NCBI RefSeq assembly: GCF_001275135.1
Contig: NZ_LFQU01000013.1
Span: 35,292 to 99,291, forward strand
Direction: 5' to 3'
DNA length: 64,000 nucleotides
Origin: Xylanibacter rarus
Lineage (GTDB): Bacteria > Bacteroidota > Bacteroidia > Bacteroidales > Bacteroidaceae
In this document: positions 1-64,000 of the stretch, one piece after another
How positions within the stretch are numbered: position 1 is the stretch's first letter
Layout of the letters: every line of letters starts with the position of its first letter
Made by a program: the position numbers and the translations under genes
Notes under the pieces: model-generated
Database searches by the model: none
What the model saw: only the letters and a program-made list of their open reading frames with translations
What the model was told of the DNA's origin: nothing

Positions 1-459
1 TATTCGGAAGGCGGACAGCTGTCGATGTCGACCATAACAGGCTACAGGGCACACACCTTTACCATGTCGCCCGAAGTAACTTTCTCGCCGTCTTTCGGCA
101 CATTTTATTACGCGGGACAATTCGCAATGAACGGCATGAATACCGATGAAACCGCACAAAATATGCTGTTCTGCTGGCGTCAGAACCTTTCTTACACACA
201 GACGATAGGCAGCGTAGACATAACCTTATCTGCTGTTCACTACCGCAACGAACTGCAGTCGGCTCAGACCGTAAACACGCTGCTTGCCGATGCCGGCGTT
301 GTGTGGCGCCTGAAGAAGGTAAGGCTGCAAGCCGAGCTGCGCAACATCTTTAACAGGCGCAACTATGCCGTTACATATTACGGCAGTGCTTCGTCGTCGA
401 CCACATACTACAACCTGCGCCCTCGCGAGATAATATTGAGCGCGCAGATAAGTCTTTAG
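1..459 (+). CDS. TonB-dependent receptor / outer-membrane beta-barrel protein, C-terminal part
   Basis: The frame is open from the first base, so this is the last 152 codons of a gene that starts before the window. Alternating polar and aromatic stretches look like barrel strands. The end carries the typical receptor signature: a LRNIFNRRNY segment, then a tyrosine-rich turn, then a final strand LRPREIILSAQISL. Barrel proteins usually end in such an aromatic/hydrophobic strand, which serves as the outer-membrane insertion signal. The substrate cannot be told because the plug domain lies outside. The next gene is convergent, and a four-unit dyad array lies 148 bases after the stop. Confidence 0.75.
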   Translation, partial: YSEGGQLSMSTITGYRAHTFTMSPEVTFSPSFGTFYYAGQFAMNGMNTDETAQNMLFCWRQNLSYTQTIGSVDITLSAVHYRNELQSAQTVNTLLADAGVVWRLKKVRLQAELRNIFNRRNYAVTYYGSASSSTTYYNLRPREIILSAQISL

Positions 460-853
460 CCGCTTGGCTACATGGTGAGGCCGTGCATACAGATATTTAT
501 GTTAACTTAACATTTGCCTAACTTCTCGTCGGCTGTCTGCCGTATGTAGTGCAGCTTTTTGTCTGTCTTTATTATGTTATGTAACAACTTGATATTCAGT
601 GCGTTGCAAAAGGCTGTCTTTTGGCTTGCAAAACGTGGCCTTTTGTCTTGTAAAAGCATACCTTTTACGAAGCAAAAGCTATCCTTTTGCAATGCGGTTG
701 ATGAAGAGTGGAAAAATATAAGCGTGCCAAACGATATCTAACTGTTGCAGAATGTTAAAACAGAAACCTCCATATCTGCTGCAAATAATGTTGCAAAAGA
801 TATGGATGCAGAATGTGTTTATCGCGTCAGATAACCCTTACCGGTTGTCATGC
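460..853. other. Convergent intergenic region with a dyad array
   Basis: No gene is supported between the receptor 3' end and the dgt 3' end. It holds the conserved one-sided flank (580-606) and the first four-unit dyad array (607-690). The rest is A+T-rich with no recognisable RNA gene. Confidence 0.6.
580..690 (+). repeat. Dyad array 1 (4 x 22 bp) with conserved flank
   Basis: Units start at 607, 629, 651 and 673, an exact 22-bp period. Each has a 7-nt arm like CAAAAGG, 4 variable bases, a complementary arm like CTTTTGC and 4 spacer bases. From first to last arm it spans 84 bp. The flank at 580-606 (TGTAACAACTTGATATTC followed by AGTGCGTTG) closely matches the flank of array 5 at 39403. 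Confidence 0.85.
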
Positions 854-2194
854 CTATACAATCGGCAGACTTATTCCGTTGATTTTCTGATAGATGTCGA
901 GCGCATACACGTCGGTCATGCCGCTGATATAGTCGATAACAGCCATGATGCGCGTTTCGAGGTCGGGCGCGCTGATGTCATACTGGCTGCTCACGCGGCT
1001 GATAAGCTGGCGCGAGTAGAACCGCTGCGGATTGACGGCCGCCTCGGTCATGACCTCCATCAGGCTGTCCATAATCTTAAAACCGCTCAGTTCGACGTCA
1101 AGCACAGGCTTGCTCTTGTAGATTCGCTTTTTCGAAAGTTCTGTGCAGTTGCGGTAAGCCTTAACCAGTCTGTCGTCGATGCTGTCGATAAGACTGCCGC
1201 TGAACTCGCCCCTCATGATCTCGTCTTCGTGCCTCATGAACGCGTCAACGCATGCCCTTTCGAGCGCGTTGATAACGCAGGCCCTCATGTATATCACCTT
1301 CTCGTTGTCGTCGGTTATCTCCTCGTCGTGAATCCTCTGCATGATATGATTTTGTCCCATTTCATCGAAGAAATCCAAGAAAAGCCGCTTTGTCTCCTCA
1401 TACGTTACAATCTTCAGCTTGTGGGCATCCTCAATGTCCATAATCTCGTAGCAGATGTCATCGGCAGCCTCTACAAGATACACCAGCGGATGGCGCGCAT
1501 ACTCGGCAGGACAGCCGTCGGCCGACTTGCGTATTATGCCGAGGTCGTCGGCAATGCGGCAGAATATGTCGGCTTCGGTGCTGAAAAATCCGAATTTACC
1601 GTGCCCCTTTTCCGCCAGAGCCGACGCAAAAGGATATTTCACGATAGACGCAAGCGTGGTGTAAGTCATCACGAATCCGCCGTCGCGACGCCCTTTGAAG
1701 CGGTGAGCAAGCAGGCGGAACGCGTTGGCGTTACCCTCAAAGTGAGTGATGTCGTTCCACAGTTCGGGGCTCAGCCTGTCTTTGAGATAAGCCCCCTTGC
1801 CCTCGGTGAAGAACGTCTGAATGGCCTTCTCGCCGGAGTGTCCGAACGGAGGGTTGCCCATGTCGTGCGCCAGGCATGCCGTGCTTACTATGGTGCCAAT
1901 CTGCGTGAACAGCGTGTCGGCCAGTTCGGGCCTTGTCTTCATAACGCAGTGGGCCACGTCGTTGCCGAGCGACATGCCCACGCTTGCCACTTCCAGGCTG
2001 TGAGTGAGGCGGTTATGTACGAAAATGCTGCCCGGCAGCGGGAACACCTGAGTCTTGTTCTGCATGCGGCGGAACGGCGCAGAGAATATCAGCCGGTCGT
2101 AGTCGCGCTTAAACTCAGAGCGGTCGTCGTGCCTTATGGCGTGGCGCGACTCCTGTCCGAGTCTTTTGTTCGATATAAGTTGTTTCCAGTTCAT
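854..2194 (-). CDS. dgt: dGTP triphosphohydrolase (dGTPase)
   Basis: This enzyme hydrolyses dGTP to deoxyguanosine and triphosphate, shaping dNTP pools. The 446-residue protein has the HD-domain signature: His65 in NRLTHSLEV, the His-Asp pair 110-111 in AHDMGNPPFGHSGE, and a later HFEGNAN segment. The N-terminus MNWKQLISNKRLGQE is typical of the family. I therefore prefer the ATG at 2194 over the adjacent ATG at 2197 and a longer one at 2224. A TAnnTTTG-type box on the minus strand lies at 2244-2251. The neighbour on the other side, dut, is divergent and also acts on nucleotides. Confidence 0.93.
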   Translation of the reverse strand: MNWKQLISNKRLGQESRHAIRHDDRSEFKRDYDRLIFSAPFRRMQNKTQVFPLPGSIFVHNRLTHSLEVASVGMSLGNDVAHCVMKTRPELADTLFTQIGTIVSTACLAHDMGNPPFGHSGEKAIQTFFTEGKGAYLKDRLSPELWNDITHFEGNANAFRLLAHRFKGRRDGGFVMTYTTLASIVKYPFASALAEKGHGKFGFFSTEADIFCRIADDLGIIRKSADGCPAEYARHPLVYLVEAADDICYEIMDIEDAHKLKIVTYEETKRLFLDFFDEMGQNHIMQRIHDEEITDDNEKVIYMRACVINALERACVDAFMRHEDEIMRGEFSGSLIDSIDDRLVKAYRNCTELSKKRIYKSKPVLDVELSGFKIMDSLMEVMTEAAVNPQRFYSRQLISRVSSQYDISAPDLETRIMAVIDYISGMTDVYALDIYQKINGISLPIV

Positions 2195-2243
2195 CATCTT
2201 TCTGCAAAATAAGGCCGTATGCACAATACGGCGGTTAGCTGCG

Positions 2244-2251
2244 CAAAAGTA
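2244..2251 (-). promoter_or_regulatory. Probable -7 box for dgt
   Basis: Reads TACTTTTG on the minus strand, matching the Bacteroidota -7 form TAnnTTTG. No clear TTTG -33 box is seen at the expected spacing. Confidence 0.45.
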
Positions 2252-2315
2252 ATCTAAAAATGGCTAAATTCTTTCTTTTTAGCGCTAAAAATACAATTAT
2301 GTAAATATAAATAGC

Positions 2316-2323
2316 TATTTTTG
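2316..2323 (+). promoter_or_regulatory. Probable -7 box for the dut operon
   Basis: TATTTTTG matches TAnnTTTG, about 115 bases before the dut start. The -33 element is not clear. Confidence 0.4.
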
Positions 2324-2437
2324 CACACAAATTAAAATAACGTAACCGGCAGCATGCCAGCTGTGGGCTGGCTGATGTCGGCATGTGGCGTCAGGCCTAG
2401 GCATGCGCCGTTAAAACCTAAAAAGCAGAATAAGACT

Positions 2438-2875
2438 ATGATACCCGTAAAAGTAATCAACAAAGGGCACCAGCCGCTTCCGGCATACGCCACGGCACAG
2501 AGTGCAGGTATGGATCTCAGGGCTAACATCGACGCCCCGATAACGCTGCGCCCCATGGAGCGCAGGCTGATACCCACGGGCCTCTACATAGCCCTGCCCG
2601 AAGGCTACGAGGCACAGGTGCGCCCGCGCAGCGGACTGGCCTTGAAGCACGGCATTACGGTGCTTAACACGCCGGGAACGATAGACGCCGACTACAGGGG
2701 CGAGGTGATGGTGCTGCTGATAAACTTTTCAGACACCGACTTCGTGATCAACGACGGCGAACGCATAGCCCAGATGGTCATTGCTCGCCATGAGACGGCA
2801 GAGTTTGTCGAGGTTAGCGTGCTCGATGAGACAGAGCGCGGCGCAGGCGGCTACGGCCACACCGGAGTGAAATAA
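2438..2875 (+). CDS. dut: dUTP diphosphatase (dUTPase)
   Basis: This enzyme converts dUTP to dUMP and pyrophosphate, keeping uracil out of DNA and feeding dTMP synthesis. The protein has 145 residues, normal for the trimeric family. All five motifs are visible: AGMDLRA (23-29), RPRSGLA (62-68), [10 protein letters not shown] (80-89, with the catalytic Asp), GERIAQMVI (107-115) and the P-loop-like [10 protein letters not shown] (134-143). The last usually reads GFGSTG, so Tyr and His are substitutions here. The ATG at 2438 is chosen because homology begins at MIPVKVIN; the upstream extension looks non-coding. It leads an operon with the TPR lipoprotein 28 bases downstream. Confidence 0.95.
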
Positions 2876-2903
2876 CAGCAAGGTTCGCATTTCAACAATT
2901 CAG

Positions 2904-4679
2904 ATGAACAGACTAACATCATACATCCTTGTGCTGCTTTCGGCGGCGGCTGTCATCACAGGCTGCAGCCACGGCACGGCAACAAAGACAGGCGCAGGCG
3001 GCACGGCGTCGCGCGGCATCGTGGTTCCGCCCATAAGCCATAACGACAGCATGCGCTTCAAGATATTCTATTTTGAGGCTGTCAAGCAGCAGGTGGCCGG
3101 CAACTACGACGCGGCTTACGACTTGCTGAGCCACTGTCTCGACATAAACCCCAATGCAGCAGAGGCCTACTTTATGATGTCGTCTTACAGCGGAGTGCTC
3201 TATGGCGACACCGCCGCACTTGAAGACGTTAAGAAGGCTGCCGAGCTCGACCCCGAGAACAACACCTATCTTGAGCGTCTCGGCACGGGCTACATACGCA
3301 TAGGCAACCTCGACGAGGCCATAAAGGCATACGAGAAGTTGGCACACAACAGTCCGGAGCGCTCAGACGTGCTCGACATCCTTAACCAGCTGTATCTCAG
3401 AAAGAAAGACTACGACAATGTGATAAAGACCATTGAACGCATCGAAGCCCTTGAAGGCAGCAGTGAGCAGACAGCCCTGTCGAAGATGCAGGTGTACTCG
3501 CTGCAGGGCAAGAAGGAGGAGGAGTTCAATGAGCTGAAGTCGATGTCGGAGAAATATCCCAACGACATGAACTACAGGGTGATGATGGGCAACTGGCTTC
3601 TGCAGAACGGCAAGCCCGACGAGGCATACAGCCAGTATATGGACGTGCTGAAGCAAGACCCCGAGAACCCCATGGCACGCATGTCGATGATAGACTACTA
3701 CAGGACTACGGGCAGCACGGCGCAGGCCGACTCGATACAGGAGACAATGCTCGTGAATCCCAAGACGCCCGTCAGCACAAAGATGATACTGATGAGGCAG
3801 GTGGTGGCAGACAACGAGAAGAACGGAGGCGACAGCACACAGGTGCTCAACCTCTTTAAGAGAATACTGAAACAGCCGCAGGAAACATCCGACATGGCCG
3901 AGCTGTATGCAGCATACATGACGCTGAAGAAGATGCCGCAGGATTCTATCACCAAGGTGCTGGAGACCGTGCTGACCATCTCGCCCGACAACGCGGCTGC
4001 CCGTCTGCAGCTGATACAGACAGTGTGGAACGAGAAAGACTTCGACAAGGTTATAGAGCTGTCGCGCCAGGCGCTCGACTATAATCCCGACGAGATGGCC
4101 TTCTATTATTTCCTCGGGCTTGCCTATGTGCAGAAAGACGATGACGACAACGCCCTCGAAGTGTTCAGAAAGGGCGTCAGCCAGATTGACGACGAGAGCA
4201 ACCCCGACATCGTGTCTGACTTTTATGCCATCATGGGCGACATTCTTTACAGCAAGGGGCAGGAGCAGGAAGCCTATGCCGCTTATGACAGTTGCCTGCA
4301 GTGGAAGGACGACAACTTCGGCTGTCTGAACAACTATGCCTACTATCTGTCGGAAACGGGCAAAAATCTCGACAAGGCCGAGCAGATGAGCTATCGCACG
4401 GTGCAGGCCGAACCTGACAACTGCACATACCTTGACACCTATGCATGGATACTGTTCAAGCAGAAAAAATATAAAGACGCGCAGCCGTATATCGACATGG
4501 CCATCAAGAACGACACCACAAACAGTGCGGTGCTTCTCGAGCATGCAGGCGACATCTACTACATGAACGGCGACGCCGGCAAGGCCCTTGAATACTGGCG
4601 CGAGGCGCTTGAGAACAGTGACGAAGAGAATAAGGTGCTTATAAGAAAAATAAAACTGAAGAAATATGTTGAGAAATAG
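2904..4679 (+). CDS. TPR-repeat lipoprotein
   Basis: A 591-residue protein with a lipoprotein signal peptide (VITGC, lipidated Cys21). The rest is mostly tetratricopeptide repeats, for example NYDAAYDLLSHCLDINPNA, NLDEAIKAYEKLAHNSPE and, near the end, KYKDAQPYIDMAIKND and DAGKALEYWREALE. It is probably tethered at the periplasmic face as a protein-interaction scaffold; partners are unknown. Its stop overlaps the next lipoprotein start by 14 bases, so the two are probably translationally coupled. Its place between dut and an EnvC-like gene is an arrangement I believe is common in Bacteroidales. Specific function is unassigned. Confidence 0.88.
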   Translation: MNRLTSYILVLLSAAAVITGCSHGTATKTGAGGTASRGIVVPPISHNDSMRFKIFYFEAVKQQVAGNYDAAYDLLSHCLDINPNAAEAYFMMSSYSGVLYGDTAALEDVKKAAELDPENNTYLERLGTGYIRIGNLDEAIKAYEKLAHNSPERSDVLDILNQLYLRKKDYDNVIKTIERIEALEGSSEQTALSKMQVYSLQGKKEEEFNELKSMSEKYPNDMNYRVMMGNWLLQNGKPDEAYSQYMDVLKQDPENPMARMSMIDYYRTTGSTAQADSIQETMLVNPKTPVSTKMILMRQVVADNEKNGGDSTQVLNLFKRILKQPQETSDMAELYAAYMTLKKMPQDSITKVLETVLTISPDNAAARLQLIQTVWNEKDFDKVIELSRQALDYNPDEMAFYYFLGLAYVQKDDDDNALEVFRKGVSQIDDESNPDIVSDFYAIMGDILYSKGQEQEAYAAYDSCLQWKDDNFGCLNNYAYYLSETGKNLDKAEQMSYRTVQAEPDNCTYLDTYAWILFKQKKYKDAQPYIDMAIKNDTTNSAVLLEHAGDIYYMNGDAGKALEYWREALENSDEENKVLIRKIKLKKYVEK

Positions 4680-5562
4680 CAGCAGGCTGTTACGCAGCCT
4701 CGTCTTTTTGGTTGTGTGCCTCGCCGTGGTTTCGTGCGGCACAAAGAAGGCCGCCATGTCCGGCGGCTCGTCTTCGTCGTCAGGCAATAACGATGTTGAA
4801 AGCATACTGGCCCGCAAGACAGACTTCCTGCGCAAGGTCTACGACAATGAAGTGTATGCCCAGGCCATATCGGCTAAGATAAAGTTCAGCATCAACACCG
4901 GTTCAAAAGATCTGTCGGTGTCGGGCTCGCTGAAGATGAAGAAGGACGACGTGATACGCATACAGCTCACTCCGCTCGGACTGATGGAGGCCGGACGCAT
5001 TGAGTTTACAAAGGATTACGTGCTCGTGGTAGACCGCATCAACAAGGAATATATCAAGGCTTCATACAGCGATGTCGACTTCCTGCAGCGCAACGGGCTC
5101 GACTTCTACGCCCTGCAGGCACTGCTGTGGAATCAGCTCTTCGTGCCCGGACAGCAGAAGATAACCGACTCGGCCCTCAAGAATTTCGGCGTTACGTTCA
5201 ACGATGCCGTGGCCAACACGCTCGTTACGCTGAAGCGCGGCAGCATGAGCTATGTGTGGCAGGCCGACAAGACGAGCGGACAGATCAAGGCTGTGGACGT
5301 AACATACAGCAGCCCGTCTACAGGCAGCACATCAGTGAAATGCACTTACGGAACATTCAAGCCGCTCGGTACGAAGAAATTCCCTACTGACATCACCCTG
5401 ATGATGAAGAGCAGCGCGGTGAAGAGAGCCAACGGCGTGGCCGTGAACATATCAATGAGCGGACTCGACACGTCGGCCGACTGGGAGACGCGCACCTCTG
5501 TGTCGGATAAATATAAAAAGGTGGATCCGCAGGACGTAATTAACAGAATCTTAAAGTTATAA
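4666..5562 (+). CDS. DUF4292-type lipoprotein
   Basis: 298 residues with a lipoprotein signal (VVSCG, Cys24) and a Ser/Gly-rich linker. The domain resembles DUF4292 (LolA/LolB-like fold) by layout: strands such as IKFSINTGSKDLSVSGSLKMKKDD, then IRIQLTPLGLMEAGRIEFTKDYVLVVDRINKEY. That pattern recalls outer-membrane lipoprotein carrier folds; this family assignment is from memory. The start overlaps the TPR gene by 14 bases, and the stop codon abuts the ATG of the EnvC-like gene, so these form one transcript. A role in lipoprotein or envelope maintenance is inferred. Confidence 0.8.
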   Translation: MLRNSSRLLRSLVFLVVCLAVVSCGTKKAAMSGGSSSSSGNNDVESILARKTDFLRKVYDNEVYAQAISAKIKFSINTGSKDLSVSGSLKMKKDDVIRIQLTPLGLMEAGRIEFTKDYVLVVDRINKEYIKASYSDVDFLQRNGLDFYALQALLWNQLFVPGQQKITDSALKNFGVTFNDAVANTLVTLKRGSMSYVWQADKTSGQIKAVDVTYSSPSTGSTSVKCTYGTFKPLGTKKFPTDITLMMKSSAVKRANGVAVNISMSGLDTSADWETRTSVSDKYKKVDPQDVINRILKL

Positions 5563-7143
5563 ATGAGAAGAATACTAATATTTCTGCTGGCATTGTCGTT
5601 GGTGGCACCTTCGCTGGCTCAGAAAAAGCAGACAGCCAAGAAAAAGACCACGACGAAGCGCGTGGTGAAGAAGCGCAGCACGAAGAAGTCGGCCAAGACA
5701 GCCAACTATTCGAACGCCTCTATCAGGGGGCTCCGCAACCAGCGCGCGAGCGTTCAGCGCAAGATAAAGGAGCAGGAGCGCCTCTTGCGTGCCAATAAGG
5801 CCGACGTAAAGAAGCGGCTCAACAACCTGATGATGATAAACAGCGAAATAGACCAGCGGCAGAAGTCTATCGACGGAATACAGAAAGACATTACCCACAT
5901 CGACGGAAACATACAGCTGCTCAAGAACCAGCTCTCTACGCTCGAGCAGCAGCTGCAGGACCGCAAGGCCAAATACATAAAGTCGATGCGGTATATGGCC
6001 AGCAACCGCACCATACAGGATAAGCTGATGTTCATCTTCAGCGCCAAGAACTTTGCCCAGATGTACCGCCGTCTGAGGTTCGTCCGCGAGTATGCCGCCT
6101 ATCAGCGTGCCCAGGGCGAGATGGTGAAAGCCAAGCAAAACCAGATAGAGGCAAAGAACAACGAGCTGAAGAAGGTCAGAGGACAGAAGAACAACCTGCT
6201 CTATAAGGGACAGCAGGAACAGGCTGCGCTGCAAGGCAAGCAGGCCGAGCAGCAGCAGGTGGTGAACACACTGCAGAAGCAGCAGAAGACGATACAGACT
6301 ATCATTGCCGACCAGCGCAAGAAGGATGCAGCCCTCAATGCGCAGATCGACAAGCTCATAGCCGAAGAAGTGGCTAAAGCCAAGGCAAGAGCTGAGGCTG
6401 AAGCCCGCAGAAAAGCCGCTGCCGCTGCCGCCGCCGCAAAGCGCAGGGCAGAGGAACTGGCACGCAAGAAGGCTGCCGCCGAGGCTGCAGCGCGCGAGAA
6501 TGCACGCCGTGTGGCTGAGGCTAAGGCACGCGAGGAACGCCTGAAAGCCGAAGCAAGAGCAGCCGAGCGCAAGAGCGCCGAGGAGAAAGCCAGGGCAGAA
6601 CAGGCCGCACGTGAGGCTGAGGCCGACCGCGTTGCGGCAGAACGCAAGGCCAAGGTGGAGGAGATGAGGCATGAGAACGAGGTGGCTCGTGCCAAGAAGG
6701 AGGCCAAGGAGGCCGTCGCCTTCGATTCGAAGGACCGCAAGCTCAGCGGCAGTTTTGAGCGCAACCGCGGCCGCCTGCCGATGCCTATCACGGGCTCTTA
6801 CCGCATTGTGAGTCATTTCGGACAATATAATGTTGAAGGACTTAAGAACGTTAAGCTCGACAACAAGGGAATAAATATCCTCGGAAGTCCCGGAGCGTCG
6901 GCACGCTCTATATTCGACGGAGAAGTCAGTGCCGTGTTCGGCTTCGGCGGAACGATGGTTGTCATGGTGCGCCACGGCAGTTATATTTCAGTCTACTGCA
7001 ACCTGCGCTCCGTAAGCGTACACCGCGGACAGCACGTCAGCGCCCGTCAGGCCTTGGGCGTGGTAGGCGAGGACAACATACTGCAGTTCCAGCTCAGGCG
7101 CGGAACGGCAAAGCTGAATCCTGAGTCATGGCTCGGAAGATAG
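5563..7143 (+). CDS. EnvC-like murein hydrolase activator with degenerate M23/LytM domain
   Basis: 526 residues: signal peptide (cleavage near SLAQ), a basic Lys-rich stretch (about 20-50), two coiled-coil blocks (about 50-250), an Ala/Arg/Glu-rich helix (about 260-390) and a C-terminal LytM/M23 domain (about 420-526). The zinc ligands of active M23 enzymes seem lost: the first motif reads DNKGINIL and the last reads VYCNLRSV where active enzymes have a HxH. This matches EnvC-type activators, which recruit and switch on amidases at the division site rather than cut peptidoglycan. ATG directly follows the previous TAA. Confidence 0.88.
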   Translation: MRRILIFLLALSLVAPSLAQKKQTAKKKTTTKRVVKKRSTKKSAKTANYSNASIRGLRNQRASVQRKIKEQERLLRANKADVKKRLNNLMMINSEIDQRQKSIDGIQKDITHIDGNIQLLKNQLSTLEQQLQDRKAKYIKSMRYMASNRTIQDKLMFIFSAKNFAQMYRRLRFVREYAAYQRAQGEMVKAKQNQIEAKNNELKKVRGQKNNLLYKGQQEQAALQGKQAEQQQVVNTLQKQQKTIQTIIADQRKKDAALNAQIDKLIAEEVAKAKARAEAEARRKAAAAAAAAKRRAEELARKKAAAEAAARENARRVAEAKAREERLKAEARAAERKSAEEKARAEQAAREAEADRVAAERKAKVEEMRHENEVARAKKEAKEAVAFDSKDRKLSGSFERNRGRLPMPITGSYRIVSHFGQYNVEGLKNVKLDNKGINILGSPGASARSIFDGEVSAVFGFGGTMVVMVRHGSYISVYCNLRSVSVHRGQHVSARQALGVVGEDNILQFQLRRGTAKLNPESWLGR

Positions 7144-7202
7144 CCATCGTACTAATGCGATAATATTTAGTAAGACACGGCCGCTGCGACGGTCTGCCAA
7201 CA

Positions 7203-7258
7203 AAGCCGAGACACATTTTTGTCAGATAATTTTCTGTCTGGCGTTTGTGTGTCGGCTT
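7203..7258. other. Hairpin between the EnvC-like gene and murG
   Basis: Arms 7203-7215 and 7246-7258 pair over 13 bp with one mismatch. An inner CAGATA/TGTCTG pairing adds structure. There is no clear T-run after it, so it may be a Rho-type or attenuating structure. Confidence 0.4.
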
Positions 7259-7349
7259 GTCGGTCTTGCCGCCGTGCGCAGTGTCCGGATATTTTTTTAA
7301 TAAGCCAGAAAAATATTATTTAAAATTATCTGAAAAGAAAAATTTTGAT

Positions 7350-7357
7350 TACTTTTG
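7350..7357 (+). promoter_or_regulatory. Probable -7 box for murG
   Basis: TACTTTTG (TAnnTTTG), 25 bases before the murG ATG. This suggests murG starts a transcription unit. Confidence 0.5.
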
Positions 7358-7381
7358 CGAAATAATAAGGTGTAAGGACAT

Positions 7382-8497
7382 ATGGAAGATGAACTTAGAA
7401 TAATTATAAGCGGAGGCGGCACCGGAGGCCATATATTTCCGGCTGTTTCGATAGCTAACGCAATCAGGGCAAAGTATCCCGAAGCTAAAATACTGTTTGT
7501 CGGAGCGTTAAGACGCATGGAGATGCAGCGCGTGCCTGCTGCCGGTTATGAGATTGTAGGACTTCCTATAAGCGGCTTCAACAGAAAGAACATGCTTAAG
7601 AATGTGGTGGTTCTTTACAGGATATGGAAGAGCCAGCAGATGGCGAAGAAGATTATACGCAAGTTCAATCCAATGGCAGCCGTCGGAGTGGGCGGATATG
7701 CCAGCGGTCCGATGCTCAACCAGTGTACGAAGATGGGCATACCGTGCCTCATTCAGGAGCAGAACTCCTATGCTGGCGTCACCAACAAGATACTGTCGAA
7801 AAAGGTAGACCGTATCTGCGTGGCCTACGACGGCATGGAAAGATTCTTCCCGGCAGACAAGATAGTCAAGACCGGTAATCCCGTGCGTCAGGCCCTGCTC
7901 GACACAAAGCTGACAAAGGCTGAGGCTCTTAAGAGCTTCGGGCTGTCTGAAGACAAGAAGACCATCCTCATCGTAGGCGGAAGCCTTGGCGCGAGAACGG
8001 TCAACGAGAGCGTACTTCAGAATCTCGACATGATAAAAGAGTCAGGTGTGCAGTTTATATGGCAGACCGGAAAATACTATAACGCGTCGATAATGGCTGA
8101 ACTGAAGCAGCGCGGAACGGTTCCGTCGCTTCACGTAACCGACTTTATCTCTGACATGGGCGCTGCATACAAGGCCGCCGACCTGGTGATAAGCCGCGCC
8201 GGAGCAAGCAGCATATCAGAGTTCTGCCTCATAGGCAAGCCGGTTATCCTCGTTCCTTCGCCCAATGTGGCCGAAGACCATCAGACAAAGAACGCCATGG
8301 CCCTGGTCAATAAGAACGCTGCTCTGTATGTTAAGGACGCCGACGCTCCTGCTGAGGTGGTTAAGCTGGCGCTGCAGACAGTGAAAGACGATGCCAGACT
8401 GAAAGAACTTAGCGAGAACATACTGAAGCTCGCGCTTCCCGACTCGGCCGACATAATAGCCAACGAAGTGGTTAAGCTCGCACGCCGCGGACACTGA
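7382..8497 (+). CDS. murG: UDP-GlcNAc–undecaprenoyl-PP-MurNAc-pentapeptide GlcNAc transferase
   Basis: This membrane-associated enzyme adds GlcNAc to lipid I to make lipid II on the cytoplasmic face. The 371-residue protein has the N-terminal glycine-rich loop GGGTGGHIFPA (11-21), the RMEMQRVPAAGYEIVGLPISG segment and the C-terminal UDP-GlcNAc site ISRAGASSISEFCLIGKP followed by PSPNVAEDHQTKNA. It is a GT28-family member of normal length. It opens the cluster here; the usual upstream partner ftsW is absent and its place is taken by an EnvC-like operon. murC follows after a 125-base gap holding two hairpins. Confidence 0.96.
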   Translation: MEDELRIIISGGGTGGHIFPAVSIANAIRAKYPEAKILFVGALRRMEMQRVPAAGYEIVGLPISGFNRKNMLKNVVVLYRIWKSQQMAKKIIRKFNPMAAVGVGGYASGPMLNQCTKMGIPCLIQEQNSYAGVTNKILSKKVDRICVAYDGMERFFPADKIVKTGNPVRQALLDTKLTKAEALKSFGLSEDKKTILIVGGSLGARTVNESVLQNLDMIKESGVQFIWQTGKYYNASIMAELKQRGTVPSLHVTDFISDMGAAYKAADLVISRAGASSISEFCLIGKPVILVPSPNVAEDHQTKNAMALVNKNAALYVKDADAPAEVVKLALQTVKDDARLKELSENILKLALPDSADIIANEVVKLARRGH

Positions 8498-8564
8498 TGC
8501 GGAGGGTTAGTAGGCCACAGACAATAATTATATAGAATACTAAAATAAATTGCAAAAGCAGATG

Positions 8565-8599
8565 CAGGGCTGCAATCAGCCCTGGCGGACAAAAGTCCG
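8565..8599 (+). other. Tandem hairpins ahead of murC
   Basis: Two perfect short hairpins sit next to each other: CAGGGCTG/CAGCCCTG (8565-8572 with 8577-8584) and CGGAC/GTCCG (8586-8599). They lie 24 bases before the murC ATG. They are not followed by a T-run, so they could be a leader structure or RNA-processing site. Confidence 0.5.
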
Positions 8600-8622
8600 T
8601 TTCTGTAGAGAATAATAAAATA

Positions 8623-10005
8623 ATGGAACTGAAAGAGATTAAAGCTGTATATTTTGTAGGAGCAGGCGGCATAGGCATGAGCGCCATAGCCCGTTACTTC
8701 CTGCACAGAGGCGTTGTCGTTGCCGGATACGACAAAACTCCTTCTGCATTGACAACGCAGCTCGAGAAAGAAGGCATGCTTATTCATTATGAAGAAAACA
8801 TCGACGAGATACCGCATGCCTGCAGAAACCAGAAGTCTTCGCTCGTGATCTACACCCCGGCCATACCGGCAGACCACAAGGAGCTGGTTTACTTCCGTGA
8901 GAACGGTTTCGACGTTGAGAAGCGCGCCCAGGTGCTGGGCATGCTCACACGCTCACACAAGGGCCTTTGCTTTGCCGGCACGCACGGCAAGACCACCACG
9001 TCTACCATGTGCGCCCACATCATGCATCAGAGCCACGTCGACTGCAACGCCTTTCTCGGCGGCATATCAAAGAATTACAGCTCTAACTACATACTGAGCA
9101 AGGAGAGCGACTTCGTGGTTATCGAGGCCGATGAGTTCGACCGCAGCTTCCACTGGCTCCGTCCGTGGATGAGCGTCATAACATCTACCGACCCCGATCA
9201 TCTCGACATATACGGCACCAAGGAGGCCTATCTTGAGAGCTTCGCCCATTACTCTTCGCTGATTCAGCCCGGCGGAGCGCTCATCATACACAAGGGCCTC
9301 GAGATGAAAGCTCAGGTGCAGCCCGGTGTTAAGGTGTATGAATACAGTCTTGACAGCGGCGACTTCCATGCCGAGAATATCGTGATTGAGAACGGCAACA
9401 TCTCGTTCGACTTCATCTCGCCCATAGAAACCGTACGCGGAGTGCAGCTCGGTCAGCCCGTGCCCATCAATATCGAGAACGGCATTGCGGCCATGGCCAT
9501 GGCACAGCTCAACGGATGCTCAAGCGAGGAACTGAAGTATGGCATGAAGACATACCGTGGCGTTGACCGCCGCTTCGACTTCAAGATAAAGAACGACAAG
9601 ATTGTCTTCCTCAGCGACTACGCACACCATCCAAAGGAAATCTACCAGAGCGCAAGGAGCATACGCGAGCTTTACAGGGACAAGAAGATAACCGTAATCT
9701 TCCAGCCCCATCTCTACACCCGCACGCGCGACTTCTACAAGGACTTTGCCGACAGCCTGAGCATGCTCGACGAGGTTGTGCTCTGCGACATATATCCCGC
9801 ACGCGAGGAGCCTATCCCCGGCGTTACGTCACAGCTTATCTACGACAACCTGAAGGAAGGCGTGGAGAAGAAGATGATACACAAGGAGGATGTCCTCTCG
9901 TTCGTAAAAGACAATGATTTCGAGGTGCTCGTGGTGCTCGGTGCCGGCGACCTCGACAATTATGTGCCACAGATAGAGAAAATACTTCAAGACAAGTATA
10001 AGTAA
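8623..10005 (+). CDS. murC: UDP-N-acetylmuramate–L-alanine ligase
   Basis: This cytoplasmic ligase adds L-Ala to UDP-MurNAc with ATP. The 460 residues show the Rossmann-like GAGGIGMSAIARYF near the start, the ATP loop GTHGKTTTSTM near residue 120, the central DEFDRSFHWLRPW segment and a C-terminal domain with FQPHLYTRTRDF, all typical of MurC. The TAA is immediately followed by the ftsQ ATG, indicating tight coupling. Confidence 0.96.
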   Translation: MELKEIKAVYFVGAGGIGMSAIARYFLHRGVVVAGYDKTPSALTTQLEKEGMLIHYEENIDEIPHACRNQKSSLVIYTPAIPADHKELVYFRENGFDVEKRAQVLGMLTRSHKGLCFAGTHGKTTTSTMCAHIMHQSHVDCNAFLGGISKNYSSNYILSKESDFVVIEADEFDRSFHWLRPWMSVITSTDPDHLDIYGTKEAYLESFAHYSSLIQPGGALIIHKGLEMKAQVQPGVKVYEYSLDSGDFHAENIVIENGNISFDFISPIETVRGVQLGQPVPINIENGIAAMAMAQLNGCSSEELKYGMKTYRGVDRRFDFKIKNDKIVFLSDYAHHPKEIYQSARSIRELYRDKKITVIFQPHLYTRTRDFYKDFADSLSMLDEVVLCDIYPAREEPIPGVTSQLIYDNLKEGVEKKMIHKEDVLSFVKDNDFEVLVVLGAGDLDNYVPQIEKILQDKYK

Positions 10006-10806
10006 ATGCATCAGAAACTTAAAAGAACCATATTCATAACGCTCGACGTGTTTCTTGCGGTTTACCTGGTGATGGCGATGACCTCGTTCAATCATCCGGC
10101 AGAGACACATAGCGTGTGTACTAAGGTTACCATTAATGTTGAGGATGAAAGTACAAACGGATTCCTAAGTGCAAAGGAGGTGAAGCACATTCTTGAGCGG
10201 AGCCGCCTTTATCCGTTTAAGAAGAAACTTGCCGACATCAACCCTCGCGACATCGAGGACAAGCTGAAGGACACGCCCTTTGTCAACACTGCACAGTGCT
10301 ATAAGACAAAGGACGGCAACGTCTTTATAAGCATCACGCAGCGTCTGCCTATCGTAAGGGTGAAAAACTCGCGTGGCGACGACTATTATCTTGACGATCA
10401 GGGCGGCATAATGCCCAACTCAAAGTACACGTCAGACCTGATAATAGCCACAGGCAACATAAGCCGCTGGTATGCCCGCAACTATCTCTCTTATCTGGCC
10501 ATCGAGCTGATGAAGGATGATTTCTGGAAGAATCAGATAGTGCAGATAAACATACTGCCCGACCTTGGCGTTGAGCTTGTTCCGCGCGTCGGCGAGCATA
10601 TCGTTTATCTGGGCAACATCCCGCAGACAAAATATGTCAACCGCCGCAAGGCTCTTGTGCAAGGTTTTGTGCAGAAGAAGATGGACCGTCTGAAGAAGTT
10701 TTACAAATACGGACTCAGTCAGGCCGGATGGAACAAATATTCTTATATAGATCTGGAGTTTGACAACCAGATAATATGCAAAAAGAAGAAAAAGGCAGAT
10801 ATTTAA
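10006..10806 (+). CDS. ftsQ: Cell division protein FtsQ
   Basis: A bitopic divisome protein linking early and late division proteins. The 266 residues have a short basic N-terminus, one transmembrane helix (about 8-27), a POTRA-like region (VTINVEDESTNGFLSAKEVKHILE) and a beta domain including QRLPIVRVKNSRGDDYYLDDQGGIMP, a recognisable FtsQ/DivIB pattern. It ends in a Lys-rich tail. Its position between murC and ftsA supports the call. Confidence 0.9.
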   Translation: MHQKLKRTIFITLDVFLAVYLVMAMTSFNHPAETHSVCTKVTINVEDESTNGFLSAKEVKHILERSRLYPFKKKLADINPRDIEDKLKDTPFVNTAQCYKTKDGNVFISITQRLPIVRVKNSRGDDYYLDDQGGIMPNSKYTSDLIIATGNISRWYARNYLSYLAIELMKDDFWKNQIVQINILPDLGVELVPRVGEHIVYLGNIPQTKYVNRRKALVQGFVQKKMDRLKKFYKYGLSQAGWNKYSYIDLEFDNQIICKKKKKADI

Positions 10807-10835
10807 ATAAAACAGAAACAACAAATTGATAACGT

Positions 10836-12275
10836 ATGGCAGCAAAGGATTTTATAGTAGCAATAGAATTAGGCTCATCAAAGGTTACGGGCATTGCGGG
10901 CAAGAAGAATCTTGACGGCAGCATCTCTGTGCTCGCCGTTGTGAAGGAAGACTCTTCGTCGTTTATACGCAAGGGCGTCGTCTACAATATAAATCAGACC
11001 GTTCAGTGTGTGTCCAACATCGTCAAGAAACTGTCTGCCGCCCTCAAGTCTGAGATAGCTCAGGTGTATGTGGGCGTGGGCGGCCAGTCTATCAGAAGCG
11101 AGAAGAACGTGATAGGCAAAGACTTATTGGGCGACACCATCGTTACGCAGGAGATGGTAAACGAGCTTATGGACACCAACCGTAACATGTCTTATCCTGA
11201 ACAGGAAATTCTTGACGCGGCCACACAGGAGTATAAGGTCGACAACCAGCTGCAGCTCGATCCCGTGGGCATACAGTGCAGCCGCCTTGAGGGCAACTTC
11301 CTCAACATATTGTGGCGCAAGACCTTCTACCGCAACCTCAACAAGTGTTTCGACACTGCCGGCATTGCCATTGCCGAGATGTATCTGGCGCCGCTGGCGC
11401 TGGCCGACAGCGTGCTGTCCGACTCTGAGAAGCGTTCAGGATGCGTGCTCGTTGACCTTGGTGCCGATACCACCACTGTTTCTGTTTACTATAAGAATAT
11501 TCTTCGCCATCTTGCTGTCATACCTCTCGGCGGCAACAACATCACCAAGGATATCGCTTCGCTGCAGATGGACGATGAGAACGCCGAGAAGATGAAGCTG
11601 AAATACGGAAATGCTTATACTGACAACAACGAGATAGACAACACCCTGATGTTCCCCATCGATGCCGACCGCAGCATAGAGAGCCGCAAGTTTATCGAGA
11701 TCGTAGAGGGCAGACTTCAGGAGATTATCGAGAACGTGTGGTATCAGGTTCCTGCCGAGTATGCCGACAGGCTGCTGGGCGGTATCATCCTTACCGGTGG
11801 AGGCTCTAACATGAAGAACATCGACATGGCCTTCAGAAACCACACGCATATAGAGAAAATACGTATTGCGAAGTTTGTTACGCAGACCATCAACTCTAAC
11901 AACAACGACATCAACGCCCACAACGGCATGATGAACACCGTGCTGGGCATCCTGGCCAAGGGCGACATGAACTGCGCCGGCGAAGAGTACAGTGAGCACA
12001 GCGACCTCTTCGGTGCCGACAAGCCTAAGCCGGCTGCCGGCATGCAGGGCGGAACTCACGTACAGCAGCGCAACAACGAGGGCGTAGTGCTCACCGAAGC
12101 CGAGAAGCTGAAGATTGAGGAGATGCGCCGCAAGGCTGCCGAAGAGGCTGCCAGGAAGGAGAGCGAGCCCGAAGTTAAGCCGAAGGACGATGCCGACAAG
12201 GAAAAGAAGGGCATGAAGCCTCATGTTACAAAGCTCAAGAACTGGTTCAGAAGCCTTGTCTCTGAGGACGAATAA
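10836..12275 (+). CDS. ftsA: Cell division protein FtsA
   Basis: An actin-like ATPase that anchors FtsZ to the membrane. The 479-residue protein starts with the phosphate-1 motif FIVAIELGSSKVTGIAG, has the SHS2-type 1C domain region, the VLVDLGADTTTVSVY phosphate-2 motif and GGIILTGGGSNMKNID. A long charged linker rich in Glu/Lys/Ala (about 405-460) separates the core from a C-terminal amphipathic segment KLKNWFRSLV, the likely membrane-targeting helix. The linker makes it longer than the E. coli protein, as seen in other Bacteroidota. ftsZ follows. Confidence 0.95.
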   Translation: MAAKDFIVAIELGSSKVTGIAGKKNLDGSISVLAVVKEDSSSFIRKGVVYNINQTVQCVSNIVKKLSAALKSEIAQVYVGVGGQSIRSEKNVIGKDLLGDTIVTQEMVNELMDTNRNMSYPEQEILDAATQEYKVDNQLQLDPVGIQCSRLEGNFLNILWRKTFYRNLNKCFDTAGIAIAEMYLAPLALADSVLSDSEKRSGCVLVDLGADTTTVSVYYKNILRHLAVIPLGGNNITKDIASLQMDDENAEKMKLKYGNAYTDNNEIDNTLMFPIDADRSIESRKFIEIVEGRLQEIIENVWYQVPAEYADRLLGGIILTGGGSNMKNIDMAFRNHTHIEKIRIAKFVTQTINSNNNDINAHNGMMNTVLGILAKGDMNCAGEEYSEHSDLFGADKPKPAAGMQGGTHVQQRNNEGVVLTEAEKLKIEEMRRKAAEEAARKESEPEVKPKDDADKEKKGMKPHVTKLKNWFRSLVSEDE

Positions 12276-12334
12276 TATTGACATGGCTGCGCTGCTACAA
12301 ACTTATAACTACGAAAAAAAATAAAGACAGAGAT

Positions 12335-13651
12335 ATGGCTGATACACATAGAATAGTGGATTTCGGTGAGCCCGAAAAAGAGAAGAGCATAATAAAAGTG
12401 ATCGGAGTAGGCGGCGGTGGAGGCAACGCCGTTAACCACATGTACCGCGAGGGCATACACGACGTGTCGTTCGTTCTGTGCAACACTGACAACCAGGCAC
12501 TCAACGACTCGCCCGTACCCGTGCACCTGCAGCTCGGCAAGGAAGGACTCGGAGCCGGCAACAAGCCTGCAAAGGCGCGCGAGGCAGCCGAGGAGAGCCT
12601 TGAGGACATTAAGGCAATGCTCAACGACGGCACCAAGATGGCATTCATCACAGCCGGAATGGGCGGAGGCACCGGCACCGGTGCGGCTCCTGTCATTGCC
12701 AGCGTTTCAAAGGATCTGGGCATACTTACCGTCGGCATCGTTACCATACCGTTCCGCTTTGAGGGCGAACGCAAGATCGACCAGGCCCTCGACGGCGTTG
12801 AAGAGATGTCGAAGCACGTCGACGCCCTGCTCGTAATCAACAACGAGCGCCTGCGCGAGATTTATCCGGAACTGTCTATCCTTGATGCCTTCGGCAAGGC
12901 CGACGACACCCTGAGCATTGCTGCCAAGAGCATAGCCGAGATTATCACCGTTCACGGACTGATAAACCTCGACTTCAACGACGTGAAGACCGTGCTTAAG
13001 GACGGCGGCGTGGCCATCATGAGTACAGGCTACGGCGAAGGCGAGGGCCGTGTGAAGCGTGCCATTGAGGACGCGCTCAACTCACCTCTGCTCAACGACA
13101 ACGACGTGTTCAACGCAAAGAAGATATTGCTCAGCATATCGTTCTGCAGCGACAAGAACAGCAACAACGGCCTCATGATGGAGGAGATGAACGACGTGAA
13201 CGACTTTATGGCCAAGTTTGGCAACGACTTCGAGATAAAGTGGGGACTTGCCACCGACCCCGAACTGGGCAACAGAGTGAAGGTTACCATCCTCGCCACA
13301 GGATTCGGCATAGAGAATGTCGACGGCATGAACGAGCACTACAAGAAGCACTCTCAGGAGGAGAACGAACGCCGTGCTGAGGAGGAGGAGAAGGCTGCCG
13401 AGCGCCGCGCAAAGCGTGAACACTACTACGGCACCGACGGAAAAAGCTCTAAATACAAGCGCCGTCCGCACATATACATCTTCCGCCAGGAAGACCTCGA
13501 CAACGACGACGTAATATCTTCTGTTGAGTCGACGCCTACATACAAGCGCACACGTCAGGAGCTTGAGGAAATACGCAACCAGTCTATGGGACAGGTAAAG
13601 AAGGCCGAGAGCGAGGACAGCAAGATACAGGGAACAATAAAGTTTGGATGA
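12335..13651 (+). CDS. ftsZ: Cell division protein FtsZ
   Basis: The tubulin-like GTPase that forms the Z ring. The protein has 438 residues with the start taken at MADTHRIVDFGEPEKEKS. Motifs are IKVIGVGGGGGNAVNHM (nucleotide-binding start), the tubulin signature GGGTGTGAAPV near residue 110, and FRFEGERKIDQALDG. The C-terminal tail has a charged Glu/Arg stretch and a conserved end YIFRQEDLDNDDVI, which may be the FtsA-binding peptide. The track frame extends upstream to 12278, but those 19 codons do not look like FtsZ. Confidence 0.97.
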   Translation: MADTHRIVDFGEPEKEKSIIKVIGVGGGGGNAVNHMYREGIHDVSFVLCNTDNQALNDSPVPVHLQLGKEGLGAGNKPAKAREAAEESLEDIKAMLNDGTKMAFITAGMGGGTGTGAAPVIASVSKDLGILTVGIVTIPFRFEGERKIDQALDGVEEMSKHVDALLVINNERLREIYPELSILDAFGKADDTLSIAAKSIAEIITVHGLINLDFNDVKTVLKDGGVAIMSTGYGEGEGRVKRAIEDALNSPLLNDNDVFNAKKILLSISFCSDKNSNNGLMMEEMNDVNDFMAKFGNDFEIKWGLATDPELGNRVKVTILATGFGIENVDGMNEHYKKHSQEENERRAEEEEKAAERRAKREHYYGTDGKSSKYKRRPHIYIFRQEDLDNDDVISSVESTPTYKRTRQELEEIRNQSMGQVKKAESEDSKIQGTIKFG

Positions 13652-13691
13652 TTGACAATTCATAATTCATAATTTTTAATTCATAATTAAA
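13652..13691. repeat. Low-complexity ATTCATAATT repeat
   Basis: Short copies of AATTCATAATT fill the ftsZ–yqeY gap. The same filler recurs near 18325-18400. Confidence 0.6.
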
Positions 13692-14138
13692 ATGTTATTC
13701 GATCAGATAAGCAACGATATAAAGGAGGCCATGAAGGCCCGCGACAAGGTGCGTCTTGAGACCTTGCGCAACATTAAGAAAGTTTTTCTTGAGGCAAAGA
13801 CTGCTCCCGGAGCCAACGACACTCTCGAGGATGCCGACGCCATGAAGATTCTTGCCAAGCTTGCCAAGCAGGGCAAAGAGTCGGCTGCCACATTCGTGCA
13901 GCAGAACCGTCAGGACCTTGCAGACGCCGAGCTGGCACAGGTCAGCGTCATTGAGGCATACCTGCCGAAGCCTATGACAGAGGAAGAGATTGAGGCTGCC
14001 GTAAAGGAAATTATAGCCCAGACAGGTGCCGCAGGCATGAAGGATATGGGCAAGGTTATGGGCGTGGCTTCAAAGCAGATGGCTGGCAAGGCCGACGGCC
14101 GCATTATCTCCGGCATCGTAAAGAAACTGCTTGCCTAA
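13692..14138 (+). CDS. GatB/YqeY domain protein
   Basis: 148 residues matching the YqeY family: an N-terminal helical half (ISNDIKEAMKARDKVRLETLRNIKKVF) and a C-terminal half ending MKDMGKVMGVASKQMAGKADGRIISGIVKKLL. The C-terminal part resembles the tail of the GatB amidotransferase subunit that contacts tRNA. The physiological role of stand-alone YqeY is poorly defined. It lies 40 bases after ftsZ and is followed by a strong terminator, so it is probably the last gene of the division cluster transcript. Confidence 0.93.
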   Translation: MLFDQISNDIKEAMKARDKVRLETLRNIKKVFLEAKTAPGANDTLEDADAMKILAKLAKQGKESAATFVQQNRQDLADAELAQVSVIEAYLPKPMTEEEIEAAVKEIIAQTGAAGMKDMGKVMGVASKQMAGKADGRIISGIVKKLLA

Positions 14139-14164
14139 GCATTTTCTTTCTGATATAAAATAAT

Positions 14165-14217
14165 AAATCAGCCTGAACGGACTAAACAGTCTACTCAGGC
14201 TGATTTGTTTTTTTGAT
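14165..14217 (+). terminator. Rho-independent terminator after yqeY
   Basis: A perfect 12-bp stem (14165-14176 with 14195-14206, AAATCAGCCTGA) is followed by a T-rich run. Confidence 0.85.
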
Positions 14218-14269
14218 GTACCGGCAACAGAACTTTGTTTCCATTTGCACAAAATTTTGGACAGTGTCA

Positions 14270-14468
14270 TTAACTCCTAAAAACAAAGCATACGACTTTA
14301 ACTCTTCTAACTCCTTTATCTACTTTAACTCCTAAAAACAAAGCATATGACTTTAACTCCTCTAACTCCTTTATCTACTTTAACTCCTAAAAACAAAGCA
14401 TACGACTTTAACTCCTCTAACTCCTTTAACTACTTTAACTCCTAAAACAGAACATTCTCCTCTAACTA
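14270..14468. repeat. 55-bp tandem repeat, 3 copies plus a partial
   Basis: Copies begin at 14270, 14325 and 14380 with an exact 55-bp period, each opening TTAACTCCTAAAAACAAAGC. A partial fourth begins at 14435. Copies differ by only a few bases. The inner TTTAACTCC/TTTAACTAC words recur in the inverted repeats around the four-helix-bundle gene at 41 kb. Confidence 0.9.
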
Positions 14469-14677
14469 TTTTATAAAAAAACTCGTCACTCGTCACAATG
14501 GCGTATAACGCGCTGATACACATGGTGTTACAGTGTGACGAGTTGCGCTTTCAACTCGTCACGCTCATGGCTCACACATCAGTCGTGATGAGTTTAGCCG
14601 GCAACTCGTCACACTTTAACATCTTGATTTACAGCTTGTTATGCACGGTTGTGACGAGTGATGAGTTTTTTATAAAA
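14469..14677. mobile_element. MITE-like element with 30-bp terminal inverted repeats
   Basis: The left end (14469-14498) and right end (14649-14677) are inverted copies over about 30 bases, differing by one substitution and one A/T-run length change. The word GTGACGAGT, or its one-mismatch form, occurs about eight times in both orientations. One pair forms a perfect 11-bp hairpin (14535-14545 with 14552-14562). No transposase is inside, so it would be non-autonomous. No clear target-site duplication was seen. Confidence 0.55.
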
Positions 14678-14809
14678 ATAAAATTGATCCTTATGTTATG
14701 CTGCATGGCTTATCACGAAGAGTCAACTTTTATCAGCGATACTCCATGTTTCGGTCAACCTAAGTCAGTAAATAGTCAACATTCTTTATTATTGCCGTTT
14801 TCATTTTTC

Positions 14810-14872
14810 CGAAAGGCATACTTTTGCACCCTGAAAGGCCACGTTTCAGCATGCAAAAGCATACCTTTTGCA
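14810..14872. repeat. Dyad array 2 (3 clear units of 22 bp)
   Basis: Units begin at 14810, 14832 and 14854, with arms such as CGAAAGG/CTTTTGC, TGAAAGG/GTTTCAG and CAAAAGC/CTTTTGC. A decayed fourth unit could occupy 14788-14809. Confidence 0.75.
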
Positions 14873-15101
14873 TTGCCGTTAGGCCTATTGTATGGCTCTG
14901 AATAAATCCTACGTAAACTGTAATTTATTAGAAATGAACCGAAAAGAACTTACTAAAATAAATAACGACTTTAGTTTTTGCCTACATTTGCAAACAAATA
15001 CACGGACTATTTAGCATAACGATAAAATATTCCTGACTGCATTGATAATTTGTCTTGCGTGATGTGAAAATGTTTAAGCAATAATCTTTAAATCATAAGC
15101 T

Positions 15102-15470
15102 ATGAGTAGAATAAGTTTTAGGAAAGACAGGTTAGATATCCTTTTCAGTACTCTTCTGCTTTTATATGCCGTAGAGCCTGTGTTTGGAGACATACTTGTG
15201 ATAGATTATCTAATTTATGGGTTGATGGCAGTGTGCGCTGTGTTGATGCTTGTGTTCTTGGTGAAAGATCTGATTAAGGATGCGCGCGGCTTCATTTCGA
15301 GTTATACATCGAGGTCGGTCTTTTGGATTGTTGATGCCGTAATATGTCTTATAGGCCTGGCTGTAGGCTATGCGTTCAGCTCAAATTCAGGTAGCTGGTG
15401 GATTTTTCTGTTTATCTGTTTTGTTGCTGTATATTTTCTGCCGACACCAAAGGGAACGAAAACAACGTGA
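15102..15470 (+). CDS. Small four-helix membrane protein, paralogue A
   Basis: I do not recognise the family. The protein has 122 residues with a basic N-terminus and four hydrophobic segments: about 13-29, 36-54, 72-91 and 98-113. Between helices 2 and 3 is a conserved charged loop KDLIKDARGFISSYTSRSV. The C-terminus is polar (PTPKGTKTT). It is roughly half identical to the 120-residue protein at 16356, including that loop. Neighbours are an 81-residue and a 42-residue membrane protein. A 26-bp hairpin begins 3 bases after the stop. Confidence 0.75.
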   Translation: MSRISFRKDRLDILFSTLLLLYAVEPVFGDILVIDYLIYGLMAVCAVLMLVFLVKDLIKDARGFISSYTSRSVFWIVDAVICLIGLAVGYAFSSNSGSWWIFLFICFVAVYFLPTPKGTKTT

Positions 15471-15473
15471 TAT

Positions 15474-15558
15474 CGCAGGGGCGTATCCCAGGTGCGTCCG
15501 AAAGCGTTATATATGATTGATAATGTAAGTGTGGACGCACCTGGGGTACGTCCCTGCG
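15474..15558. repeat. Long inverted repeat (26-bp arms)
   Basis: Arms 15474-15499 and 15533-15558 match 24 of 26 bases, with a 33-base loop. The arm contains CAGGTGCGTCC. There is no T-run after it, so it is not a standard intrinsic terminator. The mismatches leave G·T pairs. Confidence 0.8.
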
Positions 15559-15593
15559 TGCTTAGGCATGATAATGGTTTGTTGCGCATCTTC

Positions 15594-15627
15594 TTTGTGA
15601 GTATAAATCTGTAGAAAATTACATTTG
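15594..15627 (+). promoter_or_regulatory. Promoter-like site upstream of the 81-aa membrane protein
   Basis: TTTG (15594-15597) and TACATTTG (15620-15627) are separated by 22 bases, slightly longer than the usual 19-21. Confidence 0.4.
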
Positions 15628-15701
15628 TTGCTTTACTCTCTCTCTTTAACTTCGTTGAAGTTTTTAATGATTATGGTGGTTAAATTTAATTTTAGTGCCT
15701 T

Positions 15702-15947
15702 ATGAAAAAAGCAAAAGTAATAATTCTTTCCCTCATACTCCTTATAGGTCTTGTATGGTGGGGCTTTGTGTTGTTTGGAATAGAACTTAGGTATTCCTTT
15801 ATGATTTTGCCGCTGGTGCTTGTAACACTGACGTCTTTATTGAAAAACAATGAAAGCACCCGCTTTGACAAGCTGGAACTGGCATTAGAGGTGTTGGCTC
15901 TGCTGGCCATGGTGTATTTTACTGTTTTCATGCTGCTTCCTTTTTGA
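15702..15947 (+). CDS. Small membrane protein (81 aa)
   Basis: I do not recognise it. It has a Lys-rich start (MKKAKV) and three hydrophobic segments (about 7-26, 31-45, 60-80) joined by a charged stretch NNESTRFDKLE. It lies between the two paralogous four-helix membrane genes and seems to have its own promoter-like site. An imperfect 12-bp hairpin (16001-16012 with 16022-16033) follows at some distance. Confidence 0.65.
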   Translation: MKKAKVIILSLILLIGLVWWGFVLFGIELRYSFMILPLVLVTLTSLLKNNESTRFDKLELALEVLALLAMVYFTVFMLLPF

Positions 15948-16112
15948 CGGTTACGGAAAAGCGTTGTGAAAAATTTGAGCAGTATTAATAATTTAATGTG
16001 ATAATCCGACCGGTTATTATTCGGCCGGGTTATTGCGTTGTGTCTGTCGTGCTGCTCTGAACGCTTATATTTCAATGGATATCGGTGATGAACCGAAATA
16101 AACTTCTGGAAA

Positions 16113-16144
16113 GTTGAAAATGTCCAGGATTTTTACTAACTTTG
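16113..16144 (+). promoter_or_regulatory. Promoter upstream of the small membrane genes at 16.2-16.7 kb
   Basis: GTTG (16113-16116), 20 bases, then TAACTTTG (16137-16144), close to the TTTG–N20–TAnnTTTG form. Confidence 0.5.
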
Positions 16145-16190
16145 TGAACATAAGGCTACAAGAGCTGCCGAACCATATCAGCACGTTATA

Positions 16191-16319
16191 ATGCGGCATT
16201 ACAGAATGTCTGTTTGTGCCGGCATGATAGTGCTGACGGCTTTGTCGCTGATAATCTTTGTGTCGAGTGTTAGATATTCCTCCATGCGGAAAAAGCTGTT
16301 TAAGTTTGATGTTTTGTGA
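16191..16319 (+). CDS. Putative 42-aa membrane peptide
   Basis: A short frame opens ATG CGG CAT TAC and closes TGA at 16317-16319. The peptide has a basic start (MRHYRM), one hydrophobic span (VCAGMIVLTALSLIIFVSSV) and a basic tail (RYSSMRKKLFKF), the layout of a single-pass small membrane protein. It lies 47 bases after a promoter-like site and 36 bases before paralogue B. It may instead be untranslated leader. Confidence 0.4.
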   Translation: MRHYRMSVCAGMIVLTALSLIIFVSSVRYSSMRKKLFKFDVL

Positions 16320-16355
16320 TTTAAACCTATAAATATTTTTTTTAACAACAAGCCT

Positions 16356-16718
16356 ATGAGAAAAGTAGATTTAAAGACCGGCAAGCTTGAAATTATTTTC
16401 AGCATCTTTCTTCTTCTGTTTGCACTTGAGCCGCTGTTTGGCAGCATGCCTGCGGCAGATTATGCCGTCTGGGGATTAATAGTTCTGTGTCTTGTCCTGA
16501 TGGTTGTGCTGATGATAAAAGATTTGGTTAAGGATGCGCGCGGCTTCCTTTCGCGTTATACGTCAAGGTCGGTCCTTTCGGTCTTAGACATCGTTATCTG
16601 TCTGATAGGCGTGGCTGTGAGCTATGCGGTAGATGCCGGTATGAGCAGCTTCTGGATCTTAATGCTTGTCCTTACAGTCATTGCATATTTCCTGCCGGCG
16701 CCCAAAGGAGCTAAATAA
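16356..16718 (+). CDS. Small four-helix membrane protein, paralogue B
   Basis: 120 residues, family unknown to me. It has four hydrophobic segments and the loop KDLVKDARGFLSRYTSRSV, almost the same as paralogue A at 15102. The ends PAPKGAK and PTPKGTKTT also match. Both start with a basic segment followed by a LLL[FY]A[LV]EP[LV]FG helix end. Its stop codon overlaps the left arm of a perfect 39-bp inverted repeat. A duplication of the gene with independent upstream regions is inferred. Confidence 0.75.
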   Translation: MRKVDLKTGKLEIIFSIFLLLFALEPLFGSMPAADYAVWGLIVLCLVLMVVLMIKDLVKDARGFLSRYTSRSVLSVLDIVICLIGVAVSYAVDAGMSSFWILMLVLTVIAYFLPAPKGAK

Positions 16719-16849
16719 GTGAAGAGTGAAGAACGAAGAGTGAAGAATTCAATAGCATATAAAACTGAATAGCATTATAGCATTGCCGACATTCTATAAC
16801 ACACAACAGACTATTGAATTCTTCACTCTTCGTTCTTCACTCTTCACTT
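16717..16849. repeat. Perfect 39-bp inverted repeat
   Basis: Arms 16717-16755 and 16811-16849 are exact reverse complements with a 55-base spacer. The left arm is purine-rich (GTGAAGAGTGAAG words). It begins inside the stop codon of paralogue B and is followed by a short T-run, so it could act as a terminator. A single half-arm-like copy occurs at 18941-18960. Confidence 0.9.
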
Positions 16850-16866
16850 AATTTTTTCCTCTTCAC

Positions 16867-18183
16867 TTATTTCACCGTCAGTGTTATTATTCGGTCTATC
16901 GCCGGCGTAAGGTCGGCAGTGTGCAGCACTACGCCGCCGCTTACGTTTTCATGACTTATCTTTTTGCCTGTATCAAATAATACGGCGCTCTTCACTTTGC
17001 CTTTCAGCGGCAGCAATATCATCTTCGGCATGTCGTCGGCAAGGATGTGCACATAAAGCTTGTTGCCGCTGCGCGTCGTGGTGCCCCATTCGGCAGTCAT
17101 CACGTCGCCTGCCGTGGTGGCATACACCGTTTCGCCATATTCAGACAGCCACTTGCCCATGCTCTTAAGGCGCTCAAGAGCCACAGCCGGCAGTTGTCCG
17201 TCAGGCTGCGGCCCTATGTTCATAAGCAGGTTGGCACCCTTGCCGGCAGCCCTCACGAGCAGTCTTACGAGCGTTGTGTCCGACTTGTAGTTCTGGTCGC
17301 TCACCTTATATCCCCACATTCCGTTCATCGTCTGACATGTTTCCAGCGGCAGACTGCCTATCTCGCTTTCGTCAGAAAGGCCCGCAGTGTTCTCGCCCGG
17401 CAGGTCGCGCTCAAACATCTGGAAGTCTTCGCCCTCAACCGGCGCTCTGTGGTGGTTGTTGCCTATGAGGCATGCCGGCTGCAGGCGGTGTATCATGGCA
17501 TACTGCTCGCCAAGTCGCCAGTCGAAGTCGGGCTTGTCCCACACTCCGTCAAACCATATTGCGCCTATCTCGCCGTAGTTGGTCAGCAGCTCGGTCAGCT
17601 GGTTGTTCATAAACTCATAGTAGCTCTCCCAATTGCCGTGGTTCTTTCTGCCCGTCCTGTGGCCCGTGTTGCCCAGCGGATAGTAGTCTTCGCGCGTCCA
17701 GTCGAGGTGAGAGTAATACAGATGAAGCTTTATGCCCTGCTTGTGGCACTCGTCTGCCAGCTCCTTTATCACGTCGCGTCCGAAGGGCGTGGCGTCAACA
17801 ATGTTATAGTCGGAATATTTTGTGTCGAACATCGAGAAGCCGTCGTGGTGGCGTGTTGTGATGCATATATACCGCGCTCCTGCCTCCTTGATGGCCTTAA
17901 CCCATTCGCTCGCGTTGAAGCGCGAGGGGTAGAAAGCCGATGCGGCCTTGGCATACTCGTGGCAGTTGAGCCCGCCGCTGTTGAGATACCACTCACCCTG
18001 TCCGAAAAGGCTGTAGATGCCCCAATGGAGGAATATCCCGAACTTGTTGTCGCTAAACTCTTTGCGCGCCTTCAGGTTTTCGGGCGCCGGCACGTAGCCT
18101 GCCTTTTGCGCATGCGCCATGCCCGGCATGAGCAATGCGGCCAGGCATAATGCCATAAAAGTCCTTTTAAAATGTTTTTCCAT
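16867..18183 (-). CDS. Alpha-L-fucosidase (GH29), secreted
   Basis: This glycosidase removes terminal alpha-L-fucose, for example from mucin or milk glycans. The 438 residues have a signal peptide (cleavage near AHAQ, about residue 25) and the GH29 barrel: FGIFLHWGIYSLFGQGEWY, ITTRHHDGFSMFDTKYSDYN and EIGAIWFDGVWDKPDF, with Asp212 as the expected nucleophile. A short C-terminal beta domain follows. It is at the short end for the family and lacks extra carbohydrate-binding modules. It stands alone, with no linked SusC/SusD pair here. A -7-like box (TATATTTG, minus strand) lies at 18311-18318. Confidence 0.93.
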   Translation of the reverse strand: MEKHFKRTFMALCLAALLMPGMAHAQKAGYVPAPENLKARKEFSDNKFGIFLHWGIYSLFGQGEWYLNSGGLNCHEYAKAASAFYPSRFNASEWVKAIKEAGARYICITTRHHDGFSMFDTKYSDYNIVDATPFGRDVIKELADECHKQGIKLHLYYSHLDWTREDYYPLGNTGHRTGRKNHGNWESYYEFMNNQLTELLTNYGEIGAIWFDGVWDKPDFDWRLGEQYAMIHRLQPACLIGNNHHRAPVEGEDFQMFERDLPGENTAGLSDESEIGSLPLETCQTMNGMWGYKVSDQNYKSDTTLVRLLVRAAGKGANLLMNIGPQPDGQLPAVALERLKSMGKWLSEYGETVYATTAGDVMTAEWGTTTRSGNKLYVHILADDMPKMILLPLKGKVKSAVLFDTGKKISHENVSGGVVLHTADLTPAIDRIITLTVK

Positions 18184-19239
18184 AATATTATATTATTTGT
18201 GCATAGTGATGTTTCAGCCGTTATGTCCGCAAGCATCTTTCCGTCTGCATGTCGGCTTTCTCATGCCTGTCTTCTTCGTGCCGTATGGCTAGGCAGGGCA
18301 GGGGAGCATGCAAATATACGAATCTTAATTTATAATTCATAATTCACAATTCATAATTCACGATCGGCTTTCGCCTAACTTTGTTTCGTAATTCATAATT
18401 CCTGTTAGTGCAATGCCGCACATTGTTCTTTGGTTCTTTTCGCTCAGCTTCATTATGGTCTTTTGTCAGCTTTTCTTACATGATTCAGTCCACTTAACGC
18501 TCTCAGAATGGCGATGCTCGTCACGAATCCGTGATTTGGCGCGAAAAACGGCGAAAAATGCGCGTTTTCACTAACCTGTTGTCGTTCAGTGCTTTATGCT
18601 GTTTTAAAGACAAAAGCTTAACAGTTAAAAAATATTACTTTGCCGTTTACGGTGCAAAAGTGGCCCGTTTCCGTTGCAAGACATGCCTGTTTTTTATCCG
18701 TAGACCATGCTTTTACGTCTCAAAAAGTTCATGTTTAAGCCTTTTATTCAGTCTTGTCTGTGAACGTATGTTAATGCTCCGCCGCTTTTGTCTGAATTAA
18801 TTAACATCCGTTATACTCTGTTTTTCTAGATTGGAAAAATATTTTGTCCTAAGTTTTTACCACGAAGTGATGTTCCTTAAGTGAAGAGCAGGCAGGCGCT
18901 GAGCGCAATTAAAAAATAAAGATCAAAACCTCTTACGAAAGTGAAGAATGAAGAATTCAAATGTATTATATAAGGAAATCCTGGCAGGCACTACAGCATC
19001 ATATCAGCATCTGTAAAGGCTCAGAGTGTCTAATATTTATACACCGCTGTCAAATATTTAGACACATGCAAAAATACGAAATACGGTTATCTCGTTGATT
19101 AACAGAGAGATACATATCATGGCATGATTTTAGCAATAATTTTATTGAATTGAATGTAAAATAAAGCCACTGTGCAGCAGACAAGACACCGACACAAATC
19201 CGGCAATTCTGCGTGCATGGCGAAAAGAGATATTTGCTT
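18184..19239. other. Divergent intergenic region
   Basis: No gene is supported in this 1-kb gap. It holds low-complexity ATTCATAATT filler (about 18325-18400), a decayed four-unit dyad array (18655-18738), a half-arm-like GTGAAGAATGAAGAATTC word (18941-18958) and leader sequence of the following outer-membrane protein. An open frame at 18531-18800 crosses the decayed array and looks spurious. Confidence 0.55.
18655..18738. repeat. Dyad array 3, decayed (4 x 22 bp)
   Basis: Arms are eroded, but units still fall at 18655, 18677, 18699 and 18721, an exact 22-bp register over 84 bp. Examples are CAAAAGT/CGTTTCC and CGTAGAC/CTTTTAC. Confidence 0.5.
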
Positions 19240-21354
19240 ATGAAAAACATCATTTTATTTCTAACAACGCTATTGCCGTTTTCGATAGATGTTTGTGCCG
19301 TGGCTAATGAAAATAACGGCGTTGTGTCTGATTCGGCTGTCATAGACTCCATAAACCGCGACATGAGTCTCGACAACATAACTGTGGTTACATCGAGAAT
19401 AAGGCAGAAGGCCAACGGATTCTCATTGAACCTGACCAACAGTAAACTCTCGGATATGTTGACCATGGACCAGATGCTGTCGCTGCTGCCTTATGTTAGC
19501 TCGACAGACGGCTCTGTATCTATATACAACCAGGCCGCAAGCGCCATTTATATAGATGGAGTCAAGATTGTTAACCGTGAACAGCTCAAGATGCTGCGCC
19601 CGGAACTGATAGAGCGCATAGAGGTCGACTATTTCAACAACGGCTCAGAGAGTGCGGGCAATCCCGGCGGAATAATGAGAATCTGGCTGAAACACAGAGA
19701 AAAGGGTTATCTGATAGGCATCGGAGGCGAGACGTCGGCAAAGACAGAAAACGGATATGACGGCTACGGCTTTAAGAGTTATCAGATGGGAAGCACAGGA
19801 CGGTTTACTATATATAACGCCGTTATGTACGACAGGGGCTTGTCAAGCGAAAAATACAGAACATATACGCAGTCGGGTTCAGGCATGTCTGTGAGCGATG
19901 AAAAATATATGAACAATTCTAACACCTTCGGCGACTGGCTCAGCATCACAGCCGACGCTGGACATAACCGGCAGGTGGGAATAACGGCCGGCGTGTCATA
20001 TCTCAGAAACAAGGGTACGCTTGGGGCCGACATAAACGAGACAGCTGAAGGGCAGACGGCTGATTACGGCACCGTTACGTGGAGGCCGCAGACCAACCTT
20101 ACGCTGAACGGAACGGCATTCTACAACTGGAAGATAAACGACAGAGGATCGAACCTTAATGTCACGGCCGACTACCTTTGGTACAAGAGAAACCGTGAAG
20201 ACAACTATAATGTGATAGCCTCGGCTGGTTTGAGGCCGGGCTATTCGCAAAATGCCGACAATTATACAAAACTGCTGCGTGTAAAGTCTACATGGCAGAA
20301 CGTACAGCAGAACGGAAACACACTGACGACAGGACTTGACTATAAACTGACTGATTTTAGCGAGACAGAGCATGTGATGAGTATGCGTCAGAGCGTTACA
20401 GACCATGAGCCGGCAATATTCGCATCATATTCCGGAGCGGCAGGCAAACTGTCGTATAACGCAAACTTGAGGGTGCAGTATAACAATCTGAAAGTAACTG
20501 CCAACGGACTGACAGATAAACGCGACTACTGGAGTCTGTGTCCTTCGGCAGTGCTGAGATATGAGCTGAGCCGCAAACACCGGCATAACGTCAGTCTTAG
20601 CTATCAGCGCACTGTCTACGGGTTGCCTTACGACGGAATAAGCACATACAGAGTGTACGACGGAGCCAACCACTACAGCATGGGAAACCCTTATCTGGAT
20701 GTCCCGTCGAGACATATGGTTGACTTAAGGCTGTCGCTGTTCAACCAGTTTGACGTAAGACTCTCGTATACGAAAGAGGAAAAAAGCACATTCTATGCTG
20801 AAGAAGCTGATCCTGACAATCCGGGAAGTACACGCTCTGTGTTGCGCAACAGCGACGGCGCAGATACGAAGATGATACTCGTACAATGGGCCAAGTATCC
20901 TACAAAGTGGTTATACTTCAAGGTTTCGGGATATGCAGCATGGGATACGTTCCGGCAGCCTGAATACGGATACAGCAACAAGTTCAGATGGTATCTGTAT
21001 GCTACTTGCACCATGTGGCTGAAACATAACTGGATTATAAACATAGACGGTGCATACGACCCGGAAAAATATTTTAACGGCGAGACTTATATGAACACTG
21101 TATGGAATGTAGGTATGACTGTTGCCAAGAGCTTCATGAAAAAGAGGCTGCAAGTAGGACTCACCGTTACGCCACCGTACACTCCGCGCGTAACAAAAGT
21201 AACCAAGAACGACCTGGCTTACAGACGCGAGAAACTCAGTCATGGGGCCTATATAGGACTAAAGCTGTCGTACACAATATCAGGCGGAAAACTACGTCAG
21301 CGTAAGAAGGCACAGAGCATACAGCAGTATGAGGAGCAGAAGCACGACTATTGA
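19240..21354 (+). CDS. Outer-membrane beta-barrel protein, TonB-receptor-like
   Basis: 704 residues from the ATG at 19240, which gives a clean signal peptide (MKNIILFLTTLLPFSIDVCA). An N-terminal plug-like domain (about 45-150) includes VTSRIRQKANGFSLNL, then AIYIDGVKIVNREQLKMLRPELIERIEV and GNPGGIMRIWL, the hallmarks of a receptor plug. The rest is a long barrel rich in aromatic and Gly/Asn strands. A carboxypeptidase-like leading domain and a clear TonB box are not evident, so it belongs to the shorter barrel family seen in Bacteroidota. The substrate is unknown and no SusD partner is adjacent. Confidence 0.8.
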   Translation: MKNIILFLTTLLPFSIDVCAVANENNGVVSDSAVIDSINRDMSLDNITVVTSRIRQKANGFSLNLTNSKLSDMLTMDQMLSLLPYVSSTDGSVSIYNQAASAIYIDGVKIVNREQLKMLRPELIERIEVDYFNNGSESAGNPGGIMRIWLKHREKGYLIGIGGETSAKTENGYDGYGFKSYQMGSTGRFTIYNAVMYDRGLSSEKYRTYTQSGSGMSVSDEKYMNNSNTFGDWLSITADAGHNRQVGITAGVSYLRNKGTLGADINETAEGQTADYGTVTWRPQTNLTLNGTAFYNWKINDRGSNLNVTADYLWYKRNREDNYNVIASAGLRPGYSQNADNYTKLLRVKSTWQNVQQNGNTLTTGLDYKLTDFSETEHVMSMRQSVTDHEPAIFASYSGAAGKLSYNANLRVQYNNLKVTANGLTDKRDYWSLCPSAVLRYELSRKHRHNVSLSYQRTVYGLPYDGISTYRVYDGANHYSMGNPYLDVPSRHMVDLRLSLFNQFDVRLSYTKEEKSTFYAEEADPDNPGSTRSVLRNSDGADTKMILVQWAKYPTKWLYFKVSGYAAWDTFRQPEYGYSNKFRWYLYATCTMWLKHNWIINIDGAYDPEKYFNGETYMNTVWNVGMTVAKSFMKKRLQVGLTVTPPYTPRVTKVTKNDLAYRREKLSHGAYIGLKLSYTISGGKLRQRKKAQSIQQYEEQKHDY

Positions 21355-21551
21355 TTTCAGTATGAATCACCATGCCATTGTGGCGTTATGTCGCTACATG
21401 AAACGTTTTGCATGAGCTGCGTGCTGTAGAGTCAGAAGTTGAATGGTATTATAATTATGGCGCAACTGCGGTCTATGCCGTGGCTACGCCATTCTTTTTT
21501 CATTAATAATTATTTTATAGAAGATGATGCTGTAACGGCATCTGTGTATGC

Positions 21552-22280
21552 TCAATCGGCAAACAGCTCCTTAAGCACCTGCAGCGACTTCAGCTCTGGC
21601 AGTTCGGGCATGTGTATGCGGTAATAGCTTATTATGGTGTCCACCATCCTGTTGCGGTCAAAGTGCGACATGCGGTAAAGGTGCATCGTGGCATAGTTCA
21701 TGCGCAGCAGCAGTCCTATCTTGCGCGCGTCGTCAGGACTGAGCACGTCGACGTGCATCGGCCTTTGACGGCAGAAGCAGCTGCTCCTCATGTCGAACCA
21801 GTCGCCCGGCTCGTAGTTGTCTGTATTGGGATAAAATCCGAGAAATCTCGACAGGCGCATCATGAACACAATGTGGAAGTTGGCAAAGCCCTCGCCGCAT
21901 CCGTCGAGCCATCTGATGCTGTTCTCTATATATGAGAATGTGGTTGGGTCGGTCTGCTCGCGGCGTGTGGTGCAGCGCAGAAATTCGGCCATGAAGAGCG
22001 AGATGGCCGTTTTGTATGGGTTAAACGGTATCGACGTGAAGGGCACCGCTATGCGTGCGTCCTTCAGCCGCTGCAGTCTGGCGTTCTGTCTTATGTCGAT
22101 GTCGGTGTCGAGAATGAACAGCGGCTGGAAGTATTGCTTCTTGAGCTTGCCCCTTGCCGATGTCGGAATCTTTATAATGCACGACGTTCTGCCGCATGTT
22201 TCGGTGAGAAAGTCAACAATCATCTGTTGCTCTCCATATTTGAACGAATGCAGCACTAAAGCCCTTGTTTTTGTTATCAT
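21552..22280 (-). CDS. recO: DNA repair protein RecO
   Basis: RecO works with RecF and RecR to load RecA on SSB-coated gaps. The 242 residues have the N-terminal OB-fold opening ITKTRALVLHSFKYGEQQMIVDFLTE, then a helical domain with FMAEFLRCTTR and the motif FANFHIVFMMRLSRFLGFYPN. A Cys pair (CFC) is all that remains of the zinc motif found in some relatives. It is divergent from the tRNA-Glu–rpsT unit. Confidence 0.92.
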   Translation of the reverse strand: MITKTRALVLHSFKYGEQQMIVDFLTETCGRTSCIIKIPTSARGKLKKQYFQPLFILDTDIDIRQNARLQRLKDARIAVPFTSIPFNPYKTAISLFMAEFLRCTTRREQTDPTTFSYIENSIRWLDGCGEGFANFHIVFMMRLSRFLGFYPNTDNYEPGDWFDMRSSCFCRQRPMHVDVLSPDDARKIGLLLRMNYATMHLYRMSHFDRNRMVDTIISYYRIHMPELPELKSLQVLKELFAD

Positions 22281-22333
22281 ATCTGCAAAAATACAAGAAT
22301 TTTATGGTTTTTGATAAAAAAGTTGCAGAAAAA

Positions 22334-22365
22334 TTTGGAGGTTTAAAATAAAACCACTACCTTTG
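22334..22365 (+). promoter_or_regulatory. Promoter of tRNA-Glu–rpsT
   Basis: TTTG (22334-22337), 20-base spacer, TACCTTTG (22358-22365): an exact match to the Bacteroidota housekeeping promoter, 20 bases before the tRNA. Confidence 0.75.
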
Positions 22366-22384
22366 CACCGCAAATTTATCAAAT

Positions 22385-22457
22385 GGTCCCTTCGTCTATC
22401 GGCTAGGACGAGAGATTTTCATTCTCTAAAGAGGAGTTCGACTCTCCTAGGGACTAC
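22385..22457 (+). tRNA. tRNA-Glu (anticodon TTC)
   Basis: The acceptor arm GGTCCCT (22385-22391) pairs with AGGGACT (22449-22455) with one G·U. The D-arm is TCTATCGGCTAGGA, the anticodon stem is GAGAG/CTCTC with loop ATTTTCA reading TTC, and the T-arm has GGAG TTCGACT CTCC. It shares a promoter with rpsT, which starts 30 bases downstream. Confidence 0.96.
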
Positions 22458-22486
22458 TAACAAAATAAAAAGGAATAATAACAAAG

Positions 22487-22741
22487 ATGGCAAACCACAA
22501 ATCATCAGTTAAGAGAATCCGTCAGGAGAAGAAAAGAACATTGCACAATAGATATTATGCAAAGACAATGCGTAATGCAGTGCGTAAGCTGCGCGCTATA
22601 ACAGACAAGGAAGAAGCTCTGAAGCTGTATCCTAGTGTACAGAAGATGCTTGATAAGCTGGCTAAGACCAATATCATCCACAAGAACAAGGCTTCTAATC
22701 TTAAGTCAAAGCTGGCGTGCCACATCAGCAAATTGGGATAA
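22487..22741 (+). CDS. rpsT: 30S ribosomal protein S20
   Basis: 84 residues, highly basic, opening [28 protein letters not shown] after the Met, and continuing with helices including [26 protein letters not shown], a clear S20 pattern. It binds 16S rRNA early in 30S assembly. It is apparently co-transcribed with the upstream tRNA-Glu and followed by a terminator. Confidence 0.97.
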
Positions 22742-22765
22742 ATTAAATTATAAATAAGAGACAAT

Positions 22766-22803
22766 AAGGGCTGTGATCAACAAAGATTGCAGCCTTTTTT
22801 GTT
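22766..22803 (+). terminator. Terminator after rpsT
   Basis: An imperfect stem (22766-22778 with 22785-22796, one bulge and G·U pairs) is followed by a run of T. Confidence 0.7.
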
Positions 22804-23011
22804 GTTTGCCGGTTTGCTCCTTTCCTTTCTTGTGTTTTTATTGTTGTCATGAGCGTCATGAAGCATGGTGCATGACAGCGTGTGGCACCGCTTTGGCTGC
22901 CGTTTCGGGCTTTTGCCGTAATATTGTGGGCAAAGGTGCTTATGGTGTAGTTAAACACCGTCATTTCACTTTTTTATAGTTAAAAGCCTTCGCCGTGTCG
23001 CAGATTTTTTG

Positions 23012-23019
23012 TATATTTG
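23012..23019 (+). promoter_or_regulatory. Probable -7 box for gyrB
   Basis: TATATTTG (TAnnTTTG), 25 bases before the gyrB ATG. The remaining rpsT–gyrB gap shows no other feature. Confidence 0.5.
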
Positions 23020-23043
23020 CACGTTAATTTACATTGAAGCGAA

Positions 23044-25017
23044 ATGGCAGAAAATCAAATCAACGAGAATAATTATTCAGCCAGTAACATACAGGTGCTT
23101 GAAGGCCTTGAGGCCGTGCGCAAGCGTCCGGCAATGTACATAGGCGACATCAGCGAGAAGGGTCTTCACCACTTGGTGAACGAGACAGTGGACAACTCTA
23201 TCGATGAGGCCATGGCCGGATACTGTACCCATATTGAAGTTACGATAAACGAAGACAACTCTATAACCGTGCAGGACAACGGTCGTGGTATCCCTGTGGA
23301 TGAACACGAAAAACTGCATAAGTCGGCTCTTGAAGTGGTAATGACCGTGCTGCATGCGGGCGGTAAGTTCGACAAAGGCTCATACAAGGTGTCAGGAGGT
23401 CTGCACGGTGTGGGTGTGTCGTGCGTCAACGCGCTTTCTACACACATGCTGTCACAGGTGTTCCGCGACGGAAAGATATATCAGCAGGAGTATGAGAAGG
23501 GTAAGCCGCTGTATCCTGTAAAGGTGGTTGGCGAGACTGAGCTGCGCGGTACACGCCAGCAGTTCTGGCCAGACCCTACAATATTCACCACGACACTGTA
23601 TAAATACGACATAATAGCCAAGCGTATGCGCGAGCTGGCATATCTTAACGCCGGCATAAAGATTACGCTTACAGACCTTCGTCCCGACGAGGAAGGCAAG
23701 ACAAGGCAGGAAGTGTTCCATGCCAAGGACGGACTGAAAGAGTTTGTGCGCTATATCGACCGTCACCGCACACATCTGTTCGATGACGTTATCTATCTGA
23801 AGACAGAGAAGCAGGGCATACCTATCGAGGTGGCTGTGATGTATAACACTGACTACAGCGAGAACATCCATTCATACGTGAACAACATCAACACCATCGA
23901 AGGCGGTACGCATCTCGTAGGTTTCCGCATGGCGCTGACACGTACTTTGAAGAAATATGCCGACAACGACCCTGTTATATCAAAGCAGATCGAGAAGGCA
24001 AAGATAGAGATTGCAGGCGAGGACTTCCGCGAAGGACTTACGGCCGTTATCTCGATAAAGGTGGCTGAGCCGCAGTTTGAAGGTCAGACAAAGACAAAAC
24101 TGGGCAACAGCGAGGTTACCGGAGCCGTTCAGCAGGCTGTGTCAGAGGCTCTGACATATTATCTCGAGGAACATCCGAAGGAGGCAAAGCAGATATGCGA
24201 CAAGGTGATACTGGCTGCAACGGCACGTATCGCGGCACGCAAGGCACGCGAGAGCGTTCAGCGCAAGAATCCTATGACCGGAGGCGGTCTGCCCGGAAAG
24301 CTTGCTGACTGCTCAAACAAAGACCCGAAGGAATGCGAGATATTCCTCGTCGAGGGAGACTCGGCCGGCGGTTCTGCCAAGCAGGGACGCGACCGCTACA
24401 CACAGGCCATACTACCGCTGCGCGGAAAGATTCTTAACGTGGAGAAGGTTATGTGGCACAAGGTGTTCGAGAGCGAGTCGGTTATGAACATCATACAGAG
24501 TATAGGTGTGCGCTTCGGCGTTGACGGCGAGGACGACAAGGAGGCAAACATCGAAAAGTTGCGCTATGACAAGATTATCATAATGACCGATGCCGACGTC
24601 GATGGTTCACACATCGACACCCTTATAATGACTCTGTTCTACCGCTTCATGCCTAAGGTTATTCAGGACGGACATCTCTATATAGCCACTCCGCCGCTTT
24701 ATCTCTGCACATATAAGAACAAGGTGAAGGAGTATTGCTATACCGACCAGCAGCGCCAGGCATTCCTCGACAAGTATGGTAACGGCGTTGACGACGGCAA
24801 GAGCATACACACTCAGCGATATAAAGGTTTGGGTGAGATGAACCCGGAGCAGCTTTGGGAGACGACAATGAATCCCGAGACACGTCTGCTGAAACAGGTT
24901 ACGATAGAGAATGCCGCAGAGGCCGACGAGATATTCTCAATGCTTATGGGCGACGACGTTGAACCGCGACGCCAGTTTATCGAGCAGAACGCCACATACG
25001 CAAACATCGATGCTTAA
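23044..25017 (+). CDS. gyrB: DNA gyrase subunit B
   Basis: The ATPase and Toprim subunit of gyrase, which introduces negative supercoils with GyrA. The 657 residues carry VLEGLEAVRKRPAMYIGD, the ATP-site NETVDNSIDEA, DNGRGIPV and GGLHGVGVSCVNALS, then Toprim motifs EGDSAGGSAKQGRDR and DADVDGSHI, and the end motif QRYKGLGEMNPEQLWETTM. The last is typical of GyrB; ParE is less likely. The Lys/Asp insertions of proteobacterial GyrB are absent. Confidence 0.96.
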   Translation: MAENQINENNYSASNIQVLEGLEAVRKRPAMYIGDISEKGLHHLVNETVDNSIDEAMAGYCTHIEVTINEDNSITVQDNGRGIPVDEHEKLHKSALEVVMTVLHAGGKFDKGSYKVSGGLHGVGVSCVNALSTHMLSQVFRDGKIYQQEYEKGKPLYPVKVVGETELRGTRQQFWPDPTIFTTTLYKYDIIAKRMRELAYLNAGIKITLTDLRPDEEGKTRQEVFHAKDGLKEFVRYIDRHRTHLFDDVIYLKTEKQGIPIEVAVMYNTDYSENIHSYVNNINTIEGGTHLVGFRMALTRTLKKYADNDPVISKQIEKAKIEIAGEDFREGLTAVISIKVAEPQFEGQTKTKLGNSEVTGAVQQAVSEALTYYLEEHPKEAKQICDKVILAATARIAARKARESVQRKNPMTGGGLPGKLADCSNKDPKECEIFLVEGDSAGGSAKQGRDRYTQAILPLRGKILNVEKVMWHKVFESESVMNIIQSIGVRFGVDGEDDKEANIEKLRYDKIIIMTDADVDGSHIDTLIMTLFYRFMPKVIQDGHLYIATPPLYLCTYKNKVKEYCYTDQQRQAFLDKYGNGVDDGKSIHTQRYKGLGEMNPEQLWETTMNPETRLLKQVTIENAAEADEIFSMLMGDDVEPRRQFIEQNATYANIDA

Positions 25018-25618
25018 GGCGTAATAATAAATATTCAGATATAATCCGTACGTAATTAGATTTTACGTGCGGATTTTTTTATTCCTAATCTGTCATTATA
25101 TCTGTCTTTCTAAACTGTAATTAGAATCCTACAGAATTTAAAGAGAATCGCTGCATGCTTTTTCGCTGCCATGATGGATATGTAAAGAAAGGGTTGATGG
25201 AAATAGAAAACATAAAGAAGACAGAAACATCAACGTACTTGTTTTGCAAAATCATATTTTGGCAGGTCTATGACTGATTAGATTTTAATCGGCAAATTTA
25301 TGGTTCCTGCTGTTGTATAGATTCTTATTTGTTCTTTTTCTTGTTTCTTTTTTTATTGCCATGGTTGTCATGTTTACATAAAAGCGGCGACAATCTTTTT
25401 TGCAAAACAATGTTTTGTCAGAATTCATAATGATTGGTTTTTACTTTTTTTGAAATTTGTCCGGTCCCTTTATTGTGTTGTAAATCAGAATGTTATATTA
25501 TATCTTAATTTTTTTAACATTCGTGTCCGGCGTATTGTCCTGTAGAAAAAGTATAAAGATATTATTTAGATTTGTAATTTTACGCACAGATTCGTAAGTT
25601 AAACTAAATATTTATATT
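25018..25618. other. A+T-rich intergenic region
   Basis: It contains the gyrB terminator and, at 25567-25574, TAGATTTG, a -7-like box 45 bases before the next gene. Between these I see no gene or RNA. Confidence 0.5.
25043..25082 (+). terminator. Terminator after gyrB
   Basis: A 13-bp stem (25043-25055 with 25063-25075, AATCCGTACGTAA, one G·U) is followed by a T-run. Confidence 0.85.
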
Positions 25619-28000
25619 ATGAAAAAAAGTATTACTATTGTTACACTTGCAGCAGCTCTTTCTGCATGTTGTGTACCTGTTGTCGGTCAGACAATTTATA
25701 AGGTGAACACACAAATGAACCTTACGGGTGTTAACAATGACGGTGTTGCCGTTGGTTTTCCAGACCTTAATACTCCTTATTATCTGTGGAGAGCAGTTGA
25801 GAAAGGACCAAACCAGAGTGCTGAAGATCTTGAGCTTATTGGCGGTATCGGACCAGGTGATGGTATTGGAGGACATGGCCGCTTTTCAGATGACGGAAAG
25901 ATTATTTCTGCTGTGACTCTTGCTGATGTATTGGTAAGTAAAGGATGGACCAATACTATTGATATGCCTACGGTTCAAATAAAAGATATGTATCTTACTA
26001 CTCCGGACGTTTTGTTCTATGGTGTTGCTGTGGGTGTTGACACAGAGACAGGTAACAGCGTTGTGTTGCGTACCGTTAACGAAGGTGAGGTTTGGAAGAT
26101 ATACGATAATAATTGTATACAGAACGGTCTGAAGCAGGGAGCAATAAATACTTTCTCTGTATTTTATAGAGGATGTATTCTCTTGGGTGGTGATAACGGA
26201 TTGTTCTATCAGGGCAACCTGGGCAACCAGTGGTTGAATGAAGCAGATCCGCGTCCTGAAGGTCTTACTAAAAACGTGAAGAGTTATCATGCTATCAACT
26301 TTATTGATGCGGCACCTTATTGCGGAGTTATTGCCGTTGAGTATGAGGACGGAACGGCAGGCGTATGGCAATGCGATAATGGTGAGGGCATTTATACTAC
26401 GGGTATTTCGTTTACGGATGTAACAGAAGGTGTCAAAGGCCTCACAGGTATGCCAACGAGCATAGTCAATGACGGTACAAATTTCTATATGGCAACGAAT
26501 GACGGAAATGTCTATAAGTCTACAGACAACGGCAAGACTTGGGAAAGCATCTATTATGGTGGAAGTAATGCCAAGTTTACCAAAATAGCCGTTTCAGGTG
26601 AAGGCAAACTTGCAGCTGTGTGTGGTAATGGCAATGTCTATATTTGTACAGACGGAAGCTCTTATTGGGAACGTAGGCACGTAGACGACGGAAGCGGAGA
26701 TTATAAGTGGTATACCGTAGCTTTTGATGGAGAGAAACTTGTTGTGGCAGGAGCCGATGGCCAAATATATTCTTCAGAAGACTATGGAGAGACTTGGGTG
26801 AATGAAGGAGAAGAACTTGGTGTCAGTTCAGACATTTATGCTATTAATCAAACATCTACAGCCTTAATGGTAGGAGGTACTGACGGATGTCTTATGCGCA
26901 AGCCTGTGGCAGAAACAAAGAATGGCGCAATATCTTCTCTTTATGACATGGAAACACAAGAATGGACACCGCTGAAGAGTACGGGTTATGTAAATGATAT
27001 TTCTTTTGGTTCACCGTATGATATTTCTGGAGATGGTAAATATGTAGTAGGTTTGGCGCCGTGGAAAGAGTCTGATGGAGGATTCCGTAGTCATGCTACG
27101 GTATGGAGTACAGAAACAGGTGTGCCTGTTGACCTTGGAACACGTGTTGAATACAGGGCAACCCGCGCTAATGGTGCAAGTTATGACGGAAGTGTCGTTG
27201 TAGGATGGCAGGACTTTTTGGGACCTTGGTATGCTTCTGTATGGCGCAAAGGTGCAGACGGGTATACTCAGGAATTTATATATAGTCATGAAGGTGTATC
27301 AGAGGAGGATATAAATTTTAAAGATGAAACAAGTCTAATGGAGAATCTTGCCCTTGAACTGAGATGTGTATCTTCAGACGGTAAATGGCTAGGCGGTAAA
27401 GGTGGCGAGGCTTCTATAATAAAGAATCCGTATATTTATAGTATTGAAACCGGTATTGTAGAGCTTACAGACAATGGTGTCGGCGGAACTGTGTCTGACA
27501 TTAATAATGAAGGTGATATCGCTATTGGCTGGTATGGCACAGGCGAGAGCGGCTGGATATGGACAAAGGAAGACGGTATCATGGATATCAATGACTTTGC
27601 AAGAAATGTGCTTGGTGCAGAGTATACCGGTACGTTGTGTTCGGCTTACGACATGTCGCCTAACGGACGCTTTGTGATAGGTTATGGTATGGAAGGCCAG
27701 AATGTATTCGGTTATATGCTTGACCTTAAGCAGTGGCTTGAGGATCGTGAGCAGGGTACAGGTATAGCTGACGTTACCGTATATCCTAACCCCGCAACGG
27801 ACGAACTTCATATTGATATGCTTAGTGACGGCAACGCCCATGTTAATCTATACGATCTTACCGGCCGTAAGGTTTATAGCAGCAAGGTGACAGACACAAG
27901 CAATGTTGTAAACATATCTTCGGTTAAGAATGGTATCTATGTGCTGGAGGTCCAGGCCGGAAACGCACGTAAGACAATGAAGTTCCAGGTGAAACATTAA
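25619..28000 (+). CDS. Secreted beta-propeller/HAF-repeat protein with T9SS type A tail
   Basis: 793 residues. The signal peptide ends near VVGQT. The first half has BNR/Ycf48-like repeats (NVYKSTDNGKTWESIYY, QIYSSEDYGETWVNEGE). The second half has HAF-like repeats (ISGDGKYVVGLAPW, ASYDGSVVVGWQDF, MSPNGRFVIGYGME). The end (about 720-793) is a classic type A sorting domain: VTVYPNPATDELHIDM, LYDLTGRKVYSS, NGIYVLEVQAGNARKTMKF. It should be exported by Sec and then by the type IX system to the surface. The ligand is unknown. Codon use is visibly more A/T-rich than in flanking genes, suggesting recent acquisition or different selection. Confidence 0.87.
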   Translation: MKKSITIVTLAAALSACCVPVVGQTIYKVNTQMNLTGVNNDGVAVGFPDLNTPYYLWRAVEKGPNQSAEDLELIGGIGPGDGIGGHGRFSDDGKIISAVTLADVLVSKGWTNTIDMPTVQIKDMYLTTPDVLFYGVAVGVDTETGNSVVLRTVNEGEVWKIYDNNCIQNGLKQGAINTFSVFYRGCILLGGDNGLFYQGNLGNQWLNEADPRPEGLTKNVKSYHAINFIDAAPYCGVIAVEYEDGTAGVWQCDNGEGIYTTGISFTDVTEGVKGLTGMPTSIVNDGTNFYMATNDGNVYKSTDNGKTWESIYYGGSNAKFTKIAVSGEGKLAAVCGNGNVYICTDGSSYWERRHVDDGSGDYKWYTVAFDGEKLVVAGADGQIYSSEDYGETWVNEGEELGVSSDIYAINQTSTALMVGGTDGCLMRKPVAETKNGAISSLYDMETQEWTPLKSTGYVNDISFGSPYDISGDGKYVVGLAPWKESDGGFRSHATVWSTETGVPVDLGTRVEYRATRANGASYDGSVVVGWQDFLGPWYASVWRKGADGYTQEFIYSHEGVSEEDINFKDETSLMENLALELRCVSSDGKWLGGKGGEASIIKNPYIYSIETGIVELTDNGVGGTVSDINNEGDIAIGWYGTGESGWIWTKEDGIMDINDFARNVLGAEYTGTLCSAYDMSPNGRFVIGYGMEGQNVFGYMLDLKQWLEDREQGTGIADVTVYPNPATDELHIDMLSDGNAHVNLYDLTGRKVYSSKVTDTSNVVNISSVKNGIYVLEVQAGNARKTMKFQVKH

Positions 28001-28037
28001 TGTGTTTTTATAACCAACCTTTTTATTCATAATCACT

Positions 28038-28080
28038 GCGCCTCAAACTGTCAATAATACAGTTTGAGGCGCTTATTTTT
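28038..28080 (+). terminator. Terminator after the T9SS protein
   Basis: A perfect 14-bp stem (28038-28051 with 28059-28072, GCGCCTCAAACTGT) is followed by TTATTTTT. It lies between convergent genes and could serve both. Confidence 0.85.
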
Positions 28081-28092
28081 CTTGCGTGTATA

Positions 28093-28809
28093 TTACAGTG
28101 TTCCTATCTCTTCGCCTTCGCGGTGTATGTAGAGAAACTTAGTGCCGCGGAATTCTGCCTCTTTGCCGAAGGTCATGGCCTTCTCTCTTGCCGGCGGGAA
28201 GTGCATAGGTGCCATATAGGTTGTCTTTATCGTCTGAATCCATTGCCGTGCACCGCGTGCAAAGTCGGTGCCGAGCCGCGGGTCGACGGGGAACATGGCA
28301 AGGTCGACTGCCGGATATTCTGCTTTTATGTCGCGCAGCACAGCCATGAAGTCGCCCTCCATCTTTTTGACTTCCTGTGGAGTAGACTCATCTTCCCAGT
28401 GCCAGTTATTCAGGTCGCCGGCGTGAAACACCTTCTTTCCGTCCGTTTCTACCATAAACGACACTCCGGCGTCGGTAGATCCGAAGGCTTTTACGCTTAT
28501 CATGTCGTCGCTGTAGGTGTCGCCTCTGCGCAGAAGCACGTCAGCGTCTGTTTCTTTCGCTCTGCGGCGCCTTACTATGTCGCGCGACAGAATTATACGT
28601 TTCTGTCCGTTTGACACGTTCAGACTAAAGATTTCGGGGTTGAAGTGGTCTTCGTGAAAATGACTTGCCATGAAGTAGACGCGCTTGTCTGTGTGCTCAA
28701 GCATGTGTTTGACGTTGCTGTCGGGTGAGTCTTTCCAGTAGTCGAAGATGATGACACACTGCTCGGCCTCAAGCATAAAGCAGCTGTGAAAGATGTAATA
28801 TAGCTTCAT
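28093..28809 (-). CDS. MBL-fold metallo-hydrolase
   Basis: A 238-residue cytoplasmic protein (no signal peptide) of the metallo-beta-lactamase fold. It has the metal motif HFHEDHF (50-56), a downstream FHAGDLNNWHWED and a late APMHFPP His. It resembles the small stand-alone Zn hydrolases annotated as MBL-fold or L-ascorbate-lactonase-like. The substrate cannot be told. It is convergent with the T9SS gene. Confidence 0.82.
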   Translation of the reverse strand: MKLYYIFHSCFMLEAEQCVIIFDYWKDSPDSNVKHMLEHTDKRVYFMASHFHEDHFNPEIFSLNVSNGQKRIILSRDIVRRRRAKETDADVLLRRGDTYSDDMISVKAFGSTDAGVSFMVETDGKKVFHAGDLNNWHWEDESTPQEVKKMEGDFMAVLRDIKAEYPAVDLAMFPVDPRLGTDFARGARQWIQTIKTTYMAPMHFPPAREKAMTFGKEAEFRGTKFLYIHREGEEIGTL

Positions 28810-28942
28810 GATATCTTTGTTTTGTTGTTGAATGCTGTTGCTTTCAGCTCGTTTCCGGCTGTCTTGTGGCTGCCGGCCGCGGCTGTGGCGGTAATAAAAA
28901 AGGGCAGGCCTTGGCCCGCCCTTTTGGTGAAGGTTATGACGA

Positions 28943-31021
28943 TTATTTGATAATCTTCTTTCCGTTGATGATATAGATGCCCTTCTTCAGGCTGTTAAGG
29001 TCTTTGCCCATGTAGCGTCCGTCGATGCTGAATATGCGGTTGTCCTTAACCTCATTGTCAGTAACGGTGTTGCTGATGCCTGTAGATGTGTTGCTCAGAC
29101 AAACCTTGTCGAGATAGAAGCGGCCTGAGTTAACGTAGAATCTGAGTTTAACCGGTCCGTTAGCTGTCAGCTCTGTGCTGAATGCAGACCACTTGTTGTT
29201 CTTCAGTACGAATGAAGGCTTAGACAGTGTTCCGTTGCCTTCCTTAACCTCAACGTAGATAGTGTTAGCCTCGCTTGCGTAAGGAGCAGCCTTGAACTGC
29301 AGTGTGTATGTTCCGTCTACAGTTATTTCAGGTGTTGTAACGTTACCTGCCATCATGCTTGAGCCGTACTGTGCGCACTGGTAAGCGCTGCGAGAACTTG
29401 TTGAAGACCATCCTGTGTTGTCATACTGTACAGAGCCTGATGTCGTTGCGCTGAAGTTGCCGTCGTTACCGCCCTTGCCGTTGCACTTGTCGAATGACTC
29501 ATAGAAGATGTATGACTGCGGCAGATCGAAGTCAGAGTCAGAGTTGTTCTCGTTCTCGAATGAGAATGACACTGTGCCGTCATTGTTCTTTGTGATGTTT
29601 CTTACCGACTTGTTCATGTACTTAGAACCGTCCTTGTTCATGTTGTTAAGTGTAGCGGCCGGTGTAGAAGTGTTAGTCAGGCTGTTGTTGTATTGATAAG
29701 GATAGATGTCGCCTGCGTCGTTGTTTTCAGGGTCATTGTCGGCGATGAATATGGTGCAGCGCTGACGTGATGTGCTGTTCACGAGGTTCTGCTGCCATAC
29801 TTTGGCGTCGAAGTCAACGTGCAGGATGAGCAGTCCTGAGTTAGGCAGACCTGCATCCCATCCGCTCAACTGTCTGTTCTCGAGCAGATAATACTCGTCT
29901 TTGTCGTTGTCGTTATATATGATGTAAGCCTCACCTGTTTCAGCCAGAGCCTTCATGTTGTCTATCTGGCAGTTTTCTTTAAGTTCAGTAGGCTCAATCC
30001 ATCCTGCGTACATACGCTCGTAGCTGGTGTAGTTAGCCGGCAGATAGCTGTCGCCGTTGTAGCTTCCCTGGTCCATAATGTCCCAGTCGCCCATGCCGTA
30101 GTTGCCGCTGTAAGATGTGTCATACATGTCGGCAAGTCCGAGACAGTGAGAGAATTCGTGGCAGATAGTACCGATACCGTCAATACATTCAGCATAACCC
30201 TGGCTTGTCTTGACGCCGAGCTCGCAGCTGCAGGCATAAGTGTCGATGGTTACGCCGTCGAGTGTGAGTGTTCTGCCGAGAGCTGAGTGCAAGTTCCACT
30301 CGTGAGGCCAGATAGTGTTTCTGTCGTCCCAAGAAGCCTCGCCGTGTCCTGCGTAAAGGATGAACACCTGGTCAACCTCTCCGTCGCCGTCCCAGTCGTA
30401 GTTAGTGAAGTCTATGCTTTCGTCAACAGCCTTGCAGGCGTCCATAACCATTTCGCCGAGTGCAGTGTTGTTGTCGTTCTGTCCGTTAGTAGGCTTGCCG
30501 TAGTATGCATATCCGTTAGGCAGAGTTACAGGGCCGGCGATGTCGAAGTCGAGCTCAAACTGTCCGTAGCTCTGTGCCTTGAAGTAGTCTTTCACACTAC
30601 CGTTGAAGTCGAGCTCTTTGAAGCCTTCCTCGTTGGCAATGCGCTGATAGAGTGCAGGAGTATGGTCGGCCCAGAATTTGGTGTCGGCAAACTGCACGAG
30701 TATGATAAGACCTTTTTTCATACCAACGTATGGCTGGTGGTCGCCTCCGAGCGAGCCTCTTGTCTGTATGTTCTTCTTATTGCGGCGTGCCGATTGCCTC
30801 ATCTGGTCGGCTCTTGCTGTCATTGCCTTCATGTCGGCAAGCTCGTAAAAGCCTGTAGTGTTGTTCTGTACTAGTTTGCGGCCGTCAGCTGCCTGCCAGT
30901 AGCTGCAGAATTCGTCACCGCGTAGTTCTACTCTGACTTCAGTGCCGTCAGCCATTTTCACCGTTTTCCACATGCCTCGTTTGGCCGGTACGGCGAGCAC
31001 CAATGTTGACATCAGTGCCAT
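28943..31021 (-). CDS. M6-family metalloprotease, secreted; signal peptide interrupted at a T7 run
   Basis: Read from the ATG at 31021 this is 692 residues. The zinc site is HEFSH (288-292) in GTICHEFSHCLGLADMYD, typical of M6 (immune inhibitor A-like) proteases. A C-terminal galactose-binding-like domain follows, and the tail RIFSIDGRYMGK…LKKGIYIINGKKIIK resembles a T9SS type A domain. The apparent signal peptide (MALMSTLVLAVPA) lacks a basic start. An ATG at 31047 begins MKKLF but is out of frame: one extra T in the seven-T run would join it to TLSMALMSTLVLA. A perfect promoter precedes that ATG. It may be a frameshift, a phase-variable tract or a sequence error. Confidence 0.85.
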   Translation of the reverse strand: MALMSTLVLAVPAKRGMWKTVKMADGTEVRVELRGDEFCSYWQAADGRKLVQNNTTGFYELADMKAMTARADQMRQSARRNKKNIQTRGSLGGDHQPYVGMKKGLIILVQFADTKFWADHTPALYQRIANEEGFKELDFNGSVKDYFKAQSYGQFELDFDIAGPVTLPNGYAYYGKPTNGQNDNNTALGEMVMDACKAVDESIDFTNYDWDGDGEVDQVFILYAGHGEASWDDRNTIWPHEWNLHSALGRTLTLDGVTIDTYACSCELGVKTSQGYAECIDGIGTICHEFSHCLGLADMYDTSYSGNYGMGDWDIMDQGSYNGDSYLPANYTSYERMYAGWIEPTELKENCQIDNMKALAETGEAYIIYNDNDKDEYYLLENRQLSGWDAGLPNSGLLILHVDFDAKVWQQNLVNSTSRQRCTIFIADNDPENNDAGDIYPYQYNNSLTNTSTPAATLNNMNKDGSKYMNKSVRNITKNNDGTVSFSFENENNSDSDFDLPQSYIFYESFDKCNGKGGNDGNFSATTSGSVQYDNTGWSSTSSRSAYQCAQYGSSMMAGNVTTPEITVDGTYTLQFKAAPYASEANTIYVEVKEGNGTLSKPSFVLKNNKWSAFSTELTANGPVKLRFYVNSGRFYLDKVCLSNTSTGISNTVTDNEVKDNRIFSIDGRYMGKDLNSLKKGIYIINGKKIIK

Positions 31022-31072
31022 CGATAAGGTAAAAAAAGTTTTTTCATATTTTTATTGGGATTATTTAGCTTG

Positions 31073-31104
31073 CAAATGTAACGAATTTGGTTTTTATTTC
31101 CAAA
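31073..31104 (-). promoter_or_regulatory. Promoter of the M6 protease gene
   Basis: On the minus strand: TTTG (31101-31104), 20 bases, TACATTTG (31073-31080). Its spacing fits a start at the ATG at 31047 better than at 31021. Confidence 0.75.
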
Positions 31105-31226
31105 TAAAATTTATGGTTTGTAGTTTAATTTAACATGTCTGAATATTGTTGTGTAGTCTTTTTGTGTCAGATGGCCTGAATGTAGGCTCTGCATGGTGAT
31201 TGTGGCGCGGCTGTATTGCTGCCGTG

Positions 31227-31310
31227 CAAAAGGTATGCTTTCGGGCTGCAAAAGGCCACCTTTTGGCGTGTAAAAGACGGCAAATCGCACGCTAAAAGAT
31301 GGCCTTTTGC
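31227..31310 (-). repeat. Dyad array 4 (4 x 22 bp)
   Basis: Units at 31227, 31249, 31271 and 31293 span 84 bp. It begins 14 bases downstream of the M20 gene's 3' end. The third unit has a broken right arm (AAATCGC). A weak version of the conserved flank lies on its right side, read on the minus strand. Confidence 0.85.
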
Positions 31311-31323
31311 AACTTACTGAAAG

Positions 31324-32433
31324 TCAAAGCGTTATGCGGCTACCGTCCGCAGGCGCTGCGGCGGGCAGAATGTCGGCTCCGTCGAGCAGGCTGATGTATG
31401 TGTTTATGGCATCTTCTATCTCGCCGATGCCTATGTATTCGTCGGCAGAATGTGAGCGTGCCGACTGTCCCGGACCGAGTTTGAACGAGGGGAAGGGCAT
31501 CAGTGCCTGGTCTGACAGCGTGGGCGAGCCGAACGGCGTCATGCCCATGGCCTTGCACCTCTGTATCAGAGGGTTGTCCTCGCTTATGTGCGACGACGAC
31601 AGGCGGAACGAGCGCGCCTTCAGTTCGCTCTTCATCTTGGATGACAGAAAGCTGAACACGTCTTCGTTTCTGTAGAATTCGTTGGTCCTTATGTCTATCG
31701 TAAACCTGCATTCGTCGGGTATCACGTTGTGCTGCGTGCCGGCGTTTATTATTGTTACGTTCATCACCGTGGGGCCGAGCAGCGGGCTCACCTTCTCGAA
31801 CTTGTAGCCGCGCAGCCAGCAGATGTCGTCGAGAGCCTCATATATGGCGTTGATGCCTTCGCCCCTGGCGGCATGTCCCGACTTGCCCCTGGCCGTGGCG
31901 TCTATCACCATCAGTCCTTTCTCGGCTATGGCCGGCTGCATGCCCGTGGGCTCGCCCACGATGGCCACGTCTGCGGCAGGCAGCAGCGGCAGGGCGCGCC
32001 TTATGCCGTTCTCGCCCGACACTTCCTCCTCGGCCGATGCAAGCCATATGGTGTTGTAGCTCTGCGGGCGCGACGTTATGTGCCTGAAGGCCTGCAGCAG
32101 GGCAACGAGTCCGCCGCCGCAGTCGTTGCTGCCCAGTCCGTACAGCCTTCCGCCGCATACGTCAGGGCTGAAGGGATTGCGCGTCCACGAGCTCACCGGC
32201 TTCACCGTGTCGATGTGTGCGTTGAGCAGCAGCGTTGGCTTCGAGCAGTCAAATCCGCTGCTCTTAATCCATATGTTGTTGCCTTCGCGGCTGTATTCGT
32301 AGCCATATCCGCTTATCGCGCGTGCCATTACGTCTGCCGCTGCGCTCTCGTCGCGGCTCACCGACGGCGTGGCTATCAGCTCCTTAAGCAGTTCTATGGC
32401 GTCGTTGAGATATTCTTTCTGTGTCATAATCAT
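31324..32433 (-). CDS. M20-family metallo-hydrolase (ArgE/DapE-like)
   Basis: 369 residues with the M20 zinc signature: NAHIDTV (His73 and Asp75), GLGSNDCGGGL, and SAEEEVSGENG with the catalytic Glu pair. A dimerisation domain includes RGKSGHAARGEGINA. In Bacteroidota such proteins often act as acyl-ornithine/citrulline deacetylases in arginine synthesis, or in lysine synthesis, but no arg or dap genes are nearby. The substrate is therefore left open. A strong promoter lies at 32501-32531. Confidence 0.85.
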   Translation of the reverse strand: MIMTQKEYLNDAIELLKELIATPSVSRDESAAADVMARAISGYGYEYSREGNNIWIKSSGFDCSKPTLLLNAHIDTVKPVSSWTRNPFSPDVCGGRLYGLGSNDCGGGLVALLQAFRHITSRPQSYNTIWLASAEEEVSGENGIRRALPLLPAADVAIVGEPTGMQPAIAEKGLMVIDATARGKSGHAARGEGINAIYEALDDICWLRGYKFEKVSPLLGPTVMNVTIINAGTQHNVIPDECRFTIDIRTNEFYRNEDVFSFLSSKMKSELKARSFRLSSSHISEDNPLIQRCKAMGMTPFGSPTLSDQALMPFPSFKLGPGQSARSHSADEYIGIGEIEDAINTYISLLDGADILPAAAPADGSRITL

Positions 32434-32500
32434 TCAAAAAAGTTGTCGCCAGATGGCCTGCAACAGACCGTCTGACCGTTCATAATGCAATTATTTGCTG

Positions 32501-32531
32501 CAAAGTTAATTCAATATGACGTAAAAACAAA
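32501..32531 (-). promoter_or_regulatory. Promoter of the M20 gene
   Basis: Minus strand: TTTG (32528-32531), 19 bases, TAACTTTG (32501-32508), an exact consensus match. Confidence 0.75.
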
Positions 32532-32681
32532 ATAATGCCGGCACAAGTGTCATGCCGTGTCAGGTGCTGCGCCGGGCGGTCTCTGAGGCGTGTTTGCGTG
32601 TAGCCGGCGCCGCATTGTCCGTTTTGTCAGTTAAAGTGGCGTGTTTTAGATTTCCTTTTAAAGTAAAAAAGCCGTTTTTAT

Positions 32682-32712
32682 TTTGTTTTTATTATAATTT
32701 AATATAACTTTG
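32682..32712 (+). promoter_or_regulatory. Promoter of the acyl-CoA ligase gene
   Basis: TTTG (32682-32685), 19 bases, TAACTTTG (32705-32712). The ATG at 32737 lies 24 bases downstream, so the longer frame starting at 32710 cannot be the real start. Confidence 0.8.
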
Positions 32713-32736
32713 CATCTAACAAAAAACAATACGCTT

Positions 32737-34578
32737 ATGCAGACAAGATGTCATCTTTCGGTTCTAATCCACGAACAAGCAAAGAAGTATGGAAACAAGC
32801 GCGTACTTATTTACCGTGACTTTGGCGACACGCAGTGGAAGTCGGTGTCGTGGAAAGAATTCTCGCGTAAGGTGAGACATGTGTCTAACGCCCTGCTGAA
32901 CATCGGCGTCAAGGTACAGGAGAACATCGGCGTGTTCTCGCAGAACTCCCTCCAGTATCTCTACACCGACTTCGGAGCGTTCGGCATAAGAGCCGTCAGC
33001 GTGCCCTTCTATGCCACCAGCAGCGAGCAGCAGATACAGTATATGATAGACGACGCACAGGTGCGCGTGCTCTTTGTCGGCGAGCAGGAGCAGTACGACA
33101 AGGCCTTCAGGGTGTTCTCCCACTGTCCTTCGCTCGAGCGCGTAATAGTCTTCGACAAGCGTGTTGTCATCAGTCCGAACGATAAAAACTCAATATATTT
33201 TGACGATTTCCTGACGCTCGGCGAGAACAGTCCGCGGCAGTCGGAAGTGGAAAAGCTGTATGCCGAGGCCAATGAAGACGACCTCTGCAACATACTCTAC
33301 ACCAGCGGAACCACCGGCGACAGCAAGGGCGTGATGCTTTCTTACGGTCAGTTTCATGCCGCGCTTAAGGCTAACGACGAGGTTGTGCCGGTAACTGATA
33401 AAGACCGCATAATGAACTTCCTGCCCATCACGCACATCTTTGAGCGCGGATGGCTGTTCCTCTGTCTTAGCGAGGGTGCAGAGATTGTGATCAACACCAA
33501 CCCGAAGGAGATACAGCAGTCTATGCGCGAGACTCATCCTACATGCATGAGCTCCGTGCCAAGATTCTGGGAGAAAGTGTATGCCGGCGTAAAGGACAAG
33601 ATAGACAGGGCCAACCCCGTGAGACGCAAGCTCTTCATGAAGGCCCTGGCCGTAGGGCGCAAGCACAATATCGAATATCTCAGCCGCGGCAAGCGTCCGC
33701 CGCTGTCGCTGAAGATGAAGTATGCGCTCATGAACAGGACGCTCTTCAGCATCGTGCGTAATGAACTGGGACTAGAGCATCCCAACATATTCCCCACGGC
33801 AGGAGCCACGGTGTCGGAGGAGGTGGAGTGCTTCGTGCATTCTATCGGAATCGACATGATCGTTGGCTACGGCCTCACCGAGAGCCTCGCCACCGTGTCG
33901 TGCGACCATAAGAATGAGCCTTTCACCGTAGGGTCGGTAGGTCGCCCGATAAGCGGTCTTGACATTAAGATAGGCGAGAACGACGAGATTCTGCTCAAAG
34001 GCCCCACCATCACAAGGGGATATTACAAGCGCGACGCGCTCAACCGCGAGGTGTTCGACGAGGACGGATACTTCCATACAGGCGACTCAGGCTATATAAG
34101 TAAAGGTGAACTCTTCCTGAAAGACAGGATAAAAGACCTCTTCAAGACATCCAACGGCAAATATATAGCGCCGCAGATGATAGAGTCGAAGCTGCTTGTT
34201 GACAAGTTTATCGACCAGATAGCCGTCATAGCCGACCAGCGCAAGTTTGTGTCTGCACTGGTTATACCCGACTATGCCCTGCTCGAGGAATACGCCCGCG
34301 ACAACAACATAAAGTTTGGCTGCCGCGAAGACCTGTGCGCCGACCCGCGCATCAACAAGATGATGGCCGACCGCATAGAGACGCTTCAGCAGCAGTTTGC
34401 CAGCTATGAGAAGATAAAGCGCTTCACCATACTGCCAAAACATTTCACTATGGAGAGCGGAGAGCTTACCAATACGCTCAAGATAAGGCGAAAGGTGCTC
34501 AACAAGAACTACGCCGGCGTAATAGACAAGATGTATGAAGACGCTGACGCCGTGCAGCCTGAAACACCCGTTAAATAA
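32737..34578 (+). CDS. Long-chain fatty acid–CoA ligase (AMP-forming)
   Basis: Activates fatty acids to acyl-CoA through an acyl-adenylate. The 613 residues have the AMP-binding signature ILYTSGTTGDSKGVMLS, the GYGLTESLATVS motif, the hinge YFHTGDSGYI and KDRIKDLFKTSNGKYIAPQMIE, with the catalytic Lys of the C-terminal domain expected nearby. The start at 32737 follows from the promoter position. Likely membrane-associated, it would feed fatty acids into phospholipids. prfB starts 23 bases after its stop. Confidence 0.93.
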   Translation: MQTRCHLSVLIHEQAKKYGNKRVLIYRDFGDTQWKSVSWKEFSRKVRHVSNALLNIGVKVQENIGVFSQNSLQYLYTDFGAFGIRAVSVPFYATSSEQQIQYMIDDAQVRVLFVGEQEQYDKAFRVFSHCPSLERVIVFDKRVVISPNDKNSIYFDDFLTLGENSPRQSEVEKLYAEANEDDLCNILYTSGTTGDSKGVMLSYGQFHAALKANDEVVPVTDKDRIMNFLPITHIFERGWLFLCLSEGAEIVINTNPKEIQQSMRETHPTCMSSVPRFWEKVYAGVKDKIDRANPVRRKLFMKALAVGRKHNIEYLSRGKRPPLSLKMKYALMNRTLFSIVRNELGLEHPNIFPTAGATVSEEVECFVHSIGIDMIVGYGLTESLATVSCDHKNEPFTVGSVGRPISGLDIKIGENDEILLKGPTITRGYYKRDALNREVFDEDGYFHTGDSGYISKGELFLKDRIKDLFKTSNGKYIAPQMIESKLLVDKFIDQIAVIADQRKFVSALVIPDYALLEEYARDNNIKFGCREDLCADPRINKMMADRIETLQQQFASYEKIKRFTILPKHFTMESGELTNTLKIRRKVLNKNYAGVIDKMYEDADAVQPETPVK

Positions 34579-34601
34579 CAGAAAAAACGACAGTAACCCA
34601 G

Positions 34602-35723
34602 ATGATAACAAGTGATCAACTGAAAGATGTGATGGAGCGTGCCGAGGCACTGCATCATTATCTTGACATAGACAAGAAGAAAATAGAATTTGAGGAAGAA
34701 CAGCTGCGCACACAGGCGCCCGACTTCTGGGACGACCCTAAGCGCGCCCAGGAACAGATGAAGAAGGTGAAGGGCATACAGCGCTGGATCGACGGATATA
34801 AGGAGGTGCGCACCTGTGCCGACGAGCTTCAGCTGGCTTTCGACTTCTATCATGACGATATGGTTACCGAAGAGGAGGTAGACGAAGACTACGCCAAGGC
34901 TATAAAGGCCATCGAAGACCTTGAACTTAAGAATATGCTCCGCCAGAAGGAAGACCCCATGGACTGTGTGCTCAAGATAAACAGCGGCGCCGGCGGCACC
35001 GAGAGCCAGGACTGGGCGCAGATGCTCATGCGTATGTATATGCGCTGGGCTGAGGCTCACGGCCACAAGGTTACAATCAGCAACCTGCAGGAGGGCGACG
35101 AGGCCGGAATAAAGAGCGTTACCATGGAGATTGAGGGCGGAGAGTATGCCTACGGATATCTTAAGAGCGAGAACGGAGTCCACCGCCTGGTGCGTGTCTC
35201 TCCGTTCAATGCGCAGGGCAAGCGCATGACCAGCTTCGCCAGCGTGTTCGTTTCGCCTCTCGTTGACGACACGATCGAGGTCTATGTCGACCCGTCAAAG
35301 GTCAGCTGGGACTTGTTCCGTTCGGGAGGTGCCGGCGGACAGAACGTCAACAAGGTGGAAACCGGTGTGCGTCTGCGCTACCAGTATGTCGACCCCGACA
35401 CCGGCGAAGAAGAGGAAATCCTCATTGAGAACACAGAGAGCCGCAAGCAGCTTGAGAACCGCAACAACGCCATGCGCCTGCTCAAGTCGCAGCTCTACGA
35501 CCGCGCAATGAAGAAACGCCTCGAGGCTCAGGCCAAGATTGAGGCAGGAAAGAAGAAGATAGAGTGGGGAAGTCAGATAAGAAGTTATGTCTTCGACGAC
35601 CGCCGCGTCAAGGATTACCGCACCAACTATCAGACGTCTGACGTGGACGGAGTGATGGACGGAAAGATCGACGGCTTCATCAAGGCATACCTTATGGAGT
35701 TTCCGGTTACCGACGAGGAGTAA
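34602..35723 (+). CDS. prfB: Peptide chain release factor 2
   Basis: Recognises UGA and UAA and releases the peptide. The 373-residue protein has the codon-reading tripeptide SPF in RLVRVSPFNAQGKR and the catalytic GGQ in RSGGAGGQNVNKVETG (about 243-257). Many bacteria control prfB by a +1 frameshift at CUU UGA near codon 25. Here the equivalent site reads TAT CTT GAC, with no UGA, so the gene is a single frame without autoregulation by that route. Confidence 0.96.
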   Translation: MITSDQLKDVMERAEALHHYLDIDKKKIEFEEEQLRTQAPDFWDDPKRAQEQMKKVKGIQRWIDGYKEVRTCADELQLAFDFYHDDMVTEEEVDEDYAKAIKAIEDLELKNMLRQKEDPMDCVLKINSGAGGTESQDWAQMLMRMYMRWAEAHGHKVTISNLQEGDEAGIKSVTMEIEGGEYAYGYLKSENGVHRLVRVSPFNAQGKRMTSFASVFVSPLVDDTIEVYVDPSKVSWDLFRSGGAGGQNVNKVETGVRLRYQYVDPDTGEEEEILIENTESRKQLENRNNAMRLLKSQLYDRAMKKRLEAQAKIEAGKKKIEWGSQIRSYVFDDRRVKDYRTNYQTSDVDGVMDGKIDGFIKAYLMEFPVTDEE

Positions 35724-35895
35724 TTCTTCGTCGGCATATATTGCCGGATGCAGTCCGGTTGCTTTATTCAGGCATGCGCATTTGCGCCTCGCCGTCAGGC
35801 GTTGCAGCTTCTTTTGCTGCCTCGTCAGCGGCATTCGGCCATGCGTCAGGCCGTATGAAAATATTTTAAGAACCTTAATTTTAAAGATAATAACT

Positions 35896-36039
35896 ATGAG
35901 TCAGAACAGAAAATTACGCCGCGCTAAGCGTGAGGCAGAACAAGAACAGCAAGGCAAGAAAGTCGTTACATGGATATTTGCGGCACTGGTTATCTTTGCC
36001 GTGATATATCTTGTTGTTCTAATGATAGGCCAGATGTAA
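35896..36039 (+). CDS. Small basic single-pass membrane protein (47 aa)
   Basis: I do not recognise a named family. The N-terminal half is charged (NRKLRRAKREAEQEQQGKK) and the C-terminal half is one hydrophobic span (VVTWIFAALVIFAVIYLVVLMIG). The ATG at 35896 is preferred because the upstream frame is not protein-like. Only one base separates its stop from the CYTH gene, suggesting co-translation. Confidence 0.65.
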   Translation: MSQNRKLRRAKREAEQEQQGKKVVTWIFAALVIFAVIYLVVLMIGQM

Positions 36040-36040
36040 T

Positions 36041-36547
36041 ATGAGTGGTCTGGAGATAGAGCGCAAGTTCTTGGTTCACAAGGCCGGCCGGCCGTATGCG
36101 GCTCAGGCTACATCGTCGAGCCGCATACGCCAGGGTTATATCTGCAGCGAGCGCGGGCGCACTGTCAGGGTGCGTATTCGCGACGGCCGCGGCTTCATAA
36201 CAATCAAGGGACCGTCTGACGGCAAAGGCATGAGCCGCTATGAGTTTGAGAAGGAGATAACGCTCGACGAGGCCTCGCATCTTATGGAGCTGTGCGAGCC
36301 GGGCATTATCGACAAGACCCGATATCTCGTTGCCAGCGGAAAGCATGTGTTCGAGGTAGATGAGTTCTATGGAGAGAATGAAGGTCTGGTAATGGCAGAA
36401 GTGGAGCTGCAGAGCGAGGACGAGCCTTTCGCCAAGCCCGACTTCATTGCCGACGAGGTAACTGCCGACCGCCGCTTCTACAACTCATCGCTGCGCCGCT
36501 CGCCGTTCAGTGCCTGGCGCGACTCCTTGCCAGAAGAATTCCGATAA
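36041..36547 (+). CDS. CYTH-domain phosphatase-like protein
   Basis: 168 residues beginning with the family signature EIERKFLV (5-12), then RIRQGYI, TVRVRIRDGRGFITIKG and EVDEFYGENEGLVMAEVEL, giving the alternating charged strands of the CYTH tunnel fold. Relatives hydrolyse inorganic triphosphate or other triphosphates with Mg. The exact substrate is unknown. Its last 41 bases overlap the 3' end of the convergent VanZ gene. Confidence 0.9.
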   Translation: MSGLEIERKFLVHKAGRPYAAQATSSSRIRQGYICSERGRTVRVRIRDGRGFITIKGPSDGKGMSRYEFEKEITLDEASHLMELCEPGIIDKTRYLVASGKHVFEVDEFYGENEGLVMAEVELQSEDEPFAKPDFIADEVTADRRFYNSSLRRSPFSAWRDSLPEEFR

Positions 36548-36899
36548 CGGCAGCCAGCGTTACGCCCGTGGCATTGGCCGCAAAGTCGAGCCAGTCGCCG
36601 CTTCTCCTGCCGCCGGTGCAGTTTTCCTGCAGTATCTCTATCAGTCCGCTCATCATCACAGGGGCGAGCCATGCCCATATAAAAAGCTTCATCGTCTCAG
36701 GTGTCTTGTGATGTCTGAGGTATTCAATCCATATTGTTGTGCATGTTCCGGCATACATAACTATGTGTACCCATTTGTCTATGAAAGCCACGTTGTCAAG
36801 CGGAGTGCGTGGCGGATAGCAGAAACACAGAATCCATATCGTGGCCAGAAACAGATATGAAAACGGGTATTTCTTTACTTGCGGTTGTCTTAGTCTCAT
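36507..36899 (-). CDS. VanZ-family membrane protein
   Basis: 130 residues with four hydrophobic segments. Family-like marks are FIDKWVHIVMYAGTCTTIW after the first helix, and GLIEILQENCTGGRRSGDWLDFAANATGVTLA, the conserved E…GR…D-D-N pattern of VanZ proteins. The start is placed at MRLRQPQVKK (36899); the 45 codons upstream do not look like membrane protein. A TACCTTTG box lies at 36919-36926. VanZ proteins can affect glycopeptide sensitivity, but most family members have no known role. Confidence 0.85.
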   Translation of the reverse strand: MRLRQPQVKKYPFSYLFLATIWILCFCYPPRTPLDNVAFIDKWVHIVMYAGTCTTIWIEYLRHHKTPETMKLFIWAWLAPVMMSGLIEILQENCTGGRRSGDWLDFAANATGVTLAAVIGILLARSRARH

Positions 36900-36918
36900 C
36901 AATGTCAGTCTTTTTGTG

Positions 36919-36926
36919 CAAAGGTA
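36919..36926 (-). promoter_or_regulatory. Probable -7 box for the VanZ gene
   Basis: TACCTTTG on the minus strand, 20 bases before the chosen start. Confidence 0.45.
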
Positions 36927-37061
36927 GCATATTTCTGTGAAAACCTGACATCGATTGCCGTGAAAACAAGAAGCGTCTCTTATGCAGGCTTTGACTTTTG
37001 GCAACAGGCGGGTGCAAGTGGTTAATGGTAACATAAGACATTAAAGTGAAAATTTACTATT

Positions 37062-38420
37062 ATGAAATCAGAGAGAGCAAGTTTTGGAAGTAAGCTTGGA
37101 ATTATTCTTGCCACGGCCGGTTCTGCCGTAGGATTAGGTAACGTCTGGCGCTTCCCCTATATGGCGGGAGAGCACGGCGGCGGAGTGTATATTATTGTCT
37201 ACATTGCCTGTGTGCTTCTGCTCGGCATTCCCTGCATCGTCAGCGAGTTTGTGATAGGACGCCGTGCCGCATCCAATACGGCGCGGGCCTACGGCATTTT
37301 GTCCGGCGGCAAGCCGTGGATGCTTGTCGGCCTGCTCGGAGTGCTTACAGGTTTTCTGATTTCGGGATATTACGCCGTGGTGTCAGGCTGGTGCCTGCAT
37401 TATATATATGCCTCGGTTGCGGGCCATCTGCACGGGTCGCCCGACTTCTTTGCAGGTTATTTCTCGTCTTTCGAGACTAATCCCTGGAAGCCAGCCTTCT
37501 GGACACTTCTGTTTATGCTTATTACTCACCTTATAATAATACGCGGCATCCGCGGAGGCATTGAGAAGGCTTCAAAGCTGATGATGCCCATACTTTTTGT
37601 GCTTCTCATAGTCATTGTCGTGCTTTCGTGCATGCTTCCAGGAGCTATGGAGGGCGTGAAGTTTCTGTTTGAACCAGACTTCAGCAAGGTTGACGGCAGC
37701 ATGTTTCTCGGTGCTCTCGGCCAGGCTTTCTTCTCGCTCAGTATTGGTATGGGATGCCTGTGTACGTATGCGTCATACTTCAGTAAGGATACCGACCTGA
37801 TGAAGTCGGCCGCCCAGATAGCCTTTATCGACACCGTTGTGGCCGTGCTTGCGGGCCTCATGATTTTCCCCGCAGCGTTTTCGGTGGGTATCAGTCCCGA
37901 TTCTGGTCCTTCATTGGTGTTCATCACCTTGCCTAACGTGTTCCAGCAGGCATTCTCAAGCATGCCGGCTGTGGGCTATGTCGTGTCTGCCGCGTTCTAT
38001 GCGTTGCTGGCTTTGGCAGCCCTTACATCCATAATCTCCATGCACGAGGCAAGCACCGTGTTCTTCGAGGAGGAGTGCAAGCTCAGCCGCAAGCGTGCTG
38101 CCACTATCGTAACCGTGGCCTGCTCGGTGATAGGTCTTGTATGTTCGATGTCTTTGGGCGGATACGATCTGCTGACTGTTTTTGGCCGTACGCTGTTCGA
38201 CGTGTTCGATTTCTTTACAGGACAAATAATGCTTCCCGTGGGAGGATTCCTTACATGTATCTTCCTCGGCTGGTTCTTGCCGCATAAGCTGGTGCGTGAT
38301 GAGTTTACCAATCATGGCACGTTGCGCGGCCGTCTGTTCGGCATCTATCTGTTCTGTGTGAGATATGTGTGTCCTGTAGGAATATTGCTTATATTCCTTC
38401 AGCAGTTTGGCATAATCTGA
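37062..38420 (+). CDS. Sodium-dependent transporter (NSS/SNF family)
   Basis: A 452-residue inner-membrane symporter with about eleven or twelve helices. The family signature GSAVGLGNVWRFPYMAGEHGG (helix 1, substrate and Na site) is present, as are FVIGRRAASNTARAY and SLSIGMGCLCTYASYF (helix 6 region). Substrates of bacterial relatives are amino acids such as tryptophan, tyrosine or leucine; the one here cannot be deduced. No regulator is adjacent. Confidence 0.92.
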   Translation: MKSERASFGSKLGIILATAGSAVGLGNVWRFPYMAGEHGGGVYIIVYIACVLLLGIPCIVSEFVIGRRAASNTARAYGILSGGKPWMLVGLLGVLTGFLISGYYAVVSGWCLHYIYASVAGHLHGSPDFFAGYFSSFETNPWKPAFWTLLFMLITHLIIIRGIRGGIEKASKLMMPILFVLLIVIVVLSCMLPGAMEGVKFLFEPDFSKVDGSMFLGALGQAFFSLSIGMGCLCTYASYFSKDTDLMKSAAQIAFIDTVVAVLAGLMIFPAAFSVGISPDSGPSLVFITLPNVFQQAFSSMPAVGYVVSAAFYALLALAALTSIISMHEASTVFFEEECKLSRKRAATIVTVACSVIGLVCSMSLGGYDLLTVFGRTLFDVFDFFTGQIMLPVGGFLTCIFLGWFLPHKLVRDEFTNHGTLRGRLFGIYLFCVRYVCPVGILLIFLQQFGII

Positions 38421-38464
38421 TTGGTGAGGCTATGCCGTTCGGTTTCATTTAGCATCACAGAAAA

Positions 38465-39361
38465 ATGCGCGGGTTCTTTTATCTTAACCGCACCGACCGC
38501 CGTGTTGTGGTGGCCGTGCTCCTTGTGGCCGTAGCAGCCGCGGGACTGCTGCTCTGTGCCGGCTACGGCGCGGGTGAGTCGCCTGAAGGCGTGGCAGGAG
38601 ATGCTCCTGCCGTGGTGTCTGGCGGCAGAAAAGGCTCTGTCTGTCAGAAGGACGGATATGCGGAATATACCGGCGGCCGGCGCACTGAGCTGTCATACTT
38701 CGACCCTAACACGGCAGACAGCACACAGCTGCTGAGGCTCGGGCTGGCGCCGTGGCAGGTCAGAAACATATATAAGTACAGGGCCAAGGGCGGAATATAT
38801 CGCACCAAGGCCGACTTTGCACGCCTTTACGGACTTACGGCGCAGAAGTTTAAGGAACTGGAGCCATACATACGCATCGAGGGCGACTATCGTCCGGCAT
38901 CTGAGGTGTATGGAGGCAGCACTGCCGACCTGACCATACGCGACACGACGAGACACCCCGTGAAGATAAAGCCCGGCGAACATATCGTGCTGAACACGGC
39001 CGACACGTCGCAGCTGAAGCGCGTGCCGGGCATAGGCAGCGGCTTTGCCCGCGCCATAGTGAGCTACGGCCGGCGGCTGGGCGGATATGTCAGCGTGGAG
39101 CAGCTGCGCGAGATTGACAACTTTCCCGAGTCGGCCATAGCCTATTTTGTGGTGAAGCATCCTGTGGTTAGCCGGCTCAACCTCAACCGGCTGCCGCTCA
39201 GCAGTCTGCGCAGACATCCCTACATAGGCTTCTATCAGGCCAAGACCATAATAGAATACCGCCGCCTGCACGGAAGAATAAATTCGCTCGACGACCTGAA
39301 ATTGTGCAAGGACTTCACGCCCGAGGCCATTGAGCGCCTGCGCCCCTATGTGGAATTCTGA
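38465..39361 (+). CDS. Helix-hairpin-helix (ComEA-like) DNA-binding protein
   Basis: 298 residues with one N-terminal transmembrane helix (about 13-30). Three HhH-type repeats follow: DPNTADSTQLLRLGLAPWQVRNIYKYRAKGG, LNTADTSQLKRVPGIGSGFARAIVSYGRRLGG and LNRLPLSSLRRHPYIGFYQAKTIIEYRRLHG. The layout resembles membrane-anchored ComEA-type proteins that bind DNA, possibly during uptake or at the envelope. Linked competence genes are absent, so that role is an inference. Confidence 0.82.
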   Translation: MRGFFYLNRTDRRVVVAVLLVAVAAAGLLLCAGYGAGESPEGVAGDAPAVVSGGRKGSVCQKDGYAEYTGGRRTELSYFDPNTADSTQLLRLGLAPWQVRNIYKYRAKGGIYRTKADFARLYGLTAQKFKELEPYIRIEGDYRPASEVYGGSTADLTIRDTTRHPVKIKPGEHIVLNTADTSQLKRVPGIGSGFARAIVSYGRRLGGYVSVEQLREIDNFPESAIAYFVVKHPVVSRLNLNRLPLSSLRRHPYIGFYQAKTIIEYRRLHGRINSLDDLKLCKDFTPEAIERLRPYVEF

Positions 39362-39402
39362 CGCTCGTCTTCGCATACAGTGACGCAGGAAAAATACGCA
39401 TG

Positions 39403-39513
39403 TGTAACATATTGATATCCAGCGCGTTGCAAAAGGCCATGTTTTGCGCTCCAAAAGACCGTCTTTTATCATGCAAAAGACCACCTTTTAGAGCCTGAAA
39501 CATGGCCTTTTGC
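39403..39513 (+). repeat. Dyad array 5 (4 x 22 bp) with conserved flank
   Basis: Units at 39430, 39452, 39474 and 39496 span 84 bp. The flank 39403-39429 (TGTAACATATTGATATCC then AGCGCGTTG) matches the flank of array 1 in the same orientation. Confidence 0.85.
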
Positions 39514-39971
39514 ATTACGGCTGCACAGAGCATGCGCCATGACATCAGCCTGACGCTGCTCTCATCTCAAATACGGCATCAGTGTTCAGCCTGTATTTTT
39601 GCCTTATGTTGAGCAGATTTTCGTTATAATTTTCATCTGCATAGCAGGCTGTGTACAGAAAAGCTGACATCAACACGGCGACATAAAACAAGACGCCGGC
39701 TGAAAACATGAATGAACAAAGTAGATAAAATTATATTCGGAATAATGCCCGGTTAAGGCTTGTCCCTGTGCCGTGGACTCCTTTCGGTCCTTAATCCGTG
39801 CTCGTATGAGGCTGCCTCAGCCAGCCCTTGCAGCCGTCATGTTACGCCCTGCGGCGGCCTTTAGGCATGGCTCCGCAGTTTGATTTCTGCCTGCATGGCG
39901 AGCTTTTTGATTATTATCGTTTAATTAATCAAAAAAAAGGAATAGCCCAATGTTATTCAAATTATTTTTTC

Positions 39972-39979
39972 TACTTTTG
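39972..39979 (+). promoter_or_regulatory. Probable -7 box for pta
   Basis: TACTTTTG (TAnnTTTG), about 50 bases before the pta ATG. Confidence 0.5.
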
Positions 39980-40028
39980 CAAAGTAGAAATTACAAAACA
40001 CACATATATATTTAAAAACTACAAAACT

Positions 40029-41039
40029 ATGGATTTAGTTCAGCAAATCATTGAGCGCGCTAAAAGCAACAAGCAGCGCATCGTGCTCCCCGAAGCCACA
40101 GAGGAGCGCACTTTAAGGGCAGCCGACATGGTGCTGGCCGAAGGTGTGGCTGACATCATTCTTATCGGCAATCCCGGTGAGATAAACTCTCTGGCAGAGC
40201 AGTGGGGCCTGAAAAATATCGACAAGGCTACTATCGTTGACCCGGAGAACAACCCCAAGAGCGAGGAATATGCAGCCCTGCTGGCAGAGCTCCGCAAGAA
40301 GAAGGGCATGACCATCGAGCAGGCTCGCGAGCTGGTTAAGAATCCTCTCTATCTCGGATGTATGATTATAAAGACTGGCGGAGCCGACGGACAGATATCT
40401 GGAGCGCTCAGCACAACGGCCGACACTCTGCGTCCGGCTCTTCAGATCATCAAGTGCACCCCCGGAATCACATGCGTCAGCGGCGCAATGCTGCTCATCA
40501 CAAAGCAGCCTCAGTATGGCGAGAACGGCGTGCTCGTAGTAGGCGACGTTGCCGTTACACCTATGCCCGACGCACAGCAGCTGGCTCAGATTGCCGTTTG
40601 CACAGCTCAGACAGCCAAATCTGTTGCAGGCTTCGCTGATCCCCGCGTTGCTATGCTCAGCTTCTCAACAAAAGGCAGCGCAAGCCATGAGGTGGTTGAC
40701 AAGGTGGTTGAGGCTACAAAACTGGCTAAGGAGCTCGATCCGTCTCTCAAGGTTGACGGCGAACTGCAGGCCGACGCAGCCCTCGTGCCTTCAGTAGGCG
40801 AGAAGAAGGCTCCCGGAAGCGACATCGCCGGCAAGGCCAACGTTCTCGTATTCCCATGCCTCGAGGTAGGCAACATCAGCTATAAGATGGTTCAGCGTCT
40901 TGGCGGTGCCGAGGCCATAGGTCCTATCCTTCAGGGTATCGCCCGTCCGGTTAACGACCTCAGCCGCGGATGCTCAGTAGAGGATATTTACAAGCTGGTA
41001 GCCATTACGGCATGCCAGGCAATGGATGCAAAAGCATAA
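40029..41039 (+). CDS. pta: Phosphate acetyltransferase
   Basis: Converts acetyl-CoA and phosphate to acetyl phosphate, the first step of acetate and ATP formation. The start is taken at MDLVQQIIERAKSNKQRIVLPEATEERTL, giving 336 residues (the short, single-domain Pta). Motifs include SGALSTTADTLRPALQIIK, GVLVVGDVAVTPMPDAQQLAQIA and KANVLVFPCLEVGNISYKMVQRLGGAEAIGPILQG. The partner ackA lies downstream but is separated by a bracketed four-helix-bundle gene. Confidence 0.95.
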   Translation: MDLVQQIIERAKSNKQRIVLPEATEERTLRAADMVLAEGVADIILIGNPGEINSLAEQWGLKNIDKATIVDPENNPKSEEYAALLAELRKKKGMTIEQARELVKNPLYLGCMIIKTGGADGQISGALSTTADTLRPALQIIKCTPGITCVSGAMLLITKQPQYGENGVLVVGDVAVTPMPDAQQLAQIAVCTAQTAKSVAGFADPRVAMLSFSTKGSASHEVVDKVVEATKLAKELDPSLKVDGELQADAALVPSVGEKKAPGSDIAGKANVLVFPCLEVGNISYKMVQRLGGAEAIGPILQGIARPVNDLSRGCSVEDIYKLVAITACQAMDAKA

Positions 41040-41051
41040 TTAATAATTTAA

Positions 41052-41527
41052 GTAGTTAAAGGAGTTATAGTAGTTAAAGAAGTTAAAGTCAATAGCCTTG
41101 CAGATGAACAACTTTGAGAGCGTGGTGGCATGGCAGAAGGCCTACAAGTTTACCTTGCTGGCATATAAGGTAGCCAACACCTTTCCCGAATGTGAACGCT
41201 TCGGACTCTGCTCTCAGTTTAAAAGAGCTGCGGTTTCTGTTCCGGCCAATATTGCTGAGGGATATAAAAAACTCAGCAAGGCAGACAAGCTGCGCTTCTA
41301 TAACATCGCGCAAGGAAGCATTGAAGAATGCAGATGCTATGTTTATTTGTCGAAAGACCTTGGGTATGTTGATGCTCCGGTTTTCAACGAACTGATGGAA
41401 GCTCTGTCTGATGCAAGCAGGCTGCTTAACGCATATTGCAAGGGTGTGATAAATAATGGCTATGCTGATGATGGCCAATAGGGCTATTGACTTTAACTAC
41501 TTTAACTACTTTAACTACTTTAACTCC
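41052..41527. mobile_element. Inverted-repeat-bracketed four-helix-bundle element A
   Basis: The left arm (41052-41097) and right arm (41482-41527) match 42 of 46 bases as inverted repeats; the inner 16-17 bases are perfect. Only the 126-codon gene lies between them, and the arms sit within a few bases of its start and stop. The whole pta–ackA gap is essentially this element. The layout resembles the S23-type intervening sequences known from 23S rRNA genes. Confidence 0.6.
41104..41481 (+). CDS. Four-helix-bundle protein (S23/IVP family)
   Basis: 125 residues from the ATG at 41104 (an in-frame TTG at 41098 is less likely). The family marks are VVAWQKAYKFTLLAYKVANTFP, ERFGLCSQFKRAAVSVPANIAEGYKK, and FYNIAQGSIEECRCYVYLSKDLGY. 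Relatives are the intervening-sequence protein of 23S rRNA insertions and the accessory Avd protein of diversity-generating retroelements. Their role is thought to be nucleic-acid binding. No reverse transcriptase or variable repeat is seen here. Confidence 0.9.
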   Translation: MNNFESVVAWQKAYKFTLLAYKVANTFPECERFGLCSQFKRAAVSVPANIAEGYKKLSKADKLRFYNIAQGSIEECRCYVYLSKDLGYVDAPVFNELMEALSDASRLLNAYCKGVINNGYADDGQ

Positions 41528-41546
41528 CGATAAACAACTTATAACC

Positions 41547-42740
41547 ATGAAAATTTTAGTATTAAACTGCGGCAGCTCGTCTATCAAGTATGCACTTTAC
41601 AACATGGACGACAAGTCTGTCATGACATCAGGCGGTGCAGAGCGCGTTGGTCTCGACGGCGCTTTCGTTAAAGTGAAGCTGCCTAACGGAGAGAAAAAAA
41701 CTGTAATGCACGACATTCCCGAACATACAGAGGGAGTGAAGTTCATCTTCTCACTGCTCACCGATCCTGAAATCGGCGTTATTAAAGACCTCAATGAAAT
41801 CGACGCCGTTGGCCATCGTATGGTGCACGGAGGCGAGAAGTTCAACAAGAGCGTGGTGCTTACCGACGAGGTGCTCAAGACTTTTGAAGAGTGCATCGAC
41901 CTGGCTCCGCTGCACAATCCGGCCAACCTCAAGGGTGTTAAGGCCGTCAGCGAGCTTATGCCCGGTCTGCCTCAGGTAGGCGTGTTCGATACAGCCTTCC
42001 ATCAGACAATGCCCGCACACTCATATCTCTACGCCATACCGTATGAGCTTTATGAGAAATATGGCGTGCGCCGCTACGGATTCCACGGAACAAGCCACCG
42101 CTATGTGTCAAAGAGAGTGTGCGACTTCCTGGGCGTAAATCCTGCCGACAAGAAGGTCATCACCTGCCACATAGGCAACGGAGGCAGTATAGCTGCCGTT
42201 GATGGAGGCAAATGTGTTGACACATCAATGGGTCTCACACCGCTCGAAGGCCTCATGATGGGCACACGAAGCGGTGATATCGACGGCGGTGCCATCACAT
42301 TCCTCGAGAAGAAACTCTGTCTCGACGCTGACGGAATGTCAAATCTGCTCAACAAGAAGAGCGGTGTGCTCGGCATAACAGGCATCTCTTCAGACATGCG
42401 TGAGATAGAGTCTGCCAACGACGAGGGCAACGAGCGTGCCAAGCTGGCTCTCGACATGTACAGCTACAGAATAAAGAAATACGTTGGAGCCTATGCTGCA
42501 GCCATGGGCGGATGCGACATCATCGTGTTCACCGCAGGCGTTGGCGAGAACCAGGCTTCTATGCGTGAGGATGTATGCAAGAACATGGAGTACATGGGTG
42601 TTAAGCTCGACGTTGAGAAGAACAAGACCATCCGCGGTGAGGAAGCCATCATCTCTACTCCCGACTCTAAGGTTACGGTATGCGTAATTCCTACCGACGA
42701 GGAGCTGATGATTGCAACAGACACAATGAATCTGCTGTAA
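41547..42740 (+). CDS. ackA: Acetate kinase
   Basis: Transfers phosphate from acetyl phosphate to ADP. The 397 residues, with start at MKILVLNCGSSSIKYAL, have the family motifs HRMVHGGEKF, FDTAFHQTMP, RYGFHGTSHRYV, HIGNGGSIAAVDGG and DTSMGLTPLEGLMMGTRSGDIDGG. The start at 41547 is chosen because the upstream codons lie in the TTTAACTAC repeat arm. A strong terminator follows. Confidence 0.97.
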   Translation: MKILVLNCGSSSIKYALYNMDDKSVMTSGGAERVGLDGAFVKVKLPNGEKKTVMHDIPEHTEGVKFIFSLLTDPEIGVIKDLNEIDAVGHRMVHGGEKFNKSVVLTDEVLKTFEECIDLAPLHNPANLKGVKAVSELMPGLPQVGVFDTAFHQTMPAHSYLYAIPYELYEKYGVRRYGFHGTSHRYVSKRVCDFLGVNPADKKVITCHIGNGGSIAAVDGGKCVDTSMGLTPLEGLMMGTRSGDIDGGAITFLEKKLCLDADGMSNLLNKKSGVLGITGISSDMREIESANDEGNERAKLALDMYSYRIKKYVGAYAAAMGGCDIIVFTAGVGENQASMREDVCKNMEYMGVKLDVEKNKTIRGEEAIISTPDSKVTVCVIPTDEELMIATDTMNLL

Positions 42741-42763
42741 GCTTCACACGGATAGCATATAAT

Positions 42764-42826
42764 AAAGGTGAGAAAGCATGTGCGTCTGATATGTCATGAC
42801 GCCGTCTTTCTCACCTTTTTTTTATT
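42764..42826 (+). terminator. Terminator after ackA
   Basis: A stem of about 12 bp (42764-42776 with 42806-42818) encloses a 29-base loop and is followed by a run of eight T. Confidence 0.8.
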
Positions 42827-42922
42827 TGTTGAGGCTTGCGCCCCGTGCGTGTTGTCGCTGTTGTTGCGGCCTGATGCAGTGCAGAATGCCGCCGTTGTCG
42901 TGCCGTAGGGGCTGCTGAAGGC

Positions 42923-43690
42923 TTATGGCTTGCTCTCGCCCTCGGCGTATTCTTCGAGGAACAGATGTTCGCCGTCGAACACAACGTATGTGAACTGCCA
43001 TATCCAGTCGCCTATAATCATCATCCGCGTCTTGCGCGACAGCATGAGGTCGAGCTCTATGTGGCGGTGTCCGTAGATGAAATAGTCGATGTCCGGATGG
43101 GTCTTCATATACTTCTTGGTGTATTTTACCAAGGCTTCCTTGTCCTCACCCTGATAGGGCGGCTCCTTTCCGTCGGCACGCTTCATGCGGCTGTGCTTGG
43201 CCCATGTCAGTCCGAACCAGATGCCCCAGCGCGGATGCAGCGCGCTGAACATGCGCTGGCAGACGCGGTTGTGGAACACGCGGCGTATGAAGTTGAACTT
43301 AGGGTCGTGGTCGCCAAGGCCGTCGCCGTGTGCCATGTAGAACACCTTGTCGTATATGTCTACGGTCGTTGGCTTGGTGTGTATGATTACGCCGCACTCT
43401 TCTTCGAGATAGCCGTACATCCAGATGTCGTGGTTGCCGGTGAAGAAGTGCACCTCGACGCCCATGTCGGTCAGCTCGGAGAGCTTGCCCAGGAAGCGCG
43501 TATATCCCTTGGGCACGGCATATTTGTATTCGTACCAGAAGTCGAACATGTCGCCCAGCAGGTATATTGCCGCGGCCTTGTTCTTTATTTCGTCAAGAAA
43601 CCGCACCAGCCTGCGCTCCTGCGTGCGGCCGTGAGCTATGGCCAGCGAGCCCAGGTGTGCGTCGGACAGTATGTAGACATTCTTTCTCAT
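42923..43690 (-). CDS. lpxH: UDP-2,3-diacylglucosamine diphosphatase
   Basis: Cleaves UDP-diacylglucosamine to lipid X in lipid A synthesis. The 255-residue calcineurin-like phosphoesterase has all metal motifs: SDAHLG, GDMFDFW, GNHDIW, AHGDGLG and YGHRHIEL. It is peripheral to the inner membrane. The DUF59 gene lies just upstream in the same direction, with a 32-base gap. Confidence 0.9.
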   Translation of the reverse strand: MRKNVYILSDAHLGSLAIAHGRTQERRLVRFLDEIKNKAAAIYLLGDMFDFWYEYKYAVPKGYTRFLGKLSELTDMGVEVHFFTGNHDIWMYGYLEEECGVIIHTKPTTVDIYDKVFYMAHGDGLGDHDPKFNFIRRVFHNRVCQRMFSALHPRWGIWFGLTWAKHSRMKRADGKEPPYQGEDKEALVKYTKKYMKTHPDIDYFIYGHRHIELDLMLSRKTRMMIIGDWIWQFTYVVFDGEHLFLEEYAEGESKP

Positions 43691-43722
43691 GGTGCAGATG
43701 TTTTAGTATTTAAGATATGCTG

Positions 43723-44043
43723 TTATTCGAATCCCAGCTCGAGGCGTGCCTCCTCGCTGAGCATGCTCTGGTCCCATGCGGGCTCGAACACGAGGTTCAC
43801 CGTGGCCGACTTTACGCCGTCGAGGCTGTCTACCTTCTGCCTTACGTCCTCGAGGATGAAGTCTGCCGCCGGACATGTGGGCGCGGTGAAGGTCATGTCG
43901 ATGTCCACGGTGGCGTCGTCTTTCACGTCAATCTTGTAAATCAGTCCGAGGTCGTATATGTTTACGGGTATTTCCGGGTCGTATACAGTCTTGAGCACAT
44001 CTACTATTCTCTCTTCTATAGCTGTTTTTTCTTCTTGAGTCAT
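43723..44043 (-). CDS. DUF59/MIP18-type Fe-S assembly factor
   Basis: 106 residues, start at MTQEEKTAIEERI. The core VYDPEIPVNIYDLGLIYKID and the Cys motif TAPTCPAADFILEDVRQKV are those of the SufT/PaaD-like MIP18 family, which help mature Fe-S proteins. The conserved Cys is in TCPAAD. The longer frame to 44133 lacks family similarity upstream. Apparently transcribed with lpxH. Confidence 0.9.
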   Translation of the reverse strand: MTQEEKTAIEERIVDVLKTVYDPEIPVNIYDLGLIYKIDVKDDATVDIDMTFTAPTCPAADFILEDVRQKVDSLDGVKSATVNLVFEPAWDQSMLSEEARLELGFE

Positions 44044-44260
44044 GATTCTTATGTTATGATTAGTTGCATCATCTGTGTGCAGGCCGCTGCTTGTGCCGTG
44101 CCTGTTTGCCTGTTGCATAATAGGGCAATACAAAGATAGGTGAAAAAAAGCGTATTACAAAATTTATGCCGTTTTTTTGTGCCGTGCGGCGTTCTGTTGT
44201 GCCACGGCTGTTGCCCTGCCTGTGCAGCGGAGTGGTGTTGGCTGAGATTGGACTTTGCGC

Positions 44261-44304
44261 AAAAAGAAGCCCGGACGCAAGCGTATGGCAGAAGGCGTCC
44301 GGGC
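44261..44304 (-). terminator. Terminator of the lipoprotein gene (minus strand)
   Basis: A perfect 10-bp stem (44269-44278 with 44295-44304, GCCCGGACGC) is followed on the minus strand by TTCTTTTTG. Confidence 0.8.
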
Positions 44305-44321
44305 GGATTCAGTTGTAGTAA

Positions 44322-44894
44322 TTATTGATTGTCTTGCTGTTTTTCGGTTGCAGGCAGAGTGACAGTTGTTGCTGTGTAGTCTTCAACTTGTTTCCCGTCG
44401 ATTTTCACGTTCTTGATGTTGAGTGTCAGCGTCAGCTTGTTGTCCTCCCCGTTGTATGATGCTGTCGTAACGGCCACGTCGGCAGTAGCCTTTACGGTGT
44501 TCTCGCCGGCCTGGTATTCAAAGTTGCAGATGCAGCTGTCGGCTGTCATGCTTACAATGTTGTTGGCATATCCGCTTATTCTGTAGCTTACGCTGCATGT
44601 GTCGGCCTTGTATGTGTTGAGCGCCTGCTCGAGGTTTTCTGCTGCAACAACGTCCTTTATGATGTTGCTTACGGGCAGGTTGAACTGCATGTCGGCTGTT
44701 CCGAGAGTTACGGTCATTGCCGAGTCGGCTGTAGCTTCGCCGTATTCCATGCTGTTTACATATGTGCCGGGCATTGCGCTGAGTACTTCCTGTGGTACGC
44801 TTACGCCGTTGTCTTCATCGTCGTCGCAAGATGTCATTGTTGCTGTGAGGCATAAGCCCATGATAAATCCAAATATTAATTTCAAAGATTTCAT
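44322..44894 (-). CDS. Putative lipoprotein of unknown function
   Basis: 190 residues with a lipoprotein signal (TMTSCDDDED, Cys about 23) followed by an acidic stretch. The body has repeated beta-rich segments rich in Thr, Val and Ala (for example TVKATADVAVTTASYNGEDNKLTLTLNIKNV). It resembles Bacteroidota DUF4840-like lipoproteins, but that is from memory and unsure. Acidic residues right after the Cys may promote surface export in this phylum. The single gene has its own terminator. Confidence 0.7.
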   Translation of the reverse strand: MKSLKLIFGFIMGLCLTATMTSCDDDEDNGVSVPQEVLSAMPGTYVNSMEYGEATADSAMTVTLGTADMQFNLPVSNIIKDVVAAENLEQALNTYKADTCSVSYRISGYANNIVSMTADSCICNFEYQAGENTVKATADVAVTTASYNGEDNKLTLTLNIKNVKIDGKQVEDYTATTVTLPATEKQQDNQ

Positions 44895-45296
44895 TGCTTT
44901 TTTGTTTTTAATTTTACGTTATTTTGTTTGTGAGTACTCGTAATTGTAAATGTTACGGCGACAGAAAACTTGCATGGGGGTATGGTTAAAACTTGTAAAA
45001 ATATATTTTCTACACTGAAAACTCTGTCATCATCTGCCGTAGTCAATGCTTTTCTGCCGGCCTTTTTTTGCTGCCTTTCACCGGCGTTGCATAGACCTGG
45101 ATTGTGGTGATTTAGGCTGTTGTATGGCATTGCCATTGAGACTGATTTCTAAAAGACCGCCTTTCGCCTTCTGAAAGGCCACATATTGCACGCTAAAAGG
45201 CCACCTTTTAGAAGCTAAAAGATGGCCTTTTGTAACGTGTTGGATGTCAGACTGTTGCGCGGTTGCGTGCTTTGCCTTTGCAGGGCGGCGTTTTTC
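44895..45296. other. Intergenic region with dyad array 6
   Basis: Upstream region of the lipoprotein plus a four-unit dyad array. No gene is supported; an 81-codon minus-strand frame (44891-45136) has no protein-like features. Confidence 0.6.
45151..45258 (-). repeat. Dyad array 6 (4 x 22 bp) with conserved flank
   Basis: Units at 45151, 45173, 45195 and 45217 span 84 bp. The second unit's right arm is degenerate (ATATTGC). The conserved flank is on the right, read on the minus strand (45235-45258), so the element is inverted relative to arrays 1 and 5. It begins 63 bases downstream of radC. Confidence 0.85.
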
Positions 45297-45989
45297 CTAC
45301 AGCCGTCCCTCCTCAGAATAGCTGTAATATCGTCCGTCGGTGATTATCAGATGGTCGAGAAAGTGCAGGCGCATTATCTCGCACGCCTTCTTCATGCGCT
45401 GCGTCAGCCTGTCGTCGTCGCCGCTCGGCATGGGGTTGTTGCTCGGATGGTTGTGGCAGAGCACCACGATGGTGGCGTTGCACAGCAGTGCGTTCTTTAT
45501 CACCACGCGTATATCCACCGCCGTCTCGGTTATGCCGCCGTGCGACAGCTGCATGTCTTTTATCAGCTTGCAGTTTTGGTTCATCAGCAAGATCCATGCC
45601 TCCTCTTCGCTCAAGTCCTGCATCTTTGGGTGCATAAACTCGTAGATTGCAGCTGCCGAGTCGAGCCGCTTGCGCTCTTCGGCCTTCTCGGCCTGCCGGC
45701 GCTTGCCCAGCTCGCAGGCTGCCAGTATGGTTACGGCCTTGGCCGGTCCCAGGCCCTTGTAGTTGCCGGAGGTGAGCTGGCCGATGCTCATCTTGCCGAG
45801 AGAGTTAAGGTTGTTGTTGCAGTCGTTGAGCACTCTCTTCATGAGGTCTACCGCACTTTCTTCGGGTGAGCCCGAGCCTATGAGTATAGCCAGCAGTTCG
45901 GCGTTCGACAGCGCTTGTGCCCCGAGCCGCATCATCTTTTCGCGTGGCCGGTCGTCCTCGGCCCATTGGTTTATGCTTAGTTTTGACAT
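45297..45989 (-). CDS. radC: RadC-family JAB-domain protein
   Basis: 230 residues. An N-terminal UPF0758 helix-hairpin-helix region (REKMMRLGAQALSNAELLAILIGSG and GLGPAKAVTILAACELGKR) is followed by a JAB/MPN domain with HNHPSNNPMPSGDD, the zinc-site motif. Long annotated as DNA repair, the family's real function is uncertain. It lies downstream of a glycosyltransferase but is separated from it by the second four-helix-bundle element. Confidence 0.92.
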   Translation of the reverse strand: MSKLSINQWAEDDRPREKMMRLGAQALSNAELLAILIGSGSPEESAVDLMKRVLNDCNNNLNSLGKMSIGQLTSGNYKGLGPAKAVTILAACELGKRRQAEKAEERKRLDSAAAIYEFMHPKMQDLSEEEAWILLMNQNCKLIKDMQLSHGGITETAVDIRVVIKNALLCNATIVVLCHNHPSNNPMPSGDDDRLTQRMKKACEIMRLHFLDHLIITDGRYYSYSEEGRL

Positions 45990-46000
45990 ATTGTTCTAAA

Positions 46001-46730
46001 TTGAGAATTGAGAGTTGAGAATGGAAAATTATGATTTGCCTTTTTTGATTATTATTGTGTTGCTTTGTTTGCAGATTGGACGTGTACAAAACAAGTTAGA
46101 TTGTTACAAAATGTAGAAATGGGGTAATAGTAGGGCACGTAAATATCTCTGCTTATGGCACTAAACTGCTTTTTGATGTTTTTATAATTTTGGTGAGTAT
46201 GCGTATAATTTCCTCGTTGTCGTTCATCATAGATTGCAGTTGCCTGTCCGTAATATAATGGCCGCTGTTAAGCATTTTCAGCCAATATTCCGTTTCGTCG
46301 GCTTCTTTTAGCGCAATGCTCAGCTTATGTATAAAGTCAATTTTGCTTTGTGCGTTTCTGCTTTCAGCTGTATTGGCTCCGATACTTGTGCCGCTTCTAA
46401 GTATCTGGTTTGCTATAATGTGTTCGTGTTTCACCTCAACAAGGTATCTGTACATATTGACTATACGTGCAGAAAAGGCCTCGGTCTTAGTTTGTATTAT
46501 GTTTTCTTTCCGTTGTAGCATTAGTGTTGTTTTAAGGTTATAAAGGTAAAGAATAAGGTTGTAAAGGTAAAAAGAATGAAGCGTATGCCGATTGCATGAA
46601 TTAAATATGCAGCAGATTGCTGTCAGCAGATTGCTTTAATTGAAGAATTGAGAATGAATAATCAGATTACATCAAAATTATACCTTTCAAAGGTAATCAT
46701 AATTATCCATTCTCAATTCTCCATTCTCAC
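46001..46730. mobile_element. Inverted-repeat-bracketed four-helix-bundle element B
   Basis: The left arm (46001-46036) and right arm (46695-46730) are imperfect inverted repeats of 36 bases (about 30 matching), made of GAGAATTGAGAATGG-type words. The 46153-46521 gene lies between. The right arm covers the stop codon of the glycosyltransferase. Arms of this type are common low-complexity sequences, so mobility is inferred from similarity in layout to element A. Confidence 0.45.
46153..46521 (-). CDS. Four-helix-bundle protein (S23/IVP family), second copy
   Basis: 122 residues, clearly the same family but a different branch from the gene at 41104. Marks are FSARIVNMYRYLVEVKHEHIIANQILRSGTSIGANTAESRNAQSK and FIHKLSIALKEADETEYWLKMLNSGHYI. 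The AESRNAQSKIDF segment is typical of this branch. It lies between glycosyltransferase and radC genes and is bracketed by inverted repeats. Confidence 0.85.
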   Translation of the reverse strand: MLQRKENIIQTKTEAFSARIVNMYRYLVEVKHEHIIANQILRSGTSIGANTAESRNAQSKIDFIHKLSIALKEADETEYWLKMLNSGHYITDRQLQSMMNDNEEIIRILTKIIKTSKSSLVP

Positions 46731-47764
46731 TTATAAAAGTTTTTGTCGAATGCATGAAACTCGTCGTGCTTCAGCACGCAGCGCTTCCACCATGCAGTGA
46801 TGAATCCGCATCCGTAGCCGAACAGCTGGATGAACGATGCCGGGATGCTGAGCAGCCCGACCTTAAAGCTGCGGTTGCTTATTGACGAGTCGATGAGTAT
46901 CAGCAGGCAGTAGAGAAGTATCGGAAGCCAGGGCCCGGCGCACAGCCAGTACCACTTGTCGATGCTGTCGTATTCCATCAGCACACGCCCCACGGCAGAT
47001 GTCAGCACCAGGGCCGTCACGCCTACGGTGAACACCGTCGGCAGCATGTGCACTATCTTGAGCGATTCGGGATACTTCTTGTAAAGGTTTATTCGCGCTA
47101 TTCCGCTGTTGAACACCTGCCGGTAGAACTTGCGGAAGTCGGTGCGGCGCTTGTGCCAAACCCATGCGTCGGGGAACAGGCGGCAGTTGCAGCCCGCCTT
47201 GAATATGCGTATGCTGAAGTCGATGTCCTCGCCGAAGCGCATCTTTGAGAATCCTCCCAGCTTCAGATATACGCTGCGGCGTATGCCCATGTTGTACGAA
47301 CGGGGATAAAACTTGTCGAGCTTCTTCTTTCCGCCCCTTATGCCTCCGGTGGTGAAAAAGCTTGTCATGGAGTAGCTTATGGCCTTCTGCGTGTCGGTGA
47401 ACGAGTCGTGCGCGCGGTCAGGACCGCCGAAGGCGTCGGCCCCGGTCTTGGCCAGTTCGGCGTCTACTGCCGCGAGATAGCCCTCGGGCAGCACCACGTC
47501 AGAGTCGAGCACAATGAGATATTCTCCTTTAGAGTGCTCCGCTCCATAGTTGCGGCTCTGTCCCGGTCCGCTGTTCTTCTTCATAAAATACTGAATGTCG
47601 AGCGCTCCGCTGTATCCCTCGCATACGCTCTTGCATGTGCGTGTGCTGCCGTCTTCAACAATAATCACCTCAAAGTCCTTCACGGTCTGTGCCGTAAGGC
47701 TCTTCAGCAGTTCGTCAACTTCCTCCGGGCGGTTGAACACCGGTATGATAAAAGAATATTTCAT
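46727..47764 (-). CDS. Glycosyltransferase family 2, membrane-associated
   Basis: 345 residues, start at MKYSFIIPVFNRPEEVDELLKSL. The GT-A nucleotide-sugar fold shows VIIVEDGST, the acidic metal motif LDSDVVLP and FGGPDRAHDSFTDTQKA. After the catalytic part it has two or three C-terminal hydrophobic segments (about 235-330) that would anchor it in the inner membrane. The sugar and acceptor are unknown. It could act in polysaccharide or lipid glycosylation. Confidence 0.87.
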   Translation of the reverse strand: MKYSFIIPVFNRPEEVDELLKSLTAQTVKDFEVIIVEDGSTRTCKSVCEGYSGALDIQYFMKKNSGPGQSRNYGAEHSKGEYLIVLDSDVVLPEGYLAAVDAELAKTGADAFGGPDRAHDSFTDTQKAISYSMTSFFTTGGIRGGKKKLDKFYPRSYNMGIRRSVYLKLGGFSKMRFGEDIDFSIRIFKAGCNCRLFPDAWVWHKRRTDFRKFYRQVFNSGIARINLYKKYPESLKIVHMLPTVFTVGVTALVLTSAVGRVLMEYDSIDKWYWLCAGPWLPILLYCLLILIDSSISNRSFKVGLLSIPASFIQLFGYGCGFITAWWKRCVLKHDEFHAFDKNFYK

Positions 47765-47830
47765 TTGTCCTGTAAGGTTAACGGTTACTTTATGTTTGCA
47801 CCTCCTCTGCATGGAGGATTATAAAAGAGA

Positions 47831-47902
47831 AGGAGCCAAGCCTTCGGTAAGGAAACCGCATCGCGATGTGTCAGCGGTCGCCGTGCCGAAGCCCTGGCTC
47901 CT
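47831..47902 (-). terminator. Structured terminator-like region downstream of efp
   Basis: Outer arms 47831-47847 and 47886-47902 pair over about 16 bp with a mismatch, and the loop contains the palindrome ATCGCGAT. On the minus strand it is followed by a pyrimidine-rich TCTCTTTTAT. Confidence 0.6.
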
Positions 47903-47938
47903 TGTTTGTTTATGTTCTCAACGTCAGGTTGAGCATGC

Positions 47939-48505
47939 TTATTCCTTTACACGGTTCAGATAGCTTCCGTCGCGTGTGTCAACCTGGATGAGGTCGCCTT
48001 CGTTGATGAACAGCGGCACTCTCACCTCAACACCGGTTTCGAGTGTAGCCGGCTTTGTGGCATTGGTAGCTGTGTCGCCCTTGATGCCCGGCTCGCTGTG
48101 TGTTACGCGCAAGTTTGTCTTTACAGGCATTTCGGCATAGAGGATAGTTCCGTCTGTAGTGTCGGTTACAACCTCAACGATGTCGCTCTCCTTCATGAAG
48201 TCAACGCCGATGATAGCGTCCTTGGCGATAGGAATCTGCTCGAAAGTTTCCTGGTTCATGAAGATAAGACCTGTTGTATCCTCATAAAGATACTGATACG
48301 GACGGTGCTCTATTCTTACGTCTTCGAGCTTGAAGCCAACCTGGAATGTGCGCTCCAGAACGCGGCCGTCGGTCACGTTCTTCAGTTTTGTACGCATAAC
48401 GGTGTTACCCTTACCTGGCTTAACGTGCTGGAAGTCGATGCAAATCCATACCTGATTGTCCATGCGGATGCATGTTCCTTTTTTAATTTCCTGTGAGTTA
48501 ATCAT
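47939..48505 (-). CDS. efp: Elongation factor P
   Basis: Rescues ribosomes stalled at polyproline. The 188 residues have three beta domains: an N-terminal KOW-like part with the loop VKPGKGNTVMRTKLKN (the modifiable basic residue sits in PGKGN), a middle OB domain and a C-terminal OB domain with GDTATNATKPATLETG and VPLFINEGDLIQVDTRDGSYLNRV. A -7-like box lies at 48631-48638 on the minus strand. Confidence 0.96.
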   Translation of the reverse strand: MINSQEIKKGTCIRMDNQVWICIDFQHVKPGKGNTVMRTKLKNVTDGRVLERTFQVGFKLEDVRIEHRPYQYLYEDTTGLIFMNQETFEQIPIAKDAIIGVDFMKESDIVEVVTDTTDGTILYAEMPVKTNLRVTHSEPGIKGDTATNATKPATLETGVEVRVPLFINEGDLIQVDTRDGSYLNRVKE

Positions 48506-48630
48506 TGTTCGTAATATATGAATTTATTGTTGATTCCTGACTGCTGACGGGCGGGCGCCTCGTCTCTTGCTGCGGGCTTTTGCCCCGTGCCAAAGCATCA
48601 TTATGTTGTAAATGTTTGGCTTTCAGGGCG

Positions 48631-48661
48631 CAAAGTTACGATTTTTTTAGAAAAAAACATA
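48631..48661 (-). promoter_or_regulatory. Probable promoter of efp
   Basis: Minus strand TAACTTTG (48631-48638) with a near-match TATG at 48658-48661, 19 bases upstream. It is divergent from the rpmH promoter. Confidence 0.5.
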
Positions 48662-48689
48662 AAAGTTTGACCTAAAAAACGCTTAATTC

Positions 48690-48720
48690 TTGGTTATTTA
48701 AAAAGAAATGTGTACTTTTG
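48690..48720 (+). promoter_or_regulatory. Promoter of rpmH
   Basis: TTGG (48690-48693), 19 bases, TACTTTTG (48713-48720). The -33 box has one mismatch to TTTG. Confidence 0.6.
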
Positions 48721-48765
48721 CAGCCCAAAGCGAGGAATAAAATAAACAATAAATAATTAAATAAG

Positions 48766-48921
48766 ATGAAAAGAACATTTCAGCCGCACAACAGAAAGAG
48801 AGTGAACAAGCACGGTTTCCGTGAGAGAATGGCTACAAAGAACGGCCGTCGCGTGCTTGCAGCACGTCGTGCAAAAGGGCGTAAAAAGCTTACAGTTTCT
48901 GACGAGAACCACGGTAAATAA
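48766..48921 (+). CDS. rpmH: 50S ribosomal protein L34
   Basis: Fifty-one residues, not long enough for a 60-codon cutoff. It opens [20 protein letters not shown] and continues [27 protein letters not shown], an unmistakable L34. It is followed by a strong terminator, then the PASTA gene. Confidence 0.97.
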
Positions 48922-48952
48922 CCAAATGTTCCAAAGAAATTAAACGGGAAAT

Positions 48953-48996
48953 GAGAAAGAAGTAAAGTAATATCTTTGCTTCTTTCTCTTTTTTTT
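48953..48996 (+). terminator. Terminator after rpmH
   Basis: A 15-bp stem (48953-48967 with 48974-48988, GAGAAAGAAGTAAAG, one mismatch) is followed by eight T. Confidence 0.88.
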
Positions 48997-49025
48997 ATAC
49001 CTTTGCAGAAAAACCTACGACATAG

Positions 49026-49739
49026 ATGAAGACAAAAGATTTCTTCGGAAAAATCTTTAGTTTAAGGCTTTGGGCCAACTTCCTTGCAATGTTCCTGGTC
49101 GTTGTCCTGCTGTGCTGGGGCGTGAAGATGGGCATCGACATATACACCCATCATGGCGAGAAGATAAAGATACCGGACGTGAGGCATAAGCTCTTTGCCG
49201 ATGCCGAGCATATCCTCAACGACAGAGGCCTGCAGATTGTTGTCAGCGACACCGGATACGTCAAGACGCTTCCGCCCGACTGTATCCTTGAACAGTCGCC
49301 CGAGGCAGGAAGGGAAGTTAAGTCTGGCCGTGTGGTTTATGTCGTCATCAACTCTTCGAGCTCGCCGATGCTGACCATACCCGACATCATCGACAACTGT
49401 TCTTACCGCGAGGCGCGCGCCAAGCTGATGGCAATGGGCTTCAAGGTCGGCCCGACGGAGTTTATCCCGGGCGAGAAAGACTGGGTGTACGGGCTGAAGT
49501 CGAAGGGCAAGAGCCTGCGCAACGGACAGAAAGTGTCGGTAAACGACGTGCTCGTGCTTCAGGTGGGAGACGGTATGCGCGACATGAACGACTCGATAAT
49601 ATACGCTGATCCAGATTTCTATTATGACGGCAGTGCCGACTCTACCATGCATCACGACATGGCAGACCCGTCGGTTCAGGGCGTGCAGACGCAGGGAGGC
49701 GATGTCGACGAGTTTGAGGTGGTCACCGGTCCGGAATGA
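49026..49739 (+). CDS. PASTA-domain membrane protein
   Basis: 237 residues: a short cytoplasmic start, one transmembrane helix (about 17-37) and two to three PASTA domains (from about 48), each with the PDV…A…L…GL pattern, for example IKIPDVRHKLFADAEHILNDRGL and LTIPDIIDNCSYREARAKLMAMGFKVG. PASTA domains bind peptidoglycan or its precursors. Unlike the Gram-positive kinases, no kinase domain is attached. An acidic tail follows. It precedes rluD and ddl, a common Bacteroidota arrangement. Confidence 0.9.
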   Translation: MKTKDFFGKIFSLRLWANFLAMFLVVVLLCWGVKMGIDIYTHHGEKIKIPDVRHKLFADAEHILNDRGLQIVVSDTGYVKTLPPDCILEQSPEAGREVKSGRVVYVVINSSSSPMLTIPDIIDNCSYREARAKLMAMGFKVGPTEFIPGEKDWVYGLKSKGKSLRNGQKVSVNDVLVLQVGDGMRDMNDSIIYADPDFYYDGSADSTMHHDMADPSVQGVQTQGGDVDEFEVVTGPE

Positions 49740-49802
49740 TGATGGCTGCCATGGCCGTGCGGGTTATGATGCCGCAGGCTTTCTGTAAAACGAGATATTT
49801 AT

Positions 49803-50852
49803 ATGACAGACAATTATATAGAGGAACTTGAGGACGACGAGCAGCAACAGCTGTATGAGCATCTGCGCATAGTCGTGGACAAAGGACAGATGCCCCTGCG
49901 CATCGACAAGTACATGTTCGAGAAGCTGCAGCACACAAGCCGCAACCGCATTCAGCGTGCGGCTGACGCAGGATTCGTGCATGTCAACGACGTTCCGGTG
50001 AAGAGCAACTATAAGGTTCGCCCGCTCGACGTCATAACCCTGATGCTCGACCGCCCTCAGTATGACAACACAATAGAGCCCGAGGACATTCCGCTGGATG
50101 TGGTCTATGAAGATTCGGAGCTGATAGTGATAAACAAGCCTGCCGGACTTGTTGTCCATCCGGGCTGCGGCAACTATCACGGCACATTGGTCAATGCCAT
50201 AGCATGGCATCTGCGCGACCTGCCTTCGTATAACCCCAATGACCCAGAAGTGGGCCTTGTTCACCGTATTGACAAGGACACAAGCGGCCTTTTGGTCATT
50301 GCCAAGACGCCGGACGCAAAGACAAAGCTCGGCGCACAGTTCTTCAACAAAACTACACACCGCAGCTACAACGCCATGGTGTGGGGCAACTTCACCGAAG
50401 ATGAAGGGCGCATTGAGGGCAACATCGGCCGCGATCCTAAGGACAGGCTCCGCATGGCGGTGTTCTCGCCCGACTCGGGTATAGGCAAGCATGCCGTAAC
50501 CCACTACCGCGTGATAGAGCGCTTCGGCTATGTCACTCTGGTTGAGTGCATCCTTGAGACCGGCCGCACCCATCAGATACGTGCCCATATGCGGCATATC
50601 GGCCATCCGCTCTTCGGCGACGAGCGCTACGGAGGCACCGTCATACTGCGCGGAAACCGCAGCGGCAGCTACAAGCAGTTTATAGAGAACTGCCTGAAGA
50701 TATGTCCGCGCCAGGCGCTTCATGCCCGCACGCTCGGCTTCGTGCATCCCAAGACCGGCAAGCAGCTCGACTTCACCTCGCAGCTTCCTGCCGACATGGA
50801 GCAGCTGATAGGGCGTTGGAGGACTTATATAAACGGAAATGAATTTAAATAA
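49803..50852 (+). CDS. rluD: RluA-family 23S rRNA pseudouridine synthase
   Basis: 349 residues. An S4-like RNA-binding domain (RIDKYMFEKLQHTSRNRIQRAADAGFVHVND) is followed by the catalytic domain with HRIDKDTSGLLVIAKT, where Asp is the nucleophile, and GRTHQIRAHMRHIGHPLFGD. This is the RluC/RluD branch; I use rluD as the nearest name but cannot exclude another site specificity. It is 8 bases before ddl. Confidence 0.85.
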   Translation: MTDNYIEELEDDEQQQLYEHLRIVVDKGQMPLRIDKYMFEKLQHTSRNRIQRAADAGFVHVNDVPVKSNYKVRPLDVITLMLDRPQYDNTIEPEDIPLDVVYEDSELIVINKPAGLVVHPGCGNYHGTLVNAIAWHLRDLPSYNPNDPEVGLVHRIDKDTSGLLVIAKTPDAKTKLGAQFFNKTTHRSYNAMVWGNFTEDEGRIEGNIGRDPKDRLRMAVFSPDSGIGKHAVTHYRVIERFGYVTLVECILETGRTHQIRAHMRHIGHPLFGDERYGGTVILRGNRSGSYKQFIENCLKICPRQALHARTLGFVHPKTGKQLDFTSQLPADMEQLIGRWRTYINGNEFK

Positions 50853-50860
50853 AATATTGT

Positions 50861-51877
50861 ATGAAGAATTTAAAGAGAACTATTGCCATCGTGTGCGGTG
50901 GAGATTCCTCAGAGTATGAGGTTTCATTGCGCTCTGCACAGGGCCTTTACTCTTTTTTTGACAAGGAGCGTTACAATGTGTATATTGTTGTTGTGAGAAG
51001 CCTTGACTGGCATGTCAACCTTCCTGACGGCACAACAGCCCGCATTGACCGCAACGATTTCTCATTCATGGAGAATGGTAAACTGGTGCAGTTTGACTAT
51101 GCTTATATCACCATACACGGCACACCGGGCGAGAACGGCATCATGCAGGGATATTTTGAGCTTGTGCATGTGCCTTATTCAACAAGCAGCGTGCTTGTTG
51201 AGGCGCTCACTTTCAACAAGTTTGTGCTTAACCAGTATCTGCGCGGCTACGGCGTAAGAGTGGCCGACAGCCTGCTGATACGCAAGGGATATGAGGAGAT
51301 TGTAAGCGACGACGAGATAGAGGAGCGCATCGGCATGCCTTGCTTCGTTAAGCCTGCGGCCGACGGCAGCAGCTTCGGAGTGTCGAAGGTGAAGAACAAA
51401 GACCAGCTTGCTCCGGCCATACGCAAGGCCATGCTCGAGAGCGAGGATGTGATGGTGGAACGTTACATGGAAGGAACAGAGATATCGATAGGCTGCTACA
51501 AGACTCACGACAAGACCGTGGTGCTGCCTGCAACAGAGGTGGTTACGCAGCGCGAGTTTTTCGATTACGACGCCAAGTACAACGGACAGGTGCAGGAGAT
51601 TACGCCGGCACGCCTCAGTGAGGAGACCACAAAGCGCGTAAACGAGATTACAAGCCAGATTTATGACATACTCCACTGCAACGGAATAATCCGCATCGAC
51701 TACATCATCAGCCGCGGAAAGGGCAGCGACGGCCAGGAGGTTGACAAGGTGAACATGATAGAGATCAACACCACTCCGGGCATGACAGCCACCAGCTTTA
51801 TTCCGCAGCAGGTTAAGGCTGCCGGCCTTAACATGACGGATGTGCTGACAGACATCGTGGAAAACCAGTTCAGATAA
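50861..51877 (+). CDS. ddl: D-alanine–D-alanine ligase
   Basis: Joins two D-Ala to make the end of the peptidoglycan stem. The 338 residues have the ATP-grasp layout: IAIVCGGDSSEYEVSLRSA at the start, HGTPGENGIMQGYFEL, CFVKPAADGSSFGVSKV and IEINTTPGMTATSFIPQQVK. It lies outside the division cluster that carries murG and murC. Confidence 0.95.
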   Translation: MKNLKRTIAIVCGGDSSEYEVSLRSAQGLYSFFDKERYNVYIVVVRSLDWHVNLPDGTTARIDRNDFSFMENGKLVQFDYAYITIHGTPGENGIMQGYFELVHVPYSTSSVLVEALTFNKFVLNQYLRGYGVRVADSLLIRKGYEEIVSDDEIEERIGMPCFVKPAADGSSFGVSKVKNKDQLAPAIRKAMLESEDVMVERYMEGTEISIGCYKTHDKTVVLPATEVVTQREFFDYDAKYNGQVQEITPARLSEETTKRVNEITSQIYDILHCNGIIRIDYIISRGKGSDGQEVDKVNMIEINTTPGMTATSFIPQQVKAAGLNMTDVLTDIVENQFR

Positions 51878-51899
51878 AATTCTGAAACTTTTTAAATAT

Positions 51900-51942
51900 A
51901 CGGTTAAGAGAGCCGGGATTGAAGGCTCTTTTAACCGTTTTA
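51900..51942 (+). terminator. Terminator after ddl
   Basis: A 15-bp stem (51900-51914 with 51924-51938, one G·U) is followed by TTTT. Confidence 0.8.
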
Positions 51943-51970
51943 CAGAATAACAATAAAATTTTTTCGTACT

Positions 51971-53125
51971 ATGAAAGTTCCGGTTGAGTTTGACGAGATA
52001 CGGCCTTTTGAGCCGGAAGAGCTTCCTCAGGCTTATGAAAGGCTGCTGGCCAATCCGCAGTTCAGGAAGGTTATTGAGTTTGTTTTGCCCGGAGTGCCGT
52101 TTGAGATGATCGAGAAGAAGATGTACTCGTGCAAGACTAATTTTGAGTTCCAGTTGAATTTTTGCTATGCTTTCTTGCAGAAACTTGTCGATTCGTTCAC
52201 GAAGGGCTTTTCGATGGACATTTCGTGCATAAGCGTCGACAGGCGTTATACTTTTGTGAGCAACCACCGCGACATAGTGATCGACCCTGCCTTCCTCGGC
52301 AAGGGACTTATCGACAACGGATTCAAGACCACCTGCGAGATAGCCATAGGCGACAACCTGCTGTCGCTGCCGTGGGTGAAAGACCTGGTAAGGGTGGTAA
52401 AGTCGTTCATCGTGAAGCGCGGACTGTCGCCCCGCGAGACGCTTGCCGCAAGCAAGGTGATGTCTGACTATATGTACTTCGTGATGGAGCAGAAGCACGA
52501 CAACATCTGGATTGCACAGCGCGAAGGCCGCGCCAAGGACTCTGACGACCGCACGCAGCCGGCCATACTGAAGATGATGGCCATGGGCGGAGGCAAGGGC
52601 AGCGTGGTGGAAAAGCTGAAGAGGCTGCACATTGTGCCGATGGCAATATCGTATGAGCTCGACCCATGCGACTTCCTGAAGGCTCAGGAGTTTCAGCTTA
52701 AGCGCGACATTGCAGGCTGGAAGAAGTCGGCACAGGACGATGTAGTGAGCATGCAGACCGGAATAACAGGCAACAAGGGCCGCGTGCATTATCATTGTGC
52801 GCCGTGCATCGACGAATGGCTCGACACGCTCGACCCCGAAATGCCCAAGACGGAGGTGTTTGACGTCATTGCGGCACACATCGACCACGAGATTCACCGC
52901 AACTACAGGCTCTATCCGCTCAACTATGTGGCGCTCGACACGCTCGACGGCGGCACGGCTCATGCCGACAAATATACAGACGAGGACAGGGCTGCCTTTG
53001 AGAAATATCTTGACGGACAGATGGCCAAAATAAATATTGAGAACAAGGACGAGGCATATCTGCGCGAGCGGATGCTCACGATGTATGCCAATCCGGCCAG
53101 GAACTTTATAAAGGCTTCAGAGTGA
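51971..53125 (+). CDS. 1-acyl-glycerol-3-phosphate acyltransferase-like protein
   Basis: 384 residues. It resembles the PlsC/LPLAT superfamily, with the catalytic box FVSNHRDIVIDPAF (NHxxxxD form) about residue 97, and a later region IWIAQREGRAKDSDD equivalent to the EGTRS box. It is longer than most PlsC proteins, with extra N- and C-terminal helical regions, and matches a Bacteroidota-specific branch. It probably acts at the inner membrane in lipid synthesis. A NigD-like gene follows. Confidence 0.82.
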   Translation: MKVPVEFDEIRPFEPEELPQAYERLLANPQFRKVIEFVLPGVPFEMIEKKMYSCKTNFEFQLNFCYAFLQKLVDSFTKGFSMDISCISVDRRYTFVSNHRDIVIDPAFLGKGLIDNGFKTTCEIAIGDNLLSLPWVKDLVRVVKSFIVKRGLSPRETLAASKVMSDYMYFVMEQKHDNIWIAQREGRAKDSDDRTQPAILKMMAMGGGKGSVVEKLKRLHIVPMAISYELDPCDFLKAQEFQLKRDIAGWKKSAQDDVVSMQTGITGNKGRVHYHCAPCIDEWLDTLDPEMPKTEVFDVIAAHIDHEIHRNYRLYPLNYVALDTLDGGTAHADKYTDEDRAAFEKYLDGQMAKINIENKDEAYLRERMLTMYANPARNFIKASE

Positions 53126-53143
53126 GAATAAGACGGTTTTTTT

Positions 53144-53815
53144 ATGCTGATGCCGCTCGTTGCACTGCTCATGGCGTGCAGCAGCGACAGCTATGACACG
53201 GGCGACGGCAGCCTGTCGTATATGGTGGCCGACTTTGTTGAGGCCGAGACCGACGCGTCGGCAAAGGTGGTGAGCATCGTAACCGACCGCGACGAGAGGC
53301 TCTGGCTTACGCGGAGCGTGAAGTTCGACTGGGCAGAAAAGCCCGACACGGCTTACCGTTCGCTTATATATTATAATAAGGTGAAGGACGGTAATGGGCA
53401 GTATGTGGCCGAGCCGGTGGGCGCGACGCAGGTGCTTACGCCTGCGGTTACGGCAACCGCCGACATAAAGGGAGGCATGAAGACCGACCCCGTGGTGTTC
53501 GAGAGTGCATGGAAAAGCCACAACGGCAAATACATCAACCTCGACCTGAGCGTGAAGACCGGCACCGTTGACGGCGAGTACGGCCAGCAGACGGTTGGCA
53601 TGGCATGTGACGGCATTGACACGCGCACCGACGGCACGCGCCTTGTGCGCCTCACGCTGTATCACGACCAGGCATCAGTGCCCGAATACTATTCGGCCAA
53701 GCTCTACATGAGCATCCCCGTGGAGTATATCCCCATAGAGCTGTCGGCAGGCGACGAGGTGCAGGTCAGCATTGCCACTTACGGCGGTCAGGTTGTCAAG
53801 ACCTTTGGGTTTTAA
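53144..53815 (+). CDS. NigD-like lipoprotein; signal peptide interrupted at a T7 run
   Basis: From the ATG at 53144 this is 223 residues with a lipobox LMACS but no basic start. The body (SYMVADFVEAETDASAKVVSIVTDRDERLWL and later PVEYIPIELSAGDEVQVSIATYGGQ) resembles NigD-like proteins. An upstream GTG at 53122, overlapping the previous stop, would give the basic start MRIRRFF if the seven-T run had one T fewer. So either the short signal peptide is real or the 5' end is frameshifted. Confidence 0.7.
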   Translation: MLMPLVALLMACSSDSYDTGDGSLSYMVADFVEAETDASAKVVSIVTDRDERLWLTRSVKFDWAEKPDTAYRSLIYYNKVKDGNGQYVAEPVGATQVLTPAVTATADIKGGMKTDPVVFESAWKSHNGKYINLDLSVKTGTVDGEYGQQTVGMACDGIDTRTDGTRLVRLTLYHDQASVPEYYSAKLYMSIPVEYIPIELSAGDEVQVSIATYGGQVVKTFGF

Positions 53816-53950
53816 CCGGTGACAGGCATAGCTACGGCATAAAGAAACATCTCAATAAACACGCTAAAGCGCCCACAGGCATGCTGCCGCTTGCCGGTAT
53901 CCGCTGCCTGTGGCACGGCTTTTACGCCGGGCATATGGCATCAAGTTTTA

Positions 53951-54060
53951 CGAAAGGCCACCTTTTGGATTCCGAAAGGTGGCCTTTTGCCATCTAAAAG
54001 GTGCCCTTTTGCAGGGCGAAAGATGGTCTTTTGCAACGCGTTGACAGTCAGATCGTTGCA
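53951..54060 (-). repeat. Dyad array 7 (4 x 22 bp) with conserved flank
   Basis: Units at 53951, 53973, 53995 and 54017 span 84 bp. The conserved flank lies on the right (54035-54060), read on the minus strand. It sits between the NigD-like and GIN-domain genes. Confidence 0.87.
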
Positions 54061-54194
54061 CACCCCGTTGCAAGGCGCATCACAGACGGATGCAAATTAA
54101 TTCATGCCGGAATGAAAAAAAGTTAGTTTTTCATGTCACAAATGGCAACGTTCTGCGTACTGATAACAGAAGAAACATTAAAAATAAGATTATG

Positions 54195-55157
54195 ATGAAG
54201 TTTAAGTTATATCTGTTTTCGGCAATATTGGCCGTAATGCCGTTCATTTCCGGCGGATGTTCCAACAAGAATGTGTCATACGAAGATGCCGGCACCGTGT
54301 GGTCAGGCCTGTTCTCAAACCATGATTCAAAGACCGTAAGAAAGACCCTGTCGCTGAAAAACTTCCACGGGATAAACGTTGTGAGCGCTGCCCAGGTGTA
54401 CTATACGCAAGGCTCTGAATATAAGGTGGAGTTCGAAGGGCGCAGCTGCGACTTTAATAATCTGAGCTTCAAGGTGTCTGACGGAATACTTGTTGTTGGC
54501 TTCTCGAAGAAAAACAACTGGAAAGACATCGGCTCGCTCAACTGCAAACTTTATATCACGGCTCCGCGCATCGACCGCATAGCATGCAGCGGCTCGTTCT
54601 CATTCAGGGCAAAAACTCTGAAGACCGGCAGTCTGACCGTAAGCAACAGCGGCGCACTCAGGCTGTATGTTAACCAGCTTAAAACCGGCTCGTGCCGCAT
54701 GTCAAACAGCGGCGCGCTGACAAACAACGGAGTTATAGACGCCGGCTCGTTCGACTTGAGCAACAGCGGAGCCTACAACAGCAGCGCGCAGATGAAGGTT
54801 TCAGGCGATATGAGCGTAAGCAACAACGGCTCTAACAGTATCAGCGGCGACATCGAGGCGCGCAATCTGTATTGGAGATGCTATGGCGCTGACAAGTGCG
54901 AAATAGGCATTAATGCCAAAAATGTTGATTTCTATATTGACGGTTCAGGGAAAATTAACGGAAAGTTCAAGGGCGACGTGATGAGCATAAAATGCAACGG
55001 CGCGGCAAAAGTTAATATGGATGTCGACTGCCTTAGCGTAACCGCCAGCGTAAACGGCACCGGAAACATAGCACTTTCGGGCACGGCCGACAAGATAGAT
55101 ATAGGCGGCAGCGGCATTTCGAGGATAGACACGAGCCGGCTGAACAACTTTGAATGA
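54195..55157 (+). CDS. GIN-domain (DUF2807) putative lipoprotein, copy 1
   Basis: 320 residues. A signal peptide (MKFKLYLFSAILAVMPF) leads to SGGCSN with a likely lipidated Cys22. The rest is a right-handed beta-solenoid-like head domain: the motif KNFHGINVVSAAQVYYTQGSEYKVEFEG opens it, then repeats such as GSLTVSNSGALRLYV and GSCRMSNSGALTNNG. The ATG at 54195 is aligned with copy 2; an adjacent ATG at 54192 is possible. It probably faces the periplasm or surface; function is unknown. Confidence 0.87.
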   Translation: MKFKLYLFSAILAVMPFISGGCSNKNVSYEDAGTVWSGLFSNHDSKTVRKTLSLKNFHGINVVSAAQVYYTQGSEYKVEFEGRSCDFNNLSFKVSDGILVVGFSKKNNWKDIGSLNCKLYITAPRIDRIACSGSFSFRAKTLKTGSLTVSNSGALRLYVNQLKTGSCRMSNSGALTNNGVIDAGSFDLSNSGAYNSSAQMKVSGDMSVSNNGSNSISGDIEARNLYWRCYGADKCEIGINAKNVDFYIDGSGKINGKFKGDVMSIKCNGAAKVNMDVDCLSVTASVNGTGNIALSGTADKIDIGGSGISRIDTSRLNNFE

Positions 55158-55317
55158 CGTGTCGACTGGCTTGTCTGTCATTCAGGCAGATGCCGGTATG
55201 CGCAGCGTATAGCCTGCTCATGCGGCAGAAAAGATAGAAAAAGTTTGTTGTTTCATGTCACAAACGGCATAGTTTTGCGTACATATGTCAGAATAGAAAC
55301 ATTAAAATAAGATTATT

Positions 55318-56280
55318 ATGAAGTTTAAGTTATATTTGTTCTTGGCATTTATCGCCTCAATTCCGCTCATCGCCTGCGGCTGTTCAAACAAGAATATGGC
55401 AGTGGAAAAAACCGGCATTAAGCTGCATGACAACTTTAAAGATTCTGATTCCGGAATTATAAAGAAGACCTTGCCGCTGAAAGACTTCCACGGAATAAAC
55501 GTTGAAAGCTCTGTTGGTGTGTATTACACGCAAGGCTCTGAATATAAAGTGGTGTTTGAGGGAAGTGAGAATGCCTGGAAGGCACTTTGCTTCGACGTGC
55601 AGGAACAGACGCTTGTCGTGAAGTCTTCAAAGAAACCTCATGATGACGGGAATAAATCCGGTCTGTACAAGTTGTATGTCACTGCTCCTAATATCGACAG
55701 ACTCAGTTGCTCCGGTTTCTTCTATTTTCATGCAAAAAGCATGAAGACAGGCAGCCTGACCGTAAACAACAAGGGGGCGCTGAATTTGGATATTGAGAAT
55801 TTGAAGGCAGACTCATATAACATTGTTAATAAAGGCTTCATTACTAACAACGGCAGATTTGAAGTAGGCAAATTTGATGTGCAGAATTATGCGGCATATA
55901 GTTGCAGATCTGACCTGAAGGTTTTGGGCGACATGAACGTAAGCAACAAAGGTTCGGTTTATCTCTGCGGCAGTATTGAGGCAAATAAAATATTCTGGAA
56001 TTGTCGTGGCGCTGACAATTGTGAACTTGCCATTAAGGCCAAGAATGTTGACTTCAACATCTCCGGATCAGGAGTAATTAACGGAAAATTCAAGGGTGAC
56101 GGCATGAACATAAAATGCAACGGCGCGGCAAAGATTAATATGGATGTCGACTGCCTTAGCGTAACCGCCAGCGTAAACGGCAACGGAAACATAGCGCTTT
56201 CGGGCACGGCCGACAAGATAGATATAGGCGGCAGCGGCATTTCTAGGATAGACACGAGCCGGCTTAACAACTTCGACTGA
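55318..56280 (+). CDS. GIN-domain (DUF2807) putative lipoprotein, copy 2
   Basis: Also exactly 320 residues, with the same layout as copy 1: signal peptide (LIACGC, Cys20 or Cys22), then the DFHGINVESSVGVYYTQGSEYKVVFEG opening and solenoid repeats. The central part has diverged, while the last 60 or so codons are almost the same DNA as in copy 1. About 80 bases upstream of both genes are also similar. A tandem duplication with later 3' homogenisation is inferred. The ECF sigma gene starts 62 bases downstream. Confidence 0.87.
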   Translation: MKFKLYLFLAFIASIPLIACGCSNKNMAVEKTGIKLHDNFKDSDSGIIKKTLPLKDFHGINVESSVGVYYTQGSEYKVVFEGSENAWKALCFDVQEQTLVVKSSKKPHDDGNKSGLYKLYVTAPNIDRLSCSGFFYFHAKSMKTGSLTVNNKGALNLDIENLKADSYNIVNKGFITNNGRFEVGKFDVQNYAAYSCRSDLKVLGDMNVSNKGSVYLCGSIEANKIFWNCRGADNCELAIKAKNVDFNISGSGVINGKFKGDGMNIKCNGAAKINMDVDCLSVTASVNGNGNIALSGTADKIDIGGSGISRIDTSRLNNFD

Positions 56281-56342
56281 CATGGCGACTGCATGTCCGG
56301 CAATGCCGGCAGATGCAATGTTTGAGCAAAAATAGTGTTTAG

Positions 56343-56816
56343 ATGACAGCAGACGAATTCGAAAAAGAGGCTCTAAGCCTCAGACCAGCACTTACGGCAA
56401 TGGCCGCGCGATGGCTCGGTGGCACCGACTGTGCCGAAGACCTCGTGCAGGACGCCATGCTGAAGCTTTGGGCTATGTGTGCCGAGCTGCGCAGCCCTAT
56501 GGCTCCGCTGGCTCGTGTGCTGGTGCATAACCTCTGCATCGACTATCTGCGACGTCATCATTACACGCTGAGCATCGACACTACCGATGTGCCTGACCTC
56601 AGTAATGCCTCGGCCGACATCGAACGGATAGAGCGCATGATGGCCATAGTGGGCACGCTGCCGCCTGCGCAGCAGATTATATTGCGCCTGCGCCATATCG
56701 ACGGCATGTCGATGGCCGACATAGCAAGGCTTACGGGCGGAACCGAAGCTGCGGTGCGCAAGGCACTGAGCAGGGCCCGAATGGCCGTGAAAGAGCAGTA
56801 TTTGCATAATATGTAA
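56343..56816 (+). CDS. ECF-type RNA polymerase sigma factor
   Basis: 157 residues. Region 2 is seen in ARWLGGTDCAEDLVQDAMLKLWAMCAEL, and region 4 in LPPAQQIILRLRHIDGMSMADIARLTGGTEAAVRKALSRARMAVKEQ, a helix-turn-helix. The linker is short and no region 1 or 3 is present, hence the ECF group. It probably pairs with the membrane protein encoded next and may control the GIN-domain genes upstream. Confidence 0.9.
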   Translation: MTADEFEKEALSLRPALTAMAARWLGGTDCAEDLVQDAMLKLWAMCAELRSPMAPLARVLVHNLCIDYLRRHHYTLSIDTTDVPDLSNASADIERIERMMAIVGTLPPAQQIILRLRHIDGMSMADIARLTGGTEAAVRKALSRARMAVKEQYLHNM

Positions 56817-56839
56817 CGACTTTATACATAACTACGGAT

Positions 56840-57352
56840 ATGAACGAACGTAAGATAAAAGAGATAGAAAGGCTTATCGGAAAATTCTTCGACGGAGAGA
56901 CGACGCTCAGGGAGGAGCAGCGGCTGTACGAGTTTTTTGCCCGCCGCAGCGTGCCCGCCCGTCTTCAAGGCTATCGCGAAGTGTTTGCCGGCTTTGCCTC
57001 TATGCAGGCCGGAGAGCCCCGCCGTCTGAAGTTGCGCCGCGTGCTTATGCGTGTGGCAGCCGCGGCAGCCGTGGCGCTTATAGTGGTGTCTGCCGTGGTG
57101 GCTTATGCCGGCTATCGTGAAGACAGGCATCTGGCAAGGCTCTACGGCGGCAGTTATGTCATAGAGAACGGCCACCGCATAGACGATCTCAGCGAGATAA
57201 AGGACGACATAGAGAAGGCTCTCGACGATGCCGGACGCATAGAGCGCCGCATCAGTTCGGCAAATGTTGCGGATAATGCGGAGCAGGAGGTGCTCAACAG
57301 CATTGACGATCCGTCAGAGCGCAGGCGCATAAGCGAGATGTTGAACGATTAA
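56840..57352 (+). CDS. Probable anti-sigma membrane protein
   Basis: 170 residues. The N-terminal helical part (IERLIGKFFDGETTLREEQRLYEFFARR) resembles the cytoplasmic segments of Bacteroidota anti-sigma proteins. A transmembrane helix (about 70-91) follows, then a charged extracytoplasmic tail. Starting 23 bases after the sigma factor, it would bind and inhibit that factor. The function is inferred from context; no zinc-finger motif was seen. Confidence 0.7.
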   Translation: MNERKIKEIERLIGKFFDGETTLREEQRLYEFFARRSVPARLQGYREVFAGFASMQAGEPRRLKLRRVLMRVAAAAAVALIVVSAVVAYAGYREDRHLARLYGGSYVIENGHRIDDLSEIKDDIEKALDDAGRIERRISSANVADNAEQEVLNSIDDPSERRRISEMLND

Positions 57353-57365
57353 AAATAATGTAACC

Positions 57366-57776
57366 ATGATACGCAGACTGATTCTAATATTGTTTTTTAC
57401 CTTAGGCACGCTGCTTGCCGCCATGGCCCAGAACAGCATCGACAGGCAGGTGGAACGCTATTCGGCGATAGGGCAGAGCAGATTTACGTCGGCAGTGGAG
57501 CGCGATCCGCGCACACGCAGGGTGCAGAAGGTGGTTAAGGTGCTCGAGCTTTACGACAAGGGTGTAAAGGCCCTCATTGATGCGTTCAAGGCTGAATCGT
57601 CCAACGGCGACTTCACGGAAAAACGCGACAGTAAGGGCCTCACGATGATTCTTACCACAAGCCGTCCGCGTCAGAACCGTGTCTATATGCTTAAATGCGA
57701 CTCGCCTTACAGCTTCGGTGCGTACGCCGGCAGTTACGGACACGCAAAGGTTACGATAATAATAAGGTATAAATAA
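57366..57776 (+). CDS. Small secreted protein of unknown function
   Basis: 136 residues with a signal peptide (cleavage near AMAQ). After it, NSIDRQVERYSAIGQSRFTSAVERDPRTRRVQKVVKVLEL, then a beta-like end. I recall similar DUF5024-type small proteins in Bacteroidales, but am not sure. It is the third gene in the sigma/anti-sigma unit, so it may be a sensor, effector or target. Confidence 0.65.
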   Translation: MIRRLILILFFTLGTLLAAMAQNSIDRQVERYSAIGQSRFTSAVERDPRTRRVQKVVKVLELYDKGVKALIDAFKAESSNGDFTEKRDSKGLTMILTTSRPRQNRVYMLKCDSPYSFGAYAGSYGHAKVTIIIRYK

Positions 57777-57805
57777 AAAACGCCCGTGGCCAATGGCTGC
57801 GGGCG
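57774..57805 (-). terminator. Terminator-like hairpin reading on the minus strand
   Basis: CGCCCG (57781-57786) pairs with CGGGCG (57800-57805), with an inner GGCCA/TGGC pairing. An A-run on its left is a T-run on the minus strand. It could end the minus-strand lysozyme operon, although 243 bases separate them. On the plus strand it lies just after the secreted protein. Confidence 0.5.
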
Positions 57806-58048
57806 AATATGTTTCTTTGGCCGCTGTCTTGCGGCAGGCATGCCGGCGTGGCATGCTTATTATGCTTTTGTTACAGTCTGATTAGTCTTACTCTCGACCA
57901 GAGATTCTGATTTCTTTATGACCGGTTCCGGGAGCTGTTTATGTCGTTGAGGCATCATATGGCCATGACATATCATGCTCTCGGAGCCGGTCTGGCGTTT
58001 GTCTTTCGGCGTCTTCTGCAGGAATCTCCATGCCGCCGCTTCACAAGT

Positions 58049-59248
58049 TTACTTTATTCTTTCGTTAATAAGAAACTGGTTAAACTGGTCGCGGTATCCG
58101 TTGAACACGTTGATGTCCACTTCGCCGGTTATTCCGCTAACCCTTCCGTCGGGGCACAGCTGCCAGAACACCAGTCTCACTTCGGGCTTATATTCGCCGT
58201 AGCGCGCTATCCACACCATGTAGTCGCGCATAAGGTCGGGCGCTTCGGGCAGATATTGGTTCACAAACTGCTGGCTGACATACAGTATGGGCTTCACTCC
58301 CGTGCGCTGTCTTACGATGTTTAGCCACGTGCGTATGCGGCTGAACATGGCTGTCGGACCGCCCATCGCCTTTACCTGCGACGGCGTTGGCTCTACGTCG
58401 AGCACCGGCGGGAAGTCGCCTTTGCTGAAGCGCGAGTGCTTCAGGAAGAAGTATGCCTGCTTCGATGCCTGCGAAGTGTGAGAGAAGAAGTGGTAGGCAC
58501 CGCAGTGTATGCCGTACTTCCGAGCCTGCTGATAGTCGGACAGATAGTATGGATTGCGCACGCTCGTGCCTTCGGTTGACTTTATGTATACGAACGACAC
58601 TTGGTAGTCTACGGTTCCGCTCACTTTCTTGCGGCTTATTTTCCCAAGGTGTGTTATGCGCACTTTGTTCCAGTGAATGGGATATTTCTTGCGTCCCTTG
58701 CCGTGCTGGTAGCGTGATATGTCAATGCCGTAAATCCTTTCGGCCGTGTAGGTCAGGCGCTCGCCGCGGAATTTTCCTGCCTTCCATTCGCCTGTACGGG
58801 CTTTTCCGGCAGCGCTCATGGAGCATCCGAAGCCGCTGTAGAGTCCGTCTTTCCAGTTGCCGTTGTAGAAGCTGCCGTCCTTGCCGAAGTATATGCCGTG
58901 GCCTTCTTCCACCAGTTTGCCGTTAAACTCGCCGATGTATGTGCCTGCCGAGTCGTTTCTGATGCCTCTGACAAGCGAGTCGGCTCTCCACATACTCGTC
59001 ACTGTGCGTCCCAGCGAGTCGGTGGTCAGGCCCAGTCCGTCGCGCTTTCCGTCTTTCCATTGTCCGCTGTAGACTATGCTGTCCTTAAATGTCAGCACGC
59101 CATAGCCGTTGTATTTGCCGCCCGAAAGTTCTCCGCGGTAGCAGTAGTCGCCGTTCTTCACGACGCCCGTGCCATCGGGAGTCTTTACCGAGCATGCCGA
59201 CATGAGCAGCATTGCTGCGGTTGCAGCTATATAAATAAGTTTCTTCAT
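58049..59248 (-). CDS. GH25 lysozyme with N-terminal MORN repeats, lipoprotein
   Basis: 399 residues: a lipoprotein signal (LLMSACS), then six or so MORN-like repeats (about 35-165; GKYNGYGVLTFKDSIVYSGQWKDGKRDG, GSFYNGNWKDGLYSGFG), then a GH25 muramidase domain (about 168-399) starting YGIDISRYQHG with PPVLDVEP near the centre carrying the catalytic Asp/Glu. It would cut the peptidoglycan sugar backbone, possibly after tethering to the outer membrane. MORN plus GH25 is an unusual fusion. Its start overlaps the preceding gene's stop by four bases (ATGA). Confidence 0.87.
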   Translation of the reverse strand: MKKLIYIAATAAMLLMSACSVKTPDGTGVVKNGDYCYRGELSGGKYNGYGVLTFKDSIVYSGQWKDGKRDGLGLTTDSLGRTVTSMWRADSLVRGIRNDSAGTYIGEFNGKLVEEGHGIYFGKDGSFYNGNWKDGLYSGFGCSMSAAGKARTGEWKAGKFRGERLTYTAERIYGIDISRYQHGKGRKKYPIHWNKVRITHLGKISRKKVSGTVDYQVSFVYIKSTEGTSVRNPYYLSDYQQARKYGIHCGAYHFFSHTSQASKQAYFFLKHSRFSKGDFPPVLDVEPTPSQVKAMGGPTAMFSRIRTWLNIVRQRTGVKPILYVSQQFVNQYLPEAPDLMRDYMVWIARYGEYKPEVRLVFWQLCPDGRVSGITGEVDINVFNGYRDQFNQFLINERIK

Positions 59249-60291
59249 GGCAGCAAGTTTTTAAGTGCGAGGCCGAAGTTTCCCGTGCCTGTTATTCTTC
59301 CGTTATAGCTTATGCCCATCATGCGGCCGTCCGACGTATATATGGCAGCCCCGTCTGGAGCCAGCATCGGCGGAATGTCGTGTCGGCTTTTGCCCGTTGC
59401 CTTGCCGCTGAATGTGGTCGCCTTTGCCCCAATGACGTCATAGCGGCTGAGCATGCAGCCCGGATATGATGCCACGATGATGCCTCTTTCTGCATCTGTC
59501 GCAGGCGTAAACCACTGATGAAGATACGTCGGCGATACATTGTCGGGCGTTTGCTTGTCTGATGTCTGTATTATTCTGAATGGCTTTTCGCTTGCAGGAG
59601 TTATCGTGTTGCAGGCTATTCTTACGGTGTGTCCTGCCGTGTCTTTATGCAGCAGGGTGTATTTGCTCACCAGTCTTATGGCTGCATTTTTGCCCGTTTG
59701 GGCTTTCCTGATGATTTCCAGGGCTTTTTCGGCCTGTTCTTTCTGCTGTTTCAGCCGTCCGTCAAGATAGGCCATCGTGTTGTATCCGTCGTCGTTTACG
59801 TTGTGGACGCTCAGATAGTATCTCAGTTCCTCGTCCTTTTTGCTTAGCGATTTTATAGCACTTTCAAGTCTTTCGGCCGTGTTCTTTATCACGTTTCCGA
59901 TGTTCTTGTTTGCAGCTGCCAGTGTCTTGTAGGCCATGCTGTCTGGGTCGGTTGTCAGAATCATGCCGTGACACGACGGCATGAAGGCATACTTGTTCAC
60001 CCAGCAGCCGTTGATTATGCTCCGCTTGGTTACCGACGAGTCGGCCGAAAGCATGATGTTGTCAGACATGCAGCTGTCTGTCAGCGCGTCGAACCATGCC
60101 ACGGGCTTGCCCGAAACCGTGAGTTCGTAGTAAGACTTGTGCTCAATCAGCGCTGCCCCGCGTTCCATCTTTTTTGTTGAGCGCGGCATTAATGACATGA
60201 CGTATATAACAACTACAATCGCCACCGGCACTGCCGGCAGCGATTGTAAGATTATACGTGATGTTCGCTTTCTGTTAGTCGATTTCTTCAT
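59245..60291 (-). CDS. Membrane-anchored protein, possibly a degenerate trypsin-like peptidase
   Basis: 348 residues from the ATG at 60291. There is one N-terminal transmembrane helix (about 15-35), then NKYAFMPSCHGMILTTD, a coiled segment (about 130-190; KNIGNVIKNTAERLESAIKSLSKKDEELR) and an end GAAIYTSDGRMMGISYNG. This end resembles the GxSGGPV…DGxVVGI region of trypsin-like proteases but lacks the serine, so an inactive relative is suggested. It overlaps the inositol-phosphate synthase stop by 17 bases, indicating an operon with it and the lysozyme. Confidence 0.6.
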   Translation of the reverse strand: MKKSTNRKRTSRIILQSLPAVPVAIVVVIYVMSLMPRSTKKMERGAALIEHKSYYELTVSGKPVAWFDALTDSCMSDNIMLSADSSVTKRSIINGCWVNKYAFMPSCHGMILTTDPDSMAYKTLAAANKNIGNVIKNTAERLESAIKSLSKKDEELRYYLSVHNVNDDGYNTMAYLDGRLKQQKEQAEKALEIIRKAQTGKNAAIRLVSKYTLLHKDTAGHTVRIACNTITPASEKPFRIIQTSDKQTPDNVSPTYLHQWFTPATDAERGIIVASYPGCMLSRYDVIGAKATTFSGKATGKSRHDIPPMLAPDGAAIYTSDGRMMGISYNGRITGTGNFGLALKNLLP

Positions 60292-61576
60292 CAGCCTCGT
60301 AGCCTCCCATCTCGCGGATTGCATTCTTCAGCATTGTGTACTGCTTGAACAGGTCGTTTACGGCCTCTTCGCCCTTTGTATAGTCGTGCATAGGGCTCTT
60401 CAGGTAGAAGCTGAGGAAGCGCTGTATGCCGTAGCGTCCGGCTCTTGCTGCCAGGTCGCTGAGCAGACAGAGGTCGAGCAGCAGCGGAGCTGCAAGGATA
60501 GAGTCGCGGCAGAGGAAGTTTATCTTTATCTGCATCGGGTAGCCCATCCATCCGAAGATGTCGATGTTGTCCCATCCTTCCTTGTTGTCGTTGCGTGGAG
60601 GATAGTAGTTGATGCGCACCTTGTGGTAGATGTCGCCATACAGGTCGGGCTGTTTGTCGGCTTTGAGTATTGTTTCGAGTGTAGACAGCTTGCTCACCTC
60701 CTTTGTACGGAAGTTCTCGGGCTCGTCGAGCACAAGACCGTCGCGGTTGCCGAGAATGTTGGTTGAGAACCAACCGCTCATTCCGAGGCAGCGTGTACCG
60801 ATGATAGGAGCAAATCCACTCTTGACCAGTGTCTGTCCTGTCTTGAAGTCCTTGCCGGCGATAGGCATCTTGGTCTTCTCGGCCATTTCCCACATTGCAG
60901 GTATGTCCACAGTTGTGTTAGGAGCACCCATTATGAAGGGAGCGCCCTCTGCGAGTGCGGCGTAGGCATAGCACATAGACGGTGCGATGTGCTCGCGGTC
61001 GTCTTCCTTCATTGCTTTTTCAAGAGCGGCGAGCGTGCCGTGTACCGGCTCATATACAGGTACATAGATTTCGGTAGATGCAGCCCAGATAACAACGATT
61101 CTTGCGCAGCCGTTTTTCTCCTTGAACGAGCGTATGTCCTCGCGCAGCTGTTCAACCATTTCCCAGCGTGTGGCAGCGTCTTTCACGTTGTCGCCGTCGA
61201 GTCTTTTGGCATAGTTCTTGTCGAAGGCAGCCTTCATCGGAACTATCTGCTCAAGCTCTTCACGCACGGGGTTGATGTCTTTCTCCTTGAGCACCTCGGC
61301 ATACATTGCTGCCTGATATGCGTTTTGGGGATAAACGTCCCATGTACCGAATACGATGTCGTTGAGGTTAGTAAGCGGAACGATGTCTCCGTATGCGAGA
61401 TATTTCTTGTTTTCGCCTTTTCCGACGCGTATTTTGTCATACTGTGTCATTGAGCCTACAGGCTTTGCAAGTCCTTTGCGGGCCATCAAAACACCGGTCA
61501 TGAATGTTGTGGAAACGGCTCCACAACCGACCACTAAAATACCCAGTTTACCTTCTGCAGGTTTTACGTTTGCCAT
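60275..61576 (-). CDS. Inositol-3-phosphate synthase
   Basis: Makes 1L-myo-inositol 1-phosphate from glucose 6-phosphate with NAD, the first step to inositol lipids. The 433-residue protein has the Rossmann start KLGILVVGCGAVSTTFMTGVL, the NAD/active-site stretch FIMGAPNTTVDIPAMWEMAE, GKDFKTGQTLVKSGFAP and later WFSTNILGNRDGLVLDEPENFRTKEVS, typical of this family. In Bacteroides such genes support inositol sphingolipids. The other lipid genes of that pathway are not here; instead a membrane protein and a lysozyme share the transcript. A -7-like box is at 61642-61649. Confidence 0.93.
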   Translation of the reverse strand: MANVKPAEGKLGILVVGCGAVSTTFMTGVLMARKGLAKPVGSMTQYDKIRVGKGENKKYLAYGDIVPLTNLNDIVFGTWDVYPQNAYQAAMYAEVLKEKDINPVREELEQIVPMKAAFDKNYAKRLDGDNVKDAATRWEMVEQLREDIRSFKEKNGCARIVVIWAASTEIYVPVYEPVHGTLAALEKAMKEDDREHIAPSMCYAYAALAEGAPFIMGAPNTTVDIPAMWEMAEKTKMPIAGKDFKTGQTLVKSGFAPIIGTRCLGMSGWFSTNILGNRDGLVLDEPENFRTKEVSKLSTLETILKADKQPDLYGDIYHKVRINYYPPRNDNKEGWDNIDIFGWMGYPMQIKINFLCRDSILAAPLLLDLCLLSDLAARAGRYGIQRFLSFYLKSPMHDYTKGEEAVNDLFKQYTMLKNAIREMGGYEADEEID

Positions 61577-61641
61577 TTCTGTTTCTTTTTAAAAATTTTT
61601 ATTATTGTTTTTTATAATCAGTTCCTTTCGTTTGAATTGTG

Positions 61642-61649
61642 CAAATGTA
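61642..61649 (-). promoter_or_regulatory. Probable -7 box for the inositol-phosphate synthase operon
   Basis: TACATTTG on the minus strand, about 65 bases before the start codon. Confidence 0.5.
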
Positions 61650-61949
61650 ATAAAAACTTTTTATGATTTATTGGTTTTTATATATTTTTGTATACTTTTC
61701 GTTGATTTTGCCTTATTATGCCGTAAAAAAGGTATATGCGGTTTGGTTTTTCTTTTGTAATTTTGTGGCGGCATTGAACAATGCTTACAAAAGGCTTTGC
61801 CGTTTATGGCATGTCTTTCTTGGGGCACCGGCTGTTTGTGCTGCCATGCAGGCGGAGTCGGTGCCATGCCGCAAGGGGTGTCAGTGGCCCGTTCCGGGCG
61901 TCTGACAATGAAGCCCCTGCATAGTTTACACCTTATTATATTATATGTT

Positions 61950-63122
61950 ATGGCTAAATTTAATTTTGACGAGATAGTCGACCGAAGAGGGAGCGACTGT
62001 GTTAAATGGGACGAGACAGATGTCGACGGCATGCTGCCGATGTGGGTGGCGGATATGGACTTCCGCACGGCTCCTGCCATAATCGAGGCGCTGCAGCGCC
62101 GTGCCGCTCATGGTGTGTTCGGTTATGAGCATGTGCCCCAATCTTATTATGCGGCCGTAGTTGGCTGGTTTGCCCGCCGTCATGGCTGGACTTTCCGTCC
62201 CGAATGGATCATTTACACTACGGGAGTGGTGCCGGCTGTGTCGGCTGTCATCAAGGCCGTTACCGTGCCGGGCGACAAAGTGCTGGTTCAGACGCCCGTC
62301 TACAACTGCTTCTTCTCGTCTATCCGTAACAACGGATGCATAATAGAGGAGAACAAGCTGGTTTATTCCGACGGAACGTATTCTGTTGATTTTGAGGACT
62401 TTGAGCGCCGCGTGGCTGATCCTTCGGTAAAGGCTTTCTTGCTTTGCAACCCTCATAATCCGGCAGGAAGAGTGTGGACGCCCGACGAACTGCGCCGCAT
62501 GGGCGAAATATGTCTGCGCCACGGAGTGTTCGTTATTGCCGACGAGATACATTGCGACATAGTGATGCCGGGTTATAAGTATACGCCTTTTGCATCGCTG
62601 TCTGACGAGTTTCTTGCAAATTCGGCCACATGTACGGCCCCGACTAAGACGTTTAACATTGCCGGACTGCAGATAGCCAACATCATAGCCGCCGATGACA
62701 CTGTCCGTAAGAAGATCGACCGCGCGATAAATATCAACGAGGTGTGCGATGTCGGTCCATTTGGCGTGGTGGCTCTTCAGGCTGCATATAATGAGAGCGA
62801 AGGCTGGCTCGACGAGCTTTTGCCGTATATCAAGTCTAATTATGATTACCTTTGCGACTTCTTTGCTGCTCATATGCCTATGCTTAAGGTGCTTCGTCTT
62901 GAGGGCACTTATCTCGTTTGGGTAGACTGCACGGCGCTTGGCCGCACGTCTTCAGACATTATCAGCGAACTGAAGGACGGCGAAAAGCTGTGGCTTAACG
63001 GCGGAGATATTTATGGAGAAACCGACCGGCCGTTTGTCCGCATAAACATAGCTTGCCCGAGAGCAACGCTTGTTGACGGACTTAACCGCCTGTTACATTA
63101 TGTAGAGCGCATCGTTAAATGA
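61950..63122 (+). CDS. MalY/PatB-family PLP lyase (putative C-S lyase)
   Basis: 390 residues, start at MAKFNFDEIVDRRGSDCVKWD. The fold-type I aminotransferase motifs are LPMWVADMDFRTAPAI, CNPHNPAGRVWTPDELRRM, VIADEIHCDIV and the Schiff-base Lys in TAPTKTFNIAGLQIAN. PatB/MalY relatives are cystathionine beta-lyase-like and release pyruvate, ammonia and thiol from cysteine S-conjugates. The exact substrate is unknown. The terminator hairpin overlaps its stop codon. Confidence 0.9.
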   Translation: MAKFNFDEIVDRRGSDCVKWDETDVDGMLPMWVADMDFRTAPAIIEALQRRAAHGVFGYEHVPQSYYAAVVGWFARRHGWTFRPEWIIYTTGVVPAVSAVIKAVTVPGDKVLVQTPVYNCFFSSIRNNGCIIEENKLVYSDGTYSVDFEDFERRVADPSVKAFLLCNPHNPAGRVWTPDELRRMGEICLRHGVFVIADEIHCDIVMPGYKYTPFASLSDEFLANSATCTAPTKTFNIAGLQIANIIAADDTVRKKIDRAININEVCDVGPFGVVALQAAYNESEGWLDELLPYIKSNYDYLCDFFAAHMPMLKVLRLEGTYLVWVDCTALGRTSSDIISELKDGEKLWLNGGDIYGETDRPFVRINIACPRATLVDGLNRLLHYVERIVK

Positions 63123-63136
63123 TGCGCTCTTTTTGT
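63104..63136 (+). terminator. Terminator overlapping the lyase stop codon
   Basis: A perfect 10-bp stem (63104-63113 with 63121-63130, AGAGCGCATC) is followed by TTTTTG. The stop codon straddles the loop and right arm. Confidence 0.85.
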
Positions 63137-63734
63137 ATATGTTCATGGGCTTTTGGCGTTTCATTTTCCTGTTTGCGTAAGTTTCAGAAAGGGTAGCTTT
63201 TCTTTCCTTTTTCAAAAGTTATGCTTTTGCGTTCCGTTTGTTATCCTTTTATCGTGTAAAAGGTATGCTTTTGTCCCCTAAAAGGTGCCCTTTTGCAGAC
63301 AGCCCTCTGATTGGTGTGTTTTGCACTTGGCATAAAGCCGGCTTAAAAAGCCTATAACGTCCATTCTGTCAGCGTTTTATGGCGTTGCTGACTGCCCGTA
63401 TGGCTTGCCGCACAGCCTTGTATTAATCCTGCCGTTTATGAATATATCTGCTTCATGACAGGCTTGACCATAGCTTTGGCTGTCGTAACCGGCATCCGGC
63501 CGGCTGTTTTCTTCCTTTGGAATTCAAACACCTTTAAATTCTGCCATCGGTCTTTGAATTTTGCCATTCTCGTATGATTCTCATCCATCTTTGCCGGTTT
63601 TATTTCCCGTTCCTGTGTCATAAGTCTGCTTATTTCTTTTGTAAAATATAATAATGTGAATGGTGTAAGATTGTCACTCAATATGTAAACGACTGTTAAA
63701 ATGTATCTAAAATTAAAACTTTTTTCAGAAAACA
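63123..63734. other. Intergenic region with dyad array 8
   Basis: It contains array 8 and A+T-rich sequence. A 99-codon minus-strand frame (63436-63735) is not supported as a gene. Confidence 0.5.
63213..63296. repeat. Dyad array 8 (4 x 22 bp)
   Basis: Units at 63213, 63235, 63257 and 63279 span 84 bp, with arms such as TAAAAGG/CTTTTGC. A further degenerate unit (AGAAAGG/CTTTTCT) at 63186 is out of register by five bases. Confidence 0.82.
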
Positions 63735-64000
63735 TTTGGCGGTTTGGTGAAAACCCCGTACTTTTGCATCCGCTTTTGAGAGCTGACGCTCCCTGAGCAC
63801 TGAAGAAAGAGATCTTTGAGATACTGAAATATACAGAGACAAGAGTAGTACAAGAAACATCCTGCGGACATGTTCTGCAGGGAGGGTAAAGAATGAAAAC
63901 CGTTCAATTTCTGCCGTGATATATATAATATGTATCTGCGGTCAAATACTACCGGATGGCGTTCTGAGCGACAGACTAACTGACACGGCCTTCGGGCTTC
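63735..64000 (+). promoter_or_regulatory. Strong promoter and leader, probably of an rRNA operon
   Basis: TTTG (63735-63738), 20 bases, TACTTTTG (63759-63766) is an exact promoter. It is followed by GCATCCGCTTTTGAGAG and then, at about 63806, AAAGAGATCTTTGAGATACTG, which resembles the antitermination boxA and leader before Bacteroidota 16S genes. No protein frame follows. The 16S gene itself is not in the window, so the identity is inferred. Confidence 0.55.

What the first reader, a model, noticed from the sequence alone, without database searches (positions are those of the whole stretch)
580..63296. A family of fixed-length four-dyad intergenic elements (84 bp, exact 22-bp period)
At eight intergenic sites (607, 14810, 18655, 31227, 39430, 45151, 53951, 63213) the sequence is built of 22-bp units: a 7-nt arm like CAAAAGG, 4 bases, the complementary arm, 4 bases. 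Seven sites hold four units in exact register over 84 bp, including one badly decayed copy; the eighth has three clear units. The fixed number and register, with free variation of the 4-base parts, argue against random slippage and for a selected architecture or a copied element. Most lie just downstream of a gene. I know of no named family with this layout.
Basis: seen in the sequence. Interest (0 to 1): 0.85.

Follow-up and report, generated by a model that had tools for sequence, protein, structure and literature searches.

The report
Phased A/T-tract arrays between Prevotella genes
Between its genes this Prevotella bacterium carries about a hundred copies of a short DNA element made of a leading palindrome and, usually, four units whose A/T runs recur exactly every 11 bases; in related species those runs hardly change while the letters between them do, so the spacing itself probably matters, perhaps for DNA wrapping.

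Summary
Seven of the eight sites belong to one family; 18655 is a separate low-copy repeat. The family is genome-wide (180 two-unit hits, 0 for the control; 102 copies in 1.2 Mb read, partly chosen around hits). A copy is an asymmetric head dyad plus, usually, four 22-bp units; 81 of 84 copies show no further unit, though whole-unit losses and gains occur. The deeper period is 11 bp: eight A/T tracts exactly 11.0 bp apart on alternating strands. The arms of a unit do not covary (336 units) and elements have no orientation bias, which argues against RNA hairpins. At 14 putative ortholog sites of two Prevotella genomes, tracts mismatch in 2.7% and unit centres in 26%; centres differ by species ("dialects"). 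The family is not unnamed: in the P. intermedia group the block appears to be the core of PINSR, a published 188-bp repeat of unknown function; its internal layout is not described in the sections read. The core matches 121 of 299 genomes of the genus and 3 of 247 sampled across the order, own genome included. Best reading: a REP/BIME-like DNA element selected as a phased wrapping or docking site. RAYT transposases were not found in five array-rich genomes.

The parts
576..699 (+). Element 1: head dyad 581-607 (GTAACAACTTGATATTCAGTGCGTTGC), four 22-bp units 606-693
   Evidence: score 114.6; best own-genome model hit, E 7.6e-24 (this site was in the model)
14779..14902 (+). Element 2, degenerate: three clear units 14809-14874, decayed fourth 14875-14896, no clear head
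   Evidence: score 43.8; nulls 10.9 and 31.1
31217..31340 (-). Element 3: four units 31223-31310 (one half-unit decayed), head at the high end 31311-31340
   Evidence: score 107.3
39399..39522 (+). Element 4: head about 39404-39430, four units 39429-39516
   Evidence: score 117.7
45140..45263 (-). Element 5: four units 45146-45233, head 45234-45263; just 3' of a RadC-family gene (45297-45989, minus)
   Evidence: score 124.9
53941..54064 (-). Element 6: four units 53947-54034, head 54035-54064; between a NigD-like gene and a DUF2807 gene
   Evidence: score 115.2
63203..63326 (-). Element 7: four units 63209-63296, one half-unit decayed, head not recognisable; a near-twin with similar flanks lies on contig C36 (L208)
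   Evidence: score 51.0, helped by the twin
18640..18673 (+).
   Evidence: family score -6.8; 5 copies of the other repeat with at most 3 mismatches

Best explanation
A dispersed, REP/BIME-like intergenic DNA element of Prevotella that works at the DNA level: eight A/T tracts spaced exactly 11.0 bp on alternating strands, with G/C-richer stretches between them, put A/T minor grooves on one face of the helix over about 88 bp. This favours wrapping or binding by a topology or nucleoid protein (gyrase-like wrapping, an HU-like protein, or an unknown symmetric binder) near gene ends. The head dyad would set the polarity. Unit centres are exchanged among units and copies and become alike within a species. 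Shown: the anatomy, genome-wide family, retention at putative ortholog sites, slow tracts, lack of arm covariation and of orientation bias, species-specific centres. Inferred: that the constraint reflects wrapping or protein docking, which protein, and how centres are exchanged.
For: Exact 11.0-bp spacing of the tracts and AA/TT periodogram peaks at 11.0-11.1 bp. In 672 own-genome half-sites A/T is kept at 99.0, 98.7 and 99.7% at core positions 3-5; of 117 changes there 99 are A>T, i.e. A/T content rather than one base is kept, though most of these fall in two discrete half-site classes and are not independent events. Putative ortholog copies (14 pairs): tract mismatch 12/448 against centres 102/392 and right end 138/644; composition-matched control 9/432 against 120/783 for other A/T runs of the same elements. 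A conserved-4/variable-7 alternation repeated eight times is hard to make by gene conversion alone (inference). No arm covariation; orientation against tandem transcription 25:28 and 24:23. Divergent gene pairs depleted in G084, p=0.006. Predicted bend above dinucleotide shuffles on average (71 and 60 against 44 degrees; parameters recalled). E. coli gyrase sites have 10.75-bp periodic GC arms and are over-represented in BIME-2 (PMC6379681, passages).
Against: No binding, transcript or topology data. Predicted curvature is modest: 15% (G084) and 21% (own) of shuffles reach the median element, and both mean bends lie below the 95th percentile (82 degrees) of random 100-bp G084 DNA. RATATG half-sites contain a TpA step, expected to weaken A-tract bending (general knowledge). 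Divergent depletion was not significant in the own genome (p=0.70). 178 of 299 genomes of the genus gave no match under stricter filters (64 of the 131 more complete ones), and 9 of 26 orthologous flanks have no called four-unit element, so the element looks dispensable. Dependence between units of one copy is not explained by wrapping.
Confidence: 0.45

Rival explanations
1. Selfish or passive repeat: an old MITE-like or otherwise amplified sequence without host function; similarity of copies reflects amplification and later conversion between copies.
For: Imperfect terminal inverted repeats TGTAAAnATnnTT in G084 (98 of 104 copies have both TGTAAA and TTTACA); presence/absence between species; whole-unit loss; centres alike within species.
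Against: No target-site duplication signal; TGTAAA left of the head in 1 of 84 own-genome copies; tracts about ten times slower than centres at putative ortholog sites; among 7 lone end-like sites in 800 kb of G084 stretches only one inward-facing pair, 172 bp apart, so no sign of a parent IS there.
Confidence: 0.27
2. Array of sites for a sequence-specific DNA-binding protein whose specificity, read from the unit centres, differs by species (dialects).
For: Centre words are species-specific: CCGTAGG/CCTACGG 0 of 424 units in G084, 69 of 188 in P. falsenii; GCGGCTC/GAGCCGC 89 against 0. Other species use other words in the same frame. Unit-1 centre CCTATTG is unchanged in 12 of 14 ortholog pairs.
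Against: In the own genome centres are very diverse (65 five-mers in 336 units), unlike a specific operator; tracts, not centres, are the slow part.
Confidence: 0.15
3. RNA element: four hairpins acting as terminator, attenuator or 3' stabiliser of transcripts.
For: 3' bias between tandem genes (35 of 47 and 38 of 53); units are dyads; unit 4 complements unit 2 or 3 more than expected in G084 (91 of 106, 73.8 expected) and P. falsenii (41 of 47, 35.6 expected); units 1-2 and 3-4 weakly complementary in the own genome. A published screen lists palindromic candidate structured RNAs of Bacteroidetes, mostly with predicted terminators (PMC8040213, passages); their sequences could not be compared.
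Against: No compensatory pairing at any of 8 arm positions in 336 units; no orientation preference; no Rfam match at the sites at gathering thresholds.
Confidence: 0.1
4. Simple tandem repeat maintained by replication slippage.
For: Unit number varies from 2 to 7 in a minority.
Against: Four units in most copies with sharp edges on both sides, a conserved head, mostly full-length 124-position hits in other species among those listed.
Confidence: 0.03

Closest known systems
[quoted passage not shown] 2015, PMC4755523; abstract, sections 2.3 and 3.4 read in full, passages elsewhere)
   Same: Intergenic, 177 and 184 copies in two strains, judged non-coding, about three quarters of sites shared between the strains; reported downstream of tnaA, where G084 (unnamed, presumed same group) has a head-plus-four-units copy; the conserved block in G084 is 186 bp between TGTAAA and TTTACA; P. 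falsenii, PCR-positive in the paper, has the same kind of block.
   Different: The sections read mention no 22-bp units or head dyad and say there are no terminal inverted repeats; imperfect ones are seen here. The own genome has only a core of about 116 bp. The layout is far wider than the intermedia/nigrescens group, and occurs in P. aurantiaca and P. pallens, which were in the PCR panel but are not among the four species named positive.
REP/BIME elements (E. coli BIME-2; gyrase data in PMC6379681, passages)
   Same: Dispersed intergenic palindromic units in short arrays; BIME-2 are intergenic and attract gyrase.
   Different: No RAYT found; equal 22-bp units with exact 11-bp A/T phasing; arms show no pairing constraint.
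GTAG/CGTC-tagged palindromic repeats (PMC3733652, start of abstract and one passage)
   Same: Short dispersed palindromes; CGTC type reported in Bacteroidetes.
   Different: Prevotella is not mentioned in the main text (term search); the tags were not formally tested here.
MITEs
   Same: Short, non-coding, many copies, imperfect inverted ends in G084.
   Different: No target-site duplication signal; no parent element seen in the DNA held; ends not seen in the own genome.
Palindromic candidate structured RNAs of Bacteroidetes (PMC8040213, passages)
   Same: 80-132 bp, palindromic on both strands, some confined to Bacteroidetes.
   Different: Sequences not compared (supplements not available), so overlap with this family is open; covariation and orientation here speak against an RNA role.

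Membership tests
PINSR | 188-bp repeat unit | tested here: met
   Met in G084: TGTAAA at -56 in 102 of 104 and TTTACA ending at +130 in 97 of 104 copies, a 186-bp block, nearly flat outside. Not met in the own genome, where conservation is confined to a core of about 116 bp
PINSR | about 180 intergenic copies | tested here: met
PINSR | copy downstream of tnaA in P. intermedia | tested here: inconclusive
PINSR | match to the published consensus (Fig. 4A) | not testable with these tools
   Figures and supplements were not available
PINSR | restricted to the intermedia/nigrescens group | tested here: not met
   The core model matches 121 of 299 genomes of the genus, including the own genome, which lacks the left PINSR end
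REP/RAYT system | a Y1 (RAYT) transposase in the genome | tested here: not met
   PF01797 not found in the 5 genomes with more than 100 core matches; the only hit of 6 genomes is P. koreensis, which has one marginal core match
REP/BIME | gyrase binding | not testable with these tools
   needs Topo-seq or binding assays
MITE | terminal inverted repeats | tested here: inconclusive
   imperfect, TGTAAAnATnnTT, in G084; left end not seen in 83 of 84 own-genome copies
MITE | target-site duplication | tested here: not met
   best excess z 2.1 over all tested lengths and offsets in 98 copies
RNA hairpin element / terminator | compensatory base changes between arms | tested here: not met
   336 units, 8 positions, p 0.08 to 0.98 for an excess of pairs
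RNA hairpin element / terminator | fixed orientation to transcription | tested here: not met
   25:28 and 24:23 between tandem genes

The most novel reading that the evidence does not exclude
A genus-wide DNA code of Prevotella nucleoid or topology control: about a hundred or more wrapping sites per genome, each usually eight 11-bp-phased A/T tracts under strong selection, whose intervening words evolve as species dialects in concert with an unknown partner protein.
Probability: 0.25. Interest if true: 0.8.

Novelty: new variant of a known kind. Interest (0 to 1): 0.6.

Why it matters
Dispersed intergenic repeats are often taken as selfish or functionless. Here the layout separates what is kept (A/T tracts at exact 11-bp spacing, usually four double units) from what drifts (centres, spacers, ends), which makes a specific DNA-level function testable. 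It gives the published PINSR repeat a likely anatomy, extends the core across the genus, and offers a natural series of species-specific variants on one frame.

Tried and rejected
RNA hairpins: disfavoured on arm covariation and orientation; the weak unit-to-unit complementarity is kept as a point for them. RAYT-driven REPs: not supported. Strong intrinsic curvature as the whole story: only moderately above shuffles and within the range of random DNA. Gene conversion as sole cause of tract conservation: disfavoured by the 4/7 alternation and the A/T-run control. Site 18655 as a decayed member: rejected. Clean empty sites with target duplications: none found. Of the nine G084 copies without a called P. 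falsenii counterpart, four were aligned: tnaA (n=65) and n=74 show no element but the alignments are not clean junctions; n=88 and n=52 prove, by eye, to be three-unit and two-unit copies. The five others were not aligned. The reversed-sequence control for unit counting is not valid, because the unit is nearly symmetric under reversal, and was discarded. The apparent depletion of self-complementary centres is at least partly an artefact of the central base facing itself and is not claimed. Literature: searches of the held open-access library, seen as listings, with passages of PMC5771137, PMC8040213, PMC3733652 and the PINSR paper, showed no description of the 22-bp or 11-bp layout in Prevotella; subscription papers and preprints are not held. 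Plasmid blastn with one site found nothing. Dropped rows: of 17 candidate ortholog pairs 3 were dropped for inconsistent strand; of the 14 used, 6 have both flanks matched to one place and 8 rest on one flank, one of these (n=31) with flanks pointing to two places. In the own genome 101 copies had full flanks and the 84 with score 60 or more were analysed. In the gene-context count, ORFs under 600 nt overlapping an element were dropped (before that step 31 of 106 and 18 of 84 elements fell in mostly short ORFs).
Full report
WHAT IS THERE. The window lies in an 85-contig, 3.79-Mb genome (G000). It shares its genus label with G017, whose tnaA contig has the same length (149,553) as the P. falsenii record NZ_BAJY01000002.1, so the host is taken to be a Prevotella in the sense of the genome collection. 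Leave-one-out profile scoring supports seven of eight sites; 18655 fails and matches a different repeat with five copies at up to 3 mismatches. Two of the seven are weak: 14810 (43.8) and 63213 (51.0, helped by a near-twin copy), against nulls of 10.9 in 375 kb and 31.1 in 1.2 Mb.

FAMILY. A self-complementary two-unit pattern (2 mismatches) gives 180 hits genome-wide and none for the backwards control. A model of head plus four units (R1, 12 own-genome sites) gives 150 scored matches, the cap, in the own genome, many arrays being counted on both strands. In the 1.20 Mb read (window, 19 stretches taken without knowledge of hits, 40 stretches chosen around hits) a profile finds 102 copies above the best reversed-sequence score; 101 had full flanks, and the 84 scoring 60 or more were analysed further.

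ANATOMY. One side carries a conserved head dyad, GTAAC-N4-TGATNTTCA-N4-GTTGC, abutting unit 1. Units of the form GCAAAAG-N5-CTTTTGC-N3 follow. In 84 copies, unit positions 1 to 4 reach 7 of 10 core matches in 99, 95, 92 and 81%, and the next positions on either side in 1 and 2%; 81 have no extension and 74 have all four units at 6 of 10 or better. Counted without anchoring on four, run lengths in the own genome are 2 (2), 3 (25), 4 (66), 5 (5), 6 (4) of 102; in G084 2 (2), 3 (2), 4 (82), 5 (29), 6 (1) of 116; in P. falsenii 2 (2), 3 (3), 4 (20), 5 (27), 7 (1) of 53, so on raw count five is commonest there. I read most of these fives as four units plus a weak in-phase fifth in the right end (inference from the A/T profile of G084). 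Four is thus the usual number, not a law. The A4 and T4 tracts lie exactly 11.0 bp apart, so the period is 11 bp on alternating strands, eight tracts in a row.

WHAT IS KEPT. Within units, Watson-Crick pairs between the two arms occur no more often than independence predicts at any of eight positions in 336 units. In 672 half-sites core positions 3-5 are A or T in 99.0, 98.7 and 99.7%; of 117 changes there 99 are A>T, mostly in two discrete half-site classes. Between G084 and P. falsenii, 17 candidate ortholog pairs were found and 14 used (6 supported by both flanks, 8 by one): mismatches are 12/448 in tracts, 36/224 in outer arm bases, 102/392 in centres, 43/168 in spacers, 113/392 in the head, 85/406 and 138/644 in the ends. 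Against A/T runs elsewhere in the same elements the tracts are also slow: 9/432 against 120/783.

DIALECTS AND EXCHANGE. In G084 and P. falsenii, centres are drawn from small species-specific sets that include both a word and its reverse complement: CCGTAGG or CCTACGG in 0 of 424 units of G084 and 69 of 188 of P. falsenii; GCGGCTC or GAGCCGC 89 against 0. In the own genome the set is larger (65 five-mers in 336 units). In G084 units 2 and 3 have the same inner centre in 1 of 106 copies (41.7 expected), and unit 4 is the complement of unit 2 or 3 in 91 (73.8 expected); in P. falsenii the complement is seen in 41 of 47 (35.6 expected), while equality of units 2 and 3 is as expected (23, 25.1 expected). 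In the own genome units 1-2 and 3-4 are weakly complementary and units 2-3 less so than expected. Many of the loci printed from other species show the same frame, often with the head, and other words. Exchange between inverted units is the simplest source of complementary words (inference); long-range pairing is the alternative.

CONTEXT. G084: of 106 elements, 53 tandem, 38 convergent, 11 divergent, 4 at stretch edges; gaps of 250 bp or more without elements 43, 15, 22; divergent pairs depleted (p=0.006), convergent enriched (p=0.008). Own genome: of 84, 47 tandem, 15 convergent, 11 divergent, 7 edge, 4 inside ORFs; neither test significant (p=0.70, 0.60). Orientation relative to tandem genes is 25:28 and 24:23 (simple ORF caller). 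Of 26 G084 copies whose flank lies in the P. falsenii DNA held, 17 have a called element there and 9 do not; four of the nine were aligned: one has three units, one has two, two show none.

RANGE AND IDENTITY. In the genus 121 of 299 genomes match (67 of 131 more complete ones); in a sample of the order 3 of 247 match, namely the own genome, one with a single weak match and one with two overlapping weak matches (stricter filters). In G084 the conserved block is 186 bp with imperfect inverted ends, a copy lies downstream of tnaA, and P. falsenii has the same kind of block. These agree with PINSR, a 188-bp intergenic repeat with 177 and 184 copies in two P. intermedia strains, found downstream of tnaA and PCR-positive in P. 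falsenii (PMC4755523, sections 2.3 and 3.4). The consensus figure could not be compared, and G084 is unnamed, so the identity is strong but not final. The own genome shows TGTAAA left of the head in only 1 of 84 copies and no conservation beyond the core, so it carries the shared core rather than full PINSR.

MECHANISM. RNA pairing is disfavoured, and no RAYT was found in the array-rich genomes tested. The alternation of A/T and G/C at 11 bp resembles the 10.75-bp periodic arms of E. coli gyrase sites, which are over-represented in BIME-2 elements (PMC6379681, passages). Predicted bends average 71 (G084) and 60 degrees (own) against 44 in shuffles, a modest effect within the range of random DNA (95th percentile 82). 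I therefore favour a DNA wrapping or docking site with a partner not yet identified (0.45), ahead of a selfish repeat (0.27), a sequence-specific binding array (0.15) and RNA hairpins (0.10).

Noticed in passing
window 18640-18673; G000 C1:56095, C10:44674, C13:28421, C24:31796: A separate low-copy repeat (CTGCCGTTTACGGTGCAAAAGTGGCCCGTTTACG, 5 copies with at most 3 mismatches).
   Followed up: partly
window 63203-63326 and L208:13159 (G000 C36): These two copies are near-twins including their flanks, as after a duplication.
   Followed up: no
G000 contig C4 against C1: Very uneven density: about 20 arrays in 161 kb of C4 against about 5 in 438 kb of C1 among the capped list of model matches.
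   Followed up: no
G084 copies, L157-L196: Units 2 and 3 share the same inner centre in only 1 of 106 copies; two words are used in either order; the reason is unknown.
   Followed up: partly
L138, L143, L148, L153 (P. ihumii): Arrays with units around AAACATATATGTTT and, in part, a similar head dyad; a different variant of the layout.
   Followed up: no
L222:5176-5300: One array lies within a 1014-aa open reading frame.
   Followed up: no
L018:13125, L032:18985, L034:12745, L207:946: Other palindromes built on GGCCACTTTT / AAAAGTGGCC-like arms.
   Followed up: no
G200 loci L261, L267, L278: Some copies in a 4.2-Mb genome of the genus have TGTAAA-like ends, and L278 has the unit-1 word CCTATTG typical of G084 and P. 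falsenii.
   Followed up: no
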